From Malania oleifera (lineage: Eukaryota > Streptophyta > Magnoliopsida > Santalales > Ximeniaceae): a stretch of DNA of 64,000 nucleotides. The stretch is taken from NCBI RefSeq assembly GCF_029873635.1, contig NC_080423.1, forward strand, positions 97,646,397 through 97,710,396, given 5' to 3'. Position 1 is the first letter of the stretch, and the number at the start of each line of letters is the position of its first letter. The position numbers were made by a program, and so were the translations under genes. The notes under the pieces are model-generated. The model made no database searches. It was not told the origin of the DNA and saw only the letters and a list, made by a program, of their open reading frames with translations. Positions 1 to 64,000 of this stretch are shown one piece after another.

Positions 1-559
1 TCCGTGTTATACATATACCATACAGAACATATTCAGTAACTATTTTGTCAAATCTAGGAAAACATATATATCATCAAAACATGGCAAAACATACTGCATT
101 TTCATAAACATATTTCATCTCATATAATAATAATAATACAAAAACATTCCTAGTAGGTTAGCTGGCTATTTTCATGTATTACCCCCACATGACTGGGTTG
201 TGTGGCCCAAAGGCGGGACCTGATAATGGTTGGCCGACCACTGCCAAGTCAAAAGTACAGTCTGTAAGTCTGATGGGTCTGCCAGACCTGGTTCGTACAC
301 CAGGGGCGCTCACACACTTCTTAAAACCGCATCGACCATCCAATCTCACACCACTTCGTACAGCGGTGTTAACACAAATATCATGATCATGAAGATCATG
401 GACACATAGCAACGGTACCGTGCAAGTGCTAGCCTAAATTAAGCCAACCAGATTCTGATATCATATAACATATACTGAAACTGTGATACATGGATATCTT
501 ATATCATTAATTATTAAATCAATTATATCATTTTGCATATATATGTATATCATGAAAAT

Positions 560-740
560 CATCGGCCCGTATGCCGGTATTACACATTTTACCATAGCTT
601 GGTTCGTACGCCGGCAAATCATAGCATAACTTGTACGCTGGCAAATCATTTCTACAGCTTGGCCCGTACGCTAGCAAATCATACACATAGATCGGCCCAT
701 ACACCGACAATTACATAAAAATATTGGCCCATATGCCGGT
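560..740 (-). repeat. Minisatellite in LTR leader (CGTACG-centred units)
   Basis: About five imperfect units of roughly 30-37 bp carry the core CCGGCGTACGGGC and an AT-rich spacer with TGATTTG. The same repeat occurs at 39450-39740 and 49895-50130, with different unit numbers. Confidence 0.75.
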
Positions 741-1349
741 TTTCCATTATAGAAATATGTATCATTCACACATTCCTAGAAAACAGTATTTCATAACAAT
801 TTTTACTCATGCCACACTAACAGGTTTTTCGCATATTCAACATACCATCATATCCAACAGTATTTTCCCAAATATAAATCATATATATATATATATTTCG
901 TGAAATCAAATGCTATAACAATATACATATTTTCATTAAATACTAACTTAGTTTATCCCCTTACCTGATTCTTGAAAAGCCCCTAAGAAAATCTATCCCG
1001 CACCCGTAGGGTTCCCCGTTCAACACCCTGAAAATAGAATTTCCCAAAACTAAAGTTTATTATTCCTACGCGTACTACGCTTTCTTCAACTGTAAAAAAT
1101 CCAAATATTAAGTAGAAAACCTTACCCTGGATTTGGGATGGTTTCCACCTCAGTTCCACTGACGATCCGCTCTAGTAGACTTGTAGAGAACTTTCTTAGG
1201 AGTGTCGTGGTGGCTTCAGATTGTCGAACTGGCGGAAATCCGGCCCGAAAATCGAAGAGAGAATAAAGAGAAACCGTGTAAGGAGAGAAAGAGAGATTCG
1301 GCACAGGAAAATGAAGTGAAAATCACGTTTAACCCTATTTATACCGCAG

Positions 1350-1545
1350 GATTCGTCAACGAGCCACGTCACCTCGTCGACGAGTCCTGTAGAAAGTTCG
1401 TCGATGAACTCCAACCCTCATCGATGAATTTTAGGCTTCAAAAAATCCTCTCTCGATATCTTCTCGTCGACAAATCCTACCCTCGTCGACAAGCTCCTGT
1501 TATACCCTCTTCGACGAGTCCCCTGTATTCGTCGACGAGGAGCTG
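1350..1545. promoter_or_regulatory. Decamer array beside the LTR TATA box
   Basis: TCGTCGACGA-like decamers start at 1353, 1374, 1398 and 1418, giving steps of 21, 24 and 20 bp. More follow up to about 1545. The array lies on the U3 side of the TATA-like CTATTTATACC. A role in transcription is inferred from position only. Confidence 0.6.
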
Positions 1546-1665
1546 AAAAATTCCTCGGGATTATCCTTTCCAAAATGCAACGTCGTCGAATGCCTTCTTC
1601 TGTTTTCGGTTTCCATTTCCCTTTCTTTTTATTATTTGAATACCATTATTCTTCAGGTCGTTATA

Positions 1666-2084
1666 GAAACCAAAGGGAGAGAGAGAGAGTGAGTGATTTT
1701 TTTTCTTAATTTTTTGCGTTTAAATATGAATTTTTGCTATTTATAGGGTCGGATTCATTGACGAGACACGTCACCTCGTTGATGAGTCCTGTAGAAAGTT
1801 TGTCGACGAACTTACAACCTCGTTGACGAATTTCAGACTTCCAAAAATTCTCTCTCAGTATCTTCTCGTTGACGAAACTTGTCTTCGTCGACGAGACCCT
1901 ATGTTATCTTCGTCGACGAGACCCTATGTTATCCTCATCGACGAATCCCCTGTATTCATCAACGAGTCCTTAATTAAATTTCTCGGTTATTACTCTCAAA
2001 ATGCGATGTCGTTGATGAACGCTTACTGTTTCCATTTCCCTTTCTCTCTATTTAAATACCATTATTATTATTCGGGTCATTACA
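1666..2084 (-). mobile_element. Ty3/gypsy LTR fragment (U3 to early leader)
   Basis: It starts at 2084 with TGTAATGACCCG, has decamers at about 1755-2000 and a TATA-like box near 1740. It ends in a GA-rich early leader where the LTR at 1-1665 begins. On its other side it interrupts copia coding sequence at 2085, so it inserted into the copia element and was later hit itself. Confidence 0.75.
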
Positions 2085-2358
2085 TTTTATTTGAACAAAT
2101 AGAAGGAAACAAACGTTTTACATATTGGAAATTGGGATGACCCATCCTTGAATGTCATCGCAAAAGTTCATTATCTCTAGAAATAGATGCAGAATCACAA
2201 ATTGCAGTATTACATAGTTCACTCAAGCATGCCTCCTCAAAGTAGTAGAGTCCCTCATATGCCTTAGCAGTGCCAATCGTCTTCCCCGATGACAGGTCTT
2301 GAAACACACAATGAGATAAAACAAATTTAGTAGAACAATTTGAGTCATTTGTTAACTG
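2085..2358 (-). pseudogene. Ty1/copia pol fragment (pre-integrase region)
   Basis: This is a decayed piece of a Ty1/copia polyprotein. The frame contains HCVFQDLSSGKTIG and YEGLYYFE, followed by a pre-integrase segment with GHPNFQYVKRLFPS. These match the region between protease and integrase in plant copia elements. It continues the coding sequence at 3425-4809: the reading phase resumes on the far side of the Cassandra insertion (SIS before it, QLTNDSNC after it). One in-frame stop (TGA for an expected Trp) and a truncation at 2085 by a gypsy LTR make it non-functional. Confidence 0.8.
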
Positions 2359-3424
2359 TGTAATGCCCCAACGTAGGTCTACCAGGGAGTACTGCGTCTC
2401 TCCTCCTCCACTTGGACTAGACAACAGGTGGGGGCGGGGCTAATCGGACTAATGACTGGCCCCACAGACCAACATGTGTCATTTTTAGTGTATTTTGTTC
2501 TCACTCACACACTTCCTGAGAAAACTTCCCAGAAGGTCCCATCCCAAGATTACTCCAAGTCAAGCACGCTTAACTGTGGAGTTCTTATGAGAAGGCTCCC
2601 GAAAAGAAAGGTGCACCTTATTGATATAGGTAGTAACATCAAATCCTTTAAGCCTTTCTTCTACAGGGTATCACATTCTCCCCCACTTACAGAACGCAAC
2701 GTCCTCGTTGCGAACCTATATTTCCAAATCCTGGACTAGACAACAGGTGGGGGCGGGCCTAATCAGACTAATGACTGGCCCCACAGACCAACATGTGTCC
2801 TTTTCAGTGTATTTTGATCTCACTCACACACTTCCTGAGAAAACTTCCCAGAAGGTCCCATCCCAAGATTACTCCAAGCCAAACATGCTTAACTGTGGAG
2901 TTCTTATGAGAAGACTCCCGAAAAGAAAGGTGCACCTTATTGATATAGGTAGCAACATCAAATCCTTTAAGCCTTTCTTCCACAGGGTATCACATTCTCC
3001 CCCACTTATAGAACGCAACGTCCTCGTTGCGAACCTATATTTCCAAATCCAGACGATGTGAATTTCATCACACTTCCGGTCGGGTTATGACTCTGATACC
3101 ATTTTTGTAACTCCCCAACCTAGGTCTGCTAGGGAGTACTGCTTCTCTCCTCCTCCACCTGGACCAGACAACAGGTGGGAGTAGGCCTAATCGGACTAAT
3201 GACTGGTCTCACAAACCAACACGTGTCCTTTTCAGTGTCTTTTGTCCTCACTCACACACTTCTTGAGAAAACTTCCCAGAAGGTCACCCATCCCAAGATT
3301 GCTCCAAGCTAAGCACGCTTAAGCGTGAAGTTCTTATGAGAAGACTCCCGAAAAGAAAGGTGCACCTTATTGATATGGGTAATAACATCAACTCTTTTAA
3401 GCCTTTCTTCCACGGGGTATCACA
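2359..3424 (-). mobile_element. Cassandra TRIM, tandem form with three LTR copies
   Basis: This is a non-coding terminal-repeat retrotransposon in miniature. LTR copies lie at 3106-3424 (319 bp, TGTGATACC to AGTTACA), about 2732-2994 (end missing) and 2359-2675 (317 bp). After the first LTR comes a tRNA-Met primer site at about 3088-3103. Short internal segments carry the purine tract AAGTGGGGGAGAA just before the second and third LTRs. Each LTR holds a segment matching 5S rRNA, the hallmark of the Cassandra family. The flanking bases (CATCT and CAGTT, minus strand) look like a decayed 5-bp target duplication, and copia coding sequence resumes in phase across it. The middle LTR joins directly to a second internal segment, so this is a tandem derivative. 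Confidence 0.88.
3268..3335 (-). other. 5S rRNA-derived segment in Cassandra LTR
   Basis: Read on the minus strand, TTAAGCGTGCTT matches 5S box A, and GGGATGGGTGACC plus CTGGGAAGT match the intermediate element and box C. The copies at about 2525-2590 and 2841-2907 share a 2-bp deletion (GATGGGACC), which damages box C. It is not a complete 5S gene. Confidence 0.85.
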
Positions 3425-4809
3425 AGATGGCTGATGGATAATAGGTTGCAAGATAACTTGGGAACATGTAGGACATATTTTAAAGTAACAAAGTCAGATA
3501 TGCAAATACTTCCTTTACCGGCAACTGGTGAGAGGGAGCCATTTGCAATTTTTACTCTTAAATTCCTAACATATGGTGAGTAGGATGAAAACAATTGATA
3601 AGAACCAGTCATATGATCAGATGCACCCGAGTCAATTATCCATGGAGATTTGTAACAGGATGTAATATTTAAGGTTGACAAATAATTACCTCGGTGAGCC
3701 AGGCAACCAGAGGAAGACTGACCCAATGTTTGAATTGACGAAATCATTCTATACAGCTAATCGAACTGCTCAGGATTAAATGCACTACTTGGGGAGGTAT
3801 TATTGGTTTTTTCTCCTTGTAATTTTTTAGTTGACCCGTTAGTGCTCACCTGGTATCCAAGATTTTTTTGGTTTTGTCTCGGCTTTCAATCTGCCGATTT
3901 TCCATGAATCTCCCAGCAAGTATCTTTTGAATAGCCTGTTTTGCCGCAATGTTCACACCATTATTTACCTTTTTGTGGTCATTGACTGGATCCCCCTAGG
4001 CCCTTTGATATAAGGGCCGAGACATCAGGCCCATTAGTGTTCCCATGTGAATTTGGGGCGGATATAGATAGGTCCAGCCCGACCCGGTCACCTTGGGACC
4101 TCAGCATCACACGCCTCCTACTCTCCTCCCTCCTAACTTCTGCGAAGACCTCTCGGGTTGAAGGAAGAGGTCGACATCCAAGGATGCGTCCCCTCACGTC
4201 ATCCAGATCACGGTTGAGGCTGGCAAGAAACTCAAAGACCCTTTCATTTTCAAGCCTCCTTCGGTATCGATTGCTGTCACCGGAGCACTCCTACTCTTTG
4301 TTGATGCTTAGATCGAGCTCTTACCAGAGATGGGTCATCTCCATGAAATACTCTGTGATTTCCCTATCACCTTGCCTCATCTTCCACAACCGAGATTTGA
4401 TGTCAAAAGATTTGTGAATAGCTCTCAACATCGGAGTAGGTTCGCGAACAGCGTCCCAGACATCCTTCGCCGTGGGTAAGAACAAGTATATTTTACCAAT
4501 CGCTGGCTTCATAGAGTTAACGAGCCAAGTCGTGACCATGGAGTTTTCAAATCTCCATGTTTGCAAAGCGACAACATCAGTAGGGTCGGGTTTCTACCTT
4601 TCTCCAATAAGGTAACCTAGTTTCCCTTTTCCTTCAATCATCAACTTTATTGATTGAGCTCATTCTCGAAAGTTTTTCCCGTTCAATTTCTCCATTGAGA
4701 GTGGAAAGGTTGTATTGTCCAGCCTATTCAAACCCCCAGCAAATGTAACCTTGGAATCCTCGTCGGATTTTCCAGATGAGGTTGCCCCTCTGGTGGTGTT
4801 GCTGGCCAT
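3425..4809 (-). pseudogene. Ty1/copia gag-protease fragment
   Basis: The coding sequence begins at 4809 (MASNTTRG...), shortly after a primer-binding site at 4832-4846. The gag part includes the copia-type segments TWRFENSMVTTWLVNSM and LFLPTAKDVWDAV. Downstream, WIIDSGASDHMTG (about 3640) is the copia aspartic protease active site, with the DSGA motif intact, followed by YVLHVPKLSCNLLSISHL. Several in-frame stops (for example after NFRE and after IGER) and frame changes break it. At 3425 it is cut by the Cassandra element, beyond which it continues at 2085-2358. The integrase core, RT and RNase H are not in the window. Confidence 0.85.
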
Positions 4810-4831
4810 TGTTAGCTAAGGTTAAGAAACC

Positions 4832-4846
4832 CTAACTCTGATATCA
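4832..4846 (-). other. Primer-binding site of the copia element
   Basis: TGATATCAGAG on the minus strand matches the tRNA-Met primer site TGGTATCAGAG with one mismatch. It directly follows the LTR end ...TTACA at 4847, and gag starts 23 bp downstream at 4809. Confidence 0.75.
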
Positions 4847-5300
4847 TGTAAGTGGAAGCCTTGAATTACATTGAATTAATTTTTTCACATGTACATTCCA
4901 ATCTTATATAATACAATCACCCATTCTAAACAAGGAAACAATCCCCTTACCAAATAATATCAAATCCCCCACATTTACCCACTTTCCTAATTTGTTTATT
5001 ATTTACAATGATACTTGGGATTTTAACATTGGGTAAATGTAATTGAGCACATACAATTTCTCAAGCAATAATTCAACCAAATAATCTGTCAATTTTACCA
5101 AGGCAATCTATTCCAATTAAACTACCTCTAAATCTTCTCCAATCCTCCTTGACCAATAAAGGAATAAGACTCAAAGACATAAATATAGAAGAAGAATAGA
5201 TTGGAGTACCCTTAATCAAGGGCAATCTATTCCATTAAAACTACCTCCTTTGAATTGATGATACTAATATTTCTACAAGGCCAATCACTCTCCATATGCT
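4847..5300 (-). mobile_element. Probable copia 5' LTR, outer end not found
   Basis: The LTR end is fixed by the primer site, but I could not find the TG start. The stretch is AT-rich and has an internal repeat (GCAATCTATTCCA at about 5103 and 5221). The right boundary is a guess. Confidence 0.45.
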
Positions 5301-7370
5301 TCTTTCTTTGATTCTGCTATCAAGAGTCACCCAAAGTTAAACTGTTGCCAATGCTTTCACTTGCAGCTCAAGTTCATAGCCATAGCTTCACTGTTGTGAA
5401 ATAACTCTATGGGTTGTAAATAGTTTCTGGAGAGGTTAATATATTTGATTAGTCAGTTAAAGACGGAGAACCTCGAACAAAAATTTATTTGATTGAGGTT
5501 GGGTTGTAAATCTAATTATAGTAAACTAAGCTGAGTTCATCTCACACAGCAGAAGTCGATGGCTTTTGCTGCTTCATTACAGCTCAACCAGAAACTTGAT
5601 GCTCTGGGAATTTGGCTGTGTTAAACAAAACTAGATCCTCTTCCAAAGAAGCTTTACTAGTCAACAATGGGAAGAAGAAGCTAGATCGATTCACTGGGCT
5701 AAAACTTCATGGGTTTTAGCTTATCCAACTCATGCTCTAATTCCCGCCCAGGTTCATTTCTCTTAGAGTACGCCAGCAGGATTATTTCCTGGCTGCATCG
5801 GTGGGCATGGCTTCAATTGTCTATGTGCTTTCCATGTTGACTGTTACGAGCCAATTTAAGCTTAATGCTTAGTGCTTCAATGAAGCCCAAAATAGAAAAA
5901 GCTTACTGCTTAAATAATTAAACAACTAACTTGTCATCCTTAACGGGCATGTCTACTTTTTTAAAATAAAATAAAACTAGAGACAGCGAAAAGCTATCAC
6001 TTAAACTCAGCCTTAACGGGCGCATTATTGTTTAAATGTATGGGTCAGAAATGGATACCTTACAGTTAACAAGCAATGGAGTTAATTGGCTGTGCATTTG
6101 TAGAATGACAAGGTGTAATCTTCTTTTACAGTTTGTTGGGCCAGAAATGAATACCTGGAAGATTGTTGAACACTAAGTAGCATTTGCATTTTGCAATGGC
6201 TGCTGACAAAATTTATTGAATTGCTGCCTGAATTGAAAAGAAAAAGCTTACTATATTGAACCAATTTGTGTAGTAGACAAACTCAAAGCCATGGCTTCTC
6301 TCACCTTTCACCTTAATGGGCAATCAATTACATGTATATGATATCCTGTTCCTGTACCAGATTAAGCCTAAAAACCTGCTTGTGTGGAATGATGAAGTTT
6401 GAAAATATTGACAGTAAATTTCTTATTGCTCTGTGAAGAATATTTCACACACACGTTACAAATGTTTATGAAAATATATATAAGTATACAGAATCTATTC
6501 TAGGAAAGAAAGTTAAAAATAAGCCTAATTGTTACAAAGTTTTGAACTGCACGCGGCAAACTGTATCTCTACATTTTCAGCCTAATAATCAGGTTGTATG
6601 ATCTTGTGCTTGATTTGAAAGGTCTCCTTTATATGGAAGATTTCTCAGCAATCAATATTTTCAGTTGGCTGTAGATGCTCAGAATTCAAGGCTCTCAAAA
6701 GCCTCCCACAGCTGGGGGGTTATGATTTAATGGGTGCAGGTTTTGGATCTAGAGCATCATTTGCAAATTCAATGTGTTGGTTGTGGGTGGAACCCAAAAC
6801 AAACATTTCGGCGTTTGATATTTGGCATCTTCCATGACCAGTCTTCCACAAACATTAGTGTTAGTTGTAAGAATTCCCTGTTAGATTTTACATTCCTCAA
6901 TTCAGAATCTTGTAAAATTATGCTTTCTCATGATTGAAGCAGGACTCTATCATGGATGATCTCAAGCTAGATTTAAATAAATTCTAGTAACCAAAAAAAT
7001 TAAATTTTCCAGCAATGGGCTGATATCTAAGAACCAAAAGAAAATAAAAGCCGTTCTAATCAAGATTTTTTGGCATGGTAAACTTGCTGAGAATTGAAAA
7101 CCCTCATGTTCTTTAGTTGAGTTTTCATGTGGAGGAAAAAGTTTCCAAACCAGAGAAGGGAAAGCATCTATCCATGAAAACAGAAGAGCCCAAACAAGTA
7201 TTTTTAGTGCAAGGTATAGACTAAATACCAAGTAAGTGTGAAAGTAGGAATGCAAAAGGAGCTAGCCACACCTCCTAGAGAGTCCAGACTTGGTAAGCTG
7301 AGACTGTAGTTAGGCTGAATGCAACTTTCTGAAAGGGGAATAAACAAACACATGGAAATTCCCAGAACAC
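5301..7370. other. Intergenic stretch, no recognised gene
   Basis: No recognisable protein or RNA gene is seen. At 5560-5700 the + strand reads MAFAASLQLNQKLDA and then, one frame over, a Ser/Lys-rich stretch ending in a stop. This could be a decayed fragment of a plastid-targeted protein, but I do not recognise it. A short open frame without ATG near 6680-6830 also has no recognised match. Confidence 0.4.
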
Positions 7371-7379
7371 AAAACCTGT

Positions 7380-8040
7380 GAGAAATAAGATAAAGACAAA
7401 TACACAAGCCAAAGAAAAATCACACACACACACACACAAGACAATATTTACGTGGTTCGGCAATTTTGCTTACGTTCATGAAGTTGTAGGGATTTCACTA
7501 TTATTAGGAAAGTATACAAAGTGCAGCAATTACAGTTTCTCTCACTCTCAACAAGAAAGAAACAATGTGCACACATCCTAAACACCAAAGCGAACACCTT
7601 TTGGATCATGCACACAAGAGTCTCATACTCTCTCCATGCTGCTACACCACTCTATGAAGCTCTATGCCACTCTACGCACATAGTTGAACATTAGAAATAT
7701 ATATCTTAGGGTTTACAAGATCAGAATTTTCAAAATAGGAAAGTTCTGCCGAAATCTCACACAGAAGATCGTCGCCGTCGACCTAGTCGCATCTCTGTTC
7801 CCCATGGCCGCAACCTGGTCGAGCCTCGGGGAAATCAGGAATCTTGAACTTCAACATCCTTGACTTAGTCGCACTATTAAGTCTTGCTGGTCGAGATGAT
7901 GGTCGAGTCTCTCAGGATCTCGTCCTTCAGGATATCACAGAATCTCGACTTGGTCGCCCTTTAGGGTCTTCTTGGTCGAGCACTTGGGTGAGACTCTCAG
8001 TATTTTTTATCAGGCCTAGGCCTATAGGCCTAGGCCTTTG
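7380..8040 (-). mobile_element. Probable copia LTR with TGGTCGAG motif array
   Basis: Read on the minus strand, 7440-7470 has the leader motif GCCGAACCACGTAAATATTG, as in the copia LTR at 13667-14236. Upstream of it lie a TATA-like ATATATATTT (about 7697) and repeated GCGACC, CTCGACCA and AGTCGAG motifs at 7770-7990. Neither terminus was identified, and no coding sequence is attached. Confidence 0.45.
8012..8037. repeat. Perfect 26-bp palindrome of AGGCCT units
   Basis: The sequence AGGCCTAGGCCTA and its reverse complement meet at the centre without a spacer. It lies at the edge of the probable copia LTR. Confidence 0.9.
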
Positions 8041-8243
8041 CTCCATGGATCAAACATAACTAGGTTCCACAAAGCCTCACAAATTTCATCCTTGAAGACC
8101 TAAGGAAAGGTAGCTCTGGGAACATAAATTCAAGGGTTGAATTTGAATTAATGTGATTATTTTTTTTTTAAAAAAATTCAATACAAATTTATATTACCTT
8201 TTGTCCAAATTGAATTTCATACTCTGAAATGTAGGGCAAAGGT

Positions 8244-9149
8244 AATTGCATTCTATGTGCTTCCAAACTAATCCAACCTCTCACGTTCTAACCCTATTTG
8301 GATCCATCTACTAGGCCTAGATGATCCCGTATTGACCTTAGTCATAGATTTGGTCCTCCAATATTAGCACATTAGAAGAATTAATTTCACACATTAACTT
8401 TACAATGTCGTTCATCCAAAGTTACGAACTATCAAGTTCGATACAACTTGTTAATACTTGGAGAGTCCGTGGTTGAGTTTGATACACATGAGTGAGTACC
8501 GACTAGATCCAAAAGTTTAAGCCTATTGAGTCTTGGGTTCAACTATGTATATAAGCACCTATATTCCAACTATGTATACAAACTTACAAGTGAAATTCTC
8601 AACAATCTCCTCACTTGCAAGTTTTAACTAGTTCCCTTAAAATGGAAGCATTCTTGATGATTCTGTGTACTTGATTCAACCTCTTTCCCTTGATCGGAAA
8701 TTGTATCTCATGAGAGTAAGTTCAATCCTCTAATAGTTGCTTAAGTGGACTTTACCCTTGCGCCTTATGCGTCTCGAATTGCATTCCATGTGCTTCCAAA
8801 CCAATCCTACCTCCCACATCCTAATCCTATTCTGATCCATCTACCAAGTGTAAACGATCCTCATTGGCCTCGGTTACACACTTGATCCCCCAACTATTAG
8901 CACACGTATGTTAGGAGAATTAGTTTTACACTTTGACTTTAGAATGTCACTTGTCTAGAGTTATAAAGTGTTAGGTCTGATACCACTTGTTAGCACTAGG
9001 GAAGTCCATGCTTAGATTTGATACACATGAGTAAACACTAACTTGACCTAAAAGTTTAAGGCAATTGAGTCTCGGATTTGACCATACATATAAGCACTCA
9101 TTTTTCATTTTATTTTTTTAGGATAAATTCACAAGTGAAATTCTCAACA
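8244..9149 (-). mobile_element. Unnamed TRIM-like element, tandem form
   Basis: Two short LTR-like repeats lie at 8988-9149 (162 bp) and 8449-8604 (156 bp). On the minus strand both begin TGTTGAGAATTTCACTTGT and end in TTAACA or CTAACA. The first is followed at once by AGTGGTATCAGACC, a tRNA-Met-type primer site. The 383-bp internal region ends in the purine-rich AAGTGAGGAGAT before the second LTR. Below 8449 a second, partial internal copy continues to about 8244, so the unit is LTR-internal-LTR-internal. No coding sequence is present. I do not recognise the family; the structure fits a TRIM. Confidence 0.7.
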
Positions 9150-10306
9150 AGATGCATCTGATCTCGACCACATCATTGTCACTAATTATATAACATTATC
9201 TCTTCTTTTTTCACTTTAATAGTAGAATCATCAAGTTTTAGGAGTGATAAACTTCATCTATTATATAAATTAATGTTATATTTAGGAGTGAATTTTGTAT
9301 TTTAGATTTGAATCTAGATGGACTAAGATAAAATTAAATATAATTTTATATTACATTTTATCTAAGTATATAAATCCAAATCTAAAAATTCCTTCTAAGT
9401 ACAGGATAAGAGCTACCAAAAAAAAAAAAAAAATCTTCCTTTAACCCTCGTTTGCATTTCTAAATAATATGTAAATTTTCTAGATTGAGTGCTTAACGAA
9501 ACTCATTTCTACGATGAGAGGATAAATATTTTTAAACAACATCAATTTAAGAAATAATTTATTTAATAAAAGAAAAGAAAAAGAAAGAAAGAAAGAAAGA
9601 GAGAAAGAATGGTGAGGCAATGCACCATAACCTAAAAGGAGATGCACAATGTGTGCATCACAATGGGTGTCAAAACCAAGAAGTGTGGTCCAAAGGATAA
9701 TGAATAAAGGTGGGAAGGGAGGGAGGAAGGGCTGCCTTCCCCAATACTATACCACGTACATACACCCAATGATCCAAAACCCCAGAAGCAGGAAAAGTCT
9801 AGGACACCTCCACCCCCACCCCAACCGCCCTTCATTTTTTTAATTGCCTTTTCCTTTTCTGCCAATTTTTGTGATCCCCACCCACCGAATGTCACCTGCA
9901 CCCCGGCATGCAACCGGCGATCTTCCCACCGGCTACTGCCGGTTCTGGCCGGTGAGGTTTGGTTTGGGCCCCCGGGCCCCCTCCCGGTGCAGCCCATCAC
10001 GTGTGCTTGCTGTCAGCTAAAGGGGTGGCAGTGGGTGGGTGAGGGGACAGCAGATAAGGGGCTAGGTTTTGTGGGTTCTTTCAATGGCTTGGATATTGAC
10101 ACGTGTGTGGAGTAGGGGGGGTAGATTGGTAATTTTCTGGCGTAGTGCACCACAGTTGGAAAAATTTGGTGCTATGGGGGCGATGGACAAGTGAGGACCA
10201 TTAATGATGATGAGTATGCTGTCTTCATTTTTCTTTCTCTTAGCTTTTAAAGCCATTTATTGCTGAGTTCATGCCAATGAGCTGTTTTTGCTTCATTCAT
10301 TTTCAG

Positions 10307-10309
<3 letters not shown>

Positions 10310-10364
<55 letters not shown>
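10310..10364. repeat. (CT)n microsatellite
   Basis: An uninterrupted CT repeat of about 55 bp, followed by CTTCTTCT and a T run. Confidence 0.97.
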
Positions 10365-10367
<3 letters not shown>

Positions 10368-11769
10368 TCTTCTTTTTTTTTTAATATAAGTTTGGTTATC
10401 TTGAAAGGGGATTATTAATGACAAATTGAGTTTATGTAATTTTTTGAATTAGGAGGTAGCTGATTGAGTGGGATTTCACATATTTCATTTAATGGAGTTT
10501 TGTTATCATTCTACCAACAATCAATATTTGGTGAATTTTTGTGTCAGGAAATTGTAATAAAGTGTAACATGTTACTGTGAACTAAAAATAAATGCTACTC
10601 ATTTAAAAAAGTTTCAAATTTTAAATATTATTTTATGAGTAACGGAATTAATTTTTCATTATGTGAAAACGTGCCAATTCATAATAAATGTTTTTAGGAT
10701 CACCAGCTTTTTTATTTATATTTGTTTTAAAAACGAACAAACCACAAACACGTAATCTCTATGTCAACTTTTTAATTTGAACATTCTTCCTCTTCTTCTT
10801 TTGAATTTCGTAAATTGATATTAATTAATTACTGTTTAGACATCAATATGAACTATTCTTCACATCTCTCAACAAAACTAGTCTCGTACAAGTGAATTCT
10901 TTATTTTTGTTTATTCGCATTCATAACTTCTTTTCAACAAATGGAGAATATTACAATAAAATCATATATGCATATCAATGGTAAAACCTATGACCTCAAA
11001 GTCAAAATTGACTACTCGTATCATTTATTATATGCTAGGCTTTATTTTAACATAACAATTGCAAAATCAAAATATAATTTTTCATATGTCATAGTTCATT
11101 TGAAACAAAGATTTTGTATGAGAAAAGAAAAAAAATAAGAAGAAAACTTATTTTTCATTTTATTTTCTCTCTATAATAGATACTAATAAAATGTATTTTT
11201 TTATTATAGGGGTCAGTTTGAATCAAGGATTTTGATTGGAAAAAGTAAAAGAAAAAAAATAATTTTTTACTATATTTTTTCTATATGTCAAATACCATTT
11301 AAAAAGAAAAACTATTGTAATTAATATGATTAAAAATTAAGAAAAATGGAATGTCAAGGAGGTGTAAAATTAAAATTTTGTTCATTGATTTGGTAATTTC
11401 TTTTATTTTCTTCCTCACTTTCCTTGATAACTAAATTACACCAAAAAAAAAAAAAATCCTTCTTATTTCTCTTTCCTTTCTTCAATATTTTTCAACTTCC
11501 AAACATATCATCAAAATATAAGGAAAATTAAATATTAATAACGTGTGCAATTAGCTTTTTGTTTATTAATTTGGTTTTTATTTATTCTCTCTTTCACTTT
11601 TCTCAATAATTAAATACAAAAAAAAAAAATCTTTATATTTTTTCTCTTTTTAAAATATTTTAAAAATTCCAAAGAGATCATAGAATTTAAAACACTCAGA
11701 ACTGGTTCAACCCTCACCAACACTCAAAACACAGATTTTTTTCCCCTCAAATTCTTATAGAAAAGACTA

Positions 11770-11773
<4 letters not shown>

Positions 11774-11802
<29 letters not shown>
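11774..11802. repeat. (TA)n microsatellite
   Basis: A TA dinucleotide run of about 29 bp. Confidence 0.95.
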
Positions 11803-11805
<3 letters not shown>

Positions 11806-11898
11806 CTTTGATGGATGAAGCTGTGCAATTAACTTTTTCTTATAGTGGGCGTAGTGTTGATTACAAGTGAGTGAAAGAGCAAAGACAAAGAAGGCATA

Positions 11899-11918
11899 TG
11901 TGTGTGTGTGTGTGTGTG
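11899..11918. repeat. (TG)n microsatellite
   Basis: A TG dinucleotide run of about 20 bp at the edge of a G-rich stretch. Confidence 0.93.
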
Positions 11919-12231
11919 GTCAGACTTCAGAGGCTGGAGGGGGTGGGGCTGAAGGCTGGGGAGGTGTGCTTTATTCCGGGGGGTAGAGTGTCGGCCAACC
12001 CAAATACTTTTTTTTACGGGGAGTGTGGTCCACAGCCCACAGGGTTGGGGGTGGGGGAGACGCTGCGCTTAGCTAATAGCTGCCATGGCAGTACTACTGC
12101 CAACCATACATGCAATACTTAGATTTTAGCACACATGATTATTTGTTTTCTGTGAATGCATTATTCATCATCTCTTTGTCGCCCACCCCCAACCCTAACC
12201 CACGAGGATACCCCCCAGAAAAACTAAATTA

Positions 12232-12235
<4 letters not shown>

Positions 12236-12265
<30 letters not shown>
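12236..12265. repeat. (AG)n microsatellite
   Basis: An AG dinucleotide run of about 30 bp. Confidence 0.95.
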
Positions 12266-12268
<3 letters not shown>

Positions 12269-13666
12269 ATGTTGCCCTTCCAACCTAATAAAAAGGGAGA
12301 GAGACCCTCTTGCTAGAAAATTCTATCTGTAAATTTGCCATACATTCAATAGATTTAAGCTTTTAGATTAAATTGGTTCATCCATATATATTAAGTTCAT
12401 CAACAACCTATGACATAATATATATATATATATAATATGTATGTATGTATATATAGAATGCATGCTTCAGTGTCCTATACGAGGCTCATATTCTTTGACG
12501 CAATATAATATCAAAGGGGTAACAGATGGTATACATTAACTTGTGCAGGAGAGTACTTTCCATATGTACATGCTGCTATTCCAGAAAAATAAATGTTTTT
12601 AGAGTAGCTTACACAACTGACTGCAGTTGGGCATGTGGTCATCTTTTGGAAGTTCACTCCAATCTATTCTCTTCTCCTTCTCTCATGAGTTGAAGTTAAT
12701 ATATGTATGTTACGTGTGTTGCGCGTGATTTCATATGTTTAGTCGTAATAGGATTGTATAAACACTTAATATAATTAGAATTTTTTTAAAATTTAATAAT
12801 AAATTGTCATCATTAAGTTATAAATTAAAATGCTGATGTTCAAAATTATTTGTAAAAATTATTTATAATTTACTTATAAATTAAAGTTACAAACAAAAAC
12901 ACATAAGATTGTTATGACTACCCACATGCAGAGAAGCAAACCTTAAAAATATAGTACACATACTGTGTACTGCGGCTGCTTCAGCTGAGTCAATCTTTCA
13001 GAGATAATCCCAATTTTCCTTTTCGAAATCAAGGTGGTAGTAAAAATTTGATCATTGGCAGCTCTGAAAAAATTGAGTATGGGAAGTTGTACAGCGTATC
13101 CCATTCGTAGGCTTGATTCTGGGATCATAGGAGGTTCCTAGTAGGATTGAAGAAATACGGCCTATGATACTTAAATATCTTGTATATCTAGATATTAAAT
13201 TTTACTGTAAATTCTTTAAAAAAAAACCCAAAGTTTTATTGCATTCCTTTATAATTATTATAATTTTAAAAAAAATAACTAAAAATCATGCTACAATGCG
13301 CAATTATATGCCTAAAACTTGTTTAAATTTTAGGTCAAAAAAATTTCAAGGAGCCTCTAGGAAGTTTTGGAAGTGTATTTATTAGCTAAAATTTTTGTAG
13401 CTAATATTTTTTGTATACTTAATAATCAATTATTGATTTCTATTTTAAATAAATTAAACATTTATCATCAAGATGACACATCTAGCTTTATAATTTTATT
13501 TTAAATATTCTAAACCATATTAAACACTTTAAAATAGTTTTTAAAAAACAGTAAAGGATTTTGCCCTATTTTATTTTGGAAGATATATTCTCTATTCAAC
13601 ATTTATGATATTATTATTTTTGTTTTCTTTTTATCAAATGAAGATTCTTTTTTCTAGGTTTAGACA

Positions 13667-14236
13667 TGTTGTTTATGGTGTGACTCTTATACTTCGGGGG
13701 TTTATAAATAAAGGCAGAAAAATATATGAATGTGTTCTTGGTGTAGAGCAGCAGTAAAGACTTGTCGACGAGTGTATAGACTAGTTGACGAGGGGTCTTC
13801 TCTATCTCGTCGACGAGTGCCCTGTTCTCGTCGATGAGTGCTTCAGGGTTGCGAGAAAATATTTGAATTTTGAATGTAAACGGTGTGACGGTTGTGGATT
13901 CGAAGGGAAGTCTCCGAGGGCTTGTTATATATGTTCTTCTGGGCATATTTTGACGAGTAAGAAAGTAAGAGAGGAGTGAGATAAGGAGAGAAGATCATTG
14001 AGTGTGTATATTTGATTTTCATAATGAAATCTCTTACTGATTGCTCTTGTGGATGTAAGTTTTGTTGAACCACATAATTCTTGGTGTCATTGCTCTTATC
14101 TTTACTTTCTTTATATTGTTATGGATGTGGAATAATTCTGTATTTCACCTTTGAGATTGTTGCATATGGTATAATTTGATCCTTTACAATGCTTATTCCG
14201 CTGTGCGTTGTTGGAAGAGGCCTTATTTTTACAACA
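13667..14236 (+). mobile_element. Ty1/copia 5' LTR (570 bp) carrying the decamer array
   Basis: The LTR starts TGTTGTTTATGG and ends TTTACAACA at 14236, followed at once by the primer site ATTGGTATCAG. The leader motif GTTGAACCACATAATTC and the phrase CTTGGTGTCATTG are typical of one common plant copia LTR type. A TATA-like TTATATATG lies near 13923. Just upstream are four decamers of the type also found in gypsy LTRs of this window. Its coding sequence follows at 14340. Confidence 0.85.
13762..13837. promoter_or_regulatory. Decamer array in a copia LTR
   Basis: Decamers start at 13762 (TTGTCGACGA), 13782 (TAGTTGACGA), 13807 (TCGTCGACGA) and 13828 (TCGTCGATGA), with steps of 20, 25 and 21 bp. 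This is nearly the 20/24/20 pattern of the gypsy LTRs. Function is inferred. Confidence 0.65.
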
Positions 14237-14250
14237 ATTGGTATCAGTGC
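14237..14250 (+). other. Primer-binding site, copia element
   Basis: ATTGGTATCAGTGC follows the LTR end directly and matches the tRNA-Met primer site except near its 3' end. Confidence 0.8.
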
Positions 14251-14339
14251 GTGTGTTGTATAACCTTTGAATTGAAGGATCTCGTGGTGCAGTAAGGCAT
14301 GGTGAAAGGTTTATACAGAATTTCAACCGAATAGCATGG

Positions 14340-14890
14340 ATGCAATCGAATTTCCTTACGAATGATTCTTGGATCTTAGATACCAGATGCTTTTATCCTA
14401 GAAAATGGTTTGACATCTACAGATCAGTTTATATTGGTTGTATTTTGATTGAAAATGATATTTCATGCAAAATGTTTGTTATTGGAAATGTCAAAATTAA
14501 AATGTATAATAGTGTTGTAAGTATCATATGTGATGTAAAACATGAATCGAGTCTAAGAAAGAATGGTATTTCATTAGGAACTTTAGTCCGTAATGGATAT
14601 TGTTACGAGTCTGAATGTGGAGAAATGAAAGTGTGTGAAGGTAACTTGATAGTGATGAAAAGGGAAAAAGTAGCGGGAAATATTTATGCACTCTAGGGTG
14701 TTAGGGTTGTAGGTGGAGTTGCAACTGTTGAAACTGAGTTAGGTATCTTATGGCATGTGCGGTTAAAACATATGGGTGACTACATGTTTTCAGATATTTG
14801 GGAACCAATGATGATAGCATCAGGGGATAAACATATGTATTTCGTGTGCTTATCATGAAGGGTCTCGGTGTACTTCATGTAGTGGCTGAG
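14340..14890 (+). pseudogene. Ty1/copia protease and pre-integrase fragment
   Basis: A decayed copia polyprotein piece lies about 100 bp after the primer site, so nearly all of gag has been deleted. The frame SWILDTRCFYPRKWFDIY corresponds to the copia protease region, but the catalytic DTGC is changed to DTRC. Further on, GNDIS-like, VKIKMY, GTLVRNGYCYESE and VAGNIYAL segments match the protease to pre-integrase region of plant copia elements. A stop (TAG at about 14694) precedes GVATVETELGILWHVRLKHMG, the HxxxxH-type pre-integrase motif. It ends where a gypsy LTR begins at 14917. Confidence 0.75.
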
Positions 14891-14916
14891 GTGGAGAACT
14901 ATACCGGGAGAGAGAA

Positions 14917-16819
14917 TGAAATGACCCGAAAATTTAAACTAAATAAATAATTAGGAAATATCATAAATGAAATGGATTAATGGATAATAAGGGAAAAAGG
15001 AAATAAATTAGAGGAGGAATAGCAAGCCTCATCGACGAAGGAATCCTGAGAGAGTAAATTTGAAACTCTGAATTTTGTCAACGAATGTATCTTCTCGTTG
15101 AGAAAGTCTCTTTAGTGGTTCGTTGACGAAACCACGTGTCTCGTCGACGAATCCACGTGGCAGCAGCGTCTATAAAAAGAACCAAGGTCGCTTCCACACA
15201 AAGCAACAAGTTTTCTTCGTTTCTCTCTTTAGGAAGTCATTTTCTCTCTCTTCTCTCTTCAGATCCGACTCGGATTTAGCCCGAATCGCTGAATGGAAGC
15301 CGCTACGGTGTTCTAGGGAGGATTCTTTACACATCTAGCGAATCAGTTTCTTAAACTGGGTTTTTGGGGGATGCTCCTAAGTTAAGGTAAGGGCTAGGTT
15401 TCTTAGTTTTGAGGGTTTTAAATGCTTATTTGAGGTTTAAAAGTGGATAAACTGTTGAAATAATGGGTTATTTGGGGTAGATATGACTAAACTAGGGTTT
15501 TGATTCAGGGTCCAAGTGAACCCCGTGGGTATCGGTTCGGGGATCCTACAAGCATAGGTTAGAAATCAGGTAAGGGGAAATTGTATATTAAATTAGGTTT
15601 TCATGAATTAAAATGGATTATGTTTTATTTAAGTATATATATATATATATATGTTTCCATGTGGATATAAAATGGCAATCATATAAATTATGTTTTTTGA
15701 GCTTAGGGCTGCCTATTTAGCTATGTATATGTGAAAATGAACCAATGGAAGTGAATAATATTTTTAGGATAATTATGTAAGAAATGAAAGGTATATTTTT
15801 AGTATATGAACATTAAAAGTTGATTGACCTATTTTACAGGAATATGTATGAATTTTACTGATAAATTGTGTGGCATGAGTACATGTAAGTTCTGAGCAAA
15901 TTTATGTTAAATATATGAGATGCACGCTAAATAAGTAAAGCATTAAAAATAAAATATGATATGAACCATGTTGCTTGTATATGTTAATGCAACCATGTAA
16001 ATGTATGACAACTGAAAGCCATGTTAGCAGATTTTAGAGCATTTCTATGTGGACTAACTGATGACGGCTAAAGAGCGGCTATAGTACGAATGAATGAAAT
16101 GAAATGACAATGGAATGAAATGTAAAATGTGAACGATGAAAATGGAAAAGAATCACTTAAAGTGAAATGTAATGCAATGTTAAAGCTATGAACATGAACA
16201 GATGTGAATGATTGAATAATGACAGAAAGAATAATGTATTATGATATCAGAAGTATCTATGCTCGTAGAACATGTTACGATTGGGCGAGGCGTACTCTTC
16301 GTCCGAGGGCTTGCAGAAAAAAGCGAGTGCACTAGTAACTTCAAATGTGGCAATAGGTACATAACATACTAGAGCATAGGGGGCCTACTTGTATAAGCGG
16401 GTAAATTTTCCTATCCTTTAGGCTTTCACTAGTAAACCTTTGTTTGAACTATGTGAGTACGAGATCAATCTAACACTAGAGGACTTACTGAGTAAGGTGA
16501 GTGCCCTGATATGCTTCAATAATGACCTTCGGGTTGCCAAATGTATTAGAATAGAGGGGTGCTACTTGTATGGGTGGGTAATCACCCCTATCCTTGGGTA
16601 ATCTCGTGGGTTAAATCTTTGCATGTGATTGATTAGGTCCAGAGAATAATTTCAGTGTTATGATAACGTTTTTCAAATGTTATTAAAATGATATCTATAA
16701 ATCTCATGTCAGCCGCACGCTGTTTTAATATATTGTTTCTTTCCTTACTGAGATGTGTCTCACCCGAATATGAATATTTCATTTTCAGGACATCCTCGAG
16801 GTCGGGCTTAGAGAGCTCG
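14917..16819 (+). mobile_element. Ty3/gypsy LTR, 3' end missing
   Basis: It starts TGAAATGACCCG (a decayed TGTAATGACC). Decayed decamers lie at 15025-15165, then TATA-like TCTATAAAAAG near 15170 and a CT-rich leader. Splice-donor-like AGGTAAGG and CAGGTAAGGG, with an intervening TTCAG, follow at 15380-15575. The part from 16340 matches the LTR fragment at 35662-36509. At 16820 it is interrupted by the LTR end of another element, so its last few hundred bases are missing. Confidence 0.75.
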
Positions 16820-18938
16820 TGTAATGACCCGACCCTTTCTATGGACCTAGTCTGCTACTGAACATACATAATACTTGTATCTGATAAACATACATAAACA
16901 ACCTGCCCTAAATAGGTACATACGAGTGTAACTCATACATAACTGGAATGTAAATGTTGCGGAAAAATATAAACATTCATCGGGATTTCTATTAGACATA
17001 TACTAGAGTTTACTCGCCGTATTCTTAATTATAGACATTCATATCTAAAACAACCAGTTCTTACAATTTCCAAATAAACATACTCCAACTATGTCTATTA
17101 CACAATAAAACACTTACGTAAGCTAAACTCAAAACCACCTTCCTAGTCCCTCTAGCAACTAGGACTGATGTCCTGAAGGACCTGAAAACAAAGGTTGTAA
17201 AATGGGGTGAGACACTTCTTAGTAAGGCGAAAGATATTACAACAGTATGTGACCACACACGCTTATTTCAATTTAAAACTGATACATATAATGAACATTT
17301 TCAATACTGTGATGCAACAGGTGTATCGATATAAATACTATAAATTTTCCCATATTAGCTTTTAAATCATGTATATGAGTATGTAGAATGACGACCAGCT
17401 TGGTATGACATATTACGCCTATTTACCCCGTGGCACGGGTTGTGCACTGATAACTCTAATATGCCCTATTTGCGCAGGCACTGTCAAGTATCTATTATAT
17501 AGTTCGACTACCCCCACCTGGTCAATTATTTCACCAGTGGTTTCATTACTCCTGCAAGCCAACTATCTCCGTACCCACACTGATTCACATGTGTGGTTGC
17601 ACTGTACTTTACTAGCTACGGAACTGAGCCTTTAGTAACGGGAGTATCTTTCAACCCCTTTAGAGGAAGTGTGTTTCAACTCCTTTAAACTGAAGTGTCT
17701 TTCAACTCCTTTGGTAGCAAGCTGTGGTTCCATTTATCATATATAAAATTTACAATGAAAACATAATAACCTGTGCAATTCCAGTATTTTCACAAACTTA
17801 TACAATCACATCAGGTATAAATCGCCACACATCCTTTCGGTTTACCCTTTTTACATACATAGGTCGGTATATAACCGACACCTGTTTTTCACATCTTCTG
17901 TATAGAAAAATAAAACTCCAGTTCCCATAATTCATACAAGTACTATAAAAGATTCTCACGTTCCATTTCAATACATATGTCACACTCGTTTGATCAAAAG
18001 TCCGCTATATAGGGTATAATTCAATAAACATCATTTAAATGAGAAATAAGGGATTCAAGCATCTCCTACAATAATATTAGTGCAAATAAAGAAATTTTGT
18101 AAAGTTTGGAGATCATATGCCAAAATCCTCATTTTTACCAAAAAAACCGTAAAATCGTAAAACCAACATTTTTATCCCACGAAATTTAGCAAATAAGCAG
18201 TCAAATCATACATATAAACATAAACTAACTTTTTAGTAGTTTAATTTTACAAAAAAATAGTGTTGTAAACAAATTCCCATTACCTTAAACCTGAAAATAG
18301 AAACGCGTACAGATCGGTCCAAACCAACAACCCGGGATCCTCGAAACCTAAAAACCACAGAACATTACCTTACCACAATCTCGATTACTATCCAACTACC
18401 TAATCAAAAACGAAATCAGATCATTACCTCGATTTTTGGGAAAACTAAAAAATATTCAAAACGACGATCCGATCCACTATATTTGTAGAGTTTCCTTCTC
18501 TGATCCACGTAGGAACCTTCGTTCATAGAAACAGACGACGAACGGTGAAGGATCGTAAAGAGAGAGAGAGAGAGAGGGAACCGCTGGTTCTAGAGAGAGA
18601 GAGAAAGAGAGCTTTTGGGTTTTCTTAACCCTTAAGCAACTAAAATGGATATTTATAGGGCCCTTGATCGAGTCAAACTCGTCGACGAGGTGGCGCATTC
18701 GTCGATGAGCCAGCCACGTAGTTCGTAACGAAGCCCTACCTTCGTCAATGAGCCCCACCCAGATATTTCTTTGGCTCACTCAGTATTCCCTCGTTGACGA
18801 CACTTTAAATTTCGTCGACGAGGTATTGAAAGAACTTTGTCGACAAACCTTCTGCCTTCATCGACGAACCCTGCTGTAATATCCCCTTTTTACCCTTTCC
18901 TTATTTATTCTCCTTATTTATGGGTTCGGGTCTCTCCA
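16820..18938 (-). mobile_element. 3' LTR of gypsy element E7 (2119 bp)
   Basis: The LTR reads on the minus strand from TGGAGAGACCCG at 18938 to TCATTACA at 16820. A purine tract and E7 coding sequence lie on its 5' side, which makes it a 3' LTR. It is the same type as the two LTRs of E5. Decamers lie at 18675-18870, a TATA-like box near 18655 and a leader hairpin at 17427-17439. The 5' LTR and most of E7 are not in the window. Confidence 0.85.
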
Positions 18939-18955
18939 ATCTCCCCTCTTTATAA
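18939..18955 (-). other. Polypurine tract of E7
   Basis: On the minus strand, AAAGAGGGGAGAT directly precedes the 3' LTR start. This is the usual plus-strand DNA primer position. Confidence 0.8.
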
Positions 18956-19178
18956 CAATTTCGTCCTCAAAATTTATTAACCGTTGCTAAGCATAATCTT
19001 ATCTTATAATTCTGTTTTACCAAAAAGTCGGCAGCCACCCACAAAGCAGCTCCGGCCAAGTTTATTACATACCCTCCCATATGGAGGAGGAATACCGTAG
19101 TTACAACATAACATTTTGAGAACGTACAATATACATACAAAACACATTAACATATATACATTCGCTTACCTTACTAAC

Positions 19179-19340
19179 TTAACCATATCTAAACAACTGA
19201 GGATACTTTTTACATATCTCAGTTTCTAATTCCCAAGAAACTTCTTCCACTGCATGGTTCCACCACAATACTTTCACAAGCAGTATCTCCTTCGTCCGTA
19301 ATTGTTGGACCTTCCGATCTAATACCTGCACTGGTACCTC
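19179..19340 (-). pseudogene. E7 pol C-terminal end, chromodomain-like
   Basis: Only the last 54 or so codons of a gypsy polyprotein remain. They begin VPVQVLDRKVQQLRTKEI, continue through VKVLWWNHAVEEVSWE and end in KKYPQLF. This matches the C-terminal chromodomain-like module of E1 (near 27585) and E5 (near 46197), which in chromoviruses is thought to guide integration. The fragment is cut at 19340, exactly where the LTR at 19341 begins. The rest of the polyprotein is missing. The sequence between the stop and the LTR contains the family's conserved 3' non-coding block (ACGGTATTCCTCC). Confidence 0.85.
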
Positions 19341-20436
19341 TGTAAGAACCCAAATTGTGATAAATGGGTTTAAACAAATAAGAGAGGGGGAAATTAGGGA
19401 TTTAGCAGGATTCGTCGACGAAGCCAGAGTTCGTCGACGAAGGCCATGCATCTATCATCGACGAAGTGCTCACGGTCTCGTCGACAAGTGTTCCTTAGGG
19501 GATCATCGACGAATTTGTGTGTCTCTTCGACGATCCCCTGCCTATAAATAGTGGTTCCTTTCATTTTCAGTAAGAAAAATTCTGCATGAAGCCTCTCTCT
19601 CTCTCTCTCCCTTTAGAAAAATGGCCCCTTTGCCTTCTCTCTTCGATTTTGGGCTGGATTTGACCCGGTTAGATGATTCGGAACCACCACAAAGTTTGTG
19701 GGATCGTTGTTTGTAAGGCTATGAGAGCTGATCATTGATTTGGGGTTTTGGGGCACCATCCCAAAATCAGGGTAAGTGAGTTATTTTGGAGTTTTCTTAC
19801 TAAATATAATTATTTGGAGCTTATGTAGTATTAAATGAATATTTTTCTAAGATTTGAGTGAGTTGGGAATTTTGGACTTTAGGGTCTCGTTTTCCACACG
19901 GTTTAGGCAGGAACTTGAGGAACAGGTAATGGGAAATACTTTATAACAACTTTTTATACATTTTTAAACCGGTTAAATTTGGGTATAAAATTTTATATAT
20001 TTAGGTATAATTTTCTAATCAGTGTAGGTATTGAAAATACTGTTCTTGATTATATACTATATTGGGAAAAATCGTGTGGCATGAAAACCACTTTGATAAT
20101 TAAATGGTTGTAAGTATTTTGGAATTATGATTTATTGTGTGATTGTGAATACTGTTTGGGCTCCGAATTTTGTTTAGTTGAAAATACTGGTTGGTTGTGG
20201 ATACTGTCTAATTGTGTATACTGTGGTAAATGTGTGACGTGCTTGAGTGGTTGGTTTTGCTATTGATTTGTGCTGTGATTCATGTAAATTGTGATATAGC
20301 ATTGGCAGTGGTTTGAGGAGGTCGTTATATCATACCTGATATAACTGTCTATTGACTCTACGAGTTCAATCCGATTTTGATAATGACCAATCACATGGTA
20401 TTTGATCTGTGCATTGAGATTGTGAGCATAAACTAT
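19341..20436 (+). mobile_element. Ty3/gypsy LTR, 3' part missing
   Basis: It starts TGTAAGAACCC inside E7 coding sequence. Decamers lie at 19410-19535, TATA box CCTATAAATA at 19541-19550, and a CT-rich early leader from 19589. Donor-like CAGGGTAAGTG lies near 19770. It fades into copia LTR sequence at about 20430, so the right boundary is approximate. Confidence 0.7.
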
Positions 20437-21739
20437 ATTAAGCATGCACGGAAGGACAACAAGTCATAGAAGCCATAAAGAATAAAGCATACATATATGG
20501 GCAAGATCCATGGAACTCAAAGAGTACAAGAATGAAGATGCAAGTGACAAGTTTAAGAGCGTCATGGGAATGAGTACTTAGAACTCATGTATTTACATTT
20601 TCATATGATTTAATTTGAGACTCAAATCATAAACTTGAATGACCTTAAGACTCATGCATTTCATGAACATCATTAGGGGACATTCATGGACATAGAAATA
20701 TTTTTAAAATCCTGAAAAATATTTTTATAAAAGAGCCAAGAAAGAAAGGAAAGCAGTTTTTCAAATTGTAAAGAAAAAATTTAGGAAATAGGAACTTCAG
20801 ATGATTGAACTCAGCGGTCAGTCTCTTGAAGTTGCCACTTCAGAAGACTGAAGTTAACCTCAGTTGTCTGAAGAATTTCTTCAGAAGACCAAAGATTAAG
20901 TTCAGTTGCCTAAAGAATTTATGGTGAAACACAAAACCTAGCAGAAGCACCTCAGAAGATTAAACTTAGACTTCAGTCTTCTAAACCCGACATTTTAGTT
21001 GTATGAACCCTAAACTTCAATCGTCTGACCCTGTATCCAGGTTAATTTTTTGAAGCTCTAAGGAACTTCAGTCGTCTGGGCCTTTGACCTCAGTCACTTG
21101 AACTTGCGGGAAAACTTAAAAATCTAATTTTTAATAAGAGAACTCACGAGATATTTTTTGATCCAACGGTTGAGATCTATTCTAAGGGTAAGACACCTAT
21201 ATATTGAACATCTAAACCCTAGTACGTTAGCAAAGAGTAACGAGAAGAGAAGAGAACATCTTTTTGAAAGAGAAGTGAGAAACTTGAGCATATAGTTATA
21301 CGATTGGCTGCACTCTAACTTATACTCATCAAGTTTGGGCAAATCAACTCAGAAAATCAAAGGGAATTTAGTTACACATCTTGAGTTCATCTTGGTATTG
21401 AGGTTTAGTCAATCCATTTATTATTTTCAAGAGTTTTTCATCTCATCATATGTCATTGAATGTTATCATTAGAGAGATTGATCTTGAGTTTTTCATATAC
21501 ATATAGAGTGTGTTTTTGACAAGTTCATTACTTGAGAAAGTTTTCCTTTGGGCATTGATTAAATAGTTATCATTCACGTGTGTCCTTAGTTAAAGATTTG
21601 ATATTTTGGATACTTTAAAACCATTTGATTAAATATTCGTAGAAGCTCATAACTATATATATATATATATATATTGTATTGAGGGATATTTTTTGGAAAA
21701 CTTTATATTCAGTGTTTTGATCTTTGGAATACATATCGT

Positions 21740-21789
<50 letters not shown>

Positions 21790-22574
21790 TAAGTCGCATA
21801 TTACAAAGATCATATTGTGGTTGAAAACTTGAGAGAAATATTGTTGTGACAAAGTGTGTTTCAAATCTTTGCAATCTTCAAAGCTATTTGTGTATTCAAA
21901 TATTTAACCTAAGTTCTCCAAAGCATTTATTTATATAACTATTTTTGGGAGATTTGATAAACAGGATAGTTAGTGAATCATATTTTTGCATATAACGATT
22001 ATATCATTACATTCATTCTGAGCTTCAAGTTTCATCATATGATTATGTATTAGGAATTTCAATTGTACTCACTAGCTTTGTTGGAAGCAACTTTGAGTAT
22101 TTTACAGATTTGATTGTAATCACGGTTGGAGTTGTGAACCGGGTTTGAGGAGAGAGCTATATCTCTTGTAAGCAACGGATTAGGGGGAAGTTGTACCTCT
22201 TGTAAGTAGCGGATGTAAGGGAAGCTCCGTCCCAATTTAAGGAGCAGGGATTTTAGTGGAATCCTTGAGTGGGTTGCTCAAGGCGAGGATGTACGTCGAG
22301 TTGGCTGAACCTCGTAAAATCTCATTTGCATTCTCGATTCCCTTATTTCTTTACTTTACGCACTACATTTCTTTACTGGTATTGCATAAGTATGTTGACT
22401 AACTCTAAACACATTTAATTGGGTAAAAAGAACTCATTGATAAAATAAATTCAGTCTTAAATCCATGCAATTGATTTGTTAAATATACAAATAGGGATTA
22501 ATTGGTAAATAAGTCTCAAAGAATTTCTATAATACCCAATTCACCCCCCTCTTGGGATTACACCTAAATCAACA
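20437..22574 (+). mobile_element. Ty1/copia 5' LTR with CTTCAG..CTGAAG motif array
   Basis: The 3' end is clear: ...CACCTAAATCAACA, followed by a TTTGGTATCAGAGCGG primer site. The left boundary is uncertain. At 20795-21110 there are many copies of a motif like CTTCAGAAGACTGAAG, then TATA-like CTATATATT near 21198. Long CA and TA microsatellites lie at 21740-21790. The length (about 2.1 kb if the start is right) suggests a long-LTR copia group. Confidence 0.65.
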
Positions 22575-22576
22575 TT

Positions 22577-22590
22577 TGGTATCAGAGCGG
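22577..22590 (+). other. Primer-binding site, copia element
   Basis: TGGTATCAGAGCGG matches the tRNA-Met primer site perfectly in its first 12 bases. It lies 2 bp after the LTR end. Confidence 0.9.
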
Positions 22591-22629
22591 GTGTACATAA
22601 ACGTAATTGTTAATTTGTAAAAAGATCAC

Positions 22630-22748
22630 ATGGATTATTGTGGTGTATCCCCATTTGGTGTGGGACAAATCCCTACATGACCTCCTATGTTTTATGGTGA
22701 AAATTTCACCCAGTGGAAAATGAGAATGACTATTTTTATCAAATCAAT

Positions 22749-22750
<2 letters not shown>
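22630..22750 (+). pseudogene. Ty1/copia gag N-terminal fragment
   Basis: The frame opens with ATG at 22630 and contains PPMFYGENFTQWKMRMT, the conserved start of many plant copia gag proteins (a GENFxxWKxRM-type motif). One in-frame stop (TGA at 22678) precedes it. After IKSMD the sequence runs into a TA microsatellite and the last bases of a gypsy LTR. The rest of this copia element has been lost at that junction. Confidence 0.75.
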
Positions 22751-22788
<38 letters not shown>

Positions 22789-22812
22789 GGTATGAATTTT
22801 GAGGGCGTTACA
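22750..22812 (+). mobile_element. Remnant of the E1 5' LTR (last ~60 bp)
   Basis: A TA repeat then AAATGGTATGAATTTT and GGGCGTTACA match the last bases of the E1 3' LTR (29950-29996). The other ~2.1 kb of this LTR is gone, and the break lies in the TA microsatellite. Confidence 0.8.
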
Positions 22813-22815
22813 TTT

Positions 22816-22829
22816 TCGTATCAGAGCCT
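22816..22829 (+). other. Primer-binding site of E1
   Basis: TCGTATCAGAGCCTA lies a few bases after the LTR end and matches the tRNA-Met primer site TGGTATCAGAG with small changes. Confidence 0.8.
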
Positions 22830-23117
22830 AGGTTGCTAGGTTCTATAGACTATAGAGTGTAGCGTAAAGCAATACCAGAAAATAGGAAAGAGATTTGAGG
22901 TTTTGTTCTGTGATCCGAATACGGGATTTCATGATTGTTTATGTGTTTTTCCCGGGGTGACGATTTTAGGAAAACCATAGTAAACTGTCGATGAGTCATG
23001 CGTTTGGGTTGCAGGAGTGGATTTTGGGGCTAGGAGTATGAGGGATAGTTAATAAGGATTTCGAGTTTTAGTTAAATAAGTTGGGTCTGTAGGAGGATAG
23101 AAATTTGAAACGGTGTT

Positions 23118-23132
23118 CTATGTGTTTGCAGG
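23118..23132 (+). other. Splice-acceptor-like sequence before the E1 gag start
   Basis: TATGTGTTTGCAG followed by G and the gag ATG at 23133. E6 (41014-41015) and E5 (55192-55193) have the same arrangement, and E2 has a changed form. The proposed donors lie in the LTR leader. That this is a used splice site is inference. Confidence 0.5.
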
Positions 23133-24155
23133 ATGGACCCAGGAGACAATAGCGCTCATGCCAGTGGGGATGATGAAGCGGGTCCCTCTGGCGCAGTAGG
23201 TAGGGATTCAGATGCTGTGCTATGCAGTGTGGCTCAGCAAGTCATGGTTGAGATAACGCGGAGCTCTAGAGAGCAGGGAGGTCCATCTTTAGCTCAAGGA
23301 TGTACCATAGAGAAATTTTTGAAGATGAATCCACCAACTTTTTTTGGAGCGACTGATCCTGCAGTTGTTGAGAATTGGATGCAGGAGATAGAAAAGATTT
23401 TGACAGTGCTTCACTGCACCGATGAGCAGAGGGTCTTATATGCTTGCAGGGGAGGCCGAGAGATGGTGGTCAGCCACCAGATTGTTGGAGGAGCAGAGGG
23501 CAATACCAGTGCAGATGACCTGGACCCGATTTGGGGACATATTCTTTGATAGATATTATCCTGCTTCGGTTAGAGATGCTCGAGTAAAGGAGTTTCTTAG
23601 TCTATCCTAGGGGTCGTTGACTGTTCAGCATTATGCTGCGAGATTTATTGAGCTATCGCGTTTCTATCCCTATATTGTCCCAGATGAAGCAAAGGAGGCT
23701 AGAATGTTTGAGAGAAATTTGAGGCATGATATTTACAAGCAGGTGGCGGTACTGAGGATCCAGGACTTCTTAGAGTTGGTTGTTAGGGCCATAATAGCAT
23801 AGGAGAGTCTACCGAAAGAGATTGAGGCACAAAGTCAAAAGAAGAGGACCACACCCTCGAGCTTTCAGGCGAGTCCCAGCCGAGGCCCTTGGAAGGGAGG
23901 TAGGTCTGGTGGGGGTCAGAGACAGATAGTAGAGCAGGGTGGATCTCAGGGAGTCAGCCTCCCGCCACTTGTGCCAGATGTGGACGGAGACACCCAAGTG
24001 AATGTCGATTTGGGGAGAATTTTTTCTACCGATGTGGGAGACCCAGTCATATGGCTCGATCATGTCAGATGCTGTCAAATTATGCACAGGCTCCCAGACC
24101 ATTTTGAGGTGGATATCAGGCATCCCGCGGTGGTCAGCAGAGGAACACTGCGCCG
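23133..24155 (+). pseudogene. E1 gag (capsid/nucleocapsid), frameshifted
   Basis: The start codon at 23133 (MDPGDNSAHASG) matches the E6 gag start. The retrotransposon gag domain is visible in pieces: IEKFLKMNPPTFFGATDP, NWMQEIEKIL, then after a frameshift near 23440 AGEAERWW and WTRFGDIFFDRYYP, and after a stop at about 23608 VQHYAARFIELSRFYPYIVPD. The distal part should hold the CCHC zinc knuckle, but that stretch (about 23960-24090) is shifted and no clean CCHC is readable. At least one frameshift and two internal stops mean no full Gag can be made. Confidence 0.88.
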
Positions 24156-27100
24156 GTGAGGGTCTATGTGTTGACACCAGGAGACGCTGAGACGGTTGGA
24201 GACGTCGTAACAGGTACTCTTACTACTTTACAATATAGAATGATTGTCTTGTTTGATACAGGTGCCACCCACTCTTTTATATCGGCGTGGTATGTGAAAA
24301 TAGCTGGAATAGAGACACAACCATTAGATATAAAATTATCTGTGGGTACGCCGATGGGATCTGTGATTAGATGCAGGAGGGTACTTCAAAATTTTCCAAT
24401 AAATATTCAGGAGAGAGTGCTGCTAGCCGATCTTGTGGTCCTAGATATGCAGGGGTTTGATGTGATGCTGGGCATGGATTGGTTAGCAACTTATCACGTA
24501 AGTATTGATTGTCATCTGAAGGAAGTGATTTTTAGACCCCCAGGTGAGTCAAAGTTTAGATTTGCGGGTTCACGTGTACGTGCCTCACCGCAGCTAGTGT
24601 CGGCTATTCAGGTGAGGAGATTGTTACAGGGTGGTTACCAGGGGTATGTCGCATACATAAAAGAATTGCCAAAAGAAGAATTGGGACAAGTTGGCATACC
24701 AGTAGCGGTGGAATTTTCAGATGTATTTTCAGAAGAATTGCCTAGTTTGCCACCAGATCATGAGATTGAGTTCACTATAGACTTGTTGCTGGGATCTGCA
24801 CTAGTATCTAAAGCACCGTACCGTATAGCCCCAGTTGAGTTAAGAGAATTGAACGATTAGCTATAGGAGTTACTGGATAAAGGTTTCATCAGACCTAGTG
24901 TGTCGCCCTAGGGAGTGCCAGTTTTGTTCATGAAAAAGAAAGATGGAACCATGAGATTGTGCATCGATTATAGGGAGATAAATAAATTGACAGTTAAGAA
25001 TAAATATCCTCTCCCTAGGATTGTTGATTTATTTGATCAGCTCCAGGGGACCCAGGTTTACTCTAAGATTGATCTGCGGTCAGGTTACCACCAGGTGAAA
25101 GTTAAAGTAGAAGACATATCGAAGACCGCATTTCGTTCCAGGTATGGGCATTACGAGTTCTTAGTGATGCCATTTGGGTTAACTAATGCTCCAGCAGTTT
25201 TCATGGATTTGATGAATCGGGTATTCCACCAGTATTTGGACCAGTATGTGGTTGTGTTCATTGATGATATACTGGTCTACTCGAGGAGTATTGAGGAGCA
25301 CGAGCATCATTTGAGACTGGTATTGCAGATATTGAGAGAAAGGAAATTATATGCAAAATTCAAGAAATGTGAATTCAGGTTAAGGCAGATTACTTTTCTC
25401 GGCCATGTGATCTCAGAAGCAGGAGTATCAATTGATCTGAGCAAAATAGAGGCAGTGGTGAATTGGGAGAGGCTGGGAAATGTTTAGGAAGTCAAGAGTT
25501 TTCTGGGGTTAGCAGGTTACTACCGACGCTTTGTGGATGGTTTCTACAGGCTATCAGGTCCATTAACACGACTTACAAGGAAAAATTTAAAATTTGAATG
25601 GATTGATGACTGTGAGCAGAGTTTTCAAGAGTTAAAGCAGCGGTTAGTTTCTGTTCCAGTACTAGCTATTCCATCAGGGGAGAACAATTTTGTGATACAC
25701 CGTGATGCCTCTTTGAAGGGTTTTGGATGCATGTTGATGCAGCACGACAGGGTCAATGCTTATGCATCCAGATAGCTTAAAAAATATGAGAAAAATTATC
25801 CTGTCCATGATTTAGAGCTTGCTGCAGTGGTGTATGCTCTTAGAATCTAAAGGCATTATTTATATGGTGGAAAGTACGAGATTTTCATGGATCACAAGAG
25901 CCTGGAATATTTCTTCACTCAGAAAGAGTTGAATATGAGGCAAAGAAGGTGGCTAGAACTTATTAAAGATTATGATTGCACGATTACTTACCACCCAGGA
26001 AAAGCGAACGTAGTGGCAGATGCTCTGAGCAGAAAATCAGGGGGGTCCGTACTGGCTGCAATGGAGATTCAGCACTCAATTCTGGTGGATTTGGAGAGGC
26101 TCGGTATAGAATTGGTGGAGGAGAGTCCTCAGCCAGTTATTGCTAGTCTAGTAGTGCAGCCCACGCTTTACAAGAAGATTAAAGTAGCTCAGGGTGACGA
26201 TGCAGAGTTGGCAGTGGTGATGGCTAGAGTACGTGATGGTCAGAGTTCAGCATATTAGATGACGGTGCTTTGCAATTCCGTACTAGACTATGTGTTCCTG
26301 CAGATGCTGAGATCAAGAGGACTATACTGGAGGAGGCTCACAGTCCCTATACACGGTCCATCCTGGCAGTACTAAAATATACAAGGATCTGCGAGAGTAT
26401 TTTTGGTGGAGTGGAATGAAGAGGGAGATAGCTGAGTTTGTTCAGCAATGCTTGACGTGTCAGTAGGTTAAAGCTGAACACCAGAGACCAACAGGACAAT
26501 TGCAGCTGTTGTTTATTCCAGAATGGAAGTGGGACCACGTTTCGATGGATTTTGTTACGGGGTTACCACCGGTGCAGCAGGGATTGAATGCAATTTGGGT
26601 AGTCGTTGATCGTTTGATGAAGACTGCTCATTTCATCCCTATTAAAATTGGTTATTCCATGGACAGATTGGCAGAGATATATGTTTAGGAGATAGTTCAT
26701 GTTCATGGAGTACTAGTATCCATAGTCTCAAACCGAGATCCACGGTTTATTTTGCGATTCTGAAAAAGTTTTCAGGAGGCTATGGGTACGCAGCTAGCTT
26801 TTAGCACTGTTTTTCATCCCTATACTGATGGCTAGATTGAGAGGACCATTCAGATACTAGAAGATATGCTTCGTGCTTGTGTACTTGATTTTGGAGGTAG
26901 TTGGATTCAAATTATGCCGTTAGTTGAGTTTGCTTACAATAATAGCTATCAGGCTAGCATTAGCATGACACCTTACGAGGCATTATATGGCAGAAGATAT
27001 CGTTCTCCTCTTTTCTGGGATGAAGTAGGTGAAAGACGAGTTTTGGGTCCCGAGATAATACATCAGGCGTTCGACAAAGTCTGATTAATTAGGGAAAGAA

Positions 27101-27585
27101 TCAGTACAACACAGAGTCGGCAGAAAAGCTATGCTCGCTGTTGGAAGTTAGAATTTGATGTGGGGGATCGAGTATTTTTGAAGATAGCTCCTCTGAAAGG
27201 AGTTATGAGGTTTGGAAAGAATGGCAAGTTGAGCCCTAGGTTTATTGGCCCTTTTGAGATACTTGAGAAAGTAGGGTCAGTTGCCTACAAGCTAGCTTTG
27301 CCGCTAGCTTTGGCTCGTATTCATGACGTCTTTCATGTTGCCATGTTAAGGAAATACGTCCCAGACCCATCCCATATCATTAGCTATGCAGAGATAGAGC
27401 GTAAGGATTCATTAACATATGAAGAAGTACCAGTACAGATTTTGGATAGATTGGTTCAGACTTTACGCACTAAAGAAATACAGTTAGTTAAAGTTTTGTG
27501 GAAGAATCATGCTATAGAGGAAGCTTCTTGGGAGCTCGAACAGCAGATCAGACAGAAATACCCACAGTTGTCTCAAGAGGTATAG
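24156..27585 (+). pseudogene. E1 pol: protease-RT-RNase H-integrase-chromodomain
   Basis: Domain order is that of a Ty3/gypsy chromovirus. Protease has LFDTGATHSFIS at about 24250. Reverse transcriptase (about 24830-25490) has [33 protein letters not shown] and the intact catalytic motif FIDDIL. RNase H (about 25680-26060) ends in [12 protein letters not shown]. Integrase (about 26260-27080) has the region WDHVSMDFVTGLPP. The end carries the chromodomain-like VPVQILDRLVQTLRTKEI module. About eleven in-frame stops occur, nearly all at conserved Gln (CAG to TAG) or Trp (TGG) codons, for example 24858, 24909, 25485, 25774, 26464 and 26687. Apart from these stops the frame is largely intact. Confidence 0.93.
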
Positions 27586-27827
27586 AGGTACTCAAGTAAA
27601 GCATAATAGTTAAATAGGTTTCTTGTGCAGGTACATGTATAGATTTTAGTTAGTAGTTAGTTTTTTTTTAGTTTTATATGTATAATTTCCTAGAACATAG
27701 TATGTAACCACGGTATTCCTCCGCCACAAGTGAGGGCAGGTAATAAATAAGTAAACCTTTTTCTTTTACAGAGTGATGGAGTGTATAGATGAGAATACAA
27801 CTAGTAAATTTTGAGGATGAAATTTTA

Positions 27828-27841
27828 TAAGGAGGGGAGAA
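27828..27841 (+). other. Polypurine tract of E1
   Basis: AAGGAGGGGAGAA directly precedes the 3' LTR start TGTAACGACC. Confidence 0.9.
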
Positions 27842-28238
27842 TGTAACGACCCAGAAAATATTGATATTCAAACATTAAAGAGAGAGGAAATGGAAACAGA
27901 AAGAATGAAATCGCATTTTGGAGATAATAATGATAATAATAAATTCAAGGAATTGCTAGAACTCGTCGACGAATACAAGGCTTTGTCGATGAGTACATAA
28001 GGAAACTCGTCGACGAATACAGGGCTTCGTCGACGAGTATATAAAAAAATTCGTCGACTAATACAAGGTCGACGAGAAAATACCGAGAGGGGTTATGAGG
28101 CAGCCTGAAATTTGTCGACGAATACAGGGATTCATCGATGAATTTATTGAAAGATTCGTCGACGAGATGACGTGCCTCGTCGATGAAGGCCACAGTATAT
28201 AAGGGGAAAACTCGGATTTTTATCACTTATCTGCGCCC

Positions 28239-28272
<34 letters not shown>

Positions 28273-29996
28273 ATGACTCTCTCTCACTTCTCTCTTCGTT
28301 TTGGGCTTATTTCTCGCAGGATCGAAGATCTGAGGCTACCACGACGCTCTTGGCGAGGTTCTCTGCAAGTCTGCCGGAGCTGATTGCTGGAAAAGTTGGG
28401 TTGGATTTCGTCCCAATCTCAGGGTAAGACATTTTATTCAATATTTGCCTTTCCCTCAGTTATGAGAAATGTTGTAGGTAAGAGAATACTGATGTTTTGT
28501 TATAGGGGATTGTGTTTTCAGGATGTTGAGCTAGTAACCATATGGGTATAGAGCCAGAATTATACAGGGGCTTTTCAAAGTTAAGGTAAGGGAAATATGC
28601 TATGCTAGGAATTTTAATGATGTTAATAGAGATTTCATAGACACATATTTATACCAGTTTATTATACAGTTTTTACAGATTATGAGTTTAAATGCTTGTG
28701 TGGCCTGAGTAGATTTTCATGTGATGGAGAATGTATACAATTTTTATAATGTATCATACTATATCGAATATACAGATAGAGGTATATATTCACAGAGATT
28801 ATATAGAGAAATTTACATGCATATACAGTTTTTATATGAGTAGTTCATGAAATAGACGTGTATATATATGCATATACATGTATACAGTTTTATTCAGATC
28901 AATATTATATCACAGTTTTATATAGATCAATATTATATCACAGTTTCCTATTACCATAACATATAGAGTATATGGACAGAGTATATAGGCAGAGATACAG
29001 AGGTAGCATCAAGATGCTATAGATACAGTATACAGAGATTACAATATTTACAGTACATAAAAATAACGTTATGGTAATTTTGGAAAACATGATGAAAACA
29101 GTAAAAGAGTATATATGTATATATGTATATATATAGTATCAGAACCCTGTGGAAAAATTACAGATAGATACAGTTTACAGAGCACAGTACCGTTGCTAGA
29201 TATAGATAGAGTGCAACCACATATCTTAGATAGTATGTGGGTACCGTCGACCGTGCTCGGAGAGTATGTAGCTCCCAAGTTCACTGGGTGGAGGGGGCCG
29301 ATTTGAAGAGGTAGCAGCTAGTCTCGAGCTTAGGAGTGTATGTAATTTGGCCGGGCTGAGGTAGTGTAGAGTGTATTGACTTATCTGGAGGGCCGACCAG
29401 GTAAAGTCCCGCCTACGGGCCGCACAACCCTGTCATGAGGGGTCAAATCATGATGTACAGAGTCTCAGGGATAAAACATAGTTATGTATATGTATACAGT
29501 TTTACAGTATATGATGAGTATAATATGATATTATCAGTATGAAAAGTAGAAAAACAGACGATACAGTATATTTTAAATTGTGAAAGAAAGATATGCTATA
29601 CAGATGATTTAATGCATTACAGTTCAATTACTATTTTAAAAGTAACTTTAACTTAGTTGCCACACACTAGTAATATCATATTTCCATTTACTGAGCGTTG
29701 ACTCACCCCATTACTTTACCATTTTTCAGGTGAGCCAGCTAGGCAAGCAGATTAGGCTCGCGGATAGAAAGTAGTTTGATCACCCTGGTTATAGGGATAG
29801 TTTTTGTCAGAGCTGAGTATTTTTTAGTAGATGATGCTGGAGGGGTATTTTTGTGTGACTATGGTCTGTATATACAGAATTCTAGTATTGCATAGTAAAT
29901 GTGTAAATGGTTGCATGATATGTGTTTCCGCTGCTTAGCTATGGATATGGATATATATATATATATATAAATGGCATGAATTTTGTGGGCGTTACA
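27842..29996 (+). mobile_element. E1 3' LTR, full length (2155 bp)
   Basis: It starts TGTAACGACCC and ends GGGCGTTACA; the next five bases are GACCA. U3 is short (about 350 bp) and carries the decamer array; the TATA box GTATATAAGG lies at 28195-28204. The leader is CT-rich at first, then donor-like AGG|GTAAG at 28424, acceptor-like TTTTCAG ending 28521, and a second donor AAG|GTAAGG at 28586. A long AT-rich U5 has a GC-rich block at 29390-29450 with a hairpin at 29428-29441. It interrupts E2 coding sequence at 29997. Confidence 0.93.
27963..28190. promoter_or_regulatory. Phased decamer array in the E1 3' LTR
   Basis: Decamers start at 27963, 27983, 28007, 28027 and 28051, with steps of 20, 24, 20 and 24 bp. 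Further copies run to about 28190, directly upstream of the TATA box. The spacers differ from those in E5, but the spacing does not. Confidence 0.7.
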
Positions 29997-32900
29997 GACC
30001 AATAAACCTAGGGCTCAACTTACCTTTCTTCCCAAACCTCATGACTCCCTTCAGTGGAGCTATTTTCAGGAACATATGGCCACCCACTTCAAATTCTAAT
30101 TCCTGGTAGTGAGTATCTGCGTAGCTTTTATGCTGACTCTGTGCTGCACTAATTCTATCTCGAATAAGTCAGACGTTGTCATACGCCTACTACACTATTT
30201 CTGGCCCCAAAACTGCCCTCTCAGCTACCTCACTTTAGTATAAAAGAGAACGACAGCTCCTACCATAATTGCTTCATGAGGTGCCATGTCTATGCTAGCT
30301 TGATAACTGTTATTGTAGGCAAACTCCACTAGTGGCTAATACTAGGTCCAGCTACTCCCATAATCCAATACACATGCTCGTAACATATTCTTAAGTATCT
30401 GAGTTGTTCTTTTTGTATGACCATCTGTCTAAGGATGGAAAGCGGTGCTGAAAGCTAACTAAGACCCCAAAGCCTCCTACAAGCTCTTCCAGAATCATGA
30501 TGTAAAGCGTGGATCACGGTCTGAGACTATAGATACCGGCACTCAATGGGATGGAACAAACTCCTGAATGTACATTTCTGCCAATATGTTCATAGAGAAG
30601 CTGACTTTAGTTTGTAGAAAATGGGCTATTTTTGTTAGCCGATCAACCACTACCTAGATGGCATTCTGATCATGTGGCGCTGGCGGTAGTCTAGTAACAA
30701 ACTCCATGGATATGTGGTCCCACTTCCACTCAGGAATGTAGAGTGGCTACAACTGTTCAGCCGGCCTCTGGTGTTCAGTTTTAACTTGCTGACATGTCAA
30801 GCACTGTTGCACAAATTCTGCAATCTCCGTCTTTATGCCACTCCACTAAAAATACTCTCGCAGATCCCTATACATTTTAGTACTACCAGGATGAACCATA
30901 TATAAAAATCTGTGAGCTTCCTCTAGAATCGTTCTCCTAATATCATTTTCCATAGGTACACACAATATGTAACAGAATCTCAACGCCCCATCATCAGAAA
31001 TGTTGAATTCCTCTCCTTGATCGTCCTGTACTCTGGCTTTTACCTCTGCTAATTTTGGGTCATCCCCCTGAGCAGCTTTAATCTTTTTATATAACGCAGG
31101 CTGCACAACCAGGCTAGTGCTAAATGCCCGAGGATCACCCTCCACTAACTCCACGCCAAGCCTTTCCAAGTCCATCTAAATTGGGTGCTGAATTATTATG
31201 GCTAACGGTGTTGTACTTTCTGATTTACGACTTAGTGCATCAGCCACCACATTTTCTTTACTTAGGTGGTAGATGATGGTGCAATCATAATCTTTGATAA
31301 GTTCTAACCATCTCCTTTGCCGCATATTCAACTCTTTTTGCGTAAAGAAGTACTTTAAACTTTTATGGCCAGAAAATATTTCACATCTTTCACCATATAA
31401 GTAGTGCCTCCAAATCTTTAGTGCGTGTACCACTGCAGCCAATTCTAGATCGTGAGTGGGGTGGTTCTTTTCATACTCTTTCAATTGCCTAGAAGCATAC
31501 ACTACCACCCGACCATGCTGCATCAATACACAACTGAGCCCTTTCAAGGACGTGTCACTATAAATTACATAACCATCACCTCCTGATGGAATCGTCAGTA
31601 CTGGTGCAGTGACGAGCCGCTTCTTTAATTCTTGAAAACTCTACTCGCATTCTTCATCCCATACAAATCTAGAATTTTTCCTGGTCAAACGTGTGAGAGG
31701 CCCTGATAAGGCTAAAAACCCCTCAACAAATCGACGGTAATAACCTATCAGTTCCAAGAAACTCTTGATTTCCTGAACGTTCTTCAGCCTGGCCCAATTC
31801 ACCACGACATCAATTTTACTGGGATCCACGGAAACACCATCCCCTGAGATCACGTGACCCAAAACAACACTTTCTTTAGCCAAAATTCACATTTACTAAA
31901 CTTGGCATACAACTTCTTCTCCCTAAGCATTTGCAGCACCTATCTCAAGTGCGCTTTATGATCCTCAAAACTCCTTAAGTAAACCAGTATATCATTAATA
32001 AAAACCAAAACAAACTGGTCTAAATACTTGTGAAAGACTCTATTCATCAAGTCCATTAACACATTTGGGGCATTCGTCAGACCAAATGGCATAATGAGGA
32101 ATTCATAGTGCTCATATCTGGTTTTGAAGGCTGTTTTCGAGACATCCTCTGCTTTTACCCTCACTTGATGATAGCCTGATCTGAGGTCAATCTTGGAATA
32201 CACTTGTGTGCCCTGAAGTTGATCAAATAAATCATCTATACAGGGTAAAGGATATATGTTCTTAATAGTTACCTTGTTTATCTCTCTATAATCAATACAC
32301 ATCCTCATAAACCTGTCTTTCTTCTTTACGAACAACATTGGAGCTCCCCACGGTGATACACTGGGTCATATAAATCCCCTATCCGAAAAGTCTTGCAACT
32401 GATCATTTAATTCTCCCAATTCAGCTGGAGCCATATGGTAGGGAATGTTAGAGATCGGCGCTGTTCCTGGAGGTAAATATAAAGCAAAATCCACCTCACA
32501 TTCGAGAGGCAACCCAGGTAGCTCCTCTGGAAAAATATTTGAAAATTCCCTTACCACCAGTGCACTGTCAAGCTTCAATTCATTTTCTAACCCCTCCTTT
32601 ACAAAAGCCATAAAACCTTGGCTTCCGTCCAGGAGCAATCTGCTCACTTGCATGGCTAGCACTAACTGTGATGAAGCACGCACACATGAACCAACAAATC
32701 TGAATTCCTGCTTGCCAGGGGGTCTAAAAATCACTTCTTTTTTATGACAATCAGTACTAGCGTGATTAACTGCCAACCAATCCATACCCAGTATTACATC
32801 AAACCCACACATATCCAATAAGATCAGATCAGCTGGTAACACTCTCCCTTGAATTTCTATCGGATAACCCCTAAGTACCCTTTGACACCTCATTATTGAC

Positions 32901-33069
32901 CCTGACGATGTAACTACTGACAATTCCACATCTAATAACTGGGTTTCATATCTAGACAATTTGACATAGGTCGCAGAAACAAAGGAATGAGTAGCACCTA
33001 AATCAAATCAAATAATAACTTGATATGATAGAACAGTAAAAGAACTTGTCACCACATCTGCAGCAGTCT
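29997..33069 (-). pseudogene. E2 pol: protease to integrase, C-terminal end missing
   Basis: A minus-strand gypsy pol with ordered domains. The protease region is near 33000-32960, with DLGATHSFVS in place of DTGA/DSGA. The linker has DVILGMDWLAVNHAS. RT (about 32340-31660) has [27 protein letters not shown] and MPFGLTNAP, but the catalytic motif reads FINDIL, with the first Asp changed to Asn. RNase H ends at [11 protein letters not shown] (about 31220). A decayed integrase runs to 29997, where the E1 3' LTR begins. Several stops and frameshifts occur. The integrase C-terminus and chromodomain are not found on the other side of E1. Confidence 0.9.
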
Positions 33070-34079
33070 CAACATCACCCGACATCAAAGCGTAAACCCT
33101 CGCCGAGGTTACCTTCCTTTGCTGGCCTGGGAGCTAGAACCTGGATCAGCAGTTCTGAGCATGCTTGTGTCATATGGCTGGGTCTCCCACAATGATAGCA
33201 TATATCCCTCCCTACCCAACATTCCCTCAAATGTCGTCTCCCGCACATATGACATATCGGGTAGGTTTGCAAACCCTGATTCTCATGAGGTCTTGTCGTC
33301 TGTCTCTAATCTCCCCTATTACGGTCTCCTCTCCATGGGCCACGACTGGAACCTGCCTGAATACCCTGAGGTGTGGGCCTCTTCCTCTGATTCTGAGTTG
33401 CTATACCTCTCTATATGTCATTCTCAATAATAGTAGCCCTATCTACGACGTCCGCAAATGTCTGAGCCTGAAAACCAATCACTTGCTCATACAAGTTCTG
33501 CCTCAAACCTTCGTCGAACTTCCTTGCCTTTTTCTCTTCATCTGGTGTCAAATGTGGGGTGAACGAAGATAACTCAATAAACCGAGCTGCTTACTGCAAT
33601 AATGTCATCTGCCCCTGTACTAAGTGCATAAACTCAGCTGCCTTTGCACTCCAAACGATAGTAGGGAAATATCGCTCGAAGAATGGCTCTTTAAATTGAC
33701 TTCATGTCACTGAAATTGGATCCGACCTCTGCTCTTCAATCAGTCGCACTGATCTCCACCAGCGTTTCGCCTCTTTTGTCAGTTTAAACTTCACAAATAC
33801 CACCTTCTACTCGTCCGTACATGGAAGTACTGCCAACGTCTCCTCAATGTCCTAGACCCAATTTTTAGCCATAGTCGGGTCATCTCTTCCAGCAAAAGAT
33901 GGGGCCTTCATCTGCGTAAACTACTCGATCGTGTAGCTACTCTCCCCTAAGCTCCTAGCCATCTTAGCCATTACTTGCTGGGTAACACTGCGCAATACAA
34001 TATCGGTATCTCCACCACCCATGCTAGATGGTCTTGGTCCATCTCCCCCAGCATTTGTACCATTGCTTCCTGGGTCTAT
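33070..34079 (-). pseudogene. E2 gag with readable zinc knuckle
   Basis: The gag start codon has decayed to ATA (34079-34077), preceded by TTTTTCAAG. Weak gag-domain segments follow, including AKRWWRSVRLIEEQRSDP and QFKEPFFERYFP. Near the end CHMCGRRHLRECWVGRDICYHCGRPSH is readable, a clear pair of zinc-knuckle-type Cys/His clusters. Several stops, mostly at Gln or Trp positions, break the frame. It lies between the E2 primer site and E2 pol. Confidence 0.85.
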
Positions 34080-34385
34080 CTTGAAAAATAGAGAACACAC
34101 TTTAAAGACCTTATCTCCCTTGCAAAACCCATTCTATTTCATTCAATAGAAATCCTATATTCACACTTAACTACCCTCCTTAATCTTAATTCAAAATCAG
34201 ATCCTGTAACCCAGACACACGATCCAAAAATAGTTTACTATGGCTTTCCTAAAATCGTCACCCCAGGAAAGACACAGAAACCACCATGAAAATCCTGTAC
34301 CTAGGCCACAAAACAAAACCTCTATCATTTCCTATACTCTGGTATTGCTTCAACTGCACTCTAAAGTCTACAGAACCTATCAACC

Positions 34386-34403
34386 TAGGCTTTGATACCA
34401 AGC
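34386..34403 (-). other. Primer-binding site of E2
   Basis: On the minus strand, TTGGTATCAAAGCC follows the LTR end after two or three bases. One change from TGGTATCAGAG. Confidence 0.85.
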
Positions 34404-34940
34404 TGTAACAACCAGCTAATTTTTTTCCATAGACAACATTTTATATAACTATGGGAAAGGCAAAAAATGAATAAAATGTCTTACCTTGAAATTGGGATGG
34501 AGTTCAAACCACTTCCACCAACAATCCACTCCATAAAATTTATAGAGAACTTTCCCAGGAGCGTCGTGGTGGCCTCGGATCATTAATCCGACAAGAAATG
34601 GGGCTGGAATCGAAGAGAGAAGGGGAAAGGAACGTTTTAGAGAGAGAGAGGATTTCTTGCACCAATTTTTTGCTGAAAAATTCGGGTTTTAGCTCTTTAT
34701 AGTCCCGGATTCGACAATAAGACACGTCATCTCGTCAACGAGTCCCTAAAGAAAGTTCGTCAATGAACATAAACCCCTCATCGAAGAATTTCATATTGCT
34801 AAAACCCCCCTCTAGACATCTTTTCGTCGACGAGACGGGTCCTCGTCCACAAGACACTCATGTACCCTCGTCGACGAATCCCCTGTGTTCGTCAACGAGA
34901 CCCTATTAAATTCTTTATGATAATTATTCGAGTCTCTACA
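34404..34940 (-). mobile_element. E2 5' LTR, unusually short (537 bp)
   Basis: It starts TGTAGAGACTCG at 34940 and ends GGTTGTTACA at 34404, next to the primer site. U3 has decamers at 34705-34905 and a TATA-like box near 34700. The early leader (GAGGCCACCACGACGCTCC) and the first donor-like AAG|GTAAGAC are present. Then about 1.6 kb found in related LTRs is missing: second donor, GC-rich block and AT-rich U5. It interrupts E6 integrase. Confidence 0.85.
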
Positions 34941-35661
34941 TTTTTTCCATACCGCGTTGGCGGTAGCCCTGTCACGAAGTCCATGGAAACATGATACTAT
35001 TTCCACTCAAGGATGTAGAGTGGCTGCATCTGCCCTGCTGGTCTTTGGTGCTCAACCTTTATTTGCTGGAACGTCAAGCACTGTTTCACGAATTCAGAAA
35101 TCTCTCTCTTCATGCCGCTCCACCAGAAGGATTCCCATAGATCCCGATACATTTTTGTGTTGCCTGGATGCATAGTGTAAAGGGATCTATGAGCCTCCTC
35201 TAAAATCGTTCTCCTGATCTCGGCGTCTTCTGGAACGCATAGTCTGGCATGGAACCTCAAAGCTCCATCATCTGAAATACTAAACTCTTCCCCCTGTCCA
35301 TCCTGTACTATATCCATCAGTTCTGCTAATTCTGGATCACTCCTCTAGGTGGCTTTAATTCTTTGTTGCAAAATAGGTTGTACCACTAGGTTGGCAATGA
35401 ATGCTTAGTGATCACCCTCTATTAGCTCTACGCATAACCTCTCCAAATCCATTTGGATAAAGTGTTAAATCTCCACTGCTGACAATACTGCTCCCACTGA
35501 CTTTCGGTTCAGTACATCAGCTACCACATTTGCTTTTCCTAGGTAGTAGCTAATAGTGCAGTCATAATCTTTAATGAGTTCCAGCCATCTTCTTTGCCTC
35601 ATATTCAATTCTTTATGAGTAAAGAAAAATTTCAAGCTTTTGTAGTCCATGAAGATTTCAC
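34941..35661 (-). pseudogene. E6 RNase H end and integrase N-terminal part
   Basis: Segments in order on the minus strand: MDYKSLKFFFTHKELNM and KANVVADVLNRK (end of RNase H), then [31 protein letters not shown] and QCLTFQQIKVEHQRPAG (integrase zinc-binding region), then HVSMDFVTGLPP at the start of the integrase core. It is cut at 34941 by E2 and at 35661 by an LTR fragment. Several stops are present. The E6 integrase core, chromodomain and 3' LTR were not found in the window. Confidence 0.85.
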
Positions 35662-36509
35662 TTTTGTGGCTGTAGCTGCATAACGTACTAGGGCAGAGGG
35701 AACCTATTTGTATAGGCGGGTAGAATTCCCTATCCTTAGGGCCTTTGCCAGTAAACTATTGTTGAATGCGTGAGTACGAGATTAATCTAACACTTGAGGG
35801 CTTATTGAGTAAGGTAAGTGCCCTGGTATGCTTTAGTTGTGACCTTAGGGTTACCTATGTATCAGAGCAGAGGGGTGCTACTTATATGCGCAGGTAATCA
35901 CCCCTATCCTTAAGTAATCTCGTGGGTTAAAACTTTGCATGTGCTTGTTTAGGTTCAGAAAACGATGTCAAAGTTATGTTAATGATTTGCAAAAGTTATT
36001 AAAATGATATCTATATACCTCATGTTAGCCACACGCTATTTTAATATGTATATTTCTTCCCTCACTGAGATGTGTCTCACCCGAATATGAATGTTTATTT
36101 TTCAGGATATCCTCGAGATCGGGCTTGAGGAGCTTGAGGGTATTATTAGCGTTTTTGAGGATTATAGAAATATAATATATGTTGATCATATTTTGGGAAT
36201 GGAAATGTTTATGTTTTATGTTATTACGTTTTTAGGTTTATTGAGAATGGAATGGTTGTGAACATACTGAATGTTTGGGAGATGTATGAATATATAGAGA
36301 TTATGATGGTTGGTTTTTATGGATTTCTAGTTAGGATATAGTAAACTCTGGTATATTACGGTATTATGGAATGTTGGTATTATGGTCTATGTTGTATGGA
36401 GATTTTGTTTATGTTTTCCGCTACATATATATGTTAATGATTTATGATTTAACAGGATAATATCAGGTATAACGCACCGGACCCGAGTTTAGGTGTTCGG
36501 GGCGTTACA
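35662..36509 (+). mobile_element. LTR fragment (3' part) inside E6 pol
   Basis: It ends GGGGCGTTACA at 36509, as a gypsy LTR should, but has no LTR start. It matches 16340-16819 in order and continues beyond that copy's break. E6 RT ends at 36510 and RNase H resumes at 35661 with about 100 codons missing between them. The insertion therefore came with, or was followed by, a deletion. Confidence 0.75.
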
Positions 36510-38461
36510 CAACTACTATACCTTTTCCGGATATCACATGCCCTAGAAAAATGACATGCCTCAACCAAAATTCACATTTCTTGAATTTCGCGTACAATTT
36601 TCTTTCCCTCAATACCTGCAACACTAACCTCAAATGATGTTCATGCTCCTCAAAATCCTTCGAATATACCGGTTTATCATCTATAAAAATCATAACGAAT
36701 TGGTCTAGACACTGATGGAATACCCGATTCATCAAGTCCATAAACATTGTCGGTGCATTTGTCAGACCAAACGGCATAATGAAAAACTCGTAGTGCCCAT
36801 ATTTGGTCCTGAAAGCCGTCTTTGGAACGCCCTCCGCTTTAACTCTCACCTGGTGATAACCTAACCGGAGATCAATCTTGGAGTAAACTTGAGTCCCCTG
36901 GAGCTGATCAAATAGATCATTGATTCTGGGAAAAGGATATTTATTCTTTATTGTCACTTTGTTTATTTCTCTATAATCAATGCACATCCTCATGGTCCCA
37001 TCTTTCTTTTTGACGAACAAGACTGGCGCCCCCCAAGGAGACATGTTGGGCCTAATAAAACCTTTATCTAACAACTTTTGTAGCTGGTCTTTCAATTCTT
37101 GTTAATTTAACTAGAGCCATTCTCTAAGGCGCTTTAGAAATTGGTGTCATCCTTAGAAAAAGATCAATTGCAAATTATATCTCTCGATCAGGTGGTAAGT
37201 CAGGTAACTCCTCTGGAAAAATATCTGGAAATTATCTAACCACTAAAATATCAGTAAGCTTCAATTCTCCCTCTAGCCTCTCCTTTACATAAGCTATGAA
37301 TCCCTGACAACCACCCTAACACAGCCTCCTCAGTTCTAAAGCCGACACTAACTGCAGTGGGGTGCACAAACGCGATCCCAACGAATCCAAATTCCTGCTC
37401 ACCCGAGGGTCTGAAGATCACTTCTTTCTGATAACAGTCAATGCTGACATGATTAGCTCCCAACCAGTCCATACCCAATATCACATCAAACCTCTGTAGG
37501 TCTAGTACCACAAGATCAACTGGGTAGTACTTTCCCCTCAATGGCCACTAGGAAATTCCTAAGTACCTTTCTACACTTCACTGTAGATCTAGTCAGCGTG
37601 CAATAGACAACTCTACATCTAATAGTTGTGCCTCAATCCTAAATAATTTAGCATAACCCGATGATACAAATGAATGGGTGGCACTTGTGTAAAAAAAAAA
37701 AAACAACTTTATATGATAAAGTGGTAAGAATACCTATCACGACATCTACGGCAGTCTCAACGTCTCCCAGCGTTAAAGCATAAACCCTCGCCGGGGCTAC
37801 ATTCCTCTACTGGCCGCCACCCCTGGGTGCTTGATTATGTCTCTAGATCTGTCTAGGGGCTGGTGCTCTGTTTGGTGACCATTGACACTCCCATGCTATG
37901 TGTCTAGGTCTTCCACAACTATAGAAAACATTATTCCTTAACCGGCATGCTTCTGTATGCCTCCCACCACAAATAAAGCAAAAAGGGTATGCTTGCTCAC
38001 CCCGATACCCGTGATCTCCTCTCTCTTGTCTCTGAACTTTGCCAAATCTATCTCCCCTCCAATGGCCTCGTCTAGAACTCGCCTGAAATCCCAGAGGTGC
38101 AGGTCTCTTTCTCTAACTCGGGGCCCCCATATCCTTCTGGCTCGGTGCTCCTGCATCTTTCTCCTCGCTCTCCTCTGCCACAGTAGCCCTGTCAACAAGC
38201 TTAGAGAAGTCCTACAACTTTAAAACCACCACTAGTTTATAAATATCCCATCTCAAACCCCTATCAAACATCTTAGCCTTTTTCACCTCATTTGGAACAA
38301 TATAAGGGGTGAAGCGTGACAACTCAATAAACTTCGCTACGTACTACTGGACTGTAAGATTTCCTTAGTTCAATCCCAGAAATTATGCTGCCTTCGCCTC
38401 CCTGATGGTGGCGGGAAAATAGCGATCAAAGAAGATTTCTTAAAATCAGCACCAAGTCATA
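36510..38461 (-). pseudogene. E6 gag end, protease and RT
   Basis: The gag part (38461-37780) is in fragments: LSRFTPYIVPNEVKKAKMF, the basic RRGHWRGDRFGK region and a zinc knuckle (CFICGGRHTEACRLR). The protease motif is decayed (SATHSFVS after a T run near 37690). The linker has FDVILGMDWLGANHVS. RT at 37095-36510 has an open frame with [27 protein letters not shown] and MPFGLTNAP. Its catalytic motif reads FIDDKP, so both Asp remain but the next residues are changed. RT is cut at 36509 by the LTR fragment. Confidence 0.87.
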
Positions 38462-40615
38462 TGTGGTGACCTGCTTAATTTCCACATTTTTTTTATAGGA
38501 TCAATATCACAAATCTCAGCTCAACAGATCAAAGTCCATCTGGACCCGTGGGTACCAGGGATATATCAAAACATATAGTAGAAGCCTAAGCAGTAGGAAA
38601 CATACAATCACATACATCTCATCATATCATACATCACAATACCAGAGTTACTACAATCACTATATTTCAGTATATACATCCTAAAAAAAATCAAATCCAG
38701 GGACATTCCCCACAAAATCTAACTGTCCCTACAAAAACTCACCCTTCAAAAAGGGTAGACAACAACTCTAGATCAGCGGGGCTTTTCCCGCTCTCCTATT
38801 AGGGGAACCTGAAAAGTTTATAAAATTTAAGGGTGAGACACCTCTCAGTAAGGGAAATAAACTAATACCAGTATGTGGCAACATGAGTATTCCGTGTTAT
38901 ACACATATCATACATAACATATTCAGTAACTATTTTTTCAAATCTGGGAAAACATATATATATCAAAACATGGCAGAACATACTTCATTTTCATAACATA
39001 TCTCATCTCATATCATAATAATAACATATAAACATCCCTAGTAGGTTAGCTGGCTATTGTCATGTATTACCCCCACATGACTGAGTTGTGTGGCTCGAAG
39101 GTAGGACCTGACAATGGTTGGCCGACCATTACCAAGTTAAAAGTGCAGTCTGTAAGTCCAATGGGTCTGCCTGACCTGGTCCATACACCAGGGGCGATCA
39201 CACTCTTCTTAAAAACCACATCAACCATCCAATCTCACACCACTCCGTACATCGGCGTTAACACAGATATCATGATCATAAAGACTATGGACACATAGCA
39301 ACAGTACCGTGCAAGTGCTAGCCTAGACCAAGCCAACCAGGTTCTGATACCATATAACATATATTGAAACTGTGATACATGGATATTCCATATCACTAAT
39401 TATCAGATCAATCACATCATTTTGCATATATACGTATATCATGAAAATCATCGGCTCATACGCCGGTATTACACATTTTACCATAACTCAGCCCGTACGC
39501 CGGCAAATCATAGCACAACCCGTACGCTGGCAAATCACATTATAGCACAGCTTGTACGCTAGCAAATCACATCATAGTACAGCCCGTATGCTAGAAAATC
39601 ACATCATAACACAGCCCATACACTGACAAATCACATCATAGCACAGCCCGTACGCTAGCAAATCACATCATAGTACGGCCCGTATGCCGGCAAACATATA
39701 TAAAAATCTCAGCCCGTACACCGGTTTTCCCATTATAAAAATCTGTTTCATAATCTCATTCTAGAAAACAGTATTTCAAAAATTGTATACTCATGCCACA
39801 CTAAGGTTTTCCGCATATTCAACATACCAACATTTCATCAGTATTTTCTCAAATATAAATCATATATATATACATATTTATTTTCCTGAAATCAAATGCT
39901 ACTTATATACATATATTTCTCAAAAACAACTAGCTTAGTTTATCCCCTTACCTGATTCCTGAAAAGCCCTTAAGAAAATTTGCCCTGCACACGTAGGGTT
40001 CTCAACTCAACACACTAGAAACTCCATTTCCCAGAATTAAAGTTCAGTATTTCTAAGCGTATAACACTTTCCTCAACTGTCAAAAATCCAAATATTGAAT
40101 AGAAAACCTTACCCTGGATTTGGGATGGTTTCCACCTTGCTTTCACTAACGATCCGCTCCGACAGATTTGGAGAGAACTTCCCCAAGAGCATCGTGGTGA
40201 CTTCGGATTGTCGATCCAACGAAGATCTAGCCCGAAATCGACAAAAGAGAGGGAGAGAACCGAAGGGGAGAGAGAGAGAGAGGATAATTAGCTTCTTAGG
40301 GAAGTTTAAAATTCGGATTTTGATATTTATAGATAGGGGATTTCGTTGACGAAATTCAGTCCTTCGTCGACGAAATTCGGTCGGCTCAAACCTCTCTCGA
40401 TATTTCTTCGTCGATGAGTCCCCTGTATTTATCGATGAATTCTTTTATACCTTCATTGACGAATCCCCTGTATTCGTCGACGAACCCTTGATGCTTTCCC
40501 CTTGGTTTTTCCTTCCATTCCCGTTCGTCGACGAAGTCGACTACCTCCTTTTGTTACTGTCTCCATTTCCTTTCCTCTTTATTATTTAAATCCCATTATT
40601 ATTTGGGTCGTTACA
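38462..40615 (-). mobile_element. Solo gypsy LTR with TCATA duplication (2154 bp)
   Basis: It starts TGTAACGACCC at 40615 and ends ...GGTCACCACA at 38462. TCATA occurs on both sides (38457-38461 and 40616-40620), a 5-bp target-site duplication. The insertion splits E6 gag. No coding sequence is inside, so it is a solo LTR formed by LTR-LTR recombination. It carries decamers at 40340-40545, the CGTACG minisatellite at 39450-39740 and the GC-rich leader block at 39060-39250. Confidence 0.95.
39450..39740 (-). repeat. Minisatellite in solo LTR leader
   Basis: About eight units of AGCCCGTACGCTAGCAAATC type, roughly 30-35 bp each, many ending in ACATCATAGCAC. This is more units than at 560-740. 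Confidence 0.8.
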
Positions 40616-41012
40616 TCATAGCTACTGGTACCTGTCTCTGTTCCTCCAGTAATATCATAGCTATCCACCACCTTTTGACCTCACCTGTTTGTTTATAAGC
40701 AGCATAAAGAACCCTCTACTCATCAGTGCAATGGAGGGCCTTTAGTATTTTCTCGATCTCCTGCATCCAATTCTCAGCCACTGCAGGATCGACTCCTCCT
40801 GAGAATGCTGGAGGATTCATCTCCATAAACTTCTCAATAGTACAGCCTCGATCTAACAATGGTCCTTCCTGCTCTCTAGATCTACGTGCAATATCAGTCA
40901 TAGCCTGCTAAGCCATGCTATCTCGTACTGCGTCTGAATCACCACCGCCCGCACCAGAGGGGCCTGTACCATCGTCTCCACTAACATGAGCACTACTACC
41001 CCCAGGGTCCAT
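40616..41012 (-). pseudogene. E6 gag N-terminal part
   Basis: The start codon is at 41012 (MDPGGSSAHVSGDDGTGP), preceded by the acceptor-like CTTATTATAG and a G. The gag domain start is clear: CTIEKFMEMNPPAFSGGVDP and ENWMQEIEKILKALHCTDE. Stops occur at Gln positions (after DSMA and after CTDE). The frame is interrupted at 40616 by the solo LTR and resumes at 38461 with the expected next region. Confidence 0.9.
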
Positions 41013-41361
41013 CCTATAATAAGATAAACGTAGTCTGAGAACCTTGTCTGTACAACATAATCAGTATATTCATCAAATTTTGAAATCGAAAAACGTCAAT
41101 TAATCTATCGTCCTTACCCTCAATTTAAGATTCAATCCAGTAATTGAGAAACACAACCCGACCATAGTTTACCATGACTTTCCTAAAATCGTCACCCTAG
41201 GAAAGACATAGAAATCACAACAAAAATTATGCTCCCTGATCACTAAACAAAACCCTAAATACTTATCTTCATTCCGTAACATTGATTCACTAAATTCCTA
41301 TTCTATTTCTATACTCTGATATTGTTTAAGCTGCACTCTATAGTCTACAGAACCTAACAAC

Positions 41362-41380
41362 CTAGGCTCTGATACCAAAT
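41362..41380 (-). other. Primer-binding site of E6
   Basis: On the minus strand, TTTGGTATCAGAGCC follows the LTR end within three bases. It matches the tRNA-Met site. Confidence 0.9.
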
Positions 41381-43899
41381 TATAATGACCTAAAATTTTC
41401 ATCCTTTTTTTTCTATATTAATATAATTCTTAATACCTTACATGAGCATTGCCATAATCATCACGGCCCGAAGCGGGACCGTGGTAACTTGTGCATTTCA
41501 TATAACACCTAAGCAACAGAAGTACATACATATCCAACATATTTTAAAATACAATACCAGAGTACTATATATCTAGTTGTACCCACACGCACATATACAT
41601 AACACTTCCCAAAAGTCCCAAAATACTGTGGGCTCCACAAACCAGCCCAAATCTCACCCCAAAAACTGCGCCGACTCAAAAACCACCTCTACCCCTAAGT
41701 CGGGCCTGCTCGCCTCTCTGGATTACCTGAAATGTTTAATAATGCTGGGGTGAGACACCTCTCAGTAAGGAGAAACATGTTATTATCAGTGTGTGACATA
41801 TGAGTTAATTGGCAACATATCATTTAATTAATATTGTATATGATATACATAAAGAAAAACATATGTATAATAACACATGCTTATGTCATTTAGAATATTA
41901 AAATTTCTGAGTTTATCTATTCGAAAGTACTTCTATATATAATAAATAGTCCTTGCTTTCTGTGTGCACTATACATATATATAAATCTATAAATTTCCCC
42001 CCTAGATGGCTATATGTCATGACTTACCCCCTCAGGACTAGGTTGTGTACCTCGTAGGCGGGGCTAAACACTGGTGGCCCTCCAGTGCTAGCCTAATTGT
42101 ATGCATATCTAGATGCTTATAGCACGAAAGGCCCGCTCCACCTGGTCTGGACGCCAGGGAGCTCACAACTCTACCTGAGGACACAATCGGCTGTGCCATA
42201 CTCTAGACGTACGGTTGCATTGTCTATGCTGTATAGCAACGGTACCGTGCTCTATAAATTGTTGTATTTCATCGAGGTCTGATACTGTATAATAATATTT
42301 CTATATAAATCTAACTATTTACCATGATTCTATATTTCTGTAACAACCATGATTCTATATCAACTATATAACCATAACGCTGTAATAACTGTATATCTAT
42401 ATAATATGTAACTATAATTCTGTATTCTGTAGTTCTGTATGTCATGGCTCTATGCTCTATATAATCTGTATTTCTGTACATCACAGTTCTATACTCTGTA
42501 TATCATGGCTCTATAAAATTCTATATAATCATGGCTTTGTATATTTCTATATAACCATGGTAATAAAAACACCATATAATCAATTCTGTAAAACACTGTA
42601 CAATCATGTTCTGAAATATACTACGTAATCATAATTCTGTAATCCACTGTATAAGCATGATTCTATAAAATACTGTATATCATATAAATTATATTTCTGT
42701 ATAATTTTGTATATTCATAGTTCTGTATATAAAACTATATAAGTTATGTTTCATAACTTTGTAGGCTATATAATCAAGTTTCTGTAAAACTGTATGACAT
42801 GTTTCTATAGAAACTATATATATAAGCATAATTCTGCAACTTTGTATGAACATTCTATAGTATCTCAGTATTACTTATGCCACACAACAAAATAAAATCT
42901 CTATAATCATACTCTGTAAAACTATATAATTTTCAAGCTCTGATATGTTCAAAAATCATATTCTAATACTCAAGATCAAATACTATACTTTACTGGTAAA
43001 GTTTCTAATAAAGCTAGCATAACGTATATTTCCCTTGCTTGACTATCTAGCTCTAGATACTATTTTATAATATGCATGCGGTGTTCATAATTTCCAACAT
43101 CCTCAAATAACACCCATATAATTCCCAGTCACACAACTGAATTTACCATAATAATGATCACATTCATATTTTTCCCAACTCCACATATCTAGAATTTCTA
43201 AACTATAATTTACCTGGGCTCTTGGAAAGATACTTACTGGGGTCCTCAATCCATACTTGCAGGGTCCCAAAAATACCCTAATCCTAAAAATACAACACCC
43301 CAATGTTACTTCACAAAACTCTAGTATATCCTCATACCATAGCAAATCTAGGCTCAGATAAACCTGATAATAATAAAAATACCCAAATAATCTACTTACC
43401 CTGGTTTTGGGATGGTGCCCAAGTTGGCCTAACCAACAATTTACTCTAGCAAACTTGAAGAGAATCTTCCTAGGAGTAACATGGCGGCTTCCGATCATCG
43501 AACCGGCAAAGAACGAAACTGGAATCATAGAGAGAATGAGAGGGGAACAAATTTTAGAGAGAGATGGAGCTTGGCATGCAAATCCTTGCAAAAAATGTGA
43601 TTTTTGACCTTAAATAGAATGCTTGTCCACGTAGCCTCGTCGACCAGCCATATCATCTCGTCAACGAGTCCACGTAGAGGGCTCGTTGATGATCACCTAA
43701 CCCTTGTCGACGAGTTTCAGGCCTTGAAATCAGCCTTCTTGGTAAGTTCTCGTCGACAAGACACGAGTCCATGTCGACGAGCCCAAGAAGGCTTATCATC
43801 AACGAGCGCTCTGCGTTCGTTGACAAGACCCTGCTGAGTCCCTCTTGAAATTTTCCTTTTCTCTATTTTATTTTATTATTTAATTACTATAATTATTCG
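41381..43899 (-). mobile_element. E6 5' LTR, main part (start lies at 57657-57671)
   Basis: The LTR end is GGTCATTATA at 41381, next to the primer site. Its first bases (TGTAGAGATTCG) lie at 57671-57657, and E5 has inserted between. Decamers lie at 43630-43835, with an early leader at 43440-43620. Donor-like CAGGGTAAG is near 43399, then an acceptor-like TTTTTAGGATTAG and a second donor CAGGTAAAT near 43215. The GC-rich block lies at 42020-42110. A long AT-rich stretch with many CTGTATA-like repeats runs at 42280-42960. Confidence 0.87.
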
Positions 43900-45941
43900 T
43901 GTAATGACCAGACCCTTTATACGGACCCAGATGTCACTCACTTATACAAAATACCTGTATCTGTTCAAGATACGTAAACAACCCGCCCTAACAAGGGACA
44001 TACGGGTATAAATCATACATGATTATGATGTAAATGTCGCAGAAAAACATAAACATCCATTGGGATTTCTATCAGTCTTGTACCAGAGTTTACTAATACA
44101 TCCACACCGTTTACATAAATTCAGACATAGAATAAATCCTGCAATTACAACCCTCCAAAAAGGAACTTCATCGAAGTTTAATACAACATTCAAACGCTTA
44201 CGTAAGCTAACCAAAAATAATCTCCCCAGGCCCTTTTTCTATTAGGACCGACGTACTGATGGACCTGAAAACAAAGGTTGTATAATAGGGTGAGACACCT
44301 CTCAGTAAGGAAGAAAGTGTTACAATAATGTGTGACTGCATATATGCACATTTTCATAGAATCATACATTTGAAACATTTGTTTACAATACTGTAACATA
44401 TAACATTTATCTGCACATCAAGTATTTGAATCATGCATATGATTATTAGAACAACGACCATCTTGTCATACATGTATTGCCTATTGACCCCTGGCACGGG
44501 TTGTGCACTGATATCTCCAACAATGCCCTGTTCGTGCAGGCATATGTAAAGTATCTATGTATAGTCCGACTGCCCTTATCTGGTTTATTATTTTTCCAGT
44601 GGTTTCATTACACCTGCTAGCCGACTATCTATGTACCCAAACTGATTTTAAATATGAATGGTTGCACTGTACCCTTCCAGCTAAGGAATTCCCTGCCATT
44701 GGAGTTTCTTTCACCTCCATTACTGAAGCTTTTTCAACTTCTTACATTGGAGTATCTTTCAAATCCTATTACTGGAGTATCTTTCAACTCCTTAGTAGCA
44801 AGTTGTGGTTCCATTTATCATATATACAATTTATAGCAAAATATAGTAACCTGCGCAATTCCAGTATTTTCACAAATTCAATTAATCATATCGGGTTCAA
44901 ACCAACGCCTATCCACTCGATTCCCCTTTTTACTTATATACAACTCCGTGTATAACCAGCCTCTGTTTTCCTCATTTTCAATATTACAAATTGGAACTCC
45001 GTTCCTATAATCTATATCAATAGTATAGAAAATTCATACATTTCCATTTCAACATATATCACACGAGTTTAGTCCAAAATACGCTAAACGATAAAAAAAT
45101 CCAGTAAACATCATTTAAATGAAACAGTAAAGGATTCAAGCATCTCCTATTACAATATAAATGCAAATAAGTAATTTTCATAAGGTTTTGAGATCATATG
45201 CCAAAATCCTAGTTTTTACCAAAAATCGTAAAATCGTCAAACCGACATTTCTATTGGGTAGAATTTTGCAAATAAGCAGTTAAATCATACATATAAATAT
45301 AAACTAACTTTTTAGTGGTTTAGTTTTCCAAAAAAAGTTGTTGTAATCAAATTCCCCTTACCTTAAACTCAAAACGAAATCACGTACAAAACCGATCCAA
45401 ATCGACAACCTGGGACCTTGAAACCTAAAAACCACAAAACATAATCTTACCATAACTTTGACTACTACCCAAATATCCAATAAAATTTGAGATCGGATCC
45501 TTACCTCGATTTTTGGGAAAACCCAAAAATCTCAGAAACTACAATCTGATCCGCTAAAATTGTAGAGTTTCCTCTTCTGATCCATGCAGTACCCTCCGTT
45601 TTCGGAAATGGACGACGAACGGCGAAGAGTCTTAGAGAGAGAGAGATTTCATTAGTAGAGAGAGAAAGAGAGAGCTTTTGGGAGAAACTTAGCTCTTAAG
45701 CAACTCAAAACGGATATTTATAGGGCCTTTGACCAAGTCTAACTCGTCGACGAGGGGGCGTCTTCGTCGACGAATCCACCACACAGTTCGTCGACGAGGC
45801 CATACCTTCGTCGTTGAGCCCAATCTGGATATTTTTACTGAGCTGCTCGGTATTTGCTTGTCGACGAGGCTCTGAAGAACTTCATCAATGAACGTGACCC
45901 TTCGTCGACAAATCCTTCTTATACAGGTTTGGGTCCCTACA
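43900..45941 (-). mobile_element. E5 3' LTR (2042 bp)
   Basis: It starts TGTAGGGACCC and ends GGTCATTACA. Decamers start at 45744, 45764, 45788 and 45808, with steps of 20, 24 and 20 bp. The TATA-like box is near 45717. The leader hairpin region is at 44488-44500. Confidence 0.93.
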
Positions 45942-45958
45942 ATCTCCCCTCCCTATAA
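45942..45958 (-). other. Polypurine tract of E5
   Basis: On the minus strand, AGGGAGGGGAGAT directly precedes the 3' LTR start. Confidence 0.9.
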
Positions 45959-46196
45959 GAATTTTGTCCTCGAAATTTACCAACAATTGTTAACATAATC
46001 TTTTCTTACAGTCCCGCTTTACAAATGAGTCGACCGTCACCTACAAAGTGACTTTGGTCCAAATTCATTACATATCCTCACATATGGTGGAGGAATACCG
46101 TGGTTACAGAAAGGATACATTGAAAGATTACATATAAAAACAAGACTCTCCCATTGATCACATCATTCAATCTATACCACTTACACTACTATATAA

Positions 46197-47350
46197 CTAC
46201 GTACTATCAAATAACTGTGGGTACTTCTGGCGTATTTCATATTCTAGTTCCCATGAAGCTTCTTCCACTACATGGTTTTGCCATAATACCTTTATGAGAG
46301 GTATTTCCTTAGTCCGTAACTGTTGTACTTTCCAAGTCAATATCTGCACTGGTACTTCCTCATACGATAAGACATCGCTGATCTCTAAAGGTTTGTAACT
46401 CAGTACATGTGATGGATCTAGTATGTACTTCCTCAGTACAGACACGTGAAATACATCATGTACTCTGGACAACGCTGGAGGTAAAGCCACTAGATAAGCA
46501 ACCGAACCTATCCTTTCAAGGATTTCAAAAGGCCCGACATACCGAGGACCTAGCTTCCCCTTCTTCCCGAATCTCATCACCCTTTTCATCGGAGTGATTC
46601 TCAAGAATACCATATCTCCTATCCCAAATTCCAACACTCATCGATGAGTATCAACATAACTCTTCTGTCGACTATGAGCAGCTTTAATTCTTTCCTTGAT
46701 CAATTCGACCTTTGCAGAGGTCTGCTGAATTAATTCTCGACCTAGTATTTTCCGCTCACCTAGTTGATCCCAGTACAACAGAGATCGACACCGACGACCG
46801 TACAAAGCCTCATAAGGTGCCATCTTTATGCTTTCCCTGGTAACTGTTGTTGTATGCAAATTCAACAAGCAGTAGATATCGTTTCCAACTATCACCAAAA
46901 TCTAGTACACAAGCCCGCAAAATATCCTCTAACGTCTGAATAGTCCTCTCTGATTGTCCATCCGTCTATAGGTGAAAAGATGTACTGAATGTCAATTGTG
47001 ATCCCAAGGCATCCTGTAAACTCCTCCAGAAACGAGATGTAAAACGTAGATCTCGATCTGAAACAATAGAAATAGGGACACCATGGAGTTGTACCACCTC
47101 CTGCACATAAAGATTTTCCAGCCTATTCAGAGAGTAGCTGACTCTGATTGGAATGAAATGTGCAGTCTTCGTCAACTGATCTACTATAACCCATATGACA
47201 TTCTACCTATGCACTGCTACAGGTAAACCCATCACAAAATCCATCGAGATGTGTTCCCACTTCCACTTAGGGATGTCAAGTGGCTGAAGTGGTCCTGCCG
47301 GCCTCTGATGTTCCGCTTTGATTTTTTGACATGTCAGACACTGCTCTACA
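46197..47350 (-). pseudogene. E5 integrase and chromodomain-like C-terminus
   Basis: The frame resumes at 47350 right after the inserted solo LTR. It begins with the integrase zinc-binding end ([18 protein letters not shown]) and continues [33 protein letters not shown] and [13 protein letters not shown] of the catalytic core. [15 protein letters not shown] follows. The last 146 codons (46637-46197) are one open frame. They hold RYVGPFEILERIG, VHDVFHVSVLRKYI and the chromodomain-like EEVPVQILTWKVQQLRTKEI, ending in KYPQLF. Stops and a frameshift between 47200 and 46640 break the core. Confidence 0.9.
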
Positions 47351-48018
47351 TGTAATAACCCGAAATTTTTCCACAATGCCTCGTCAATAAACACAGGAGT
47401 TCGTTGATGAGCGCATAAGGGGGACCTCATCGACGAAGCCATGCCTTGTCGACGAAAAGATACTGAGAAAGGTTTTAGGGACAGTCTGAAATTCATCGAC
47501 GAGGGAGGAAGTTTGTCGACTAAATTATTAAAGGACTCGTCGACGAGGTGATGTTTCTCATTGACAAATTTGGCTCTGTAAATAGTGAAAACCCAGATTT
47601 TTTAACAAATTTCAACGAGAAACTCTCTCTCTCTCTCTCTCTCTTTTTCTCTCTCTCTAAAACGTTTATCCTTCATTCTCTCTTTGATCCTGGCCCCATT
47701 TCTCGCCAGATTGAAGATCTGAGGCCACCACGATGCTCCTAGCAAAGTTCTCTACAAGTCTGCCAGAGCAAATCATGGGGAAAGTTGGTTTGAAATTCAT
47801 CCCAAATACAGGGTAAGGTATTTTATTTAGATTATGCCTTCCTTGTAGTTATAAGAAATGTCATAGATAAGAAAATACTGATGTTTTGTTCTAAGAGATA
47901 TTGTTTTCAAGATGTTGAGCTAAGAACCTGGCGGGCATAGGGCCAGAATTTCGTAAAGGCTTTTCAAAGATAAGGTAAAGGAAATATGTTATGTTAGGAG
48001 ATTTACTTACGTTATCAG

Positions 48019-48055
<37 letters not shown>

Positions 48056-48891
48056 CTGTCTATGTAATCATCTAAAATAAATTGTATATGTATACATATT
48101 TTGTCTGTATAAAATCTGCAATTATCTAACTATATTTGTATAACTTGAAATACTGAAAAACTACATAATGTATACCAGATATTATACAGAATGTGAATTT
48201 TCAAAGAATGTGTGGCCTGAGTATATGATATTGTAATGGAGTTTTATATAGTTTTTCAGTATTTCAAGTTATACAAATATAGTTAGATAATTGACATTTT
48301 ATATAGACAGAATATGTATACATATATAGTTTATTTCAGATGATTACATAGACAATTATATATATATATATATATATATATCAGTATATTTATATTTATT
48401 CAGAACAGTATATACAGTGTATATAGAAAGTTATGTTTTCCTAAATGCCATAACACTTAGATTAAACAGAAAGGAAGTACACACAGATTATATAGAAAGA
48501 AAGTACAGACAGATTACACAGCTATATCATCAAGATGCTACAGATATTACAGTATTTATAGTACAGTAATATAGAGTTATGGTTATTTTGAAAATATAAT
48601 GAAAATAGTATAAAGACTATAGTATGTATATATATAGTATCAGAACCCTGTGGAAAGATTACAGACAGATACAGTACAGATATAGAATACAGAATACAGA
48701 GCAAGGTACCGTTGCTAGATACAGATAGAGTGCAACCACATATCTCAGATAGTGTGTGTGAAGTGACCTGAAGAATAATATGATTTTAATAATAAGAGGG
48801 AGAGAAATAGAAAAAAAAAAACAGAAGGACGCGTTCGTCGACGACATTGCATTTTAGGGGATAACCATAATTTCAAGGAAATTGCCAGGAC

Positions 48892-49076
48892 TCGTCGATG
48901 AATACAGGGCCTCGTCGACGAGTGCATAAGAAAATTCGTCGACGAACACAGGGCTTCGTCGACGAGAAAATCCCGAGAGAGGTTCTGGGGCAGCCTGAAT
49001 TTCGTCGACGAATACAAGGCCTCATCGATGAATTTAATGAAGGACTCGTCGATGAGGTGATGTGTCTCGTCAACGA
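48892..49076. promoter_or_regulatory. Best-preserved phased decamer array
   Basis: Eight decamers in two groups of four. Steps inside the groups are 20, 24, 20 and 20, 24, 21 bp, with 46 bp between groups. The TATA box follows about 12 bp after the last one. Confidence 0.7.
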
Positions 49077-49651
49077 AATCCCCTGTCTATAAATAGAAAA
49101 ATCCATATTTTTAAGCTTCTCTAAGAGGCTAACTCTCTCTCTCTCTCTCTCTCCCTCTCTCCCCTTCGGTTCTCTCCCTTTCTTTCATCAATTTCAGGCC
49201 AGATCTTCACCGGATCAACAATTTGAAGTCACCACGACGCTCCTGGGGAAGTTCTCTCTAAATCTGCCGGAGCGGATCGTCGGTGAAAGTAAGGTGGAAA
49301 CCATCCCAAATCCAGGGTAAGGCTTTTTACTCAATATTTGGATTTGTGACAGTTGTAAAAAGTGTTATACGCTTAGAAATACTGAACTTTAATTCTGGGC
49401 AATGTTGTTTCCAGGGGTGTTGAATTGGGAACGTAGGGAATTATCCCTAAGTTGAGGTAAGGCTTTTAAGACGAATTTGACTTAGTGATAGTTATATAAA
49501 ATATTGTACGTACGAAAATACTGAACTTTAATACTGAAAGTTTTTATTTTTAGGGTGTTGAGTTAGGAACCCTGCGGGTGCGGGGCAGTTTTATTAGGGG
49601 CTTTTCAGGAATCAGGTAAGGGGATAAACTAAACTAGTTCTTTTTTAGAAA

Positions 49652-49691
<40 letters not shown>

Positions 49692-49710
49692 TTTGATTCT
49701 GGAAAGTATA

Positions 49711-49748
<38 letters not shown>

Positions 49749-49894
49749 TTATATTTGGGGAAATACTGTTTAAATAATGTTATGTTGAATACGTGGAAAA
49801 TATGTTTAGTGTGGTATGAATATAATACGTTGGAAATACTATTTTCTGGGAATGTGAATGATACGGATTTTTATGATGTAAAACCGATGTACAG

Positions 49895-50130
49895 GCCGAG
49901 GTTTTTATATGTTTGCCAACGTACGGGCTGTGCTATGTGACCGTGATTTGGCGGCATACCGGCCGTGCTATGATGTGGTTTGCCGACGTACGAGCCGTGC
50001 TATGTTATGATTTGCTGGCGTACGGGCCGTGCCATGTTGTGATTTTCCAGCGTACGGGCTGTGCTAAGATGTGATTGCCGGCGTACGAGCCGTGCTATGA
50101 TAAAATGTGTATTACTGGCGTATGGGCCGA
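49895..50130 (+). repeat. Minisatellite in inner solo LTR leader
   Basis: Six or seven units of about 35 bp with the core GGCGTACGGGCCGTGCTATG and a TGTGATTTG spacer. Confidence 0.85.
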
Positions 50131-50615
50131 TGATTTTTATGATATACGTATATGTGCAAAATGATATGATTGATTTGATAAATAATGATATGAAATATCC
50201 ATGTATCACGATTTTAGTATATGTATATGATATCAGAACCTGGTTGGCTTGGTCTAGGCTAGCACTTGCACAGTACCGTTGCTATGTGTCCATGGTCTTC
50301 GTGATCATGTTATCTGTGTTAACGCCGCTGTACGGAGTGGAGTGAGATTGGATGGTTGATGTGGTTTATAAGAAGTGTGCCGATCGCCCCTGGTGTACCG
50401 ACTAGGTCTGGCAGACCCATCGGACCTATAGACTACTGTTTGACTTGGCAGTGGTCGGCCAACCATTGTCAAGTCCCGCCCTCGGGCCACACAACCCAGT
50501 CATGTGGGGGTAATACATGACAACAGCCAGCTAACCTACCAGGATTATTTTTATGTTATTATTATCGTATGATATGAGATATGTTTATGAAAATGCAGTA
50601 TGTTCTGCCATGTGT

Positions 50616-50652
<37 letters not shown>

Positions 50653-51891
50653 TTCCAGATTTGACGAAATAGTACTGAATATGTTATGTATGGTATATGT
50701 AGAACATAGAATACTCATGTTGCCACACACTGGTATTAGTTTATTTCCCTTACCGAGAGATGTTTCACCCCTAAATCTTATAAACTTTTCAGGAGCCCCA
50801 GATAGGAGAGCGGGAAAAGCCCCACTGAGCTAGTGTTGTTTATCTGCCCTCTGCGAAGGGTAAGTTTTTATAGGGACAGTTAGATTTTGTGGGAAATGTC
50901 CCTAGATATGATTTTTGAGATGTATATATAAAGAAATACAATGGTATAGTGACTCTGGTATATTGTAATGCATGTTATGGTGAGATGTATATGATTATAT
51001 GCTTTCCGCTGCTTAGGCTTCTGCTATATATATTCTGTTAAATCCCTGGTACCCACGGGTCCAGGTGGATGGTGACTTGTTGAGCTGGGATGTATGACAT
51101 TGATATTATTATCATAAAAAAAAAATGTGGAAAAATGAGTAGGTCGTGACAGTGTGGATACCGTTGACCGTGCTCGAAGAGTATGCAGCTCCCCAGTTCG
51201 CTGGGTGGAGGGGGTCGGTTTGACCAGGTAGTAGCGAGTCCCACGCCTAGGAGAGTATGCAGTTTGGCCGAGTTAAGGTAGTGTAGAGTATAGTGACTTA
51301 CCTGGAGGGCCGACAACGTTAAGTCCCGCCTACGGGCCACACAACCCTGTCATGAGGGGTCAAATCATGACATACAGAGTCTCAGGGAAAGGACACAGTT
51401 ATGTATATGCATACAATTTTACAACTTTTATTGTGTATAGTATGATGTAGCACTATGAATGATAGAAAGTTCAGATGATACAAATGTTTTAAGCTATTAT
51501 ACATGTGTTTTACAGAATTTCCATATCATGCAGTTTTAAATACTATTATTATAATGTTATGACTCGGTCACCACACACTAGTAATAGCATATTTTCACGT
51601 ACTGAGTGTCAACTCACCCCATTACTTTACCATTTTTCAGGTGAGCCAACCAGATTAGGCTCGCGGATATGAAGTTTACTTGATTACCCGGTTGTAGGGT
51701 GAGTTATGACAAAGTTTTTGGGATAGATGATGCTGGAGGGGTTTACTTTTTATGGCTATGGTTTGTATATAATGAATTTTGATATTGTATAGTATATATA
51801 TAAATGGTTATGTGATTTGTGTTTCCGCTGCTTACGTATGAATGTAGATATAGATGAAAAAAAAATGGTAAGAATTTTTGAGGTTGTTACA

Positions 51892-54150
51892 CTACAAATC
51901 GGGCGATCTCTCTTTTCATGTTGGTCCACCAAAAAGATTCCCTCAAATCTCGGTACATTTTCGTACTACTAGGATGTACAGTATAAAGTGAACGATGTGC
52001 CTCTTCTAGAATGATCCATTTTATCACAACATCATTCGGTACACAAATCCTGCCGCGAAATCTCAATATCCCATCACTAGAGATAGTGAAATCCAGCTTT
52101 AACCCCTTCTGAACTCCTTCCATAATCTCAACCAACTCCAGATCCTCCTTCTGCACTACACAGATCCTCTCCTGCAAAATTGGTTGTACCACCAAGCTAG
52201 CAAGAACAACCTGATGTTTTCCTTCCACTACCTCCAAACTCAACCTCTCAAGGTCCATGCAAATCTGATGCTGAACCTCCACTACTGAGACTGACGCATC
52301 AACAGACTTCTGACTCAGAGCATCAGCTACCACATTAGCTTTTCTTGGGTGATAGCTAATACTACAGTCGTAGTCTTTAATCAATTCAAGCCATTTACGC
52401 TGTCTCATGTTGAGCTCCTTCTGGGTGAAAAAGTATTTAAGACTTTTATGGTCAATAAAAATCTCACACCTTTCACCGTATAAGTAGTGCCTCCAAATTT
52501 TTAGTGCAAACACTACTGCTGCTAATTCTAAATCATGCGTCAAGCAGTCTTCTCATATTCTTTAAGTTGACGGGAAGCGTAAGCAACTACTTTGCCCTGT
52601 TGCATTAGAACACAGCCAAGACCCTTTTTCAAAGCATCACTATATATAACAAAACCACCATCACTGGATGGAAGAGTCAGAACTGGAGCAATAACTGGTT
52701 GTCGTTTTAGCTCCTGGAAACTCAGCTCACACTCATCCGTCCAATCATACCTCACGTTCTTCCACGTGAGTTTCGTTAAAGGACCTGGTAAACTAAAGAA
52801 CCCTTCAACAAACCGTCGGTAGTAACCTGAAAGACCCAGAAAACTTTTGATCTCCTGAACATTCTTTCGTCTCGCCCAGTCCACTACTGCTTCAATCTTA
52901 CTCGGGTCCACATATATACCTTCTTTAGACACCACGTGCCCCAGAAATGTAATCTATTCAAGCCAGAACTCGCACTTCTTCAATTTAGCATACAACCTCT
53001 CATCTCTAAGCATTTGCAATACTAGCCTCAAATGAACTTCATGTTCTGCAGCACTCCTAGAATACACTAGGATATTTTCAATAAATACCACAACAAACCT
53101 GTCTAGATATTCGTGGAAAACCCTATTCATCAAATCCATAAATGCTGCGGGTGCATTAATTATACCAAAAGGCATAACCATAAATTCAAAATGGCCATAC
53201 CGGGTTCGAAATGCAGTCTTCGAGACGTCCTCCGCTTTCACCTTCAGCTGGTGATACCTAGACCATAGGTCAATTTTAGAGAAGACCTGCGTGCCCTAAA
53301 GTTTATCAAACAAATCATCAATCCTGGGCAGCAGATACTTATTCTTTATCATCACCTTATTCAGTTCTCGATAATCGATGCACATCCTCATTGACTCATC
53401 CTTCTTTTTCACAAATAACATCGGTGCTGCCCAAGGAGAAACACTAGGTCGAATATACCCCTTGTCAAGCAGTTCCTGAAGCTGTTCTTTCAACTCTCTC
53501 AATTCGGTTGGAGCTATACAATACAGAGCTTTCGATATAGGCACCGTACCTGGAGCTAACTCAATAACAAATTCCACTTCACGGTCCGGAGGTAACCCTA
53601 GCAAGTCCTCTGGAAACACGTCAGGGAACTCGCACACTAAAGCAATCATCTCTAATTCCCGTTCTTCTGTCGGCGTGTCATTCACAAATGCTAGATACCC
53701 TTGGCACCCTTTAAGGAGTAGCCTTCTAACTTGCATAGCCGAAAGGATACGTGGTGTATAATGCACACACGATCCAAGGAACCGAAATTCCTGCTTTCCT
53801 GGTGGTCTGAATAACACCTCCCTCCTATGGCAATCGATACTGGCATAACTGGCAGACAACTAGTCCATTCCTAAGATGATATCAAAGTCATACATGTCGT
53901 ACACCACAAGATCAACTGGTAGCATCCTTCCCCTAATTTCAACTGGGAAGTCAAGAACTACCTTGCTACATCCGACCACAGATCCAAACAGTGTAGCCAC
54001 CATCAGTTCATAATCGAACAATTGCACCTCTAATCCACACAATTTAACAAACTTCGAGAAATAAAAGAATGTGTTGCCCCGGAATCAAATAATACAAAAA
54101 CTTCATGAGAAAGCATATAAATGATACATGTGGCTATGTCACTAGCGTTC
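51892..54150 (-). pseudogene. E5 protease, RT and RNase H
   Basis: Protease near 54090 has LFDSGATHSFIS with the DSGA motif intact, followed by a one-base frameshift. The linker frame ends in IILGMD with the next Trp codon changed to a stop. The 187-codon frame at 53859-53296 covers the linker and start of RT ([15 protein letters not shown]). RT continues to 52954 after another stop. Its catalytic motif reads FIENIL in place of FIDDIL, so both metal-binding Asp are lost. RNase H (52930-52300) ends in [12 protein letters not shown]. The sequence is interrupted at 51892 by the solo LTR and continues at 47350. Confidence 0.92.
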
Positions 54151-55190
54151 TCAGCGTCACCAGGAGTCAAAGAATACACCCTAACCTGGGCTGTACCCCC
54201 TTGCTAGCCGCCACGCTGTGTTAGAGCATTGCCTCCATATGGTTGCTACGAGGCTCCACTATTTCCCTGCATCGGATAGTCTCTCATCTGGTGCCTTTGC
54301 CTACCACACCACATACACGGCCCCGTAGACAACCAACACTGCCCCGAGTGTCTCTTTCCAAACAAAGGGCAATGTTGGAAACATGCGGTGTTTTGAGACG
54401 TACCACCACTCTTCTTCTTCCAATTAGCCTACTTTGCCCCAGATGAAGAATTAGGAGGCGTTGGCCTCTTCTTCGTGACCTGAACCTCTGTTTCCTCCAG
54501 CAAACACTCCTCTGCTACTGTGGCTTTATCAACCAATGAAGCAAAGTTCTGTAGCTGGAAGATCGTCATTTGCTTATGTATTTCGCTCCTCAAACCTCTC
54601 TGAAATTTTCAGGCCTTCTTCGCTTCATCCGGTATCACGAATGGAGCAAATTGGGACAACTCTTGGAATTTGGCAGCATACTGCTGCATTGTCAGCGATC
54701 CTCGCATCATGTTCATAAATTCTTCCATCTTCGCATTTCTAACTATAGCCAGAAAATATCGTTCAAAGAATAGCTCTTTGAATCGAGTCCACGTCAACAC
54801 TATTGGTATCGATCGATGCTCTTCCATATGCTTTACCGATACCCACCATCTCTCAGCCTCCCCTGCCAACTTGAATGTGGCGAAGGCAACCTTCTGTCTC
54901 TCAGTGAAGTTCAACACATCCAGGATCTTCTCGATCTCCTGGATCCAATTCTCAGCACGAACTGGATCTGTACTGCCCACAAAAGTCGAAGGCTTCAACC
55001 TGGTGACCTGCTCAATGGAGCAACCCAACTCAGTCGTAGGACGATCCTACCCCCTATTTGTTCGCGCTACCTCAGCCATAAGCTACTGTGCGAAGTCCTA
55101 CAAAACACTAGTGGAATCATTACCAACCTCAGGGCCGACACCCTCACTACTACTACCTCCCATGTTGGCAGTGATATCCCTGGATTCCAT
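54151..55190 (-). pseudogene. E5 gag
   Basis: The start at 55190 (MESRDITANMGGSS) follows an acceptor-like TTGTTTTCAG and a G. The longest open piece (55028-54609) holds the gag domain: FVGSTDPVRAENWIQEIEKI, LAGEAERWW, TWTRFKELFFERYF and QYAAKFQELSQFAPFVIPD. A basic stretch (TKKRPTPPNSSS) and a Cys-rich region near 54400-54290 (ACFQHCPLFGKRHSGQCW and CMWCGRQRHQ) represent the zinc knuckle. Several stops are at Gln and Trp positions. Confidence 0.9.
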
Positions 55191-55575
55191 CCTGAAAACA
55201 ATTACGAGAATCCATTAGAATGTAATGGCCTAAGCATCAACTAACATTACCATACTATAGATTCAATTCCCTTAAATCTATATATCCTGAATATCAATGT
55301 ACTCCATTAATTTAACATCATCATTCTAACTCAAGTTTTGCCCTTTCCCTTGGAAACAATATCATCAATAGATTGCCATGATTTTCTAAACCCTTCAAAT
55401 GATCCAGAAAAACATAGAAGTCTACCAACGGATATCGTCTCTAGGTAAACAAAACAAAACCCAAGATCGTATCCATGCCTTATACTCTGGTATATTCTAG
55501 ACTACAAAACTAGCAACTCCTAAGTCCTGAACATATCCCTAATCAGGCAGCATGAATCAAATCATACTTTTGACT

Positions 55576-55596
55576 GGCTATGTCTCTAATACCAAC
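55576..55596 (-). other. Primer-binding site of E5
   Basis: On the minus strand, GTTGGTATTAGAGACATAGCC follows the LTR end at once; one or two changes from the tRNA-Met site. Confidence 0.85.
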
Positions 55597-57656
55597 TGTA
55601 ATGACCCGACCCTTTATACGGACCCAGGTGTCACTCACTCATACAAAATACCTGTACCTATTCAAGATATAAAAACAACCCGCCCTAATAAGGGACATGT
55701 GGGTATAAATCATACATGATTACGATGTAAATGTCGCAGAAAAACATAAACATCCATTGGGATTTCCATCAGTCTTATACCAGAGTTTACTAATACATCC
55801 ACACCATTTACATAAATTCAGACATAGAATAAATCCTGCTATTACAACCCTCCAAAAAGGAACTTCATCGAAGTTTAATACAAGATTCAAACGCTTACGT
55901 AAGCTAACCAAAAATAATCTCCCCAGGCCCTTTTCTACTAGGACCGACGTACTGATGGACCTGAAAACAAAGGTTGTATAATAGGGCAAGACACCTCTCA
56001 GTAAGAAAGAAAGTGTTACAACAGTGTGTAACTGCATATATGCACATTTTCATAGAACTCATACATTTGAAACATTTGTTTACAATACTATAAAATATAA
56101 CATTTATCTGCACATCAAGTATTTATATCATGCATATGATTATTAGAACAATGACCAACTTGTCATACATGTATTGCCTATTTACCCTGTGGCACAGGTT
56201 GTGCACTGATATCTCCAACAATGCCCTGTTCGTGCAGGCATATGTCAAGTATCTATATATAGTCCGACTGCCCCCATCTGGTTTATTATTTTATCAGTGG
56301 TTTCATTACACTTGCTAGTCAACTATCTATGTACCCAAACTGATTTTAAACATGAATGGTTGCAATGTACCCTTCCAGTTGAGGAATTCCCTACCATTGG
56401 AGTTTCTTTCACCTCCAATACTGAAACTTTTTCAACTTCTTACATTCGAGTATCTTTCAACTCCTATTACTGGAGTATCTTTCAACTCCGTAGTAGCAAG
56501 TTGTGGTTCCATTTATCATAAATACAATTTATAGCAAAATATAGTAACCTGCGCAATTCCAGTATTTTCACAAATTCAATTAATCATATCGGGTTCAAAC
56601 TGACGCCTATCCACTCAATTCCCCTTTTTACTTATATATAGCTCGGTGTATAACTGACCTCTGTTTTCCTCATTTTCAATATTACAAATTGGAACTCCGT
56701 TCCCATAATCTATATCAATAGTATAGAAAATTCATACATTTCCATTTCAACATATACCACACGAGTTTAGTCCAAAATCCGCTAAACGATAAAAAAATCC
56801 AGTAAACATCATTTAAATGAAACAGTAAAGGATTCAAGCATCTCCTATTACAATATAAATGCAAATAAGTAATTTTCATAAGGTTTTGAGATCATATGCC
56901 AAAATCTTAGTTTTTACCAAAAATTGTAAAATCGTCAAACCGACATTTCTACTTGGTAGAATTTCGCAAATAAGCAGTTAAATCATACATATAAATATAA
57001 ACTAGCTTTTTGGCGGTTTAGTTTTCCAAAAAGTGTTATTGTAATCAAATTCTCCTTACCTTAAACTCAAAACGAAATCATGTACAAAACCGATCCAAAT
57101 CGACAACCTGGGACCTCGAAACCTAAAAACCACAGAACATAACCTTACCATAACTTCGACTACTACGCAACAATCCAATAAAATTTGAGATCGGATCCTT
57201 ACCTCGATTTTTGAGAAAATCCAAAAATCTCAAAAACTACGATTTGATTCCCTAAAATTGTAGAGTTTCCTCTTCTCATCCACGCAGTATCCTCCATTTT
57301 CGAAAACGGACGACGAACGAAGAAGAATCTTAAAGAAAGAGAGATTTCTTTGGTAGAGAGAGAGAGAGCTTTTGGGAGAAACTTGGCTCTTAAGCAACTC
57401 AAAACGGATATTTATAGGGCCTTTGACCAAGTCCAACTCGTTGACGAGGCGGCATCTTCGTCGATGAATCCACCACACAGTTCGTTGACGAGGCCATACC
57501 TTCATTGCCAAGCCCAGTTTGGATATTTTTACTGACGCGCTCAGTATTTGCTTGTCGATGAGGCTCTGAATTTCGTCGATGAGGCTCTGAAGGACTTCGT
57601 CGACGATCGTGACCCTTTGTCGACGAATCCAGCTTATACAGGTTTGGGTCTCTACA
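55597..57656 (-). mobile_element. E5 5' LTR (2060 bp)
   Basis: It starts TGTAGAGACCC and ends GGGTCATTACA. Decamers lie at 57430-57630. Donor-like GAG|GTAAGG has its GT at 57202-57201. The acceptor-like TTTTTAG ends at 57123, and the second donor AAG|GTAAGG has its GT at 57059-57058. A perfect-stem hairpin lies at 56186-56198. Confidence 0.93.
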
Positions 57657-57671
57657 ATTCGAATCTCTACA

Positions 57672-58058
57672 ATATGTATATTTTGTAATTATATATTAAA
57701 CACTTTAGCCACACATTGTTGTAACTTATTTCTTCCTTACTGAAAAGTGTCTCACCTCGGTGAATATTTAATCTTTTCAGGTTTTCCAGGTGATTGAGTT
57801 TAAATATCTTCAAGGCGTGGTTAGTTTTGTGGGTGGATCCCAGAATGGATATGTATATAGTTTTATGTTTAATATTTTGTCCTTGTTATGTAATATAAAT
57901 AATGGAATGTACCTTTTTATGGGTTTTCATATGTAAATATAGCACTCTAGTATTTTGTTTGAGGTTATTTAATTAATTCTGCTGCGTGAATGGTATCAGA
58001 GACGGATAGATGGTCTCATAACACTCCGGGCCCTACGTGGCGAGTCCAGGGCGTTATA
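57672..58058 (+). mobile_element. Gypsy LTR 3' tail
   Basis: It contains the late-LTR phrases GTGTCTCACCTCGGTG and TTTTCAGG and ends AGGGCGTTATA. The E6 LTR start abuts it on the left, so E6 probably inserted into this LTR. The left part is not in the window. Confidence 0.65.
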
Positions 58059-60006
58059 ATAACACAACCTAGGGTCTGTCTATATAATCATAAATCCAAT
58101 CAACACATGTACAACATATAATGAATCAGGCACACTACATACATGTGCTAGAAATGAAAGTGCAGAAAATAAATTCCGAAAATATAAAGAACACGCACAA
58201 TATGTTATCGGGGTTCAGCCAATACGGCCTACGTCCCCACCTCAACTCGCAAGCCCAAGGATTACCACTATTACTCACTTAACGGATGGAGCGACACCGG
58301 TTACAACTAGGTCAAATTACACCAGGGTTGACCTCAACCTTTACACACTCTCCTTACGGGGCAGAGAAGGCCCTACCGATCCTTACAGGGTAGATCAATG
58401 CCCCCTCAGGCCACGCCTAGAATATCACATATATTCAATACAAATTTTGTGTACAAAGATATGTGCTTCTCCAACAAGCAGATTTGTACCGGTATTAACC
58501 AATGCACATCAACCAGATAGGAACTATAAGATCAGTGCGAATAATGTGTAATAGCATTCTAGGTAACGTCAATAATCAATCAAGTGTAAGAGTGTATTAC
58601 TAATCTATTTTTGAAACAATATGTAAATATATTTCAACCACAAGTAGGGTTTCAAAGATTTTCAGAGAATATAATCAAAATATCTCTAAAATGATTTCCT
58701 TAAAATTCTAGCACAAGAGATATTTGAAATCAAGCTTGTTTGAAAAATATTTCATAAAGCACAACAAGCCTTTGAATACTTGCAACAATATTGCAAGATT
58801 CACAAGCTCTTGAGAGTATTCCCACTAAAGACTTATGAATTAAATCACAAGGGGACTCTCAAGCTCACTCTCAAAAAATCAACATCAAACAAATACAATG
58901 AGAGTGTGAGCCAATATAAACAATATCAAAAATACTCTTACCAAAGGATTTTAGCAGGTAAGATGAGTAACAGTTTTGAAATTCAGAGAATTTTGGCTAA
59001 CGATATTTTCTAACTCATACTTAATCTTTCCAAATGAACTGGTATTTATAGACATTTATAAAAATATAACCATTAGGGAATCATTTGGTATTTTTGAAAA
59101 AGTTTAAGTATGGTTAATAAAAAATAACCCCATTTTAACCTTAATAAAATTTGAGCAACCTGAGAGGTTCAGTCGACCATTTTTAAGGTTCGGTCAACAA
59201 GATTGCTCAATTTGGTCGACCAAGGTGTTTTTGAACCGAGGTGTTGGTCGACCAGACATAAGGCAATTTTTAAACCTCTGAGGTTCGTTCGACCAGGTCA
59301 AGTTTGGTTGATCAGATTCATACATTCGGTTGACTAGGTCCTTTTATAACTAGGAGTTCGGTCAACTAGGGCGTTGAGAAATCCCCACATGTCAGTTCGG
59401 TTGACTAGGGTATTGATGTTCATTTTAAGATTGGTCGACTAGATGATCAAACCTTTGACCCTGGGGAGGTTCGATTGACCGAAGGTGCTCTGTGTGTTAG
59501 GGTTCGGTCGACCGAACACACTAACTTTGTGTATTTAATTGCTAACTCTCTTTTAAAGACACTCCTGTTCACATAATTGTTATTTCTAAGTTATAGAAGA
59601 CTTTTCATATGACAATTTGGAACCTAAAGTCAGTCTATGGTCTTTGAGCTAATCCCTAAAAATCTGGCATCGATCGACTTCCTAAGGTCATTCAACGGTC
59701 TTGAGCTTATAGTCCCTACCATGCATGATATGCAGATTATTATAGACCGATAGATAATTAATACAGACCCAAATGATAAATATAAAAATATAATATAACT
59801 TGAAATACAAATCGATCTTCATGCGCTGCTCCTTTGCAACTTCATGGAATACACCGAGGTAAGCTCATTCAGGTGCTCTTACGGCTTCCACATTGCATCA
59901 TCACATGTGCTAACTAAAACATAAATCTACTCAAATACTCAAAACACACAGATAAAATATTGTGGTTTGTCATAATCAAAACAGGGATCTGACCAAAAAG
60001 TCAACA
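58059..60006 (-). mobile_element. Probable copia solo LTR with GGTCGACC motif array
   Basis: On the minus strand it starts TGTTGACTTTTTGGTCAG at 60006. At 59160-59520 there are about twelve copies of a motif like GGTTCGGTCGACC, followed downstream by TATA-like CTATAAATACC near 59045. The leader has the copia-type motif GTAGGCCGTATTGGCTGAACC near 58215. The 3' end near 58059 is approximate. No primer site or coding sequence was found, so solo status is inferred. Confidence 0.65.
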
Positions 60007-62516
60007 CATCCCATCTCAAAACTATTTTTATAGTATTGATTTGTGTATTTCTTTTTTCTCTAAAACTTGAAGATTGATGAAATTAAAATGAAAACAAATA
60101 GTTTGTAAAAATGTGCGTTTCCTTATTTTTAAAATTAATAAGCTCTCTCATGGAATCAAAATAATAATGAGTGATTACTAAAAATATGTAGGTCTAGTCA
60201 AAGAAAATCTTTTGAAAAAAGTGGGATATTGAATTCATCTATTTACTTTTAAGTCAAAATTAATAGAAGTGAAAACTAAAAAATTTCGCAAGATACATGC
60301 ACGCACGCATACATATACAAATATACATATATAAATGTGTATATATACACGTATATATGCATGTACAAATGCCAGCATAGTAATATTGTACATTTATAAA
60401 TTTTTCTTTTAAAAAATAGAGGTGATTAACAACACCCATATCTCACCCTTTGATGATCCTCCTATGAAGACAATGGGAAAAAAGAAGAAGAATTGGTTTG
60501 AAAAAGTTGAATGTTTATACTCTTGTTGAAAGTGAGAACAATTAGGGTTTTGGGAGGCATTTATTGAAATCTTGATATATGAGTTATGAATAATCTATAT
60601 TGTCAAGGTTTTTGGGACAAAATTTAAAGAGCATTGTATGAAAAAGAAAAAAAAAATTCAAAAAGGTATAAAGAGAGTAAAACAATTGAGAGAGAGAAAG
60701 AGAAAACGATGTTGTATGTTAAACTTTAGAAAATAACTAACGGTGTAACTCTCAGGTGTAAGTTATCATTAAGATAAACATATCATGCTATAAGGAAGGT
60801 TAATTTTAGTTATTTTACTAAACTTTTTAGCAAGGTTAATATATATAATTTTATAAACTTGAGGAGAGTTCATGATTTCTTGGTAAATGTTGGGGGAGGT
60901 TAGTGTAGTTTATATATATTTATTTTAGAAAATCAAATTTATAATTATAAAATAGGTTTAAAAATACAAAAAATAATACGAAAACTTAAAAATTTTCAAA
61001 TTTTCTCCTAAAATGTCGTTCAAAAAGTTATCAATTGTTTTTAAAAAAAAAAATTATTTTATAGTCATTGAGTACAAAGATGTAACATAAAATATTCCAA
61101 AAAAATCTGTCCTTTTCATATTTAAACATGATGAAGTTCTTATTGTTTTTTAAAATATTCAATTAAGATTTTAATCAATGTTTCAACAATATATTTATAA
61201 TTTACTTGATTCTTTTCTTTAACATTCTTATTTTACCATTTCACATTCAAAATAATAAAAAATTTAACACAACTATATTTCATAAGTTGTATTCACAACT
61301 TATATTAATTGTAAGTCATGTTTCACATATGTTCTAGGATTTTGAGAACTAAATAAAATGATTAATAATTTTAACGTATTAATGCTTTTCAAAATATAAA
61401 ATTAATAATTTTTTAAGGATCACTTTCATAATCTATCCATATAAACATGTCCATCGATAATTTGAATTATTTTAAGGAACTAAAATCATGTCCATGTAAG
61501 AATCATCCATCTATCAAATTTCATGACTTTTGTCTCCCAAACGAGTCATCAGTCATTAGAGAAGGACTTAGGGAAGCTTTGCCTTTCAGATGTAATGAAT
61601 GCTAAGTGTATAGGATACACAAGAACCAGGGATGCTATAAGGAGAAAAGCATATGTGGGGTGTCTATTTTTTTTTTTCTTTTTATATTCTTTTGAATATA
61701 TTTGTAAATTGTTGGATACATATAATCTTTTGTAATTAAGAGACATTTTAGTTACTTAATACACTGTATAGTTTATGCGGTATAGCATGAGAGGAAGACT
61801 ATTAGGCTCCTTTCACCTTTTAGTTTGATTTTATGTACATACTTTAAAATATCATTATTTATGGATGAAAAGATCTTTTTGGTAAAATAAAAATCTGCAT
61901 CATTCCCTTAAAAAATATTTTATCAATAAATTACATGCCCATTTGATTAGATTATGTAGTGTTACAATTCTCAAAACACTCAAATAGAAAGTTTGGGTGA
62001 TATTAAATTAAATATAAGTATTGATTAGAGTTCCCATCTCTTTCAGAAAAGGTAAAGGAATTGCCTATTCAAATCAAATGGAGCTAAGAGAGAAGCTTGG
62101 CTACGATGACTTGTGAACCACTAAAGCTCTTGGTGGGTCCTAAGCAATTAAGCATGTTCTTATAGCTAACTTACTGGAGAGCAGGAGAAACCATGGTTGA
62201 CTGCTTTGAGCTGAGATGACTCTCTCTCTCTCTCTCTCAAATCTTAATCACTTTGGGAAGATCCAAAGCAGATCAAGTCCCCTTCAACTTTCTATGGAAC
62301 TTTAATTAGTGACAATGACAAGCTTATCGCTAATAATTAGCAGCTAAAACCCTCTCCAATAAAATGAGACCGAACTTGGGTTCCTGCGGACACAGATACT
62401 GCTCCCTTCCCAAACGCAGCACAACAACTCCCCCAGAGCTCCCCCCAGCTGTGCAGACAACACCCAGCGACACACTCGGACACAGCCCCCAGTCCCTGAC
62501 CCCCACCGCCACATCT

Positions 62517-62548
<32 letters not shown>

Positions 62549-62653
62549 CACACACACAGTCTCACTGTCTTTCTTCAAAGCCTTCTCTAAACTCGGCTAA
62601 TCCTTCGATAAGCTTTAGAAAAACAAGAAGGGTGTTCGGTTTGGGTGCTGGAA
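60007..62653. other. AT-rich intergenic DNA upstream of the GRF gene
   Basis: No gene or transposon is recognised; there are many A/T runs. A CT microsatellite lies at about 62219-62239 and a C-rich stretch at 62395-62515. The GRF promoter and most of its 5' UTR should lie in the right part, but no single TATA box stands out. Confidence 0.5.
62519..62558. repeat. (CA)n microsatellite
   Basis: About 40 bp of CA repeat with one CG interruption, in the likely GRF promoter or 5' UTR. Confidence 0.95.
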
Positions 62654-62731
62654 ATGGAGAAAATTCATGCGCGGGAGAGGGAGTGCGATCTGTGTCTGAG
62701 CTTGACAAATGGGTTTTGTCTGAGGTTTTGA
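62654..62731 (+). other. Upstream ORFs in the GRF leader
   Basis: A 25-codon uORF at 62654-62731 starts AAATGG, a fair context. Shorter uORFs lie at 62667-62699 and 62709-62723. All end before the GRF start at 62782. They would matter only if the transcript starts upstream of 62654, which is not shown. Confidence 0.5.
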
Positions 62732-62781
62732 GCTGGGGGTTTTTGGTGGGTTTTGTGAGGGAGACTGTGTAGAGTACAGAT

Positions 62782-64000
62782 ATGAACAGTACGGGTATGG
62801 CGGCGGCGTCGATGGGGACGGGGATGGCGATGAGGGCGGCGGCGTCGCCGTTCACGGTGTCGCAGTGGCAGGAGTTGGAGCACCAAGCTCTGATCTTCAA
62901 GTATCTGATGGCGGGTCTCCCTGTTCCTCCTGATCTCGTGCTCCCCATTCAGAAAAGCTTTGAATCCATGTCCGCTCGCTTCTTCCACCATCCCAGTAGT
63001 AAGAACATCCACTCCTTCTCTCTATCTCTCTTTCTTTCTGGAACTTTCTCCGCCTCCCTCCCCCTCTTTGCCTCTCTCTTTTCAGATTTACCCCTCAAAT
63101 TGATTTTCTGTTTATAAATGAACCGATTCGAAGAATATTTGATAAGATTTTTCTTTCCATCGTCTTCTTTTTAAATAAAAATCTTTGGAAATTATTTTGG
63201 AGCTTCTGCTAAGCATGGATAAACGTTTCAGATGTTATGCTTCTCTTGTAGTAGAATAACGGTGTGGAGATTGTTCATCCGCAAGAAATAGTGCTGTTTT
63301 CCTTTTTTACTTTATTCTACAGAAGCCTGAACCAGATATTTCTTTTCTTTCTTTTTTGATGAATGGTCCCTTTTTTCCCTTCATTGATTTGCAACCCCAA
63401 TCGTAGGTCGGAAATTCCATTTTGCCCCTCAAATTTATTCATTTTGTTTTGAAGTTTGGTTTTTCAAATATGGCCTTTCGATAAACTACGTCAATTTACT
63501 AATGCGGAAATTGGGAATTTTACTTTTTTACAATAATAACTGGATTTCTGTGTAGTTTTTAGAAATGAAAACAAAACAATAAATTTATCCCATGTTGTTT
63601 CAATTGCTACTATGAGGAATTTTCCGGCCGACTGTGATTGGATGTTGAATCTCCTCTTATATAATTCTGCAGTGGCTTATTGTTCCTTCTACGGGAAGAA
63701 GGTGGACCCAGAGCCGGGTAGATGCCGGAGGACGGATGGCAAGAAATGGAGGTGCTCCAAAGATGCATATCCAGACTCCAAGTACTGTGAGCGGCACATG
63801 CACCGAGGCCGCAACCGTTCAAGAAAGCCTGTGGAATCGCAAACTACTTCTCAGTCATCATCGACTGTAACATCGATAAATGTTGCTGGAGGCAGTGGTG
63901 GAGCTGGGAGCTACCAGAGCCTTCCGCTGCATGCCTTTGGCAATCCTCAAGGAGGCTCAGGTTCTGGGAGCAACCCATCTCATTTCCATATGGAGCCCAT
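62782..64000 (+). CDS. GRF: GROWTH-REGULATING FACTOR transcription factor, 5' part
   Basis: A plant-specific nuclear transcription regulator that promotes cell proliferation in leaves and other organs. Exon 1 is 62782-62998 (72 codons plus one base). After an Ala/Met-rich start it encodes the QLQ domain ([20 protein letters not shown] onward, about residues 23-58), which in this family binds the coactivator GIF. A GT donor (GTAAGA) at 62999 and a CAG acceptor at 63670-63672 bound a 674-bp intron. Exon 2 from 63673 joins in phase 1 and encodes the WRC domain: the basic [14 protein letters not shown] and the Cys-Cys-Cys-His pattern C..C..C..H in [17 protein letters not shown] Ser/Gly-rich stretch follows to the window edge. 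The ATG at 62782 is the first in this frame close to QLQ. The C-terminal part lies outside. The subgroup within the GRF family cannot be set from this piece. Confidence 0.96.
63816..63836 (+). promoter_or_regulatory. miR396 target site in GRF exon 2
   Basis: CGTTCAAGAAAGCCTGTGGA is the well-known miR396 site of GRF mRNAs. It lies at the end of the WRC domain over codons for RSRKPVE. The microRNA would reduce this transcript; the site looks intact. Confidence 0.95.

Follow-up and report, generated by a model that had tools for sequence, protein, structure and literature searches.

The locus raises the question of what is served by the repetition of one palindromic, self-complementary decamer, TCGTCGACGA (arms TCG...CGA), in long terminal repeats (LTRs) of both gypsy and copia retrotransposons. 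The window, i.e. the whole 64,000-nt stretch of DNA that was analysed, contained 29 exact copies of the word (expected 0.00) and 113 copies at up to two mismatches (expected 8.9, shuffle maximum 16). In the 1.49-Gb genome the exact word was counted 132,361 times and the reversed word 1,383 times, and arrays were found at 14 of 16 sampled genome places. Chance as the origin of the arrays was excluded by shuffles, random placements and the reversed-word genome control. Among viral contigs, 10 contained a decamer pair; searches of viral contigs found neither a relative of the reverse transcriptase nor a degenerate decamer triple.

In a preliminary description of this DNA, decamers had been reported in thirteen gypsy LTRs or LTR pieces and one copia LTR; the count was correct, and all starts listed there were found with 0–2 mismatches each. 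The arrays and associated features of the window were as follows (S15 and S19 were assigned to gypsy through LTR similarity only).

1353–1538, minus strand: gypsy U3 array L1a with eight decamers, plus a distal ninth at 1580–1589
1755–1965, minus strand: gypsy U3 array L1b with nine decamers and an additional 25-bp unit; a decamer also lies distally at 2009–2018
13667–14236, plus strand: copia LTR, read by eye as TGTTGT...ACAACA and followed by a primer-binding-site-like word (14239–14250) and Pol_BBD (14271–14693)
13762–13837, plus strand: copia U3 array made up of the four proximal decamers at steps of 20, 25 and 21, with a TATA-like word at 13926
15029–15150, plus strand: partial gypsy-like U3 array S15, whose first decamer is followed at +4 by the box with 2 mismatches
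18679–18867, minus strand: gypsy U3 array S18
19412–19533, plus strand: partial gypsy-like U3 array S19, in which no box was found
27085–27582, plus strand: end of gypsy integrase, SH3_Tf2-1, then a chromodomain-like stretch (by eye)
27963–28186, plus strand: gypsy U3 array E1, extra 44-bp unit; TATA at 28196
28080–28089, plus strand: box ATACCGAGAG of E1, 4 nt behind a decamer
34732–34898, minus strand: gypsy U3 array S34
40343–40483, minus strand: gypsy U3 array S40; distal decamer at 40525–40534
43637–43826, minus strand: gypsy U3 array S43
45744–45911, minus strand: gypsy U3 array S45
47381–47567, plus strand: gypsy U3 array S47
48892–49076, plus strand: gypsy U3 array S48, full 4 + 4; distal decamer at 48835–48844; box, 1 mismatch, at 48970–48979
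57438–57626, minus strand: gypsy U3 array S57; LTR end at 55597 adjoining a primer-binding-site-like word and minus-strand gypsy pol

Array carriers were gypsy in 13 of 14 cases in the window and in 27 of 30 at box loci. The gypsy domains seen in the window were RVP_2, RVT_1 and SH3_Tf2-1, the last of which, with the chromodomain-like stretch at 27085–27582, marks a chromovirus; the window copia LTR was identified as such by the Pol_BBD domain and the primer-binding-site-like word behind it. The usual gypsy module consisted of four decamers, the box ATACCGAGAG 4 nt past the fourth, four further decamers and TATA, the two halves being parted by a 45–50-bp interval that contains the box, which the preliminary description had missed. 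Decamer and box were found together 1,818 + 1,746 times genome-wide (reversed control 0). The box was not found in S19, was present in S34 and S43 only at 3 mismatches, and was absent from 4 of the 14 arrays of the C1 sample. With up to three mismatches allowed, 7–10 decamers were present in 11 of the 13 gypsy LTRs of the window, S15 having five and S19 six. The last decamer ended 9–11 or 20–21 bp before TATA in 11 of these 13 LTRs and 9–12 bp before it in 23 of 27 further gypsy loci; the described position just upstream of TATA was therefore confirmed for gypsy (9–21 bp) but not for copia, in which the module lay 88 bp from TATA in 26 of 30 fetched copies. TGACGTG (at most one mismatch) occurred in 21 of 40 last spacers versus 2 of 98 other short spacers.

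On this arrangement of motifs, the arrays are read as a composite cis-regulatory module in U3, for which an enhancer or upstream activating region is the likeliest role and which would be bound by a putative dimeric host factor plus partners (probability roughly 70%); they have the look of a conserved platform on which regulatory proteins would dock. Each palindromic decamer would bind a putative host protein of symmetric (dimeric) form, pairs at 20–21 bp (about two helical turns) would form a unit, and the paired units would recur at 44–46 bp, with a second factor on ATACCGAGAG between the two decamer blocks; in many gypsy LTRs a putative bZIP-type ACGT-core site would follow in the last spacer, with TATA at a set distance beyond. 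The presence of the decamers in both gypsy and copia argues for a reader protein of the host rather than one encoded by the elements. The sites with their spacing, conservation and placement, the box, and the occurrence of all this in both copia and gypsy are observed; protein binding, an activating effect and, for copia, gain of the module as a unit are what we infer.

Conservation of the decamers was compared with that of the spacers. Over 55 pairs of LTRs (S15 and S19 left out), spacer identity dropped from 0.78 to 0.36 while decamer identity stayed flat at 0.80–0.81, a value with a floor under it since decamer slots were located by the motif itself (at up to three mismatches in the further loci); when S15 and S19 were added (78 pairs), r was 0.30 and decamer identity was 0.77 and 0.74 in the two most diverged classes. 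The same pattern was obtained again in 22 of the 27 further loci (231 pairs). CpG transitions made up 97 of 114 changes across 105 decamers, and 6 of 420 T/A positions were changed. In the closest pair, S45 and S57, the decamers (0.80) were less alike than the spacers (0.90), so that decamers decay faster once inserted, yet deep pairs are still at 0.80. Selection, which the preliminary description had proposed, is well supported for the decamers by the flat identity against diverging spacers, the CpG-decay profile and the further loci.

The same spacers bear on the idea that the arrays are plain tandem repeats, a 44–46-bp unit having been multiplied by slippage with the decamer as a by-product. 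Copy number does shift by whole units, and the repeats reported by Tandem Repeats Finder have a unit of 44 bp in E1 and of 25 bp in L1b; spacers within an array were more alike than shuffles clearly in E1 and S48 (2 of 14 arrays) and weakly in L1a, L1b and S40 (P 0.03–0.04, uncorrected). They were no more alike than shuffles in the other 9 of 14 arrays (P 0.05), decamers stay alike between LTRs at a spacer identity of 0.36, and conversion tracts of 10 bp only are not expected. A plain tandem repeat with conserved spacers, which had been named as evidence against a selected spacing, was thus not what was found, and slippage as the full explanation is very improbable, being contradicted for most lineages by the spacer tests. 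The likeness of spacers in a few arrays shows a tandem-duplication origin in some lineages, where the regular spacing started as a 44-bp tandem duplication; the rest are not explained in this way.

Pairs of exact TCGTCGACGA sites peaked genome-wide at steps of 19–21 (13,519 pairs) and 24–25 (6,374 pairs) with a deep valley at 22–23 (269 pairs), where the number of pairs per bp was some 24 to 34 times lower than at the peaks; the distance plot that had been suggested as a test therefore gave the predicted picture. In the 14 window clusters, 69 of 86 adjacent steps fell in the set 19–21, 24, 25 and 46, whereas 5,000 random placements averaged 12.9 and never exceeded 26. The spacing is rigid, as had been claimed, but the real steps (19–21 and 24/25) take in more values than the 20 and 24 first given. 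Placement of paired sites on the same face of the DNA holds for the 20/21-bp pairs but not for the rest, phasing being weak overall; global 10.5-bp phasing was rejected on helical resultants of 0.28 for adjacent pairs and 0.13 for all pairs.

Two other roles for the arrays were weighed. In the first, the palindromes would act as hairpins in RNA or single strands, e.g. to give rise to small RNAs or to signal packaging from the 3' end of genomic RNA; in its favour, folding of six array pieces was far stronger than that of dinucleotide shuffles (z between −3.3 and −7.6). When the decamers were fixed and the spacers shuffled, 12 of 14 arrays folded no better (z above −2; exceptions S48 at −2.0 and S43 at −4.6), which makes folding a side effect of having palindromes in many copies; a hairpin also requires complementary arms and not an identical self-palindrome in each slot. 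The hairpin reading was rejected on this test and is considered highly unlikely. Docking not of an activator but of a protein that silences or counteracts silencing, either VANC-like or a CpG reader of the host, would suit the CpG richness of the arrays (observed/expected 1.53, window 0.64) and the targeting of dense short-motif arrays by VANC proteins described in the parts of PMC5735166 compared. A promoter element is better suited by the TATA-adjacent place in gypsy and the conserved exact spacing, active lineages should lose a site that merely invites silencing, and no candidate element-encoded DNA-binding protein was noticed in passing; silencing is rated unlikely.

The reported presence of decamers in two superfamilies was borne out and is strengthened by the common box. 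Decamers were found in 30 of 30 fetched copies of the copia family (up to six per LTR), by which the array as a stray piece in a single copy was rejected; the window copy retains the four proximal decamers and lacks the box, and other copies retain more. In the six most complete copies the order, the orientation to transcription and the box were as in gypsy, and the spacing was near-identical (steps 21, 48, 20, 25, 21 versus, e.g., 20, 46, 20, 24, 21 in gypsy). In 18 of 30 copies ATACCGAGAG followed a decamer at a distance of exactly 4 nt; with 200 shuffled words the count never exceeded 2 of 30. Likeness between copia and gypsy spacers was not convincing (best P 0.04 among six tests), and in 8 of the 20 copia copies tested the segment after the box scored no higher than shuffles. 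Independent gain of the sites by the two superfamilies, converging on the same host factors with no transfer of a module, would explain both this and the differing distance to TATA; it is possible but somewhat doubtful, as the decamer, the 4-nt box offset, the steps and the orientation to transcription all match. The agreement in order, orientation, spacing and box speaks for a common module. We tentatively suggest, at a little under even odds, that the whole module (decamers, spacing, partner box and orientation) passed between Ty3/gypsy and Ty1/copia elements and that selection has since preserved it as the intervening sequence drifted, so that unrelated parasites would answer to the same host protein assembly via a spacing code.

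Flat decamer identity against falling spacer identity amounts to a natural experiment on the bases and distances that an LTR promoter cannot lose. With more than 130,000 exact sites and arrays at most of the sampled places, the module may govern much of the plant's retrotransposon load. The question is made testable as the search for a host protein that reads TCGTCGACGA at 20–21 and 24–25 bp; a further question is the use of TCGTCGACGA by host genes near LTRs. Sharing of the whole module, if true, would mean that retrotransposons are able to exchange regulatory parts or to arrive independently at an exact grammar.

Repeated activator boxes in LTRs, e.g. those of Tnt1 and Tto1, and the ONSEN heat-response elements are U3 sites that drive LTR transcription; they resemble the arrays as repeated U3 factor sites and differ in having other motifs, fewer copies and single families. 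We know of no composite LTR module common to superfamilies. Among the literature matches listed for the exact decamer word, none was on retrotransposons by title; matches pairing the word with transposition, and those listed in further literature searches, included none describing the module by title or start of abstract, and no paper was found that combined TCGTCGA with a plant transcription factor motif and DAP-seq. VANC-bound arrays of VANDAL DNA transposons, as presented in the passages of PMC5735166 compared, likewise consist of a dense short motif in non-coding parts of the element and grow by tandem repeats; the VANC21 motif is non-palindromic and in one orientation, whereas the decamer is palindromic, the VANC reader is encoded by the element itself, and no fixed spacing is given in those passages. 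The closest known kind are the palindromic repeated motifs (RM boxes) of Sirevirus (copia) LTRs. In the sections of PMC2829016 compared, these are short, CpG-rich and present in many copies in the upper LTR half shortly before TATA, raise local CpG content and are conserved while flanks diverge, their function being unproven there too; they have a CGG-CCG signature and belong to copia Sireviruses only, being reported as absent from classic (other copia) elements. Both systems show a repeated palindromic motif (the mark of the RM kind being eight or more copies in the LTR set of an element; 7–10 sites in 11 of 13 gypsy arrays here) in a CpG-rich stretch shortly upstream of TATA, and the GTCGAC core of the Vitis motif, CGGTCGACCG (PMC2829016, same sections), is also present in the decamer. 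The arrays differ in having TCG-CGA arms in place of the CGG-CCG signature, in their carriers (chromovirus gypsy plus a copia family) and in the 20/24 alternation with a partner box, neither a spacing rule nor a box being given in the sections of PMC2829016 compared. What is rated as new here is a palindromic array in chromoviruses that is composite, rigidly spaced and common to two superfamilies.

The starts quoted for the decamer (a quasi-palindromic 10-bp site with TCG...CGA arms) in the preliminary description were all present in the window, where the exact word occurs 29 times, as against none in dinucleotide shuffles, and the word with up to two mismatches 113 times, as against 8.9 expected. 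After removal of overlaps 106 sites remained, 100 of which lay within 14 clusters of at least four decamers; 69 of the 86 adjacent steps inside these clusters measured 19–21, 24, 25 or 46 bp, whereas 5,000 random placements gave 12.9 such steps on average and never more than 26. A scan of the genome to which the window belongs (510 contigs, 1.494 Gb) found the exact decamer 132,361 times and the reversed word 1,383 times. The distance plot that the preliminary description had proposed was mostly run, as genome-wide counts of exact-decamer pairs covering steps of 19–21, 22–23 and 24–25 bp, and the predicted peaks were present: 13,519 pairs at 19–21 bp and 6,374 at 24–25 bp versus 269 at 22–23 bp (uniform scatter: about 35 at three distances). 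The spacing of 100 decamer places among the genome matches listed agreed with these counts. Sixteen stretches picked by us from these 100 places comprised 14 arrays of at least five decamers and two single sites; short steps in the arrays were 19–22 and 24–25 bp, a step of 22 bp occurring once and one of 23 bp not at all.

The carriers in the window are 13 gypsy or gypsy-like LTR arrays, named by position (S45, S57 and so on), and one copia LTR. Features of the window used below, and further repeats, were:

13667..14236, plus strand: copia LTR with four proximal decamers (array 13762..13837)
15029..15150: S15, partial array, gypsy by LTR similarity alone
19412..19533: S19, partial array, gypsy by LTR similarity alone
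2413-3050: tandem duplicate of a 319-bp unit, 96% identity, outside the decamer arrays
3106-3424: stretch related to this 319-bp unit, outside the decamer arrays
39507-39687 and 49912-50101: 32-bp tandem repeat, inverted copies within related LTR regions

RVP_2, RVT_1, RNase H and SH3_Tf2-1 domains and a chromodomain-like end (judged by eye) identify the gypsy elements as chromoviruses, possibly Tekay; plant relatives were among the named best matches of their reverse transcriptase. Their usual U3, read in sense, has decamer steps of 19–21, 24/25 and 19–21 bp, an interval of 45–50 bp, steps of 19–21, 24/25 and 20/21 bp, and then the TATA; several LTRs depart from this by loss or gain of entire units. 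Between the two blocks, 4 nt 3' of the fourth decamer, sits a second word, the box ATACCGAGAG, found with at most two mismatches in 10 of the 13 window gypsy LTRs (three mismatches in S34 and S43, five in S19) and, at +4, in 10 of the 14 sampled arrays but not in the other four. The genome has 1,818 occurrences of decamer, 2–4 nt and exact box on one strand and 1,746 on the other, and none of the reversed control; the gap was 4 in all except one among the matches listed. At 30 loci around the first of these matches the closest window LTR was gypsy in 27 and copia in three. TGACGTG (at most one mismatch), presumably a bZIP-type site, lay within the last short spacer of 21 of 40 gypsy arrays and in 2 of 98 other short spacers (shuffle mean 0.6). 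Of 27 further gypsy loci, 23 had the end of the last decamer 9–12 bp before the TATA (two were outliers and two had no TATA word); in 11 of the 13 window LTRs it lay 9–11 or 20–21 bp before the TATA, the decamer counted in S34 and S43 not being the regular slot.

Of 138 short gypsy spacers, 39 contained ACAGGG (e.g. 27973-27982 and 28017-28026; shuffle mean 0.3), in sense orientation every time, and none of 78 long spacers had it; it may be an additional site or a remnant of tandem duplication. Four window LTRs (1580, 2009, 40525, 48835) carry an extra decamer on the distal side of the array, about 51–57 bp away, and several fetched LTRs carry one at 47–75 bp; it adjoins a TTGCATTTTGG-like stretch.

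The window copia LTR is genuine, since it is followed by a primer-binding-site-like word and then a Pol_BBD domain. From 1,927 first candidates 40 copies were scored and 30, including the window copy, were fetched; none of the 30 lacked a decamer in or close to the equivalent U3 place, which upholds the earlier statement that gypsy and copia have the arrays in common. Six showed the complete form (steps 21, 48, 20, 25 and 21 bp), oriented as in gypsy and with gypsy's box inside the long interval; the remainder lacked one or more sites, a single decamer being present in three. In 18 of 30 copies a decamer was followed by the box at a distance of exactly 4 nt; none of 200 shuffled words achieved this in more than 2 of 30. 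The TATA distance was 88 bp in 26 copies and 86 bp in two, with no TATA found in the other two, whereas that of most gypsy LTRs is 9–12 or 20–21 bp. Between the sites, no convincing likeness of copia to gypsy was found. Ancient transfer, followed by drift of all except the sites, is the favoured explanation; that the two superfamilies acquired the sites through convergence is a possibility we regard as real, if somewhat doubtful.

A further decamer array was observed in L081 (G000:C1:217750-219150, minus strand, about 500–810), examined along with L095, both being fetched stretches of the genome; it resembles none of the window LTRs that served as library. By eye it apparently has three blocks of four decamers with box-like words between, and copia integrase and RVT_2 domains follow it at about 0.9 kb; it is possibly a third carrier family. 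At 1052-1773 on the minus strand of L095, downstream of a copia reverse transcriptase, PF20167 (Putative plant transposon protein) was matched weakly, under its curated cut-off.

Mean column identity in the 13 aligned window arrays was 0.78 for decamers versus 0.48 for spacers, a difference reached by 0 of 20,000 column permutations; finding the slots via the motif itself puts a floor under the decamer value. With the partial arrays S15 and S19 left out, mean decamer identity was 0.80–0.81 at every spacer-identity class from 0.36 to 0.78 (55 pairs, r 0.09); over all 78 pairs the class means were 0.74 to 0.81 (r 0.30). The result was repeated in 27 further loci, of which the five with an incomplete proximal block were excluded: in the other 22 decamer identity was 0.82–0.85 throughout (231 pairs, r -0.10). 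The most alike pair, S45 and S57, had spacers at 0.90 and decamers at 0.80, and 97 of 114 decamer changes (105 decamers) were CpG transitions. Together with the flat decamer identity, this means that CpG decay erodes decamers fast in inserted copies, while transmitting lineages retain them.

Because a self-complementary site is retained in every slot, a symmetric, dimeric protein may bind the decamer. The preliminary description had placed paired sites on the same side of the helix: pairs at 20–21 bp could make mutual contact on one face, but neither 24–25 nor 45–50 bp makes a whole number of turns and periodicity at 10.5 bp is weak overall, so flexible or two-faced protein contacts seem likelier than a single rigid complex. 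The high CpG density of the arrays (observed/expected 1.53 versus 0.64 in the window) would also suit a methylation-sensitive reader. RNA structure as the function of the arrays is disfavoured, folding energy being independent of the spacers in 12 of 14.

No report of the decamer module was found in searches of open-licence papers, judged mostly from titles and the starts of abstracts. VANC arrays, in the available part of their account, resemble the decamer arrays in density and tandem growth and differ in symmetry and promoter position (PMC5735166). The closest known kind, going by the available portion of PMC2829016, is the Sirevirus RM boxes: these differ in signature and carrier, and that portion describes neither a spacing rule nor a partner box for them, but they are like the decamer arrays in palindromy, copy number, CpG islands and position before the TATA, and the Vitis RM box CGGTCGACCG has the GTCGAC core in common with the decamer.
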